The notes below the pieces were generated by a model that was given only the letters and a program-made list of their open reading frames with translations, was not told the origin of the DNA and did not search any database. Source: Anisus vortex (taxonomy: Eukaryota; Mollusca; Gastropoda; Planorbidae). Taken from it: a stretch of DNA of 64,000 nucleotides. The translations under genes were made by a program, and so were the position numbers. Position 1 is the first letter of the stretch; every line of letters starts with the position of its first letter. The stretch is taken from positions 29,494,441 to 29,558,440 of the forward strand of contig OX421506.1 in the NCBI GenBank assembly GCA_949126835.1, read 5' to 3'. Of this stretch, positions 1-64,000 are shown in pieces.

Positions 1-740
1 CACTAATGAACGTTACCCATGGAAAATTAATTAAAGTTTTTGATGTGAGACATCCAAGATAAATTGAAGCTTTGGATTTAACACATCATAGGACATGTAT
101 TTGAATGATTCCATGATTCCAATAATATATAGAATAAACGTTTATTCACATTTCATCGTAACTCTCAATTCACCCTTTCAAAACACGCAGCAGTCAAATA
201 ATTATCATCATTATTTGTCCTCTATGTCTAATTTGCCCATCATTTCACTTTTTCTATTCGGTAGTCAAAGTATTTAAAAATTATATTAACATCAACCGTC
301 AAAATTATGCCGTATCCTTATGTAGTTTTCTTGAGTAGTAGTTTAATATAAATGAAGTGGTACATTTGATTTATTGAAAAAAGTAATCTATTTTTAACGA
401 CTTTTAAAAATTTTAACACACATAAAATTACAACACACAAAACTTACAATTTAATAGGATCCCTGCAGTTACTTCCCATGAAGTAGTTTCTTGAAAATAA
501 AGAGGCATCAAATTAATTTAATCTTCAAAAAAAACATATTTTATGTTAACATAATCCAAGAATATACCTTTAATTAACTAACATATAGATATTTCAGTCA
601 TTATTTTTAACTGATAACCATAAAAAATAGTCAAATGAAATGAACATTAGATTGCTTCAAACCAAACAATAAGCTATCTCAAATCATTAAAGTATCTATT
701 AAACTTTTTAAAATAAAGCTCATCAGTGACACTTTTCTCT
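1..740. other. Intron or 3' gene DNA, no clear feature
   Basis: AT-rich sequence. I see no repeat family or convincing exon apart from the very short candidate at 448-462 (minus). Confidence 0.4.
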
Positions 741-760
741 ATAGAAAGCAATGAAGTTAC

Positions 761-823
761 CAATGAAATGTTGTATGCTCTGGAAAGTTTCTCTATTTGA
801 ATCTATCCATCGGTTACTATTGT
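761..823 (-). CDS. Exon after the A array (63 nt, different sequence)
   Basis: A strong acceptor (ttttttgcag) and donor GTAACT bracket an open 63-nt unit in phase 1-1. Residues read DNSNRWIDSNRETFQSIQ and then HFI, not a class A-D heptad unit. The same size and phase suggest it is the next exon, leaving the coil for a different C-terminal segment. A further 15-nt candidate (448-462, donor GTAAGT) is too short to assert. Confidence 0.45.
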
Positions 824-3800
824 CTGCAAAAAAACGATTCCAAAAACAATTAAATTTAAAGAGAAATAAATATAAAGTATTATTGTTTACATATTTAAAA
901 ATCTAAATTGAATAATCATGTTTTAAGCTTCATACTGACTGACTATAATAACATGGTCTCATGTGCACAGGGCATGTATAATACTGAACTACCATGTCGA
1001 GCATATAAAGCCAGATAAAACTGCAACCCTCCCACTCTACAAACACACAAATGAGACTGTAGCAGATCTCTTTCTTCACTGCTCAGCATTTCAACGCCAA
1101 CGTAGGTTTAATATGTTTATCTCCCGAAAACACCCAATCTTCGAAACACTCTTTAAACCAGTTGTGAAAAGTCTGCAGTTTCTTCACCATAACCTCAGGC
1201 CGCAAGGCAAATGCCCAGACGGATTGTAGTGGATATAGTGGATTGGCGAGATTGGGTGGCGGCTAGTGTGTTTTTTTTAGTTCAATGTATACTGTAGTGG
1301 ACTTTATGGCTAAGGAGTATCACCAATTGGATGAGATATTCAAGCGATAAAAATGTTATATAATGACAACATATGCGTTTTCTACTATGAGTTCTTTGTT
1401 ACAAGACACGTACAATTAAAATTTGGGATCCATACAAACTCAGAAACTTTATTATAGCTATTAAGTGGCTCAGCATTATTGTTATGGTTTTATCTTTTTT
1501 TTTTATCTACCGCAACTTTAAACCTTATAATCTCATTTTAAAGTCTCTGTCATTTTTTTAGATTTTACAAAAAATTCCTTAAAACATTAAACATCCACAT
1601 TTAGTATTTACATTACAAAAATTAAATGTCAGTATTTTCTTACTTGTTATGGCTTCTATTTATAAATATGAAAGACAGTAATACAAACAAATAGGAAGAG
1701 AGAGAGTACAAGTACTTATAAATAAATAAATTGTAAATTACCTTGCTCTTTCTTTAATCTCATAATCTCATTGTCTAGGATCTCAGTCTGTACTCGTGTA
1801 GATTCTATTTTAAAAAAATGAAAAATGTCATTAAAACATTAAACATCCACATTTAATATTTTTCTGTACATATATATTTAAGTTTCTGTACTTGCTTTGG
1901 CTGCTATTTACGACGATGAGAGAAAGTAATGAAAGCAAATAGGGTGAGAGTTCAAGTAATTATAAATAAATAAATTGTAAATTACCTAGCTCTTTCTTTA
2001 ATCTCATAATCTCATTGTCGAGGCTCTCAAACTGTACTTGTTTAAATTCTATTTTTTAAATGAAAAATGTCATGAAAACATTAAACATTCACATTTAGTA
2101 GCCTATACTTACTTTACATAAATGTCAGTATTTTTCTACATGTTGTGGCTTTTATTTATAAATGTGAGAGACAGAAATAAAAACAAGGTGAAAACAATAA
2201 AACCTAAAATGACAATGAAACTCAAGCTAACATCCTCAACACACATTTTGCATCACCATTTTCAGCTCCAGATGACAAAGCAATCCCCATAAATTTAAAC
2301 AACATAGAAGAGTTAGGGAATATAAAATTTAGAAGAAAGAAGTCATTAACAAACTATTAACAAACTTACAAGTAAACAAACCTTCTGGTCCAGATGAAAT
2401 ACCTGCAAGACTTCTTAAAGAAATAATGAATTATCTCCAATCTTTAAAATACTTTTTTCAGGCCTCTCTAAGCCAGCGCAATGTGGCAAAGATTGGAAAT
2501 CAGCCAATCTAACCCCTCTTTAAAAAAAAAGATGATATTGACCCCGGAAATTACAAATATGTTTCCCTAACAAGACAACATGTAAAATACTTGTGCATAT
2601 AATATATTGTAGTATAGTAAATCATGTAAACAAACTTAATGCACTGCGCCCACACCAACATGGCTTCAGGAAAAACAGATCATGCGAAACTCAATTAATA
2701 GGTTTAATAGATGACTTGTCTAAGGGATTAGATAATAACAACCAAAAATACTATATATTACTAGATTTTTTCGAAAGCATTCGATAAAGTTCACCATTAT
2801 AGGTTACACAAAAATTTTTGGGCCATCTATGATACCTTACATCAGTGGATTTAAAACTTCCTTATAGGTAGATAAACAGTGGCTCAAAATCATCACCAAT
2901 ATCTTTAAACTCAGGAATTCCACAACAAACTGTTCTAGGACCATTACTATTTCTAATAGTAATGACTTACCCAATTCCATCAACACAGGAGCAAAAGTAA
3001 AATTATTTGCCGATGAATGTATAATTTATAGTATAATAAAGACAGAAAAAGATAGTGAACTTCTTACAGAAAGGCCGAGATGAACAATAGAAATGGGAAT
3101 CTAACTGGAGTATGTCTCTTCACAGAGAAAAATGCCAACTGCTATAACTATCCAAGAAAAACAAAAAAAAAATAATTACAAACTACTTCATTCATGGCAA
3201 AGAGCTAACCCAAACTAACAATGCAAAGTATTTAGGTGAATAATAATAATTATCTTGAAATCCTCATATTAATGAAGTAATTAAAAAATCGAATTAAACA
3301 TTAGGCGTCATTAAAAAGAAACTTTTACAAATTTAATAAGAATATAAAACTAAAATGCTATCTCACATTAGTTTGGCCTAAATTAGAATATGCATCATCT
3401 ATATGGGACCCATCAACTAAAGAAAACATTAAGATATAAGAAGAAATTCTGAAAAGAGCTGCAAGTTGCATTACTAATGAATATTCACTGATAAGAGTAA
3501 CACATAAATTTCAATCATTAAACAATGAAAGAGTAGTGGACAGAAGGACAAAGAGTAAAGTGTCAAGTAGTGTAGTAATAACACTTAATGCATTTAACTA
3601 TAATTTAGAAAATAGAACCCAATAGCAACCTGTTGCCATGCTCAAATAAACATATGAAATAAAAACTTTCCTAGTCCCTTAAGCGAGAACAAATGTATAT
3701 AAGTAGGACCTTCTATTTCCGATTGGCATTAAGGCATGGAATGGGTTGCCTGGACATACCAGGAAAACCTGAAATTTACAATGTTTTAAAACATAAATAA

Positions 3801-4949
3801 AAAAAAGAATAGACTCGGACCACGGATGAGCGTAGGGAGCAATAATCTTTTTATGGAAGTAGCGACTGTAAAATATAAGATAAGATAACAAATAGGAAGA
3901 AAAAGTACAAGCACTTATAAATAAATAAATTGTAAATTACCTAGCTCTTGGTTAAATCGCATAATCTCACTGTCTAGAATCTCAGTCTGTCCTTGTTTAG
4001 ATTCTATTTTTTTTAATGAAAAATGTCATTAAAAAATGAAACATCCAAATTTGTATTTGCTGTACATAAATGTCTGTATTTCAATATTTTTTGTGGCTTC
4101 TATTTATAAATACGAAAGAAAGTTATAAAAACAAATTGGAAGAGAGAGTTCAAGTAATTATAAATAAATAAATTGTAAATTACCAAGCTCTTGCTTTAAT
4201 CTCTTAATCTCATTCTCCAGGCTCTCAGTCTGTAATTGTTTAAATTCTTTTTTGAAAATGAAAAATGTCATTAAAACATTAAAATTCCAAATTTATAATG
4301 TACTGTTCATATATGTCAGTATTTTGTGCATGTTGTGGCTTTTATTTATCAATATGAGAGACAGTAATAAATAGGAAAAGAGACTTCAAGCACTTATAAA
4401 TAACAAAACAATTTAATTACCAAGATCTGGCTTTAATCTCTTAATCTTATTCTGTAGTCCCTCAGTCTGTGCTTTTTTAGACTATTTTTTTATTTTAAAA
4501 AAACATCATTAAAACATAAAAAATCCACATTTAGTATTTACTGAACATAATTATCTGTATTTCTGTACTCTGTGTGGCTTCTATTTATAAATATGAGAGA
4601 CAGTAATAAAAACAAATACCAAGAGAGACTTCAATTACTTATAAATAAATAAATTATAAATTACCTAGTTCTTGCTTTAATCTCTTAATCTCTTTATTAA
4701 GGCTTTCAGTCTGTTCTTGTTTAGATTCTATTTTATTAAATACAAAAATGTCATTACAACATGAAACAGCCACATTTAGTATTTACTATACATACATGTC
4801 TGTTTTTTTGTAATTGCTTTTGTTGCCATTTATAAACATGAGGAACAGTACTAAAAGCAAATAAGAAGAGAGACTTTAAGCACTAATCATATCATATCAT
4901 ATCATATATCATATATATATATAAATCTCAAAAGGAATATGTATGTATG

Positions 4950-4980
<31 letters not shown>

Positions 4981-7900
4981 GTATGTACATACCGCATAAT
5001 CTTTTTAAATACTGGACATAAAAACGTGAAATTTGCTACAAATATTCTTTGCGTTACGGCGGTGAACACTGTCAAGGTTTTAAAAAAATTAAAATGACCG
5101 CAGTGGTCAGTTTGGTCAAAAAACGCGAAAAAAACACAACTTTTGATTCACATTGTCTTTGCCAGTACAACTTTTTATAGTTTTTCGTCACAAAGTTAGA
5201 AAAAAAAGGATGCGCTGAGATTATTTTTATGACGTCATCAATCTTTGCGCATGGATTTTATAGCAATGAAGGGACATTTTTCATTCATGTTTAAATTGAC
5301 GTCATCAAACTATGTGCATGGATTTTTTATCTCAACTCAATGACGGAAACAAATTTTCTTCATGTTTAAATTGTCTACGTGCCGTAAACAACATAAATTC
5401 TTTACACTACCAATACTGTAGTTGATTTTCTTAATCTATCACTACTTTGATACTTTACACTATGAATACATGACTTAAAGCTAATTAATAATTTAAAACT
5501 TTACAAACATAGGACAAAGCAAATAGATTTAGCATTTTTTTTCTGTTTTCGGAAGTAATACCGACGCATTACTAAGCTTATTTAAACGCAGTGGTCCTGG
5601 TTACACTCTATATTTAAGCTTATAATTATATGGCGTCATCAAATTTTGCGTATTTATGCGTTTAAGAAGGGAACAAAATTTTGTTTTAATTTGCGTCGTA
5701 ATTTGTAGAATGCAATATTTAAATGGTTTAAGTAAAAAAATTAAGTTACCGGAAAATACTTTATCCCCGCTTAAGACAATTGCTTATAACTCCATGGGTT
5801 ATTTTATCCAGTTCCGAGAACTGGGCACCTTTAGGCTTATCGCCTTGGTAACGGCCATTGTTTTAATTACCGGGCAATGTTTAAATTACCGGGCAATGTT
5901 TATAATACCAGGCAATGTTTAAATTACCGGGCAATGTTTAAATTACCGGGCAATGTTTATAATACCGGACAATGTTTAAATTACCGGGCAATGTTTAAAT
6001 TACCGGGCAATGTTTATAATACCGGGCAATGTTTATAATACCGGGCAATGTTTAAATTACCGGGCAATGTTTAAATTACCGGGCAATGTTTATAATACCG
6101 GGCAATGTTTATAATACCGGGCAATGTTTAAATTACCGGGCAATGTTTAAATTACCGGGCAATGTTTATAATACCGGGCAATGTTTATAATACCGGGCAA
6201 TGTTTAAATTACCGGGCAATGTTTATAATACCGGGCAATGTTTATAATACCGGGCAATGTTAAAATTGCCGGAACTAAATTTTTAAAGTTTTTATTCGTG
6301 TCGTATACGTTTTATAAACATTATTTCATAAGGGTTTCATTTGTTATTGTTTTACATGTTGAATAGAAAAATTAATTCTAAGTTTGCTTCCAAAGCAACA
6401 ATAAATAAATAAATAGCAAAAAAACAAAAACAACACAACATAGGTCTGCGACTTAATGTTTGTCGTAAAAAAAATATATCAAACAATCATTAAAAAAAAA
6501 AAAGTAGTGTCGAATGTTCTTAATCAATGAATAGAACAAAATATATTCATGTTTTAATTTGCGTCGTAATTTATAGCGGGCAATTTTGTAATTGTTATAA
6601 TGGGTGATGAGTAATGATTTTAACGGGTAATTCATGTTGTAGCGGGCAAATAAAAAATTACCTCACGTTTAAATTCGTGTCGTAGGTCATGCGGGCAATC
6701 TCATTATAACTGCCTGAGTAGTTAGAGTGTATGTAAACATAACTTTTAGCCGGTTCGGAGGATCGGGCACATAACGGCTTGTATATATATAAATCTCAAA
6801 AGGAATATGTATGTATGTATGTGGCTGGCTGGCTGGCTGGCTGGCTGGGTATGTACATACCGCATAATCTTTTTAAATACTGGACATAAAAACGTGAAAT
6901 TTGCTACAAAAATTCTTTGCGTTACGGCGGTGAACACTGTCAAGGTTTTAAAAAAAATAAAATGACCGCAGTGGTCAGTTTGGTCAAAAAACGCGAATAA
7001 AACGACATATTTTGGGTTCATGTTAAAATTGCCGTTCCAACTTTTTATAGTTTTTCGATCGATCGCGCTAAAAAAATTAAAAAAAGGATGGCGTTGAGAT
7101 TTTTTCAGGATGACGTCATCAAAGTTTGCGCAGAGATAGCTAGCCGGCTTTTCGTTATGACGTCATCAAATTTTGCGTATTCATTTAAAATTAACTTTGC
7201 TTCAATGTTTGCTGATGTATTTTATGAATGAATAGAACAAAATATATTCACGTTTTAATTCGTGTCGTATACGAAATATAAACTTTTGTAGTTGTTGCGT
7301 GCATTCTCATTATAACTGCTTGAGTAGTAAGAGTGTATGTAAACATAACTTTTAGCTTTTTCAATTCGTTTGAAGCGGGCGTATACGCATTAAAATCTTT
7401 CTAGCGGGAAATATTTCACGTTTCAATTCTTTTCTAGAGGGCAATATTTCACGTTTCAATTCGTTTCTAGCGGGCAATATTTCACGTTGCAGTTCGTTTC
7501 GGTTGTAGCGGGCGTACAAAATGTCATTCACATTTTAATTTGTGACGTATACATCGATAAACTTTTTAACGGGTGGGGTTTTATTAATTGCCGTATATAT
7601 TAACTGTGAAGCGGGAAATCTCATTATAACTTTAGGCTTATCGCCTTGGTAACAACCATTGTTTAAATTACCGGGCAAGGTTTAAATTACCGGGTAATGT
7701 TTATAATACCGGGCAATGTTTAAATTACCGGGCAATGTTTAAATTACCGGACAATGTCTAAATTACCGGGCAATGTTTATATTACCGGGCAATGTTTAAT
7801 TTGCCGGGCAATGTTCAAATTGCCGGAACTAACTTTTTAAAGTTTTAATTCGTGTCGTATACGTTTTATAAACATTATTTCATATGGGTTTCATTTGTTA

Positions 7901-10900
7901 TTGTTTTACATGTTCAATAGAAAATTTAATTCTAAGTTTGCTTCCAAAGCAACAATAATAAATAAATAGCAAATAACAAAAACAAAACAACATAGGTCTG
8001 CGACTTAATGTTTGTCGTGTCGTAAAAAAACATATCAAACAATCATTTTCTTTTTTAATAAAAATACTGTCGAATGTTCTTTATCAATGAATAGAACAAA
8101 ATATATTTACGTTTTAATTTGCGTCGTAATTTATAACGGGCAATTTTTTAATTGTTATAATGGGTAATGGGTAATGATTTTAACGGGTAATTTTATGTTG
8201 TAGCGGGCAAATTAGACATTACCTCACGTTTAAATTCATGTCGTAGGTCATGCGGGCAGTCTCATTATAACTGCTTGAGTAGTTAGAGTGTATGTAAACA
8301 TAGCTTTTAGCCGGTTCGGAGGACCGGGCACATAACGGCTTGTAAATAAATAAATTATAAATTACCTAGCTCTTGCTTTAATCTCATAATCTCATTCTCC
8401 AGGCTCTCAGTCTGTACTTGTTTAAATTCTTTTTTGAAAATAAAAAAGCTCATTAAAACATTGAAATTCCACATTTTGAATGTACTGTACATATATGTCA
8501 GTATTTTGTACATGTTGTGGCTTTTATTTATAAATATGAGATACAGTAATAAAAATAAATGGGAAGAGAGACATATAAATTTTAAAAAAATGTAAATTAC
8601 CTTGCTCTTGGTTTAATCTCATAATCTCATGGTCTAGGATATCAGTTTTTGCTTGATTAGATTCTATTTTATTAAATAAAAAATGTCATTAAAACATGAA
8701 ACATCCAAATTTTGTATTAGTGTACATATACATGTCTTTATTTCCAAACTTATTGTGGCTTCTTTTATAAATATGAGAGATGGGAAGAAAACAAAAGGAA
8801 GAGAAAGAGAGAGAGAGAGAGAGTTCAAGCACATATAAATATATAAAATTACCGTTAGTTACAGTGGCGTAGCTTGGGATTTGGGGGCCCGGGGGGCTTG
8901 GCCTCTTTGGGGGCCCCTGCATTTTGACATTCAATATTATGACATGAGATAATGTACTTAATAAAAATATTAGTATGAATTCAAATTTCTACATTATATC
9001 AGTAAAATTGACAAAAAATAATCATTAAGACTCTTTTAATTAACAATACCGTTGTTTATTTGCGAGATAATGCACAAGTGACAAATCTCAATTCATATCG
9101 ACTCACGTTGTGCTTTCTATGCAGCAAAGATATATATAACATCATCTAGATTCTAGATCATAGGTTCTCAACCTTTTTCGGCTCACCGCCCCCTTTTTAA
9201 ACAAAAATTCCGCTCACCGCTCCCCCCCCCCCACCCCCGAACTTTCTTTTATCGCCCAGTTGGGCTTTTTCAGAAGTACATCGAAGCACTCAAAGTGGAG
9301 TTTTCTAATCAATGGCAAGTCTTTCAAATTGATGGACACATTTTTTCATACCACATCAAACCTAACTGGTTTGATCTTACTACAACCTTCTTAGATGTAG
9401 ATCTTTTTTTTTTTAAGTGGAGGAATATTGGCAATTTTAAAATGGAGCAAGTTGAATTTTAAATATTTAAAAAAGGCATCCATATTTGCCCATATGCGGA
9501 AAAAAATCTGTAAGGAGTAAGGAAGCTGCTTAGGAAAGTCATCTGCTATTCTCAACTGCTTGGCATTTGCTCATTTACTTTCAGCTTTTGGTTCAAATTA
9601 CACATGTAAACAGATTTTATCGCACATCAAAGCTGTTTTAAGCATACAAAGAGGTCACCTACAATTGACCAATCATTAATTGATACAGACTAATTATATT
9701 TAAACGAGTTTTAATGCTCATCTTCTTTAATTAAACATAAATAAAATTAACTCTAAAACAAATTTATTTGTATAATTAATTTAGAAATATAAGAGACTTA
9801 TTTAATGGTTCTATATTAAGTAATTTGTGTAATTATTAATGTTTAAAATATAAACTCCTTAAATCGACAAACAATTAAAGCAGTTAATGTTTATTTACAG
9901 CTGTTTATTTTAAATCTTTTAAATATTCTAATAATTAAATCTTGTTATGAATACCATAATGTTAAATGTATATAAAGAAATAATAATAATCAGTAATATT
10001 TGTTACATTACAAAACAAAACTTGTTCGGCATCACTATTGAATCAAATGTGGAAACATTTTTTTAATATAAAGGGAGATAATTAGCCCGTTTCATTTGAG
10101 CTAATATTTCTAATGTTTTTTCTTTTATAAAAAAATTAATGGCTTACAATTTATAACGTTGAAATGATCAAACTGTAAAAAATATTAGAAAATTATATAA
10201 ATATTATAGGACTAAATAATTTATATGTATATTTTTAAGCATTACAATAGCTACCCAGTTTTTATGATAACTATGTATTTATACCGATTAACGATAGCAT
10301 AATTATGTTATTGCCCCAGACAATCTCCAACGGTCCAGCTTTCAAGTGCCAAAGATGCGACAGAGCCTGTCTCTCAAGGATAGGTCTCCACAGACACAGT
10401 CAATTTTGCAGGGCTGGCCAAATCACAGTAGCGCAAATCTAATTGTCTTTCGAGACTATGGAGCCAATGATGATGATGAATCATGTTATATAATTTTAGG
10501 TTTAAAACATATTAAGGACGGTAAAACTGATATCAAAATATCATTAACATTAGCAGATGTTAGGGCGACAGTGATCGGTCAGCAAGGTTGACAGTCCAGT
10601 GAACCAACCACAGGACCAGCCGGCTGCACACCACAAGCTTATTTACCAAATACTGACCCCTACTTCATCGAAAAGTCATTGCGATTCCTATAAAATTTTT
10701 CATTGGAAAATCGATTGCAAGGATGGGAAAATTGATTGCAAGGATGGGAAAATTGATTGCAAGGGTGGGAAAATTGACTGCAAGGATGGGAAAATTGATT
10801 GCAAGGGTGGGAAAATTGATCGAAAAACCCAATATACGAACTATTAGCCTTCTATTTATGTCTATGGACAGATGGATTATAGCATGGACATAAAATAGAA

Positions 10901-13900
10901 GATACCCAGGGCCGTGTTAATGATTGTGGGGGCCCTGTTCCCAAATGTATGTGGGGCCCCTCCTGGCCTCGTCTCTGCTTTCCACATACCTTAGAAGAGA
11001 AGTGCCGTTAATTCATGCTACATTGTGTAAAATCATAAATAAATTGTATGTCTCGCTCAGCTTGGTTGGACTGGAGTGCTTAAAATTGTGGGGGAATAAA
11101 TGCATTTTATTTGAAATTTTCAACGAAAGAATGGGGATGTCACTAAAAAAAATATTTATGGGATGTGTGGGGGACCCTTTTATGTGGGGGCCCCTGTTCC
11201 AATGGAACATGTGGAACATGACTAAATACGTCACTGAAGATACCGATAAAATGCCGTCAAGATAACGTGTTTTACAAAAACCGGAGTTATATATGTATTG
11301 ACAGTTTTTAGTAAACTTTTTACCAGTTTTTACATGCGTGTTGGTATACGTAATTTTGAAATCCTTAATATGTGTGGAATACATGCAACAGGGTCACTAA
11401 CTTATATAACAACGTGAATAGCAATATTACATGGCAGCGGCGTAATATTTAATATTTAATGTAAAAAAATAAATAATTCGGACACTCCTTTGGGGGCCCC
11501 CCTCAAAGTGGGGGCCCGGGGGGGATTTTCAAATTCGCCCCCCCTCCCCCCACCCTAGCTACGCCACTGGTTAGTTAATTTATAAATATGTTTATATACG
11601 TGTGTGTGTGTGTGTTTATATATTTCTTCTCTATAGCCTCCTAGGTCGTTTAACGCATCAGGACAAAAGTTAAATACATAAATTGGAAACGTTTTGGTGC
11701 TTATGAAAGAAAACATGTAATAATGATAAACTATGCCCAAAATGCTAACATATTTCATTTATATATAAAAAAAAGAATCCTGTTTCGCAGAAATTCACCT
11801 TCGGTGGTAAAAACTAGAACTAATCAAGCTAGGTAAGCGAGTGACGATACCGAGTAAATTGTAATCCTATAGTTTGATTATCAATTTTACACTATTATCA
11901 CCAGCACTTCAAGGGTCACCAAATAAAATTACTGACATTTCTACAGTCATGATCTTCGTTATTTCGAGTATTTAATATACTGGTAATAAAACTTTTTACA
12001 AAAAAAAGCTTATAGTAGGGATACTAAATATACAATAAGATGGAATATATTTTAAAAAATAAAAAAATAAAACAAGTTGCAGTTGTAGTCATTCTCCGTT
12101 ATTTTGAAGGGCTTTAAGACTAGTAAATATATAAATTGTAAATTACCAAGCTCTTGCTTTAATCTCACGATCTCTCTCTTTACACTCTTAATATGTCTTT
12201 GTTTAGATTCTATTTGTAACAAGAAATTGTTATTAAAACATGAAACATTCACATTTAGAATTTACTGAACATAAATTATGTATGTATTTCTGTACTTGTT
12301 GTGGCTTCTCTCTTTGAACTCTATTTATAAATATGAGAGACATACTGCATGTGTCCCCCCTAGCTGAGTGGTTAGCTTATGTGACTGTCAAGCGGACAAC
12401 CTGGGTTCCATTCCCCACTTATATTTTTATTTAAGCTCTTTTAAATTTCCATTAATATTTTTTTTTTTTAGATTTCAAAGAATTTTAGGACTTAAAAACA
12501 ATTTCTGTATTTGCTGTGTCTGCTATTTATAAACTTAAGAGACAGTACAAAAAGCAAATAAGAGAAAGAGTTCAAGTATTTATAAATAAATTGTAAATTA
12601 CCAAGCTCTTGCTTTAATCTCTTAATCTCATTATCCATGCTCTCAGTCTGTACTTGTTTAAATTCTTTTTTGAAAATGAAAAATGTCATTAAAACATTAA
12701 AATTCCACATTTAGAATGTCATATACATAATATATTTCAGTATTTTGTACATGTTGTGGCTTTTATTTATAAATATGAGATACAGTAATAAAAATAAATG
12801 GGAAGTGAGACTTCAAGCACTTATAAATATAAAAAAAATGTAAATTACCTTGCTCTTGGGGTTTTCTTTGATAAGATTCTAATTTTTTAAATGAAAAATG
12901 TAATTAAAACCTTGAAACAACCAAATTTAGTATTTAATTTACATATAAATAACTGTAGGCTTTTTTTCGAACAAAAAGGAAGAGAGAGTGTAAGCACTTA
13001 TCAATATATATAATTACCGTTAGTTCATTTATAAATATATATTATATAGATGGTAAACTTCGTTTACAAAGAAAGGGAGTATAATAAAAACTTGGTTTTT
13101 ATGGGATAGTTTTTTTTTACAATATTTATTTTATATAACTTTTTAAAATCTTTTCCGTAAAAAAAATATTATATTTTTAAAATTAACATAACTTTCTGTT
13201 CATTAAAGATTACACATTTATAATCAATAGCTATAGCCTATATAATCGTACCAGGGTGATGCCGGCCAATTGAGCTTGTTAAAAAAATTGTACATTACCT
13301 AGCCCTAATTTTAATCTTTTAATCTCATTCTGTAGTCCCTCAGTCTGTACTTTTTTAGACTCTATTTTTTTTTATTAAAAAAAAAATCATTAAAACATGA
13401 AACATACACATTTAGTATTTACTGTACATAGTTATATTATGTATTTCTTTACTTGTTATGGCTTCTATTTATAAATATGAGAGTTTGTAGTAAAACAAAA
13501 TAGGAAGAGATTTCAATCACTTATAAATAAATAAATTAAAAATTACCTAGTTCTTGCTTTAATCTCATAATCTCATTATTTAGGCTCTCAGTCTGTCCTT
13601 GTTTAGATTCTATTTGTTTTAAATATATAAAAAAAATTCATTTAAACATGAAACATCTACATTTAGTATTTACTGTACATATCTTCCTTTATTTATGTAC
13701 CTGTTGTAGCTTCTGTTTATAAATATGAGAGACAGTAATACAAACTAATAGTGAGATAGTTCAAGTACTTTTCTATATATATATATATATTAAGTACAAT
13801 GTATGTGGGGATTCCAATCCCGATTGGTTAATTTAAAGACACGTGACAATATTTTTATATTTTACTTGACACGTTATAAATTGCAGAACGGTGCTTCACC

Positions 13901-16900
13901 TTATTCTGTGGTGCTTCACTGGCGATTCACGTAAACGTGAAACGTGTAAATGTCAGCTCCCTGACAAAAATCCTGTCTTTGCCCCTGGTCCTATGTAATT
14001 ATACCAGGGTATTGCCGGGCAATTTAGCTTTTAAATAAATAAATTGTACATTACCTAGCCCTAATTTTAATCTCTTAATCTCATTCTGTAGTCCCTCAGT
14101 CCGTACTTTTGTATACTCTATATTTTTTTTAATTAACAAAAATCATTAAAACATGAAACATACACATTTAGTATTTACTGTACATAATTATATTATGTAT
14201 TTCTATACTTGTTATGGCTTCTATTTATAACTATGAGGGACAGTAATAGAAACAAAATAGGGAGAGATTTCAATTACTTATAAATAAATAAATTATAAAT
14301 TACCTAGTTCTTGCTTTAATATCATAATATCTTTATTTAGGCTTTCAGTCTGTACTTGTTTAGATTCTATTTGTTTTAAATAAAAATAATAATTTAAACA
14401 TGAAATATCCACATTTAGTATTTACTGTACATAAAAAAAAGTAAAGTACCCGTCGGATCGAATTGATCCATAGGTCCGATGAAGCAGCGTTCACCAGTTT
14501 CTGTGACCACGGCATACCTGGTGATTGTGTGGCCAGCACTACGCACAGCCGCCTTTACTTTACCCCAACTGAGGTCAGGTACCCATCAGAGCTGGGTAGA
14601 CTCAGGAGCACCCTCCAGACCCGGGAAAAAATCCTAGCCTGTACATATCTTTCTTTATTTATGTACCTGTCTCCCTAACAGGGAGATAATTCAAGCACTT
14701 TTCTCAATATATATAAACTATCATGTATGTGAGGATTCCAATACCCATTGGTTACTTTAAAGACACGTGACATTATTTTCATATTTTACTTGACACATTA
14801 TAAATCGCAGAACATTGCTTCTCTGGCAATTCACAGAAACGTTTTAATTGAAAATTTCAGCCCCCTGAACAAAAATCCTGTCTTTGCCCCTGGTCCTATG
14901 TAATTATACTAGGGTATTGCCGGGCAATTTAGCTTGTAAATAAAAAAAATTTTACATTACCTAGCCCTATTTTTAATCTCTTATTCTCATTCTGTAGTCC
15001 ATCGGTCTGTACTTTTTCAGATTCTATTTTGGTAAATTTAAACAAAAATTCATTAAAACATAATGAGACACTCATTAAGTAGTTACTGTGCATAAATGTT
15101 TGTATTCCCGAAGTGGTTTCTATTTATAAATATGAGAGACTGTAATAAAAACAAATACCAAGAGAGACTTCAAGCATTTATAAATAAATAAATTATAAAT
15201 TACCTAGTTCTTGCTTTAATCTCATAATCTCAATCTTAAGGCTTTCAGTCTGTTCCTGGTTAGATTCTATTTTTTTATTATAAAAAAATTCATTAAAACA
15301 TAAAACATCCACATTTAGTATTTACTGAACATTAATGTCTGTATTTCTATACTTGTGGAAGCTTCTATTTATGAATATGATAGACAGTAATACAAACTTA
15401 TAAATAAAATAAATTATAAATTACCTATTAACCTCATAATCTCATTCTTTAGGCTCTTGGTCTGTTCTTGATTAGATTCTATTATTTTTAAATAAAAAAT
15501 TTCATTATAACATGAAACATCCACGTTTAGTATTTACTGAACATAAATATATGTATTTATTTACCTTTCAAGCTCTATTTATGAATATGATAGACAGTAA
15601 TATAAAATAATAAGGAGAGAGTTCAAGCACTTATATATATATATAAGTATATATATATATGTATATGTATATATGCCAATAATCTAAACCTTGTCATTGT
15701 TGCAGTTGAATAATAGTATTATACTCTGCAGGTTCTTTCTGGATTTCCAAAACATCTACAAAAATGCAAGTGCATCTAGCAAGAGTAAATACATGCTTCC
15801 TGATCTTGTTTGAGATGCTTGAAACTGGACGTGGAATGATACATGAATGGATCTCCAAACACTGTCGAAATAATATAGTACAAGCTAGGATTTGTTCACA
15901 GATCTGGAGGTGTCCTTGGTATGCAATTGGCTAACGCATTTGAGACCCTTGGCAGACAGCCCCTGTTGCGCAAAAATCATTGCACTGCCGAGTGGTTCCG
16001 AGACTCGGTGAGGAGTGGGGAGGAAAAAATTAACACAACAATCCGTCTCTACCCCGCCCTGGTGCCTGGATGTCCTGGCCTATAGTCTGGAATTATGTTT
16101 TTTACCGGGCGATAGTGCAGATATACCAGTGAGCAACCACGCTAATGTTTTAGGAAAATTCCGCAGGTGGGGAGAAGAAAGTTAGTGCGTGTTCTGCTGA
16201 GACCGTACCCTTTACTTCGCAGTACGCACTATCGGCGTGCTAGGGGTGGCTAGTCTGAGAAAGGATTTTGGTGTGCCCCCTCAATCACACCTTTATCACG
16301 TTAAAGGCTGGAAGTAAGAGCCATTATAAATCGATGAACTATAATTCTATGGCGATTCACGAAAATATTTTAAATTGAAAATGTCAGCCCAGTTGGAAAA
16401 AATTCCTGGCGTAGCCTTTGGTCCTATGTAATTTTACCAGGGTAATGCCGGGCAATTTAGCTTGTACATAAATAAAGTGTACATTACCTAGTCCGGTTTT
16501 TAATCTCTTTATCTCATTCTGTAGTCCTTGTGTCTGTACTTTTTCAGATTCTATTTTTGTAAATAAAAAATGTCATTAAAACATGAAACATACACATTTA
16601 GTATTTATTGTACATATATGTCTGTATTTCTATACTTGAGGCGCTGCTATTAATAGAAATGTGAGACAGTAATAAAAACAAATCGGAAGCGAGGGTTCAA
16701 GCACTTATAAATAAATAAATGTTAAATTACCGAGCTCTTGGTTTAATCTCATAATCTCATTCTCGAGGCTCTGAGTCTGGTGTTGTTTAGATTCTAATTT
16801 AAAAGAAAATATCATTTAAATATTTAGATTTAGTATTTATTGTACATAAATGTCTGTATTTATATACTTGTTATGGCTTCTATTTATAAATATGAGAGAC

Positions 16901-19900
16901 AATAATAAAACAAATAGGAAAGAGAGACTTCAGCACTTATAAATAAATAAATTGTAGGCCTAAATTACCTAACTCTTGCTTTAATCCCATAATATCATTC
17001 TTTTGGCTTTCTGTCTGTTCTTGGTTAGATTCTGTTTTTGTAAATTACAAAAATCATTATATTGTAGTTTACAAAGTTATAATATGTAGCTATAGGACTA
17101 TGTAATCTTACGCGGGAAATGGCGGGCAATTTAGCTTGTAAATAAATAAATTGTACATTACCTAGTTCAATTTTTAATGTCTTATTCTCATTCTGTAGTC
17201 CCTCGGTCTGTACTTTTTTAGACTCTATTTTTTAAATTATAAAAAAACACGTCACTAAAACATGAAACATCCATTGTGTATTTAACGTACATAAATGTCA
17301 GTATTTCTGTACATGTGGTGGCTTCTAGCAATAAATATGAAAGAATGTAATAAAAACTAAAAGGTAAATAGAGATATAAGTACTTTTTAATAAAACAAAT
17401 TGTAAATTACCTAGCTCTTGCTTTAATCTCACAATCTCTTCCTTTAGGCTTTCAGTTTGTACTTGTTTAGATTCTATTTAATTTGTTTTAAAGAAAAAAA
17501 CGTCATTTAAAACATGAAACATCCACATTTAATATTTACTATACATGTGTGTCTGTATTTGTGTACTTGTTGTGGCTTCTATATATAAATATGAGAGACA
17601 GTAATACAAACAATTAGGGAGAGAGTCCAAGCACTTTTCTATATATATAGTACGACTTGTGTGTGGATTCCGAGCACCATTGGTTCATTTAAGATACGTG
17701 ACCCTAATTTCATATTTTACAATTGCGATCTCGCTTACTGAATGTGCCCTCCCTTGCTGAGTGGTTAGCTCATACAACCGTCACGCGCACGAACAGGGTT
17801 CGATTCCCCACTAAAAAAAATATTTTATTTCTACTTTTTTTTACATCTCCATTAATATTGCCTTTTTTAAGATTATAAAGAATGTCAGGAGTTAAAGCTT
17901 TCCTAAAATGTTTTCATTAAAAAAAATAAAAAATATTACATTTTAGACACATGTGGGAGACGGATGTTCGATTCTCAGCCAGGGATAGTCCAAACTTTTT
18001 GTTAACTAAAAAAAGACATGCCGTTTTTTTTTCTTTTGTTTTTTTTTTACAATATTTGTTTTATATTACTTTCTTAAATGTTTTCTTTAAGTTATTATAG
18101 CTTTCGGTTCATTGTAGTTTATAAAGTTATAATCTGTAGCTATAGGCCTATGTAATTTTACCAAGACAAGGCCGGGCAATTTAGCTTGTACATAAATAAA
18201 TTGTACATTACCTAGAGCAAGTTTTAGTATATTACTATTATTCTGTATTCTCTCGGTCTGTACTTTTTCACATTCTATTTTTGTAAATAAAAAAGTCGTT
18301 CAAACATGACACATATTATTTAGTAAATACAGTACATAAATGTCTGTATTTCTATACTTGTTGCGGCTTCTACTTAAAATATGAGAAACAAATAGAAAGA
18401 GAGAGTTACAGCACTTATAAATAAATAAAGTATAAATTACCTAGCTCTTGGTTTAATCTCATAAACTCATTCTTTAGGATATCAGCCTTTCCACGTTTAG
18501 ATTCTATTTTTTTAATACAAAAAAATGTCATTAAAACATACACATTTAGTGGTTAGGCCTACTGTTTTTTAAATAACTGTATTTCTGTACTTGTTGTGGC
18601 TTATATTTATAAATATATGATACAGTAAAAAAAATAGAAAGAGAGAGTTATAGCACTTATAAATAAATAAATTTTTAATTACCTAGCTCTTGGTTTAATC
18701 TCACAATCTCTTTCTCAAAGTTCTCCGTCTTTTCTTTTTTAGATTCTATTTTTTTTAAATAAAAAAATGTCATAAAAACAGGAAAAATCCATATTTAGTG
18801 TACATATATATATATATATATTATATATATATCAATGTTTTTATACTTGTTATTGCTTCTATTTATAAATATGAGAGACAGTAATTTCAGTAATACCAAC
18901 GAATATGAAGAGCGAGTTCAAGCACTTATAAATAAATACATTGTAAATTACCTAGATCTTGCTTTAATCTCATAATCTCGTTCTTTAAGCTCTCATTCTT
19001 GCGTTGTTTAGATTCTATTTTGTTAAATAAAAAATGTCTTTAAAACATGAAACATCCACATTTGTTATTTACTGAACATTAATCTTGATATTTATTTTTT
19101 CTTCTTGCTTTTCTTTAAAAATATGCTAATCTTCTTTCTTATATTATTTTATTTTTTACAATTCAAATTAGAATTCTGCATACCCTCGACCACTGCACTT
19201 GTAAGATTGTTTGTGCTTATTTAAATTGACACACGTAGTATTGTCAAACAAAAGGGGAAAAAACATCAGAATACAATCATTTTAATTTGTATCTTATTTT
19301 AATAATTGTCCTTTTCTTCTTTTTAGTAAATATGATATATTATTATTATGTACAGTAATAAATATAATCATACACAAACAACTTTGTATTGAAATATAAC
19401 AGACTTACCTTTCTTTTTATTAAGATTTTCAATTTCTTTTGTCTTCAGGTTTAACTGATATCTTAAATTATCTTTAGTATAAAAAAAAATGTATATAAGT
19501 ATGTGTAATATTTCTGTAATACACAATATATGTTCTAATATTAATGAGTATCAGAGTTCATGGTCAACTAGGAAAACTACTATTTATGAATTTTACTATC
19601 GACGGTCATCTATGAAAACATAACACTGTAGCCAATATCTAAAGAGAGATATATTATTATTCATTATACAAAACTAAAAGAAAAGTAAAATTTAGAATGC
19701 ACTCTAAATATCCTAAATTAATAAATTAGTATTAGAATGAGGCGCTTAAAAATTTACGTAGGGAAACCCTAATGATCTACATTCAATCTATACATAGATT
19801 TAACAATATAGAATCTATTTTAATGTAGGCCTATTTATTTATGAAATTACAAACCATTTTCAGCATTCGTCTTAGCTAAAGAATCATTCAATGTAACCAA

Positions 19901-21116
19901 ACGCCCATTAAGTGTACCTGAACAAAAATGTTATTATATTTAACAAAAATATTATTATTTGTGTATGCTTTTTTAACTTTCCATTGAGTGGAATCATACA
20001 AATCTATGTTCTACTAATAATGAACAATGAAAAATGCAAATTTCATTCAGCTCTGAAAACAAATAAAAAGTAATTAAAAGAAAGGAAATTTTTGTAAATG
20101 AAAATTTGTTTAGCTAAAAGAGTTTTAAAAGTTGTTAGGTGATTTAACTAAACTTTATAAAGTTTAACGAATAGTTGTTTCAGATTGCCTCCCTTTGGTG
20201 ATGAGGCGATACGAAAAATTTGAAAGGAAAACCCTAAATTCAATATATAAATTCATTCAACAAGTAAACAATCAATTCTAAGTTATTTACAATATAACAA
20301 ACCATTTTCCGCCTTCATATTTACTAAAGAATTATTCAATGTCCCCAAGCAATCGTTAAGTGTACCTGAACAAAAATGTTATTTTAAACATTATTTATAA
20401 ACTTTACATTGTGTTGAATTATTCAAATCTGTACAAAGCATCATATCTTTTTATCGTTGTATAATAAATTGTTAAAACTAAGCAAATTTTATACTTTGTA
20501 TTTCTAATATTGTTGTTGTTGTTGTTTGTTATTGTTTAATTCTTAAGGGGAGACAAGACAACATTTACCTTCAACTGTTTTCAGTTCATTGATTTCATCA
20601 TCTTGAGTGGCCAATCTATCATCAGAAGAAGCTGTAATACACCGGTAATTGCATGCATTTAAAACTCTGGTGTATTTCTAACTACAAAAACTTTGGTTGA
20701 TAAATTTCAATCCCATTTGATACATAAGAGCAAGTGAAGTAAAATTCATAATTTTCTGTTGCCACGTCGTACATTGTGATTGTGTGGTTAGCACAATGCC
20801 CGACCACCTTAATTATCCACAACTACTGTCAGACCACCCAACAGAGCTAGTTAGACTAAGGGACAACTTCCATACCCTGGAACAAATTCTAGCATTCACC
20901 ACGATTCAAGTCCATTACCATAGGTACGACAGTAAGCGTGCTTCTACTCTAGCGCCATGCCACACTAGTAATGAATAAATTGTGAACATGCTAAATACTA
21001 AAACTATAGCTCCTTGTTTATTATTCATTCTTTATATTTAAATAACAAACTACATAACTACAAACATAAAATAAACGCATTTTTATTAAAAGAGTGTACT
21101 AACATAACCTTCTTCA

Positions 21117-21154
<38 letters not shown>

Positions 21155-24100
21155 TAAGATGATAAGATAAGATGATAAGATAAGATGATAAGATAAGATG
21201 ATAAGATAAGATGATAAGATAAGATGATAAGATAAGATAAGATTAGATTAGATTAGTTAGATAGATGATAGATTGATAGATAGATAGATAAGATGATAAG
21301 ATAAGATGATAAGATAAGATGATAAGATAAGATGATAAGATAAGATGATAAGATAAGATGATAAGATAAGATGATAAGATAAGATTAGATAAGATTAGTT
21401 AGATAGATGATAGATAGATAGATAGATAGATAGATAGACAGATAGACAGATAGAAAGATAGATAGATAGATCGATAGATAGATAGATAGATGGATAGAAA
21501 GATAGATAGATAGATAGATAGTTTTGATCTAGCTTGGCTTTCATTTTTTTAGCCGAAGCCCAGAGGGGTGATTGGGGAGTAACAGTTTCTTGTCAGAAAT
21601 TAGTTTTTACAAAGGTAGGTAAAGTAGAAAGATTGTTTGAAATTCTTCATAATGGATAACAGATTGTTAAGAATCTATGTTATCTTCTTCTTTAAATGGT
21701 CTTGTTATGACTCATTATTTCTGGGTTTAATTATTTCTTGCATGTTTATGAAGCCTTTTTAATCTGCTTGCTGGCATCGGGGCTAGGGGCTTCACTTGAT
21801 GTCAGTTTCCACAGCTCCTTCTATGGTGCTATTAGTCTAATATACTTGCTTTCAAAACCTCTCATTCAACAGTGGTAGTAATTCCACAAATACAGGTGTT
21901 GAACAAAAGTAACTTTTTTTTTCAGAATGAAAGGTATATACAGGAAAATATAGTCTATGTACAAAACACTGGGCGAGAACTTAATTTTACAAGTTTTAAA
22001 CTACTCTCTGCAAACGTTCCAATAGGGGGGCATGGTGGCCGTGTGGCAGTGCTTTCAGCTGGTGCACCGAAGGCCCTGGGTTTGAATCCTGGTGCAGGAT
22101 ATTTTCCCTTGTCTGGAGGGCCTCCCTGAGTCTACCCAGCTCTGATGGGTACCTGACCTTAGTTGGGGTAGAGTAAAGCGGCTGGGCATTGTGCTGGCCA
22201 CACAATCACCTAGTATGCCGTGGCCACAGAAACTGGTGAACGCTGCTTCACCTGACGTATGGATCAATTTGGTCCGACTGATACTTTATTACTTACTACA
22301 AACGTTCAAACCAAACGGACTAAACTAAAACGGGACCCCAGGAGGTAAGGAAAATCTCTAATTGGATGAAAAATCATGATTTTTTACAGGGCTCAGATAG
22401 TCAATCTACGAATTATAATTCAAAATCCTCGACTTTCACGGGATGGATACTGAAGTATTTAATTTAATTTAAAATAATATCCTAAAGGTCTTAATTCCCC
22501 CTTCTCGTTGGACTCTTATATGGACAATGAAGTGTCCATGCAAAGTACTATTATATATTTGTAACTCAAGTTTGTAACAGTCTGAATAAAGTGATAAGAA
22601 ACAATAAGACCTAAACCTATACAATTAATTGCGATGTGTTTTCCAAGTCTGTCTCACTCCCGTATGGTTTATGTAAATAGATGTTTTTTGTAGCGAAAAA
22701 CTACATCAAGCTGTTTCATAAAATGGGAAATTACCTTTTTCTGTATTAAGCTTTATAACTTCCCTTGCCTTCAAGTTAAGTTCTTGATTTAATTCATCTT
22801 TAATAGAAATATACGAATTAGTGTTATATTTCTTTTATATGTATTCCATTAATATAAGAAATATAGCACAGACCCTACTAATTATGAGATTTACTATCTA
22901 CGGTCAATTATGAAAACATAACACAGTAGCCAATATCTAAAGAGCTATATAAAAAATTAAAAGAAAAGTTAAATTCATAATACATATTACATATATACAT
23001 TGTAATGAGTATTTTGAGGTAGCCTGGTGTTTGTCGAATACAAGATCTAATACAAGTTTTATTCCGATAGAAATTATATTCATTAAATTACTGATAACAA
23101 CTCACACTATTTAAATTGAAGTAACATCATGGATTTTTTTGTTGCAAATTGGTAATTAATTAATGTCTACTCAGAGCTGTATATTTCGAAACAAATAGAC
23201 TTACCTTGTACTTTATTTAGCTTTACAATTTCCTCGTCTTTCAGATTTAATTCTTGATTTAAATCATCTTTTACAGAAATATAAGAATGTATCTAATATT
23301 TATAGAATAAGTTACATAAAAATAGAATAAATATAAGATAGGTTAGATTCTACTAATAACGAACAATGAATGCTACAAATCACAGTCAGCTCGGAAACCA
23401 TGAGACTGAATTCTTAAGATAAAATGTATATACACAATTAAAAGAAAAGTAATATTAGATATGGATTCTTGTAGTTCTTCTTAAGGGATAATAATATTTG
23501 AGTGAAATATATCTATATACCTATCATAATCCATGATATCAAAAAGGAAATTTTGTGTAAATGACATTTCGTTTAGCTAAAAGACTTAATAACCCTCAAT
23601 GAAATGATGCTGCAGATTACCTCCATTTTTAGACTAGGCACATAAAATACTCTGTGAGAGGCACGCGCAACATCAACAACACTTGTACCATGTATTTGTT
23701 GATTTTAAAAAGGCATTCGACAGGGTCTGGCACGCTGCCCTATGGGCAACCATGAAACATTTCAACATTAATGACAACCTGACAATGCTGATACGTAGCC
23801 TCTATGACAGGGCCACCAGTGCAGTCTTCTTCAGCAACAACATTGGAGATTGGTTTAGGACTACCGTTGGAGTAGGACAAGGATGCTTGCTTTCGCCAAC
23901 ACTGTTCAATATCTTTTTGTAGAGAATCATGTCGGATGCACTAGAGGATCATGAAGGGACAATCAGCATAAATGGCAGAAGAATCACCAACCTTCGATTC
24001 GCAGATGATATAGATGGACTCGCCGGGAGCGAGGAAGAATTAGCCAATCTTGTGGAGCGACTGGACAAAACTTCCGCATCCTATGGCATGCAAATCAGTG

Positions 24101-27100
24101 CCGAAAAAAACTAAATTAATGACTAGTAACACCAGCGGCATCGCCACGCAGATCAAGATTGGTGGGCAGAGTTTGGAAACAGTAGGCAGCTTCAAATACC
24201 TAGGAGCTATTGTATCCGAAGAGGGCTCCAAACCAGAAGTAATGTCCAGGATTGCCCCGACAACAGCGTCATTAAAGAGGCCCAAGACAATATGGAAAGA
24301 CAAGGACTTAGCCCTCAGCACCAAAATCAGGCTGATACGCTCACTGGTCCTCTCCATTTTTTTATATGGTTGTGAGTCATGGACATTAACCGCTGAGCTG
24401 GAAAAAAAGATAAATGCCATGGAAATGAGATGTTTCAGGACCCTGCTCGGTATCTGTTACAAAGACCATATTTCCAACGAACAGATACGAGAGAGAATAC
24501 AACAGGAAATTGGAAAATATAAAGACCTGCTGGCCACAGCCAAGAAAAGAAAACTGGAATGGTATGGCCACGTCACCAGAACCAACGGGCTTACAAAGAC
24601 AATCCTGCAGGGTACCACCAGAGGAGGCAGAAACAGAGGAAGACAAAAGAAGCGTTGGGAAGATAATATCAGAGAATGGACAGGTACAAAACTGTGCGAG
24701 GCAATGAGAACGGCTGAGAGACGGGAGGAATGGAGGAGGCTGGTTTACATGTCATCTGTGGCGCCCCAACGGTCCAACAGACTACGGGATATGTAGGACA
24801 TACAAATTTACGAAGGAAAACCCAAAATGATCTACATTCAATCTATACATAGATTCAACAAATAAAGAATCAATTTTAACGTAGGCCTATTTATTTTTGA
24901 AATTACAAACCATTTTCCGCCTTCATCTTAGATAAAGTATCATTCAATGTCTCCAAACGCCCATTATGTTCACCTGAAAGAAAAATGTTATTATTAATTG
25001 TTGTATGATTTTGTAACTTTCCATTGAGTGGAATCGTTCAAATGTATAGATATATTCACATGCATAAGTCATTGTTGTATACTAAATTGATACAATTTAT
25101 CATAATATTTACTTCGTATTTACATTCTTATTTTCTGTTGTTTTTTTCTTTATTTTTATTGTTTAATTTTTTAAGGGGAGATCAGCCTACATTTACCTTC
25201 AAGTGTTTTCAGTCGATTGATTTCATCATCTTGAGCAGCCAATTTATTATCAGAAGAAGCTGTAAGATAATTACATCCATTGAAAACTCAGGTGTATTTC
25301 TAAATACAATAGATTTAATTGATAAATTTCAATCCCATGTGAACCATAGGGGCAAGTGAAGCAACACTTCCAATTTTTATCCGGCCACATCAAACAATGT
25401 TATGCTCCTGTGACTAAGATATTACAAACAAAACTATGGGGGCACAGTGGCCGAGGGGCAGCGCGTTCGACTGGCAATCCGAAGTTTCTGGGTTCGAATC
25501 CTGGTGGAGACTAGGATTTTTTCCAGGGATATGAGGGTGTCGGGTCTACCCAGCTCTGATGGGTACCTGACATTAGTTGGGGTAAAGTAAAGGCAGCTGG
25601 GCATTGTGCTGGCCATACATCCCCTAGTATGTCATGGCCAAAGAAACTGGTGAACGCTGCTTCACCAGCCCTACGATCAGTTTGGTCCGAAGGGTACTTT
25701 ACTTCTTTTTTAGTGCAAGTGAAACAACACTTACAATTTTTCTCTGGCCACAGCATACAATGGTATGTCCTATGACAAAGATATTTCAAACAAAACCTCA
25801 CAATAAACGAAAAAAAATATACGTATCTGGAGTGCTTTTAAATCAGAACCAAGCCTGTGCATATGAGCTTTCATAGTCTACAATTTACAATATAATATAG
25901 GATAGAAAAATCCAAAACAAACAGCTGATGCCTTGCCGAAAGTTTTGGTTGATGAAATATTTAAAGATAAATATCATTTATACGTCATGATATCAGTAAT
26001 GAAAGTATCCGTAAATCAAAATTGTAAATTTGAGCTAACAGACCTTATTCTTATCTGATTATTTAGAGTAACACAATAAAAATCAAAGAATAGATAGTTC
26101 AGTTAACCTTCCTTCTGAGCTCTAAAGTTTTAAAATTTAGAAATAAAAAACCCAAATGCTCTAAATTTAACTCAAATCTTGATTAAACGAATAAACAATT
26201 TAATATCAAGTTATTTATGAAATGGCAAACCTTTTTCTACATTTGTCTTAGCCAAAGGCTTATTTAATGATTCCAAACGTTCATTAAGCATACATTGAGC
26301 ATACATTTTATTCTATTCCTGATTTATAAAACGTAAATTGATTTTCATCGTACAAATCTATAGACAGAATTGCTTGCATTGTTCTACAATAAGACAATAT
26401 TGTTTTTGTTTTTTAGACTACAACAAAACAACTATCATACTAAGTTAATTAGCAAGAAGAAATTACACTAAATTTACAGTCAACTGTTTGAAGAAGTAAA
26501 ATAAAAGTAACATTTAGTAATTGATTCTTATACTTCTTCTTAAAGTCTGATAATAATTAGAGAAAGTTATTTATAAATCGATCATAAGTCATGATACCAG
26601 GAAGCAAATTAATATATTTTAATGAATTATTTTTAGGAAACATAGATGTTGGAATATCTAGACCTAATAAAAGTCAATTACCTCTATTTTAATGTTAGGC
26701 ACTTCAAAAAATTAGAAAGGAAAACCCTAAATGATCTAAATTCAATCTATAAATAGATTCAACAAAAAACTGTGTAACTTTTTCACTAAATAACTAACCA
26801 TTTTCTGATGTCATCTTAGCCAAAGAATCATTCAATGTCTCCAATTGCTCATTAAGTGTACCTGAACAAAAATGCAATTTCAAACACGATTTATAAAATT
26901 TACATTGAGTTAAATCGTACAAGTCTATAATAAGCGTTACATGTACTAGTAATGGCTGTATACTTAATTGTTAACTTTGTATTTACATTGCTTTTTTGTT
27001 GATGTTTAGTTCTTAATGGGAGACTAGACGACTTTTACCTTTAACTTTTTTCAGTCGATTGATATCATCCTCTTGAGTGGCCAATCTATCATCAGAAGAA

Positions 27101-30100
27101 GCTGTAATATAATTACATGAATTTAAAACTCTGATATATTTCTAAATACAAGATCTTTGATTAATAAATTTTAGTCCAATTCAATCTATAGGACACGAGA
27201 AGCAGCAATTATACAATCATAAAACCATTTGAAATACATGAGTGTTTGACGTATTTATTGAAGAAATGATCTGATAAGACTAAAAGAGAGACTCCAGAAG
27301 GTGCAGAACAATGCTGCACGCATAGTATCTCTGGTCGAGAGGTCCGCTCACATCACCCCTATACTTAGGGATCTCCACTGGCTCCCCGTGCAAAAGCGAA
27401 TTGAATTTAAGCTTCTTTCCCTGGCATTCAGCTGCTTGGATGGCACTGCACCTAGCTATCTTCAAAACATTCTTACAACATATGTTCCAGCAAGAGATCT
27501 CCGTTCAAGTGAAAAGTCATTACTTAGGACTCCCAGTCTTATTGGACATAGAAAGAAAACCTTTGGAGTTCGCGCCTTTGAGGCGGTGGCGCCCGTATTA
27601 TGGAACAATTTGCCTATTTCACTAAGGCAAACTGAAGCAAAGTCTTTTAAAAAGAACCTGAAGTCTTATATGTTTAAGTAATCATTGTCTAATTTGTGCT
27701 CTTGTATCTATGTCATGACAGCGCACTGAGCATGCTATTATAGCATGGATAGTTGCGCTATAAAAGTGCTCATTATTATTATTATTATTATTAAAAGTTT
27801 TGCGAAAAGAATATAAAGTTGTTAAATTTACTAATTCTACACAACTGTTTTAATGCAACAACATTATCTATTTATTGTAAATTGAATAGAAATATTGATT
27901 AACTAATGATTACAAACACCTTTAGCCTATATTTATATTATCTTATACATTACAGACGCTCCTTCTATAAAGAAGATTATTGCGTCCTACGCTCATCCGT
28001 GGTCCGAGTCTAGTCTTGCATTTTTATTAATGTTTTAAATGATGTTCAGTTACTGGTTTTTCTGGTTTGTTCAGGCAACCCATTACATGCCCGAATGCCA
28101 CTCGGAAAGAAAGAGTACTTATATGCATTTGTTCTGGCATAAGGGACAAGGAAAGTGTTTTTGTCTTTATGTTTATCTGAGCTTTGCAACAGGTTGATAT
28201 TGGGTTGTATTTCTAAATTAGAGTTTAATTCCTTATGTAGTATTACTACTTTACTCTTTGCCCTTCTGTCCTCTAGTGTTTCTAGGTTTAGTGATTTGAC
28301 TAATGGTGTTATTCTTTTTAACTGGGACTATTCAATGGTTATGAACCTTGCAGCTCTTTTTTTTTTGGATTTGTTCTAATTTTTAAATGTTTTCTTTAGT
28401 TGATGGATCCCAAACAGGTGCTGCATATTCTAGTATAGGTCTAACTAATGTGAGATAGCATTTTAGTTTTATATTCTTATTACATTTGTAAAAGTTCCTT
28501 TTTATGAATCCTAATGTTTTGTTTGATTTTTTAATTACTTCATCAATATGAGGGTTCCAAGATAACTTATCATTTATTATTACTCCTAGATACTTAGTAT
28601 TGTTAGTTTGAGTTAGTTCTTTACCATGAATGAAGTAGTTTGCTATTATTTGTTTCTTTTTCTTGGATATCCTTATGGAGGAGTCTTAATTAGGTGTGAC
28701 CTTTTGAACTGTAATGTTCGTGAACTTCCTGTTCTATTGTTAAAATAATAAACAAAAAAAAACATGCTTTTGCTGGTGTTTGACAGTTGATTTCAACCTC
28801 GACGGCCAGTTCTAGTCTTTTAGAATTATACAAAGGATACAATATTAGTTATGAGGAATCCGTTTTTAACATCAAAAGTGAGTAGGCGATAATTAATACT
28901 CAAGTGTCAGTCGCGTGAGGTAAAATGTTTATTTGTTTACAAAATAAATGAGTCAAGAGTTGCGTTTTCTTGGTTATTGAAAAACAAAATGCGTAAATTC
29001 ATAAATACGAATAACAAAAATTCTTTTCAAATCTTTTGCATTAAGCAATAAGTTTTATATTTTAAAAAGGTGATTTTTCACTTCTGACTTCCACAATACA
29101 TTTTTTTATTTTGTAAACATCTTTTGGAAATGAAATAAATTTTAATCCCCAACAAATTTGAGTACAACCAGTAAAGTAGCACACAGACATTGTTTCGAAG
29201 AAAATGATCGAATAAGAACGGAAATGTTTTTGCATGTGACCTTTTATGCATGCATACACGTTAATACTTGTCCATTAGTTGGCATTTTTCTGGGTGAAAA
29301 GACATACTCCAGTTTGATTCTCATTTTTGTAGTTCATCTAGTCTAGATCTAGGTCTTTTTGTAAAAGTTCACTATCTTTTCCTGACTTTATTATTCTATA
29401 TATTATGCAATCATCTGCAAATAGTCTTACTTTTGTTCCTGTGTTGATGCAATTTGGCAGATCATTAATATAAATTAGAAATAGTAGGGGTCCTAGAACA
29501 GTTCCTTGTGGAACTCCTGAGTTTACAGTTATTGGTAATGACTTAGAGCCATTTATTACCACAGTTTGTTCTCTGCCTATAAGAAAGTCCTGAATCCACT
29601 GATGTAAGGGACCAGAGATACCAAAATATTTTATTTTTTTTAGTTGTTTTTTTTTTCAAAAGAAAATAGGATTACCTTTTTCTTCCATAAGCTTTAGAAT
29701 TTCCTCTTTCTTCAGGTTTAATTCTTGTTCCAAATTATCTTTTATAGACATATAAGAATATATGTAATATGTATAGAAAAATTACATACCCTGTAAATAA
29801 TATAATAAATACAAGATAAGCCCTATTAATAATAAATAATGAATGCAACGGTCAGCTAAAAAAAAATGACAATGAATTCTACATGTAAAAAGTTACATAA
29901 ATAATTGTTTTTAAAGGAGATATTAATAAAAAATAAATCTAGATTTGTGTCTTTCATTTTAAGGGGATATATTTAGAGATAAATATCGATATACCAATCA
30001 TAAGTCATGATATCAGTAAGTAAAATAAACTTAGATGAAAATTGTACATTTGAGTAAACAGACTTTGCATTATCTTTACTCCAAAACAAATATCGCATAG

Positions 30101-33100
30101 CTTATCCAATAGACAATTAGTTTTAGTCTGGCTAATAAGCCTACGCCAATCACTGATAAGCACTATGAAATAGCTAACTTTCCTTTTATTTAAATAACTC
30201 AAATATCAGGCTTGTTTTCGCCTTGAGAATAAGTTGAGTACAGTTAGACGTGCACAATTAGGGAGACGACTGGTTAAATAAAGCCTTTAGTATTTCATTA
30301 TATAGATTCATTTCGATGTATTCAAACTTATACTGTATTATATTTCCTGTGGATTGCATTCTTTGCCTCGACTTTAAATGAAATGTGTCTATTGTTAATT
30401 TTCTACCTTATTGAATAATAAATGTCTAGTGATGGTATGTGTCAAGTTAGGCTATATGTTATTATATGAATTACATTAAAGAGCCACGAACTCATGATAT
30501 AAATGTGTTTGACGTATCAACTTAGGAATCGAATGCACTTCAGCGGCCATTACCTCTGGACAACAAGCGAAGACACAGTCTAGCCCAGATAGTGTCTCAT
30601 CTTCCATTCTACTTATAACATTTACTTTGAAATAATTAGTATATGAGCTCTGCATACAGTTTTATTAGTAATTATCAGATACGCTGCTACACAATTGACC
30701 TCCCAAGGTTAAGCTCCGGCACTTTAAAATTTAGAACGGATAACCCAAAATATTCTAAATTCAACTCAAAACAATAATGAACAAATAAATAATTAATCGT
30801 AACTTATTAGTGAAATTACGAACCTTTTTTCACATTCGTCTTAGCCAATAAATTCTTCAACGTCTCCAAACGCTCGTTAAGTGTACCTGAGCAAAAAACG
30901 TTTGTATTCATAATTTATGAATTTACATTGAGTTAAATCATTTAAATCTATTTTTAAAAAAACATCACATTTATTAATCGTTGTTGTATAATTATATTTG
31001 TATAACTGAGCATAACTATTGTTTTGATGTTGTTTAATTTTAAATGAGAAAGTAGGCCTACACTGAATTTACCTTCAACCTAACATTAATAATTGATGCT
31101 TGTACTTCTTGTGAAGGTCTGATCAGAATTAGACACCGTAATAACAAGAAGGGAAATATTGTTAAATGACACTTTTATTTTGTTCAATATTTCAGACGCT
31201 CATTGTATACAGAAGATTATTGCGTCCTACACTCATCCATATTCTGAGTCTAGTTAAGCATTTTTATTAGTGTTTTAATTAAAAGATGTTAAGGTATTAT
31301 TTTTCCTGGTCTGTTCAGCCAACCCATTCCATGCCCGTTCGGCAATTTGGAAGAAAGTGTACTTATTTAATATATGCATTTGTTCTCGCATAAGTGATAA
31401 GGATAGTGTTTTTGTCATTATTTTTATCTGAGCACTTTAACAGTTTGTTATTGTGTTGTATTTGTAAATAAGAAATTATCGGTAAAACATTATGTATTAT
31501 TACTCATTTACTCTTTACCCTTCTGTTATCTAGTGTTTGTAGGTTTAGCGATTTTACTATTGGTGTTACTCTTTTCAGTTGTGAATATTCGCTTGTAATG
31601 AACTTTCAATTCTTATTTTATATAGTTCAGAGGCTCCTTCTATACAGAAGATATATTATTGCGTCCTACGCTCATCCATGGTCCGAGTCTAGTCATACAT
31701 CTTTATGAATGTTTTAAATGATGTTATAAGTTACTGGTTTTCCTGGGTGTCCTAGACTTAATAAAATTCAACAAATATATGCTACAGATTACCTCCATTT
31801 TAAGATTAGTCAATTAAAATTAAGAAAGGTAAACCAAATGATGCAAATTTAATGTGTAAATTGATTCAATAAATAAACAAGCAATATTAACTGATTTAAG
31901 AAGTAACAAACCATTTTTAGCTTTCATCCTAACAAACGAATCATTCAATGTCTCCAAACGTTCATTAAGTGTACCTGAAAGAAAATGTTATCTTATTTAT
32001 AATGTATAACCTTTTCATTGAGTTGAATAATACAAATCTATATCACATGTTTTCACTGTTGTATACTAAATTTTTAAAACATAGCATGATTTTTGCTTTT
32101 TATTTACTTTGTTTGTTGTTGTTTTGTGTATGTTATTTTGTTTAATTCATAAGGCTAAGGGTAGATCAGACAACATTTACCTTCAACTGCTTTTAGTCGA
32201 TTGATTTCGTCGTCTTGAGTGGCCAATATATCTTCATAAGAAGCTGTAATAAAATTGCATGCATTTAAAACTCTGGTGTACAGTATCTTTGATTGATAAA
32301 TAAATATGTTTTTAAATTTTATTTTTCAGACCTATTTGATTCATATTGCAATTTACAAGATTCTGAGCCTACTGCATACAAACGGATATGTGGCCAGCAC
32401 AATGCGCAATCATCTTACGTATCCCCAATTACTATAAGGCACTCGCCAAAGCTAGATAAGCTACCCTCCATAACAGGCGAAATAGCCTAGCATTTAACAA
32501 GTTTTGAACCCAGAACCTTCCGTACTCTAGCCCAGCGCGCTGCCACTGAACCACCGTGTTCACATTAGTAATGAACAAATTGTTGACACAATAATTACTC
32601 AAATTATTACTAATACTAATTACCATTGCTTATTCTTTATATTTAAATAACATCACAAACATAGTTTAAAAGCATATTCAATGAATAGGGTGTCGGAGGG
32701 CCTAACACAGACCTGCCTACCCGTACGCTTTGGGCGTATTTTCGTACGCTTTAGGATACAAAATACGGCTGTTACACCGAGCGTCTTAAAAATACGACTT
32801 CTTGAATAAAAAAATACGATTTCGCAATTTTTCGTTTTATTTCTTTTCTTTTTGGTAATTAGACGATCACTAAACCGCAGTTACATAAAACCGATGTTTT
32901 GATTGGTCGAAAATGGATATCGTCTGTTTCAATAACTAATTTGTTAAACGGCGCGGCGACCTTGACCTGATATCCTTTTTTTCCTCTCGCAAATATCCAA
33001 ATTCGGCGATAAAAAGTATGGCTGACACTGACAGAAAACTTACACCGCGTGCAGGAAATCATGAAACAGATGACGAAGAAGCTTCCGAGTTTGCTCCGAG

Positions 33101-36100
33101 TAAAAAAAGCGAAGGTGTAGGCTATTCTGCTTGGGTGCAAGAGTTTAGAGTGCCGGCTATGGCCGGCATACCGGCCAATTTAAGTTTTGGGAAACTATAA
33201 ATGATCAACTTTTTTCTTTCATGAAAACTTAAAAGGCGAAATAATACGCATGCGTGTTTCTTTATTTATTTTTAGGTCAGGGTTACCCTATTTTTTGCCT
33301 TCGTGGCCTGGTCATTTTTATAGGCCTACTTGTGCCTCCTAAGTTTTTAAAACTTTTTTTTAACGCAATCCCGTAATGTAGCATTTTTGGAACCGGTAGT
33401 TTCATGGGGTACATCTCTAAGAAGTCTACGTTTTTATAGTCTGACACGGCAATCGGTAATAAGCCTACTTCACGCGAATTTGTTTTTAGGTCAATCTGTA
33501 AGTCACGCACGCTTTACTCGCGGCTTTCTTTTAAATTCTCGACGTTTTATTGTACTAACGGAGAGATTAAAACTCGTTGTTTTCATTACTATAAAACTTT
33601 TGTTTATCAGCCTACTAAAACGAAAGCAACTATTTATTAATAGACTTGATCTCGGCTCAACGTCGGGGTTTCAATTATTGCTATTGTAATGAAATGGTTT
33701 ATGATTGTTTATGAACACAATAGACCAAAATGCTGTACAGGATTATTTATTTAATAATTACTTGAACCATACGATTAGCCTTCAATCGTGAGGGACAGGA
33801 AGACAACGTGCATAATAATAATTTAAAAACAGGAAGTGGACACAAATCTTAACTCTAATTAACGAAACATTCAGTGTCCAAATACCGATACACAAGTTAT
33901 CACTACATCTCCCCCTTTTACGTTTAGTCATTCCGATATCTGGCAGGTGGATTAATGATACGTCCAGACCGAGTTGTCAAAACCGTAGAGCCAACAGGTG
34001 GGCCATGCGCCTGCTCTTGGGGTTCAAGGTGGGTTTCAGTAGTGTTATTATCCGGTTCTTGAGGGTTGGTAAAACCTGGATCTCCTTGAGGTTGAGGCAT
34101 GCCATTCTGTTGTTCAGTAACAATGGCATCGTCCTTGTCAGGTAGGGAACCGATAGAGGTAGGAACAAATGTTGATGTTGGACGTAAGTGTTTTCTGTTC
34201 CTACGGAAAGTCCCAAAAGAAGTCTTGATTAGATATGATCTGGGAGCCACGCTTCTGATTACAGTGGCTGGATTTGTCCATTGTCGCTCATGGTCTAGTT
34301 TCTGTAAGACCTTGGTACCTGGCTCTAAAGGTGGAAGCTTTCTAGTACCATGACGTCTGTTATAGTAGATCTGATTTGCCCTTTTCCTCCCTTCGTCCTT
34401 TCCAAGAATAGACTTTCTTTCTATGATTTTTGGAGAGAGATTGACTGGCAATGTTGGTAGGATAGTTCTGATTTTACGACCCATCACTAACTCAGCGGGA
34501 CTATACCCTGTGGCTGTAGTTGGTGATGATCTGTAGTTCATTAAAGCTAGAAAAAAGTCCGCTTGACTTAATATTTTCTTCGCTTCCTGCACTGCTCGTT
34601 CTGCCTCACCGTTGCTTTGGGCATAGTATGGCGAACTAGTAACGTGCAGGAAATTCCACTCTTCTGAAAACGTTTGGAATTCTCTGGAAGTAAATTGGCG
34701 ACCGTTATCAGTGACTAGTGATTCCGGGATTCCATGATGTGCAAAAATGGATTTAAATTTAGTAATGACGACCCCTGAGGTCATGCTAGAAAGTGGCAAG
34801 ATCTCCAGATATCTCGAGTAGTAATCAACCACTACGAGATAATTCTGACCTTTGAAGTCACAAATGTCAGCACCGATCATCTGAAATGGTCTGCTGGGAA
34901 GTGGTGTTGACATGATGGGCTCTCTTCGGAAAGTTGGCATCTTCTGTTCACAATGTTGGCAAGAAGAAACGAGCTGCTGGATTTCGCCGCTAATTCCAGG
35001 CCACCATACAGACTGTTTCGCTCTCTCCCGACATTTTGTAATGCCCAAATGACCATCATGGATTCTGCTCAGAATTTCTGCTCTAAGTGACCTTGGTACT
35101 ACTATTTGGGAACCTCTGATAAGCATGCCTTGATGAACGCTCAGTTCAAAGCGCACATTGTAGAAATCCTTGAGATATTGTTCAATATTTTTCACATATT
35201 TAGGCCAGCCATTTTCAGTGTACTTGATGGCAGTATTAATGATAGGGTCTTTCTCTGATTCACTTGCAAACTGTAAAAGTTTCACATCGGACGCCGGCCA
35301 AGACATTCGAACTGAGTCTATATGAGAGTCAATATCCTGAATGAGGCGATCCACTTCTTTGTCCAACCCAACGTTTACTTGTTGTGGGCTGCGCGACAGT
35401 GTATCAGCAATGATAAGTTGTACGCCTGGTATGTAAGTAGCATGAACATTAAAGCGCATGAGCCTTATAAGCATTCTCTGGCAACGTATTGGTGTGTCTT
35501 GCAGGTCTCGAACATTGATCAAAGATATCAGTGGCTTGTGATCAGTCTGTAATGTGAATGATGGTAGTCCCATGAGGTACTTTTGAAGCTTTTCACAAGT
35601 CCATACTGCTGCCAAAAGTTCTTTTTCTATCTGCGCGTAATTCTTTTCTGCTGGAGTCAGGGTACGTGAGCAGAAAACTACAGGTTTGAGTTTACCATCA
35701 CATTCTTGAAGAAGCACTCCACCAATTCCATAGGAACTTGCATCAACGCTTACAACACATGGCCTTAAAATGTCAAAGAATGCAAGTGTTGGTGTAGATG
35801 TGAGCATTTTCTTTACCTGTGTAAGTGCATTTATTTGAGATGATCCCCATGTCCAATGGTTTTTCTTCTCCAACAATTGTGTCAGAGGACGAAGAATTGT
35901 GGATATGTTTGGAATGTATCTGCCCATGAAGTTTACCATGCCAAGTAGGCGACGTAACTCCTCAACATCTTGTGGCTCTGGCATGTCAATAATAGCAGAA
36001 ACCTTGATAGGATCTGGACTTATACCATCCTTACTGATGCGATGGCCCAGGAAATCAATTTCCTTCTTTCTGTACTCACACTTTTCTTGGTTTAGTTGAA

Positions 36101-39100
36101 GATTCACTTCATTCAGCCTTTTTAGAACTGCTGACAAGTGTTTTTCATGTTCTTTCTCTGTTTTACTAAAGACAAGAACATCATCAAAATAGCAAATTAC
36201 GTTTTGCTCTTTTTCCAGAATGTTTTCCATCACCCTCTGGAAAATCTCAGGTGCACTTGTGATGCCAAATGGTAGCCTTTTATAATAGTATCGACCAAAA
36301 GGTGTTATAAAGGTAGTCAGCTTTGCAGTGGAACTGTCTAAAGGAATTTGCCAAAATCCCGATGCTGCATCCAATTTTGAGAATACTGTTGCACCTTGAA
36401 GTTTGTGTAGTATATCATCTAATACAGGAAGCACATAGCGTTCCCGCTTCACTGCAGAATGGACAAGTATTAACGTGTATGCATGCATAAAAGGTCACAT
36501 GCAATAACATTTCCGTTCTTATTAGATCATTTTCTTCGAAACAATGTCTGTGTGCTACTTTACTGGTTGTACTCAAATTTGTTGGGGATTAAAATTTATT
36601 TCATTTCCAAAAGATGTTTACAAAATAAAAAAATGTATTGTGGAAGTCAGAAGTGAAAAATCACCTTTTTAAAATATCAAACGTATTGCTTAATGCAAAA
36701 GATTTGAAAAGAATTTTTGTTATTCGTTTTTATGAATTTGCGCATTTTGTTTTTCATTAACCAAGAAAACGCAACTCTTGACTCATTTATTTTGTAAACA
36801 AATAAACATTTTACCTCACGCGACTAACACTTGAGTATTAATGATCACCTGTTCACTTTTGATGTTAAAAACGGATTCCTCATAACTAATATTGTATCCT
36901 TTGTATAATTCTAAAAGACTAGAACTGGCCGTCGAGGTTGAAATCAATTGTCAAACACCAGCAAAAGCATGCGTTTTTTGTTTATTAGTTTAACAATAGA
37001 ACAGGAAGTTCACGAACATTACAGTTCAAAAGGTCACACCTAATTAAGACTCCTCAATTGAGCTTCTTAAAGTCTGTACAAATACGAATTGATCCATTCT
37101 TCTTTAAGACTGGTACCATTGGAGCACACCAATCTGTTGCTTCGGTAATAGGTTCTATTACGCCTGCTTTTTCCATCCGTTGTAGTTCAACCATGACCTT
37201 GTCAATAAGAGGTATTGGCACTCTCCTTGCTGTAGGTAAGCTATATGGCTCAGCATCTTTGCGAATTTTAATGGTAACCGGAGTGCACTTTATGTGTGTA
37301 GATAAGTCGAGAGGAACTGCTGCTCCGATTTCATTGATATTTTTCTGCACAAGACCCAGGGCATTAACTACGCCTCTACCCAAAAGACTGTCAGTCTCCT
37401 CATTAATAACAAAAAGACGAATTTGAAACTTTTTGTTTTGGAATGTAGCTGGAGCAGTAAATTCTCCCAAGTTCTGTAAGAAACCACCAGGACTTCGCAG
37501 AGTTGCAGTAGAATGAGTTAGTTTAGGACTAGGGCTTATCTTGTTATAAGTAGCTCTGGAAATAACACTAACATCAGCACCTGTGTCAATTTTAAAGTTA
37601 ATTGGTAGATTGTGAATGTTAACTGTCACTCTCCATGGTGGCTCTGCAACTGTTGACAATATTGAGTCAAATGAGTATGACTGGGTAACTGTGTCATGAT
37701 GCATAATACTGTGAACGTCACGATGTTGCTTTCGCTGACGACACACTGAGATGAAATGACCTAATTTACCACAGTGGCGACACGACTTGCCCTTTGCTGG
37801 ACAGGCTGTCTTGTAATGGGATTGTCCACAATTTCCACATTTCTTAACAAAGTTGGCTGATTCTCCTTTATGTGAGACGAAAGTATTTCCTGTACTTTCC
37901 CTCCTTGCACTTCCTTCTCCCTTCCCACAGATCGATTGTGAATGAGTCTGGCGACGCGGAGCACCAAATCTGACTGAGTCCGTTGACAAACCTCGCTGGT
38001 CCAACAATTGTCCCTTCACCATCTCATAGTGCCTAGCTATTTCAACAGCAGCATCCAAAGTCAGGTCTCTCTGCAGCTGCAGTTTTTGTGAGATCTCCCT
38101 ATCTGTGAGTCCCAGTACGAGTCGATCTCTGATACTGTCGTTTTTATCTGAGAACTCACAATAGGCTGCTAATTCATACAGTGTTCGTATATATTGTTCT
38201 ACACTTTCGCCTTCCTTTTGGCTACAGGTGTAAAATTTGGCTCTCTCATGTATGATATTTCGTTTGGGCGTAAAGTAACTATTGAATTTGCTTAGTATTA
38301 ATTCAAAGTTTTCTTCAGGCCTGGATTGACCAGCCTCGAAAGTAAACGTAGAATAAATTTTTTCAGCATCTGCCCCCATTGCATAGATAAGGCTGCTTAC
38401 TTGTACTGAGCCTTCTTCCTTGCCTAGCTTAGTGGCCATTCTGAATCTTAAGAACCGTTCTCTCCACTCGGGCCACTTCGTAGGCGAACTGAAGTCGAAT
38501 TGCTCTGGCGGGTGGAATTTAGCCATAATACTTCTGACACCATGTAATGAAATGGTTTATGATTGTTTATGAACACAATAGACCAAAATGCTGTACAGGA
38601 TTATTTATTTAATAATTACTTGAACCATACGATTAGCCTTCAATCGTGAGGGACAGGAAGACAACGTGCATAATAATAATTTAAAAACAGGAAGTGGACA
38701 CAAATCTTAACTCTAATTAACGAAACATTCAGTGTCCAAATACCGATACACAAGTTATCACTACAGCTATCAATGATTCAATGATGTAAAATCGTCACTA
38801 TAAACTTGTTTTTGTAGAACACGGAGCTCGCTGTAGGCCCTACATTGTTAGTAGTACCTAACTTGTTACACGGCGCGGCGACCTTGACCTGATATCCTTT
38901 TTTCCTCTCTCGCGAATGTCCAAATTTGGCGATCAAAACAAAAGTATGTCTGACAGCAAACGTACACAGCGTGCACGAAATCATGAAATAGATGACGAAG
39001 AAGCTTCCGAGTCTGCTCCGAGTAAAAAAGCGAAGGTGTATTCTGATCGGAAGCAAAAGTTTATTATAAATAAATATTCTATGAAATATAAGTACTTGCA

Positions 39101-42100
39101 TGTGTCATCCAAAAGTGACACATCGGCACACTGCACTATTTGTCCTATCGACTACTCGGTGGGACACGGAGGGCTCTATGACTGCAAGAGACATGACGAA
39201 TCGGAGTCGCACAAGAAACTGGCTGTTGAAAGAAAAGTCTAGGCCTACACAAAATATTCTTTGCTTGTTTTAAACATTAAATGAAACAACTGTTTTAATT
39301 TTAATGACTATTATTTTGAATAATTTGTGCGATAGATGACAATTATTATTGCATAGTACACTTGACATCGGAAAAGTACACTTTGGCCTTCTCAAGAATA
39401 CTCCAAGCGTTTTTCCAGGGTAGACAGGTCTGCTAGTAACATATCTTATTAAATTACCCAGGTAAATAAGTGTCTGCAATGCTGAATGTAAATAAGTGTC
39501 TGCAATGCTGAATGTAAATAAGTGTCTGCAATGCTGAATGTAAATAAGTGTCTGCAATGCTGAATGTAAATAAGTGTCTGCAATGCTGTGTTACGACCAC
39601 AATCCCCTTGTGGTCAGAGCCGTGTAGATATCGTTGATAATTCTCGTTGGTCCTAGGGTAGACTTTAGTTATTATTATTTATGTTTCAGTATTACACGAA
39701 CTCTCCTTTTAGTCCTGGGCACAAACTCAGGATTTGCGTTCTAACCGTTCCTTTCCTTTGTTAGGGTAGTAAATAAATATTATAGTATTGTAAACAACAC
39801 AATAGAATAGTAACTTGACGAGGAAGCTTCAGTGTAAATGTTGTTAATAATTTAATTCAGGTGATATGTTTCAATATATACAATATGAAGATTATGTACA
39901 GTTAGAATCAAAATAGTGCAAACACAAGCGTTATCAAAAGAAATTATCTCGAAAAACTGTCTCCTTTCAGACAAACAACACATTAAATACTATTAAAGGA
40001 CAATACCACTATTCATAGGAGGGGTGAAAATAATGGTATCATTACAAAACTCATAACAAAAATGATATGAACTCCCCCATGCAGAATAATTAAACATTCC
40101 TAGACTCCGAGAATTTGAGGTCAACACAGTATACCAACATTACGAAGAATTTTTCCGTTTCGTACTAAAAGTCAAGCGATCGGAAAAACTAAGCCCCGCC
40201 CACAAAATCGTGTGTAATTAGAAAAAAAGAGGGGGTGAGAATAAACATTGCGTGTTTCAATTCTTGGAAACTAATATACATGACATGCCCCCACCCAATG
40301 AAAGAAATAATCTATATCTATCTATATAATAATTACCCAAATAAATGTATCTGTGTGTGTAGCGGAACGCTTAGCGATTTGGTTTTGAGAGTACAGACAG
40401 ATGACGGAATATCAAAGACTATAATAAGAGGACCGCTTGCACTATTTTTATAGCTCAATGAATCGTGTTTTTTGGTGCGCAGCAAAAAAAGCGTGATGCA
40501 AAAGACTTCTGCTTTATGCAACTTTATAACTAAAGAATGGTGTTTTTGGTGCGCATCAAATAACGCGTACTCTAAAAGACTTCCGCTGTGTGCAACTTTC
40601 TATTTTATCTTAAAGAGTTCTAATCTTATATAGATAACAGACGATCATTCTATAAAGTATTATTCTACAATTTCTACATGAGAAGTAGGCCTAATGAAAC
40701 GAAGAATTTGAAAAACTAAAACATTTACTTTTACAAATACATTATTTAATAGTTTTAATTTGCATCTATTCATCGGCATTTTACGTCTAAAATATTCCTT
40801 TAAATTATCCGACAATAACTGACAAAGTATAGTTTATAGTTTTCCATTCATAAAATGAAAGCGAATTACTAAACGCTAGGTCTATAATTCCGTTTGTGAT
40901 CGTAAATTCCGAAACAGAAGTTTACGAGTCATCAAATAGCAGAAATATTTAAAGCAAGTGGTCCATCTTATTACAGTCTTTGGAAATATCTAAACAATAT
41001 TAATATGTCCCGAGGGCCTACATGTGTATGTCTACACTTTTTTTGTATAAGGCCCCTAAATTTGGCTATTTCGGCTTAATTTTTTTTTTAATTGCAAAGC
41101 AATTAGGTTTTAAGAGTATGCAAATCTTTCTTTGAAAAATGAAGATGACGTTAAACCTTAGCATTTTAATAGGTCTCTGCTAAATAAATAAGCTTACTCT
41201 TCCTTTCTGTCTGTCTGCCTCACTTACACAGACATAGGCCTACACACAAACACACGTAAACACACAAACATATATGCAAGATTAGAACAAAACATACTTT
41301 TTAGAAAATTTAAAACGTCTATTAATAAAATCTCTAAATTTCGATCCCTAACTCTATACTTTATTATCTCTTTTATCTATCAATTTATCGAATATAAAAC
41401 TAAGCCTTTATTACTAATACATGTAGGTCTTTATATAGTCAATTTCTAATTTTTTCTTTCACCCAATCTTTTCTCCATAAACTTTTACCATTCTTTTAAA
41501 TTTTTGTTCCGAAATTAAAACCTTAAAACATTTAGGTTTTCTACTTTTGTAAAACAAAGTATTTAGAAAGAGTAATATAATAGCTTTAAAACTGTCTTTA
41601 GAATTATCAACTTATTATACCCTAATCACTAATCCCCACTTTCCCAACATAGAACAAAAATTGATATTGAAAAAAAAAGGGGTTATTGAATGAATAGTAC
41701 AGATATTTAAAACATTTAAAAAGGAAACACAACAATTTAAGAAAAATAATAACTTGGTATAAAAAAGACTATTGTAGTTCATGTACAAATTTTAGCCTAT
41801 ATATTATTCTTGCTCCCCTCCCCCCCCCCCCCCGACACACACACCCATTTCCCTATGGTTTTAATGAATTGCAGGACCCAATTTATAATAGTGAGGTACT
41901 GACGCGCGCCAGCGCCCGCCCAAAGAATGTTCACAGTCCTTAGTGAAAGACGCCTAAGATGGCTAGGACATGTAAAAAGAATGAGTCCAGGTAGAATCCC
42001 TAAGGACCTCCTATATGGAGAATAGGCATATGGAAAGAGAAAAACAGGTCGCCCACACCTCCGTTACCAAGATGTCTGCCAGAGGGACATGAGAGCAGGC

Positions 42101-45100
42101 AGCATAAACGCAAATGACTGGGAGTGGAAAGCAGAGGATCGATCCACCTAGCGCACTGTTGTCAGGGAGGGGTAAAAATAGCAGAGGAAAGAAGGATGGA
42201 GGAGATTATAGATAAAAGAGCTTGAAGAAAGGCGAAGAAGATGGAAAGCACAAAACACGTGTGTAAAAGCTGTGATAAAGACTACCATTCAAGGATAGGC
42301 CTGCACAGCCACACGGGGAAATGCAACCTCAATCCACGTTGATGCACCATCGTCTCGCGAGACGGAAGGATGCCAAAGAATAATGACTGGCCTCACGCGA
42401 GTAGTAGTAAAGTATCCACGTTAGACCCCGTTACGATAGGGACCGTAAAGCTATGTTCAAAAGTTGCTGTGGCCACGGCATACTAGGAGATTGTATGACC
42501 AGCACAAAGCCCACAACGCCCAGTCTCCTTTACTTTTCCCTAACGAATATCAGGTATCCATCAGAGCTCGGTAGGCTTAGAGACACCCTTCAGAGCCGGG
42601 AACAAACCCTGGCCTTTTTTCAGGATTCATACTCAGAACTTTCGGTACGTCAGCCGAACGCTCGAGCTCACAAAATGTTTGGATAATGTCTGGTATCAAA
42701 CTAATTGTGATAAATATGACACCAATGGTAATAATGTCTTACACCAAAGGAGACAGCAATAATGATTATGTAATCATTATGATTTTGTAAAAATCTCAAT
42801 CCACAGATTGTCTTTGCAACGGTTATTGATTCATTGCAAAGGAAATATATCGCAATTTAGACTTTTCAGACATTTTCTCAGAATGCAGCAAAGCTGAAAG
42901 CTTTTTAATCCAAATTTATCAACTTTTTTCCTCAACACTAAACACTACCCTACTATCTGTGACGTCAACAATTTCCAATAATTCTGCTTTTGCGATAGCA
43001 ATTAACAAATTTTAATTAAAGACATTCGATCATGTCAAAGTTTTCATCTATGGTCAACTTTTGTCGCATTTTAAGGTCGAAAAGTCACAAACATGTAGAA
43101 AATAACACTCAACAGACAACTAGGCCCTACACATGGAGACCAAGAAAATACACTTAATATTGTTTTTAAGGAAAAGTTTCATCTGAATTTATTACATTGA
43201 AAAAAAACCAGTTAAATCAAACCATGTTTATGTTTTATTATGTTAGTAATTCGATTAAAATGTAAAATCACCAATTAGAATCGTCATTTCTTAAATTTAA
43301 AACCATGACTTAGGACCAGTTTACTTACAGCTCCTGTTTCTCGAGTTTTGAAAAAGCAAAATAAATATATAAACATAATTCTAAAAATAATAGAAACACA
43401 TAAAACAAAACTCTTTATCCCCGTGGTTTCCCACGGGCTATTTCTAGTGTAATATCCAACATGGTACATTTTTCGTCTCTAACACTATCGTTTTAACAAC
43501 CATTAATCAATGGAAGATCATAAGACAATTTAAGCAAACATGGCTCATTGGCACAATCAAATTACAAAAAGTGTCATTACTTAATGGTAATTGTGATTAT
43601 AATGTGATGGACAAATATTTCCCCGTTAACATTAAAATTAACTAATGTCTCAACAAGTACAAATAATTCCAAAATATTCCAGTCATTCTTATTTTAACTA
43701 TGTACAGTTGTGTGGATTTCCACCAAAAATTTGCAAAAAGTTATAATCTATTTAAACAAACATAACATTGCTCAAACTCTGGCAATTTTCAAAAGTTTAC
43801 CTCTAATATACAAACTAAAAGATAAGTAATACGTCACTCGAATCAAACTATAGGTTACTTCTCCTTTAAATTACAGTGTCAACTTGACATTAACTAATAT
43901 CTATTACATGGTTCATACTTAAGGTGATTATTACTTCCCATTTTCTCAAATATGAGGAAAGATACGCTCTAGTTACAATTACTACAGCAATCTAAATATT
44001 AAAATGTAATCTACCATTATGCGTTTTTGGCAAATTTAATAGTTTAACATAAAAGATTATTCAGGGTTGGATGAGTGCATACCTTTAAGTACCTTTATTT
44101 CCCTTCATTCCCAGATATATGGAATATAATATAACAACTTATATACAACATAGTGAGTATCCACTAGTTTTTCCCATTCCATTACCAAGATATAACAATT
44201 TAGCAATAGATTTCCAATATTATCTATTAATTTATACCAATTGCTATTACATCTCTTTCTAAGATAACAATTGTACATATTATTATTTAGTTTTATGCAT
44301 TAACTAAAATAAAACAAGATAACAAATCAATTAGCTTAAAGTTTCCCCACTTAATTGCATGCTATTACAATTACTTTCATCCATCCATATCAAGTAAATA
44401 CATACATATATATTTATTGCATAATGCATCAACATTTAAATGGAATTTCTTTTTCATAATAAAATGAATTAAATGAATTTAAAATATCTCAGAACATCAA
44501 TATAATACTTTCATCTAGTGCATGATTATAAAAATGATTAATACTTTCCAAAAACTTGACTTCTGTCTGATACAAGTGTTTTATAGGTATTCTATAATCA
44601 AAATAAATTCAAATAAATGATAGATTATCATGACCACCTTCTTAATCAACAAGTGAGATGATCTGAAAAAGAAGCATTGGGTTATTCAGTCAATCATGTA
44701 GCACTCGAGATAGAGTGTCAACTATGACGTTATCCCTATTTTGTCGATGATACGGGGAACGGGATACGACTCAGTCTTTATCAGGTTACTTAATTTCCCT
44801 AAGTCTCTATAAAACCGCAGTGTTTGGTCGGCTTTTGGTACCAGCACACAGGGTGAAGACCATTCGCTATCACATTCTTCTCCTATGTCATTTCCTAACA
44901 TGTACTTTACATCTGCACTAATATGCTCAGGTCTGATGGGGTCAACTCTATAAGGATAATGTTTAATAGACCTGGCACCCTCGGTTAACGCTACATCGTG
45001 CTCTGTTGGATGTGTCCTCCTGGGGACATCTGTTAACAGTGACTTATTTTCATGTACCAGATTAATAATCTTCTTCTTATCTTCTACCGGAAGATGTCCT

Positions 45101-48100
45101 AGCTTTGTATCTAAGTTCTTAATGGCTTCTGTATTATTAAGTTCGCTCTCTGCAAACTTGTGTTCTATTTTAGATAAGTCCGTCGGGACTCTAGCTAAAG
45201 AAATCATGGGGACCTCCGGTGGTTTAATCTTTTCCCTCGAGACATAGGGCTTAAGCAAATTAATATGACATACCCTCTGCTTTAGTCTCCGGTCAGGAGT
45301 TTTTATCAAATAATTGACCTCACCAAGCTTTGACTCTATCTCGTAGGGCCCACTAAACTTTGCACTTAAGGGTTGATTCTGCAAAGGCAGAAACACAAGA
45401 ACTTTGTCACCTGGTGCAAAAGTTCTAGCTGTTGCTTTCCGGTCATAATTCTGTTTCATACGCTCCTGCATCTGTGGAAAATGAATCTTTACATGGTTAA
45501 AAGCATGATAAAGTCTATTCTTAAATCTATCTACATATGACAATAGTCCAATTGGTTCACTGTCCGTTAGCCAAGTTTCATGTAGAAGTTTCAACGGACC
45601 TCTGACTGAGTGTCCATACACAAGTTCGAACGGGCTAAATCCCAAGGATTCCTGAGTGGCCTCTCTTGCAGCGAACAGTACATAAGGCACACCCTTATCC
45701 CAGTCTTTCTCGTTTTCATAACAGTACTTTTTAAGCATCGATTTTAATGTCTGATGAAACCTTCCCAGAGCTCCCTGGCTCTCAGGATGATAGGCACTTG
45801 ATAGCCTATGGCTTATCCCTAATTGTTCCATGACTTGTTTAAAAATGTTCGAAGTAAAGTTAGTCCCCTGGTCGGACTGTACTGTCTTTGGTAGGCCATA
45901 ACGTGTGAAGAAATTTGTCAGGGCGTCTACCACTTTCACTGTTGTTATGTTCCGCAACGGAATGGCTTCCGGGAAGCGAGTGGATGAACACATGATTGTG
46001 AGTAGGTACTGGAAACCGGCTTTTGTTTTCGGCAACGGGCCCACACAATCAATGAGTATATGACTGAATGGTTCGTCGAACGCTGGTATCGGCTGGAGTG
46101 GAGCGACAGGAATTCGTCGGTTAGGACGCCCTACCATTTGGCATACGTGGCAAGTCTTGCAGTATTGTTCGACATCTCTTCTCAGTCCTGGCCAGTAGAA
46201 GTAAGGGAGGATACGGTGGTGCGTTTTTCGGACTCCCATGTGACCAGCGAAAGGAAGATCATGCGCCATACGCAGTATATCTTGACGATAGCACTTAGGT
46301 ATTACAATCTGGTGAATACTGTCCCACTCGTTTGTACCTGAGTTGAGCGGTTTCGACTTTCTCATCAACACTTCATCTTTCATGTAGAAACATTCCGCCA
46401 TTGCATCTGCAGTCTTTTCATCAACAGCTTTCATTCTGAGTTGCATTATTACTTCGTCATTCAATTGTTCTTTCACCAATTTCTGCTTTGGTGACAAAAC
46501 GTTATCGTTCTCTGTTGCATCACCAGTTGTTAGTTCAGCAAAGAACGTAGCACTTAAATCGATGTCAGGTGTTTCTGTTACCACTGTTTCATTCACATGT
46601 GTGTCTTCAGAACAGACAAACACATCTTTCGTTGCACTACACGGCGTAGCAGGAATCTTTACCGACTTCTGTTTCTGCATTGCTCTTATCAGCGCACATG
46701 TTGGGCGTTCATTGGCAGGACGTAGGTTTGTGTCCTCCGCCATCTTCGTCTCCAACACTTTAACCATGGGCTCGACAGTGACTCTGCCGCCCATAATGTC
46801 ATTTCCTAATATCATGGAAACGCCTTTGACGTGTACTGCGCGCCACACTCCCACTACAATGTTACCTGTAAAAATCTCCGACTCGAGTTTTATTCTGTGC
46901 AGTGGAGCTTCCACAGCCTCCATACTAGCACCTCTCAGCACAACAGACTCACCGGTACTGGTGGCATCTGTTAACGGCACCCTGCCCTCCAGGATCACGC
47001 TGACAGCAGAACCCGTGTCACGTAATATCTGAATTTTCTTCTTGCTGAGTACATCGACTTCTGTCGACACTATCCCCTCGTAGACATAGGGTCGAAAATC
47101 GGATAGGTCGTCCTCTTCCGGGACTTCAGGAAACATCTGTTCCTCACGGCCTTCTGAAAGTATAATAGATTGGGTACAGCTATTCTCTTTTACCTTAGAT
47201 AGACTGTTCTAAAAAATCATCGACTCCACAACTATGGACGATGCCGGCCGCATTTCCTTTGAGCAAATTGACGTTGTGTTGCACTTCTTCTATCTGCTTG
47301 CTGTCTTTCTGTATTCTGGCACAGTGCAGAATAGCACCTTGCTTCTTGGTAAGGAGCCAACAGTCTTTCTTCATGTGGCCCTCTTTCTTGCAATTGAAAC
47401 ATACCACCTTTGCTTTATTTACATCTGTCTGCTTCCTTAAATGAACTGAGTTACTATTATTATTTACACTAATGTTCTTATTATTGTTTTCATTTGTTAC
47501 TTTTGGTTTACTAGCCTCCTTGAGCTCTGGTTTATGCACTTTGGGTTTTTCAGCATAATATGGCTTTATGCTGGCGTGAATAATGGCATAGTTATCTGGC
47601 AATCTAGCAGCTTCATGCACATCTTCAACCCCTCGGTCTGAGTCTTGATGTCCAATCGAATACAATCTTTGAATTCCTCAAACAATATTAGGTTCTTGAG
47701 TTTATCAAACTCACTTACATTCTGTGACCTTAGCCACTGTTCTAACATTTTCTCCTTTTGTCTCAAAAAGTCTACATGAGTTTGGTCATATGCCTTCTTT
47801 CTGTCTCTAAATAACTTTCTATATTTTTCTGGTGTCAGGGAATAACTTTTTAGCACCCTATCTTTGATCACTTCATAGTCATTTATTTCCTCAGGTGTTA
47901 AACTCAACACTACGTCCAATGCTTTTCCTTTGTTGAGAGTTGATCTTAACAATAAGGCCATCTTATCATCAGGAAACTGATAATCTACAGCTATCCTCTC
48001 AAAAAGCAAAAAGAAGTCTTGAACATCTTCTTCTCTGGATATAGGCAAGTGTTGCTTCATTGCGCTGATATCCATACCTTTACTGTCTCTACGATGGTCA

Positions 48101-51100
48101 GGTTTGTTCATGCGTGCCATCTCTATCCTTTCTCTACTTTCAATCCTAATTCTTTCAGTTTCCCTTTCAGTTTCAATCCTAATTCTTTCAGTTTCCAATT
48201 CTCTCCTTTCCATACTTTCAATCCTAATTCTTTCAAATTCCATTCTCTTCATAGCTAATTGGAATTTTAGGTTTTCACTCAATCCTTCATCTTCATCATT
48301 ATTTGATGATCTAGATGACATATTTACCTCGTCTCCATGGGCACTTCTTACCTCACTCCCACTGGGAGCTACACTACTATCATTGATATCGTTCTGGCCC
48401 ACTTCGACTACATCACCTGTTTTCATGGCATTCTGCCCATTCAAGCATGTCATAATTTCTTTGATCAAACGATTACGATTAGGTCTTGCCTGCCCTGCCT
48501 CAATCCCAAAGGACTCAGCTAATTCCTTTAGTTCAACCAATGACATGGCATTAAGTTCCTCACTCGATATATTCGAAGCCATTGTATAGCGTTCGTAATA
48601 TTCGTGATAGTACAGAAGTATATATAGTAAAATATATATAAGGTCTCAACTTACGGTTTGTCCAGAAATTTGCACAATATAATATCACACACTTCGTGGA
48701 ATCTTTAAACTTCCAAAAGGAATAAATACGCAAATCAGTTCTATCCTCTTTTTAAAAAATAATAGTTTCACAGTCCTAGAAAACGAAACTAGTTTGTTGA
48801 CTAGTTTACAAACCTCATTAGTCCTAGAAAACGAAACACAAATATGCCGCTACTAGTACTACTAATGTCACAAAATATTTCTAGTTATAGATCAGGAAAA
48901 GTAGAACTCAAATTTTCCGGTGCAAGCCATCAAATTTATTCCAATCCCAGGTCAGGAAAAGTAGAACTCAAATATACCGGTACGAGCCACCAATTTGTTA
49001 CGACCACAATCCCCTTGTGGTCAGAGCCGTGTAGATATCGTTGATAATTCTCGTTGGTCCTAGGGTAGACTTTAGTTATTATTATTTATGTTTCAGTATT
49101 ACACGAACTCTCCTTTTAGTCCTGGGCACAAACTCAGGATTTGCGTTCTAACAGTTCCTTTCCTTTGTTAGGGTAGTAAATAAATATTATAGTATTGTAA
49201 ACAACACAATAGAATAGTAACTTGACGAGGAAGCTTCAGTGTAAATGTTGTTAATAATTTAATTCAGGTGATATGTTTCAATATATACAATATGAAGATT
49301 ATGTACAGTTAGAATCAAAATAGTGCAAACACAAGCGTTATCAAAAGAAATTATCTCGAAAAACTGTCTCCTTTCAGACAAACAACACATTAAATACTAT
49401 TAAAGGACAATACCACTATTCATAGGAGGGGTGAAAATAATGGTATCATTACAAAACTCATAACAAAAATGATATGAACTCCCCCATGCAGAATAATTAA
49501 ACATTCCTAGACTCCGAGAATTTGAGGTCAACACAGTATACCAACATTACGAAGAATTTTTCCTTTTCGTACTAAAAGTCAAGCGATCGGAAAAACTAAG
49601 CCCCGCCCACAAAATCGTGTGTAATTAGAAAAAAAGAGGGGGTGAGAATAAACATTGCGTGTTTCAATTCTTGGAAACTAATATACATGACAGCTGAATG
49701 TAAATAAGTGTCTGCAACGCTGAATGTAAATAATTGTCTGCAATGCTGAATGTAAATAACTGTCTGCAATGCTGAATGTAAATAAGTGTCTGCAATGCTG
49801 AATGTAAATAAGTGTCTGCAATGCTGAATGTAAATAAGTGTCTGCAATGCTGAATGTAAATAAGTGTATGCAATGCTGAATGTAAATAAGTGTCTGCAAT
49901 GCTGAATGTAAATAAGTGTCTGCAATGCTGAATGTAAATAAGTGTCTGCAATGCTGAATGTGAAAATTCCCTAAAAGGGCAATATTTAGACTATTTAAAA
50001 CATCTGCTTTTTTGGAAATAAATAAAAAAAATCATAGCAATTTGGAGTACTGGGTTCATAAGCGTATCAATGAACATTTTCATTTTTTTTTCGCAAACAT
50101 AAAAATTATCGATAGCTTAATCATGAGTAGGCCTATCTGTTACTATAAACCTAATTCAGCTGTCAGTCTTAGAAAAAATAATTTTTAAGATACTTTGAAT
50201 ATTGTGCTCCTTTTCTCTGGATTAAATGTGAATGCTCACTTTCAATAGTGCATTAAATTGAGCTTTGTTTTAAAGTGAATGAAAGAGAGAATGCAAAGAC
50301 CTTTATCTTAAATTAATATTGAACAATTTACCCTTGTGTATATTTCGAACTAATTTATCCGATGCATGATTAATAGAAATCTCACAATAAATATTGTTTA
50401 TATAATAAAATGAGCTTACCAAGTGAGTTTCTTTGTTCTAATGTCTCTTCTACCTTTTTAGACAGTTTCTCTATCTATGATTGGATTACAAAATACAAAG
50501 CTATGTCAACCTTTCTAGCGTAAACATAAAATAATAAAATATTATTAAAAATCACTACTTGAGGGAGCTATCATGTCCTACCAAGCGCGTCCCCAGTTGT
50601 CGGAGAGGGGAATGAATTAAGATATAAGGGTTAGCCGTGAATACTGAATAAGAGGCTACGGACCAACTGCGGCTTGCTGTAATAGAGGTTGAAGTAAGGT
50701 ATCCCGTGGTAAAGGATACTCTTTAAAAATAAAGACTCATAATAAATTCAAGGACATGACTACAAAAAAAGTGAACATGGAGAGCTTTAACTCTAAATTC
50801 GGACAGATGAGGCCGTTAACTAGGGATGGCAGCCATCTAGGAGAGAAAACTCAGAAAATAAATTGACTGCTGCCTTGCAGATGGTCTTGGGTTGATCAAA
50901 GGCTAAGGAAGGAACTGAAGCAGGAGGCAGTGAGGCATTAACGACACATAACATACTGCCACGGGATTCTCAATAATTAATTGAGAACGAAGAATAAGAA
51001 GAAAACTACAAAATCCATATTTATTTCGAGTCTGCTGTGGGAATAAAAAAAAAGGGAAATGTATGAAATGCGGTTCAGTATTATCATTTATTAACAAACA

Positions 51101-54100
51101 TTGCAAAGGATATTTTCGCATTTGACATAATATAAATTTCTAACTAAGCTCTAATATTAGACTATTACCCTTTTCTTGTGCCTTTCTTTTGTCTCATTAA
51201 GAGCTTCTGAAAGATCTGTCACAAAATCGTTGGCTGAATGGAGCTCCACCTTGATTTGTTCATATTCTGTAATGTTTTTATTTTGCTGCTCATTTAATTG
51301 TTTTTCGTTATCCTTAAGTTGTTTTTGGAATTTCTTCAACAGCTTAGAATGAGATGTGTACTTGGCAGTAAGTTCATTGATTGTTTCCATGATTTGTTGG
51401 GAGTCATTGTAATCTATTGCAATCAATTTTAAAAAAGTTGTTTAATATAGTTTTAAATGTTTTAAATGTTTAAATAATGAATGGTTTAAATGTAAATATA
51501 ATGAATGTTTTTAATGTTAAAATAATGACTGTTTTTAATGTTAAAATAATGAATGTTTTTAATGTTAAAATAATGAACGTTTTAATTTTAAAATAATGAG
51601 CGTTTTAATTGTTAAAATAATGAATGTCTTTAATGTAAATATAATGACTGTTTTAAATTTACAGCCTACAATCTTTATAAACTAGAGCTAAGGAAATGGC
51701 GTAGAGAAAATCATTTATGTATTTTATAAGGTCATAAAGTCACGGAAATAAGAAAACAATTTACATCTCACCATTGTTTCTGTGACCAGCTACCTCTAGT
51801 GGTGTGGGGTCTCCTTCTGACAACCTATCTTGTCCATTACCTACAAAATATGTATACGTTCTTGTTAACAAACTCTCTCTCTATCTCTCTATTTTTCTAT
51901 GTTTCTCTTTTTCCCATTTTCTCTTTGTCTCTTTCTCTCTCTCTCTCTCTCTCTCTTACTTTTATAACCATTTTCGTTTATGCCTGGTCTTTATTTATCT
52001 TTCATACTTTCACTCTTTCAATGTTGCCTCTTTCTCCCTCTTTCTTTTCCTATATATTTTTGTCCACCTCCATTTTCTCTCTAACTTTCTGATTCTTTCA
52101 CTCTTACTGCTAATCTTAAATGGACAGATACTTATTCTATAATGCATAAATACAAGACATTCCTACACGAGAGCCATGGTTGAGCTACACACATCAGAGA
52201 AAATAGGACTGCGTTCAAACAAAATTCATCAACAAATCAAAATACCATAGACTATAATATACATGGACCGCTTGCTGTAGTATTTCTTCTATATGATGAC
52301 TTGAAACACTGATTTTCGGAATTCCCGATTCTAAATAAAGTAATTGCTATACAGGAAATAAAGTTATTGATATACAAGTTCCGTTTTATTTAATCGCTAT
52401 GATTTTCTCAATGAAAAATTAAAATCGAAAGTTGTACAGAGCGGAAACATTTATAGATCAGTGTTGTGTGCGCACGGAAAAAGAACATAAGCTCTAAAAA
52501 TAGAGCAGGCGGTCCATCTTATTATAGTCAATGATAATAGGATTAATAGGCCTACATGGATTCATTTAAAGTCGAAAAAAATGCGATTTAATAAAACGGA
52601 ACTTGTATGACAATTACTTTATTTAGAATCGGGAATTGCAAAAAAAAGAAGATAATAGCATAAAAAACTAAAGCAAGCGGTCCATGTATATTATAGTCTA
52701 TGAAAATACCAAGCGTAAAAAAAAGAAAAACATTTGCAGCTCTATCCTACAGCGTGGTAACACCTCCGTGGTGAAACGAACTTCCAAACAGAGTTAGACA
52801 AGCAAATATTATTAACATTTTTAAAACAAAATTAAAGCATACTTATTCGATTTATTTTAATAGCATAGGGTAAATACATTAGAAGACTAATATAATTGTA
52901 ACAATACAATCACAAAGTTGCTTTCTTCAACTTACAAGTTACAATAAAATATTCTACATCGATAGGCCTACACTAAAACGCCCAGAGGTTAATTAACTTT
53001 TCTTGGTCTCCATATCTATCACATGACTTGCCTCCCCTTGTTCAACCAAACCACATATCTCACGAATTCCACGTACTCGTGTATACTACTTCTCAATCAC
53101 AAATGGATCCGTCTACAAAGGGAATTAATTTGACTTTATTTATAAGGTGATTTAAATATTACATAAGTTATTCCTCTTTGACTGTATCTCTTTCACATCT
53201 GCACTGTTTCCATTAATCTCTATAAATAAGTCATTAAAAATCAGTTTTAAAACAAAAATCAAAATCAAATTAATGAATGATAAGTATCTTACTAGCTATA
53301 ATAAAGCACCGCCTATAAAATTCAGCAATTCCATCATCCAGTAACTGTTTTATCTCCAAGTAGGTATGTTTTTTTTCTGCTTCAATCCAAGAAATTCCTT
53401 TTTGAAGCCACTGAAAAATAATATAGAATCTAATACTCTGTTTAGAAAATCTTTTTTAATATTAAATTGTATATAATATTAGACTAATTACTTAATTTTA
53501 AAACAGCAAGAATATGAATATTTTGTCCTCCAAAAGCCATTTAAGTCGAAAAATTAAAAGGTCCATCAGATTTTTAAGAGTGAATGTTGGATTAGCTGCT
53601 ATTAGTCGGATTAGTTTTAAATGATCATATTTAATGAATTTATTTTTTTGAGAACATCGATAAATAAAATTTAAGATACCTTTGTATCTCTAAGTAGTTA
53701 ATAAAACGTTTGCATTTAATGCTTCAAAGTCTTTTAAAAGTGATGTCTTACACTGTACATTTCTCTTGCAATTGTAAAGAGAAATATAATATAACCTTAT
53801 GGAATATGTGCTATTGTTTTCGGTCTTTATTATATTATAATTTTTTGTGTATTTTTAAGAATTTGATACTTTGTAATAATAATATATTACGACTTAAATG
53901 CTTTAATGTATTTATTGCTGCTTTAATTGCTTTTAACATTCTTTCCCGAAAGAAAGTAAAGGTGCTTTAAACTTAAACGATTTGATAAATGAACTAATAG
54001 AGTTACTCTTGTTAGCAGTGGCTTAGCCAGGATTGCAAGGATTCCATTTCAAAATAGTTCTATACATTTGTACAATCATTAACTTAAATCAAGGAAATCT

Positions 54101-54458
54101 TGTGATCAATCTTTATTTTAAATCAGCCTACTTACTGTACTAATGTCAGCGTCAAGCCTTTGGATTGACTCTTTATGGGTTTCTAAAACTTTAACTTTTG
54201 ATCCAATATCCAATACTTCTGTATAGCTCATCCTCTACATAGACAAGGCTTAGAAATTGCACGCACACACAAAAGAAGAAATGTACATGAGTAATGTGTG
54301 GTTTCTACATTTATAAAAAAAAATCAGTAGTTTGATACCATATTATAGTTTATTATAGACATAGATCGAATTAGCATAAGTTTTACAGTTTCATAAAATA
54401 TGTTATTTAGAACCGATAACAGACTAATACTTGCAGGGTAGAAAAGACTATCACACAC

Positions 54459-54500
<42 letters not shown>

Positions 54501-57500
54501 CCATTATTATATTGGACTTCTTAAATATTTAGGCCTAGGCAATACTAACCACAAAATATATATAGGCCTAATATAGCCTATACATATTCAGCATTTAGAC
54601 GTCCGAAAGATCATGGCTAAGAAATTGTGTTTAACTATACTGCTTTATACTTAAGAGGTTTTATAATGTTGTAAACTACAGATCATATCAATTCATATAT
54701 TAAAATATTAGAAGATATTAAAATATAGACGACAAAAACAAAGTAAAGTATTAACACTATAACATATACATGTCTATTATTGTCTATACGTTTGAATTTA
54801 AAGTTTTTTTTATATATATTTAGATGATGATAATAGCATACATATTATACTCAGGCTTATATAGAGTGCACAAAGAAAAGTGGTAGGCCTACTAAGTTTA
54901 AGATGATTTAACTATTTTTTTTTACTAACAACAGTACTTTCATTATCGCAAAAAAATATAAATTGACTAAGTTAGTAATAGGACCTTATATCTTTAAATT
55001 ATAGGCTATATTCTATTTATTCACTAAGTCTGAGTTAAAAAGCAAGAGTCAGTTAAGGTCTACACATGCTTAAACAATACATTTTTATTTTTACTCACTT
55101 GTTTCAGTATCGCAAAAAAGAACTTTTTTTTTTAAGGCATATACAGTCTATAATGAAGCCATAGCGCTTTAGCTTGAGCTTAAAAACGAGTCATCTAGAC
55201 CCTAGTTAATTTTAGGACCACCCATTCTTCAAGAAATATATTATAAAGATTTCGGGCTATAAAAACGTATAAGACACCAAGTTATCAAAACCAATAAACA
55301 GAGTTATGTAAATCATACACATTTTAAACCAAAACTATTGACTGTTGTCCCTGACATTGCTAAATTATGATGTTTTCGGATTTTCCCAATATTATTATTC
55401 TTAGAAATGGTATGGCCTATGTAGAGCCAAAGACTATGAGAACTATATATTTTTTATAGGCCCTATATAAGATCTATATAGACTTATTTACCTATACTAT
55501 CCCACTAAATTTAACAAAGTGGTTTACTTTGTCTATGTTTTTTTTATTTTTTAATAATAAGTCATTTATCTGTATTAGTTTAAGCCTTTTTAAATTCCGT
55601 TTTACTTTTATATAAAGTTGGTAAAGGCCTATAGGCCAACACACTTTCTTTTTATAGATCAGTGATAAATACTATACATAATAATATGTCTATTATTTTG
55701 TTCTAAATCGTATGTTGTTCTTTGTTGTTGTTGCTGTGTTGCTGCTGTTGTTTTTGTGTAAAGTTATGCGATTTTTGAATAGTGCTATATTGACAAGTCT
55801 TAATGAGGCGCGACCTTTTCAAACGGAAGAGATCATTAACTTCCGGTGCCATTTCCAGCCATTTTCGTAAACAAAAAACATGGTTTTGCTGGTGTTTCAC
55901 AATTGATTTCAACTTCGACGGCCAGTTCTGGTCTTTTAGAAATATACAAATGTTACAAGATTAGTTTTGAGGAATCTGTTTTAACATCAAAAGTGAGTAT
56001 GCGATAATTATAATAATAATCAAAGTGTTAATCGCGTTAAGTTAAATTTAGCTTTGTTCATAAAAATAAATTAGTCAAGAGTTGCGTCCCTGGTTATTAA
56101 AAAACACAATGCGTAAATTACGGTAAATTAATGAAAAAAAAACGGAAATTATTTTGCTTCAAGCAATTAGTTTGGGATTATAAATAGGTGATTCTTCACG
56201 TCTGACATTCACAATTCATTGTTTTCTTTCCGCAACATCTTTTGGAAATGAAATAAAATTTAATCACTACATCTTTTCGTACAACAGTAACGCAGCACAC
56301 AGACATGTTTTGAAGCAAATGAATGAAAGGGACCGGAAATGTTTTACACTTTAACCTTTATGCATGCATAATATTTAAGACTTGTCAATACTTTGGTGTA
56401 ATTATTTTTTAACATTTATCTAGCCCGATGTTCTTTAAATATTAGCTCTATATATTATGTATTTTGTTCTTGCAAACATTTTTTAACGCGCTCGGAGATT
56501 ACATTATGTTTGTTGACAGCGCAATATAAATACGTTTTTTATTATTTTATTGCTATTAGACATTAGGTGATAAGTATAAAGAGAGACATAATCTATACAT
56601 ATAGACTAGTATAATACGCTTAATACTACATACAAGACCTTGATAAATACTATATCTTTAGTAGGCCTATGTGGGCCTATTTATTTTGTATTGGACGGTT
56701 GGCGGCAATATTAAAGTTAATGTAGGCCCTTTTATTGAATTACCAGTATATTTTCTATATTAGGGCCTTATTGGCAAAAGGTTACTTTAGGTGTAAGAAA
56801 CTTAATAGTATGGAGCTATCCATACATAGCCTTTTAAGTATATTTTAGGTATATGTAATCGGTGAATGATCTTCCTTTGAGAAAACCTTGTTTTGGACGA
56901 AGTATCGTGTCCGCTAAGGCAGTGATTCGTTGCAGGATGATGCGACAGTAGATTTTACTAGTAAGGGATAGTAGCGTTAATCCTCGCAGTTTCCAAGTAT
57001 CGGTAGACAAAGTGTCGTTAGAGGACTTGTCGTGGTAGACGTAATGTCGGTAGATCTACTTTCAGTAGACGAAGTGTCGTAAAGTCTGTAAACGAGTTGT
57101 TGTGGAATCTTTGAATAATCATCTCAAGAGATGGTTTAAAACATCTCAATTAAGTTGTTTTAAAATACAATTTATTGTGAGTTTATAACAAAATTGCAGG
57201 TACTAGATTTATATCTTGAAAACTAACTGTAAAGATTAATCAATAAAATTAATCAATAAAATTAAAATTTAGTGATTTAATTTTGTATTTGCTATAAATG
57301 CAAATGAATAAGATGATAATCACAAACACGTTCAACTTTTGTTAAATAAAAAACACATTAATGATTTTCTCAATAAAACTCACTTGCTTTTGACCTTGGT
57401 CTTGTTGCTGTGCTAAATAAATTGTCTTGTTAAAAATAATATTAATAGAGCAGGTTGACTTGTAGGCTGTTGGCACGCTGAATGACTTAGAAATCCTATG

Positions 57501-60500
57501 TGCATTTGTCCTTGCATAAAGGATAAGAAAAGTGTTTTAGTCCTTATGTTTAACAGAGCATTGTAACTGATTAGTATTTTCTTGTAGTAATCAGCAATTA
57601 TTGTCTTATGTATTATTACTGCTTTACTTTGTGTCCTTCTGTCCTCTAATTGTGTTTCGATGTTTAGTGATTTAACTATTGGAGCTATTCTAGTCAGTTG
57701 TGAATATTCGATAGTAATGAACCTAGCTTGCAACTCTTTTCTGAATTTGTTCTAATGTATAAATGTTTCTTTATTTGATGTGCCCAATACAAAAGATGCA
57801 TTATAATATTAGTATTATTAGCTGAATAAGTTAACAAAATATTGTATGATTACATCAGAGTCTAGCATTAATTTAAAATCACAAAACTTAAAAAAAAAGG
57901 CATGCAGAAAAAAATAATTATTTATCAGATTTACAAAAAAGTAAAAAGGGGGCACGGCACAGTGGACAAGCGACAGCGTGTTCGATTGGCGATCTGAAGG
58001 TTATGGGTTCGAATCCTGGTAAAGTCTATGATTTTTTTCCCGATACTTGATGGTGTCCCTAAGTCTACCCAGCTCTGCTGGGTGCCTGACATTAGTAGGG
58101 GTAAGGTAAAGGCGGTTGGGCATTGTGCTGGCCGCATATCCCCTAGAAACTGGTGAATGCTGCTTCACCACTTCTATGATCAGTCTGGTCCGAAGGATAC
58201 TCTACTTTAAATATAAAGTAAAACTGCTTAAGGGAGGTATATTTTAAAATCATGAGCTTTTAAGTGTTGTTTTTTTCTTGTTGTTCTTAAATATTGTTGC
58301 AACTTGTCTTTCAGAGCGGAATCGGAAGCGAATTTAAGACTTTTGTGCCAAATGTAAAGAAAACTTTGTAACATCTTATACCTGTGACATGTCGTACGCG
58401 TGCATTATGATAAATCTTTTATTTGCAATCTCGATCATTCTGATGAAGGCATCACTTTTTTCTAGCGGAATTCTGGTTGCTAATGAGTGTTGGTTTGAGA
58501 ATATGCTTTTTATCAAGCAAAGCCTTGATTCCCCCACAGTTCTAATCAACCCAGTCTTTCTGATGGTGGTGCCAATAGTTTTCAGTGCTGTAAAACAGAC
58601 GTCGACAACATACGGAGCTATTTTCAATGGCACGCGGAATATTTTTAAAAAGGCAATTCAAGACGTGTCGACAAGAAATTGAGTGCAAGAGGAGGATATA
58701 TTTTAGGCTGTTGGCACGCTGAATTAATTAAAAATCCTAATTTGGCACACTGTTATGAAAAGGTTGCCGACCCCTGCTGTAGAGTACACAAGCTACTTAA
58801 ATGCAGCCCAGATGAATTCAACTTTGCACTTAGGGTCTGAAGATTCTATTTTGCTTATGAAAGCTTCCAAAAGATTTGGATGTTCTTTTAGTCTAGTGAT
58901 TTTTAGTCGTACGACAATGGTCTTAAATTGTATTTATAATTTCCCATCCTATACCACAACCCCCTCCTCACTACGGTGACGCCTGCCCCTGCATAAAGCA
59001 GTTTATCTAGCTGTAAATATATGCCATACTTCCGTCCTCATGGAACAATGGCGTAGTCTCCTCTGTCACCCTCCACCCACTATTTCCTGGCTCGGTTTTC
59101 TTCACTCCTTTCTGTGAGGGTAGCTTCTGCGAGGGTGCCCTCGCGCACCTTTGATCGCCAGGAGGTGCGTTCCTTAGCAAGGCTTTCCCACAAATTTATG
59201 GTCGATGCGCGCCAGAAGCATGTCTTTTTGCATATTGCATTTAAACGCAGGCAGGCGCGGCCTCTTTTTTTTTTTACCGACTGTCAACTCTCCATGCAGC
59301 ATGGCTCTGAGGATACGTTCTTAGCCCATTTTATGGACATGGCTTATCCATCGCAGGCGCCTCTCACTAAGAATTGAGTTCATACTCAGCATATGACTTC
59401 TCCTGAGCACCTCTACATTTATACATTAGAACTGGTTTTGTTTCTTTTAAATTAATGTATCAATAAGACATATTTTTCTGCATTTAGTTACCGCTTTGTT
59501 ATAAAGTTTTATGATATACATTGTTGATTTATACATTAACATTCATCAGCTGCCGATTGACATCTGAGACACCAATGAAATTCCACCGTTAGGTTTGCTA
59601 TTCCCAATATTCCCAATAAACAACAAGAGCTACAAAAATTACGGACTTTTCTATTGCGAAGTGAAATAAAGAGGAAAAGATATCACAGAATGCATAATTA
59701 ATAAGTCAAAATTGAATAGCTTTCTTTTGTTTTAAATATTTTAATTAAAATATGCGTAGTCAATAGATAAATATAATCTCAAATAAATTAATATGATTTT
59801 TAAAAAAAGCTTGTTATAACAGCAGCTAAAATAAAAACAGCACATAATAAGTGGCAATATCATAATATATATGTAGACATATCTATATTAATATACATAT
59901 TTAGGTTTATCATCTTTATCATCTTTACTATATATTCATTGTCAAATGTATAGCTTAGTAAAGAGATAGAAAGGCTTGAAGTCATTGAGGGGCGCCTTTC
60001 ATAATAAAAAGGCATTCCATAAAGAGTAATAAATTAAAAGCACATTTACATTAAATTAATATGGTTACATAATATTCCACACAAGCTTTAAGGTCTATGT
60101 AAAGAGCACATATATAAACAAATGCATATAAGTAATATGAGAGAAATAAAACATTTCAAAATGTGACTAATAAAAACAAATTATGATATGTGTGTTTTAA
60201 TACAAAAATAATACTTTCCATGGATTACTTTCCATGGATCACAAAGTCAATTATTTTGTGCAACTCTCCATGCTTGCGCCCTCTTTCCACAAAAATTAAC
60301 TTACAAACATCGATGTAATTGGAAGGTACAAAACATTAAATATCAAGGTATTTGAAATCTTCTTTAAGGACACATTATTTGCATCAAAGACCTACTATCA
60401 AACCGATTACACAATATTTAGAAATAAATTGTATCTCTGCTTAGGCAATTTAAAAATAAGGTAGAAAGTTTACCATCAGGGGGATGGGGGGGGGGGGAGA

Positions 60501-63341: not shown

Positions 63342-63499
63342 TTCAGAATTATCTCTCTTTGAAATGCTTTCAATAAAAAAATTACAAAAACTAAATACCA
63401 AAAGATGCAATCTCACTACAGTTTTTATTGTAATAGTGTTAGTTTTTTTTTCTTTTTTAACAAAGCACATTGTAATCATTCGTTTCTCCGTCATTTTGA

Positions 63500-63585
63500 C
63501 ACTAGTAATAATAATAATGGTAATTTCTTATAGCGCTTCTATTCCATGCTATTAAATTTAGCATGCTCAGTGCGCTCTTGTTGTG
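63500..63585 (-). mobile_element. L2/CR1-like LINE 3' tail
   Basis: (AAT)n followed by tcttatagcgcttctattcc and agcatgctcagtgcgct is the inverse of the tail at 27,720-27,800. Only the tail is present. Confidence 0.6.
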
Positions 63586-63756
63586 AATTGCAGTGGCAGA
63601 TTTATAAGCAAAAGAGAAAGGTCTTTAAGTTCTTTTTAAAAGACTCTCTTATTGTCTCAGATTATTCCATAAAGAAGGCGACACAGATTCAAATAAGCGC
63701 ACTCCCAGGTACTTCTTTTGGTGTCCAGTCAAACTGGTAGTTTTAAGGAATGACTG

Positions 63757-64000
63757 TGATAATAATAATAATAATAATAATAATAACGGTGCTTATATAG
63801 CGCATATCCCGTTGATGAAGAGCGCAGTTCCCTAGATGGCTCATGCCTTGATAAAAGCTCTCGAAGCTAGGAAGAGCAATGCCTTTTATGCATCCGTACA
63901 TAATGGACATAATTGTGTGATCTGTTCGCTTTTTCATCCAGACACCAGTGGAGATCCCTTAGAGTTGGGGAAATCCCCCGAAACAATGCGCGCCGCAGTG
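63757..64000. repeat. (AAT)n plus dispersed-repeat sequence upstream of the gene
   Basis: An ataataata run followed by acggtgcttatatagcgcat resembles LINE/SINE tails. The rest of the sequence to the edge is unrecognised. Confidence 0.4.

Follow-up and report, generated by a model that had tools for sequence, protein, structure and literature searches.

A predicted gastropod gene with a long coiled-coil rod from an array of 63-nt exons, and its shorter tandem sister

Anatomy of gene 1

The window analyzed here comprises 64,000 nt of the gastropod Anisus vortex (assembly GCA_949126835.1, contig OX421506.1, positions 29,494,441 to 29,558,440); the contig flanks were included, and negative positions lie to the left of the window. 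A first-pass annotation had described a gene between positions 1742 and 32243 as an array of 42 loci, 39 of them of 63 nt (one without an acceptor) and the others of 61, 54, and 30 nt, and these counts are borne out. The array does occupy this interval, but the gene, hereafter gene 1, is not confined to it and runs from 54231 to 371. Its plan consists of an ATG at 54231, five 5' exons, the array, exon E, two short 3' exons, and a stop codon at 371 (Table 1). The joined exons form one open frame of 1060 aa from ATG to stop, and, at the level of predicted exons, the array makes up the central part of a longer gene.

All array units lie on the minus strand. As had been claimed, phase 1 is found on both sides of the 63-nt units: the 38 intact ones (4 of type A, 6 of type B, 4 of type C, and 24 of type D), selected because length and splice sites are intact, are all flanked by AG and GT and open in phase 1. 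In-phase array exons number 40, to which exon E is added; their sizes range from 30 to 63 nt with phase 1/1, and the array exons all begin at codon position 2. The joined frame omits the 61-nt unit, the acceptor-less B copy, and the decayed copies. Inclusion of the 61-nt unit shifts the frame, with a first stop after 743 of the 888 residues of the array construct. A profile scan blind to the open frame yielded extra strong matches only at the acceptor-less, 61-, 54-, and 30-nt units and at decayed copies.

At the 5' end, an in-frame TAG stands two codons upstream of the ATG of exon N1. The predicted N terminus (MSYTEVLDIGSK...) has no apparent hydrophobic leader by eye, so that the product looks intracellular. 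At the 3' end, T2 is the weakest exon call, the alternative being that T1 is read through until a stop at 428; such a read-through end (exon 489-428) had been our earlier model and was replaced by T1/T2 after comparison with the sister gene described below. A trypsin-like exon at 62173-63041 was rejected as part of gene 1, since a stop terminates it before the ATG at 54231 is reached. No Pfam family was found in the minus frames of 48701-62170 and 1-1735. Relatives of the neighboring gene are snail proteins, and retroelement-like sequence is present in the region.

Table 1. Predicted exons and array segments of gene 1 (positions in the window)
Feature	Position	Strand	Length	Remarks
5' exon N1	54136..54231	-	96 nt	Start codon and MSYTEVLDIGSKVKVLETHKESIQRLDADIST; phase-0 donor GTAAGT; 24/32 residues identical to gene 2
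5' exon N2	53293..53410	-	118 nt	WLQKGISWIEAEKKHTYLEIKQLLDDGIAEFYRRCFIIA; phase 0 to 1; 28/39 residues identical to gene 2
5' exon N3	51772..51840	-	69 nt	Phase 1 to 1; aligns with gene 2, splice sites common to both
5' exon N4	51169..51413	-	245 nt	Helical-looking long segment; phase 1 to 0; 69% identity to gene 2 over 80 residues
5' exon N5	50420..50474	-	55 nt	Phase 0 to 1; last exon before array
Array front	19409..32243	-		14 intact 63-nt units: A B B C / A B (b) A B C C / A B B C
(b), type B copy	26293-26231	-	63-nt body	Acceptor lost
Array rear	1742..19014	-		24 intact 63-nt type D units plus the 54-, 30-, and 61-nt units
54-nt unit	15478-15425	-	54 nt	
30-nt unit	12878-12849	-	30 nt	
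61-nt unit	4481-4421	-	61 nt	Frame-breaking
Decayed D copy	about 1507..1569	-		Without splice sites; absent from earlier count
Exon E	761..823	-	63 nt	Phase 1/1; DNSNRWIDSNRETFQSIQHFI; best a/d offset as in array; gene 2 homolog at -40165
Exon T1	448..489	-	42 nt (51 nt in gene 2)	Phase 1/1
Last exon T2, coding part	371..387	-		YYFFQ stop, next to AATAAA at 375; assignment modeled on gene 2

The tandem sister and constraint on the units

Directly to the left of the window lies a tandem sister, gene 2, which has the same plan and whose exons also join into one open frame from ATG to stop (458 aa). Ten intact array units were found in it with profiles built from gene 1 and for 63-nt exons only, so that diverged units may be missed in this count. 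All four unit types are retained, the ABC-type units preceding the D units. The proposal that coil length can be altered by whole exons is thus realized between the two paralogs, with 40 in-phase array exons in gene 1 versus 10 found in gene 2, a difference of about fourfold. The constant exons of the two genes encode 135 identical residues out of 213, with a dN of 0.206, a dS of 0.357, and a dN/dS of 0.58 (bootstrap 0.39-0.91). A C-type-lectin-like ORF (-9086 to -9487) was considered as the head of gene 2 and set aside, the ATG exon of gene 2 being located at -22616.

Exon-like matches at -104154 and -104971 point to a possible gene 3, and an exon scan of -104000 to -149900 revealed no recognizable array. 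The front block has an inverted partial copy at 128364-132113, in which matching blocks are 78-87% identical. A tree of the 24 intact D units recovered the sister pairs 13361/14117 and 13609/14366, with full support on only 2 of its 21 inner branches. These sister pairs and the inverted copy both speak for duplication of exons in blocks.

None of the 38 intact units contains a phase-1 stop, versus 17.4 ± 3.0 in simulations (minimum, 9; 2000 runs) that started from each family consensus with the number of changes per unit matched to the observed one, a star model that counts changes inherited by several copies too often. Indels are absent from the 38 exons, by selection, and the flanking introns of the same pairs show 1.1-2.1 gap openings per 63 columns. 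Depending on the type, exons are 71-86% identical and flanking introns 44-79% identical and gap-rich. Within types, exon pairs differ on average at 14-29% of sites, and the mean dN/dS is 0.49-0.87 (0.53 for type D, with 274 usable pairs of 276, and 0.87 for type A, with 5 of 6 pairs). Amino-acid changes number 205, versus 236 ± 7 under neutral simulation. The amino-acid constraint on the array units is modest.

Such a modest dN/dS, the changed or decayed copies at 26293, 12878, 4481, and 1569, and the retroelement-like sequence in the region would fit a dying gene, in which the array is a relic and the intact units persist through recent duplication. We nevertheless consider this improbable, given that all intact units are free of stops despite their divergence within types, that the 5' and 3' exons are open and constrained relative to gene 2, and that, of the three altered lengths, both 54 and 30 are divisible by 3.

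Heptad register of the array

Positions 3, 7, 10, 14, 17, and 21 of each unit had been given as core positions. A common register does exist, to which 37 of the 39 units of gene 1 and 9 of the 11 of gene 2 conform (the remaining four are ties), but not all units have hydrophobic residues at all six positions: the fractions of units with I, L, M, V, or F there are 0.24, 0.42, 0.76, 0.92, 0.95, and 0.58, respectively. The consensus of type D carries K at 3 and T at 7, and in type A none of these five residues is found at 3, 10, and 21. The strongest hydrophobic period is 3.50 residues, with a power of 9.27 versus at most 1.28 when residues were shuffled within units 1000 times. Under a stricter null, in which one and the same permutation of the 21 positions is applied to every unit, the observed 3.5-residue power is reached in 6.4% of 2000 permutations, and the argument for the register therefore rests on the agreement of several unit types. 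Among types A to D, the in-register alignment is the best in 5 of 6 pairs, C and D aligning better when rotated by 14; for exon E, which is of another type, in-register similarity ranks first with only one of the four types.

Judged from hydrophobic periodicity and register, the units would form the continuous heptad pattern of coiled-coil proteins. Over the first 483 aa of the array, Pfam matches are of the coiled-coil type, ATG16 alone exceeding its cutoff, and the same 483 aa gave no PDB match at an E value of ≤0.01. The first 197 aa of gene 2 gave only weak PDB matches, to keratin (E values of 0.024 and 0.032) and to a splicing factor (0.42). Protein searches with 714 aa (34 joined units) and with 315 aa (15 chosen units) returned no match at E ≤ 1e-5 among 7993 and at E ≤ 10 among 7992 length-limited candidates listed, respectively; both are weak negatives, since the lists were cut and length-limited.

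Tandem, near-identical exons with similar splice sites could also serve a mutually exclusive choice of one or few exons per mRNA, as in arthropod Dscam, where exon choice is mutually exclusive. This is highly improbable for gene 1, in which one heptad register extends across four types in repeated ABBC-like blocks, and the same four types persist in gene 2, with the D units last. In genes with mutually exclusive splicing, exons are duplicated in tandem (PMC9741552) and one copy replaces another, whereas the shared register suggests that the copies of gene 1 are added end to end.

Known exon-array genes and the length of the predicted rod

The first-pass annotation knew of no description of such a gene, a claim that is only partly borne out. 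Genes with many small exons of the same phase are known, namely the schistosome micro-exon genes (MEGs) and the bicycle genes, but among the open-access papers listed in our searches we did not find a description of equal-length exon copies tied to heptads. Typical MEG exons are shorter than the 63-nt array exons and are not known to be copies of one another. PMC4350168 describes MEGs as having a coding region of mostly very small symmetrical exons, the alternative splicing of which produces proteins differing by few residues, and associates their products with secretions and glands. Gene 1, with its 40 array exons and exon E, likewise consists mostly of very small symmetrical exons; its predicted product shows no apparent leader by eye, and its exons are coupled to heptads, which the passages of PMC4350168 consulted do not mention for MEGs.

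In aphid bicycle genes, putative effectors of plant-feeding insects, protein length tracks exon number, one gene contains more than 100 microexons, and almost all internal exons begin at codon position 2, termed exon phase 2 (PMC9168663; our comparison includes the megacycle gene). Gene 1 also has many small internal exons, and since its array exons begin at codon position 2, its exon phase most likely equals that of bicycle genes. The two were set side by side by exon structure alone, and the likeness is structural and not evidence of kinship; single-length, heptad-tied exons are a feature of gene 1, and the passages of PMC9168663 consulted mention none for bicycle genes. Closer in taxonomy, snail AIG1/GIMAP genes are a gastropod family in which tandem arrays are frequent and coiled coils accompany a head domain (PMC7053062). 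The gastropod host, tandem arrangement, and predicted coiled coil are common to both. An identity of gene 1 as a GIMAP was rejected, Pfam scans of the N-terminal 194 aa and of gene 2 having found no AIG1 domain; P-loop-like motifs in the window amount to two loose matches, one broken by a stop and neither in an AIG1 context by eye.

We estimate at about 80% the probability that gene 1 is an apparently functional gastropod gene of a small local family, its product comprising a conserved segment at the N terminus, a long coiled-coil rod from the 63-nt array, and a short C-terminal tail. Its anatomy, frame, register, and block duplication are evident from the sequence, as is the fourfold difference from gene 2 in array units found. 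We propose that symmetric 63-nt phase-1 exons, of three heptads each, would encode the rod and that the array would have grown by duplication of exon blocks along with their introns. Since each exon has a length divisible by 3 in nucleotides and by 7 in residues, its gain, loss, or skipping would leave frame and register intact, and decayed copies can consequently be dropped. This property, already claimed in the first-pass annotation, held in 1000 of 1000 random exon subsets, each with a single terminal stop, a test that used the earlier read-through 3' exon and whose outcome follows by arithmetic. We infer that transcripts join the array exons and that the product is a coiled-coil rod, of about 126 nm if continuous versus 34 nm for gene 2, whose length may matter, for instance as a spacer or scaffold.

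Compatible with this functional reading, and extending it, is the tentative idea that the array exons act as cassettes, the regulated skipping of which would let a single gene yield rods of many different lengths, as described for schistosome MEGs. Any in-phase exon would be freely skippable, and the open frame requires skipping, or some other splicing, of the 61-nt unit and of the B copy that lacks an acceptor. Several splice sites look weak, such as the D acceptors, which are A-rich beside the AG, and the B donors, which start with GTT in 6 of 6 intact units (GTTTGT, GTTCGT, and GTTAGT) and in 2 of 3 in gene 2; however, their strength was judged by eye, and constitutive sites can also look weak. 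It seems rather unlikely that the locus belongs to a snail gene family serving as a dedicated genomic ruler, in which every exon would be a three-heptad module and rod length would be set in steps of ~3 nm, with frame and register kept, both by the splicing chosen in a given cell type and by unequal crossing-over from one generation to the next.

As no array exon exceeds 21 codons, automatic annotation could easily miss or break such genes. Gene 1 is a clean natural example of agreement among exon length, intron phase, and protein repeat, and the tandem paralogs have like ends and predicted rods that differ about fourfold in length. It is now testable whether coil length is under selection, under splicing control, or simply drifting.

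Array units, reading frame and heptad register

The array of gene 1, a predicted minus-strand coiled-coil gene, consists of 42 related loci between 32243 and 1742, which agrees with the count in the first-pass annotation: 38 intact 63-nt exons, each preceded by AG and followed by GT (4 of type A, 6 of B, 4 of C, and 24 of D), and four others, namely, one 63-nt copy that lacks an acceptor, and three shorter units (61, 54, and 30 nt). Along the direction of transcription, the order is ABBC, AB(b), ABCC, ABBC, and thereafter D alone, (b) being the acceptor-less type B copy. Phase 1 is open in all 38 intact units, and each of the remaining two frames has stops in all 38, a pattern that partly reflects the common ancestry of the units. 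When changes were simulated with the per-unit number kept and local base composition used, 17.4 ± 3.0 units acquired stops (minimum, 9 in 2000 runs) versus 0/38 observed, a comparison whose power is overstated because units are taken as independent.

Constraint on the amino acids of the array units is genuine yet modest. Within-type dN/dS, as a ratio of means, is 0.87 for type A (5/6 pairs usable), 0.56 for B (15/15), 0.49 for C (6/6), and 0.53 for D (274/276), and 205 amino acid changes from the family consensus were observed versus 236 ± 7 simulated. By type, exons are 0.71 to 0.86 identical versus 0.44 to 0.79, with many gaps, for the flanking introns; the exon alignments are gap-free because the 38 units were chosen for intact length.

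Joined, the 38 units show a hydrophobic period of 3.50 with a power of 9.27, against a maximum of 1.28 among 1000 within-unit shuffles; under a stricter null, in which one permutation is applied to every unit, 6.4% of 2000 attain the observed power at 3.50. In-register alignment is best in five of the six pairs of types, the exception being C/D, which match better when rotated by 14, and for exon E, a further 63-nt exon after the array, it is best with one of the four types. Counted by unit, with the 54- and 30-nt units excluded, a common best a/d offset is found in 37/39 units of gene 1 (38 intact plus E) and in 9/11 of its tandem sister, gene 2 (10 intact plus E), the other two in each gene being ties. 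Positions 3/7/10/14/17/21, proposed earlier as the core, mark the register; some units have hydrophobic residues at fewer than all six. Relative to the full 21 residues, the 54-nt unit is 3 short and the 30-nt unit 11 short, which would be stutter- and stammer-like breaks in a coiled coil.

Gene structure and the tandem sister

Gene 2 lies on the same strand, with coding exons located in the contig flanks at -22616 to -40860 (negative positions are left of the window). Comparison of the two genes located the 5' exons N1 to N5, exon E, and two short 3' exons in both.

Constant exons of gene 1
Exon	Position	Strand	Basis	Remark
N1	54231-54136	minus	comparison with gene 2	
N2	53410-53293	minus	comparison with gene 2	
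N3	51840-51772	minus	comparison with gene 2	
N4	51413-51169	minus	comparison with gene 2	
N5	50474-50420	minus	comparison with gene 2	array next
E	823-761	minus	comparison with gene 2	after array
T1	489-448	minus	comparison with gene 2	
T2	387-371	minus	comparison with gene 2	least certain exon call

Joined with omission of copies unable to be in frame, the exons predict products of 1060 aa (gene 1) and 458 aa (gene 2), each with a single terminal stop. Between the constant exons of the two genes, 135/213 residues are identical (dN, 0.206; dS, 0.357; ratio, 0.58 [0.39 to 0.91]). Two non-coding stretches that surround the ATG exon or lie 5' to it (55424-54808 and 54441-53914, minus) are ~75% identical to gene 2 and may represent a promoter or 5' untranslated region.

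With the array's first 483 aa as query, Pfam returned coiled-coil-type matches, with ATG16 the sole one above the cut-off; neither the N-terminus of gene 1 nor gene 2 gave a match above it. Searches of the PDB with the array and gene 2 segments yielded no match or weak ones only, and the joined units had no relative among the candidates listed from a large protein set, a weak negative.

Duplication history and genomic surroundings

Besides the 38 intact 63-nt units, the 54- and 30-nt units are in phase, which brings gene 1 to 40 in-phase array exons; 10 were found in gene 2 (A B B C A B C D D D), along with an additional C copy, after the first B, without its AG; the gene 2 scan used gene 1 profiles and 63-nt exons and may miss diverged units. 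Since all four types occur in both genes, they would most simply predate the gene duplication; the type D expansion would most simply have taken place mainly in gene 1. In a tree of D units, where only 2/21 inner branches have full support, the sister pairs 13361/14117 (94/89) and 13609/14366 (94/91) and a group of six units of one subtype (100/99) show duplication of exon blocks. On the plus strand, 128364-132113 holds an inverted partial copy of the array (B C, decayed B, A B); across the blocks that match 31078-24841, identity is 78 to 87%. Further left, N1- and N2-like pieces at -104154 and -104971 mark a diverged third copy, beside which the exon scan recognized no array. A 65-nt D-unit query against the 863-Mb assembly matched at least 9 places, all within the window.

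The exon at 62173-63041 (minus) is the last of a neighbouring gene distinct from gene 1; its Trypsin_2 match is weak and falls below the cut-off (E, 0.006). Among 627 candidates, 18 proteins match it, the best from Bulinus truncatus (42%); 17 carry an organism name, all presumably gastropods (snails and slugs), and on this basis the host would be a gastropod, probably a heterobranch. Between genes 1 and 2, an open reading frame at -9487 to -9086 (L009:513-914, minus) has a C-type lectin match slightly below the cut-off (21.0 versus 22.6 bits). LTR-retroelement gag/pol regions occupy 33927-38556 and 44722-48645 (minus), the former interrupted near 36500-37056 by a ~0.6-kb element; by eye, one of the array introns contains it in inverted orientation near 28680-29270. 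Array introns also carry a 19-nt tandem repeat (5852-6272, 21.8 copies; 7660-7826, 8.8 copies). Tandem repeats of a common 26-nt unit are found at 49693-49961 (10.3 copies; open in two frames) and 39462-39588 (4.9 copies).

Exon number and protein length

Skipping of array exons may be under regulation. Donors start with GTT in 6/6 intact B units (31974, 30886, 26861, 24973, 20365, and 19917) and in 2/3 B units of gene 2, and with GTA in types A, C, and D; on this sequence feature, the six B units of gene 1 are candidates for regulated inclusion. No description of heptad-tied exon arrays appeared among the matches listed from open-access full text. In the portions of the sources seen, micro-exon genes (PMC4350168) and aphid bicycle genes (PMC9168663) are among the nearest concepts, and the latter resemble gene 1 in that their small internal exons start at codon position 2 and protein length tracks exon number. 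Gene 1 itself would most likely encode a rod protein whose length is altered through the duplication and loss of whole exons.
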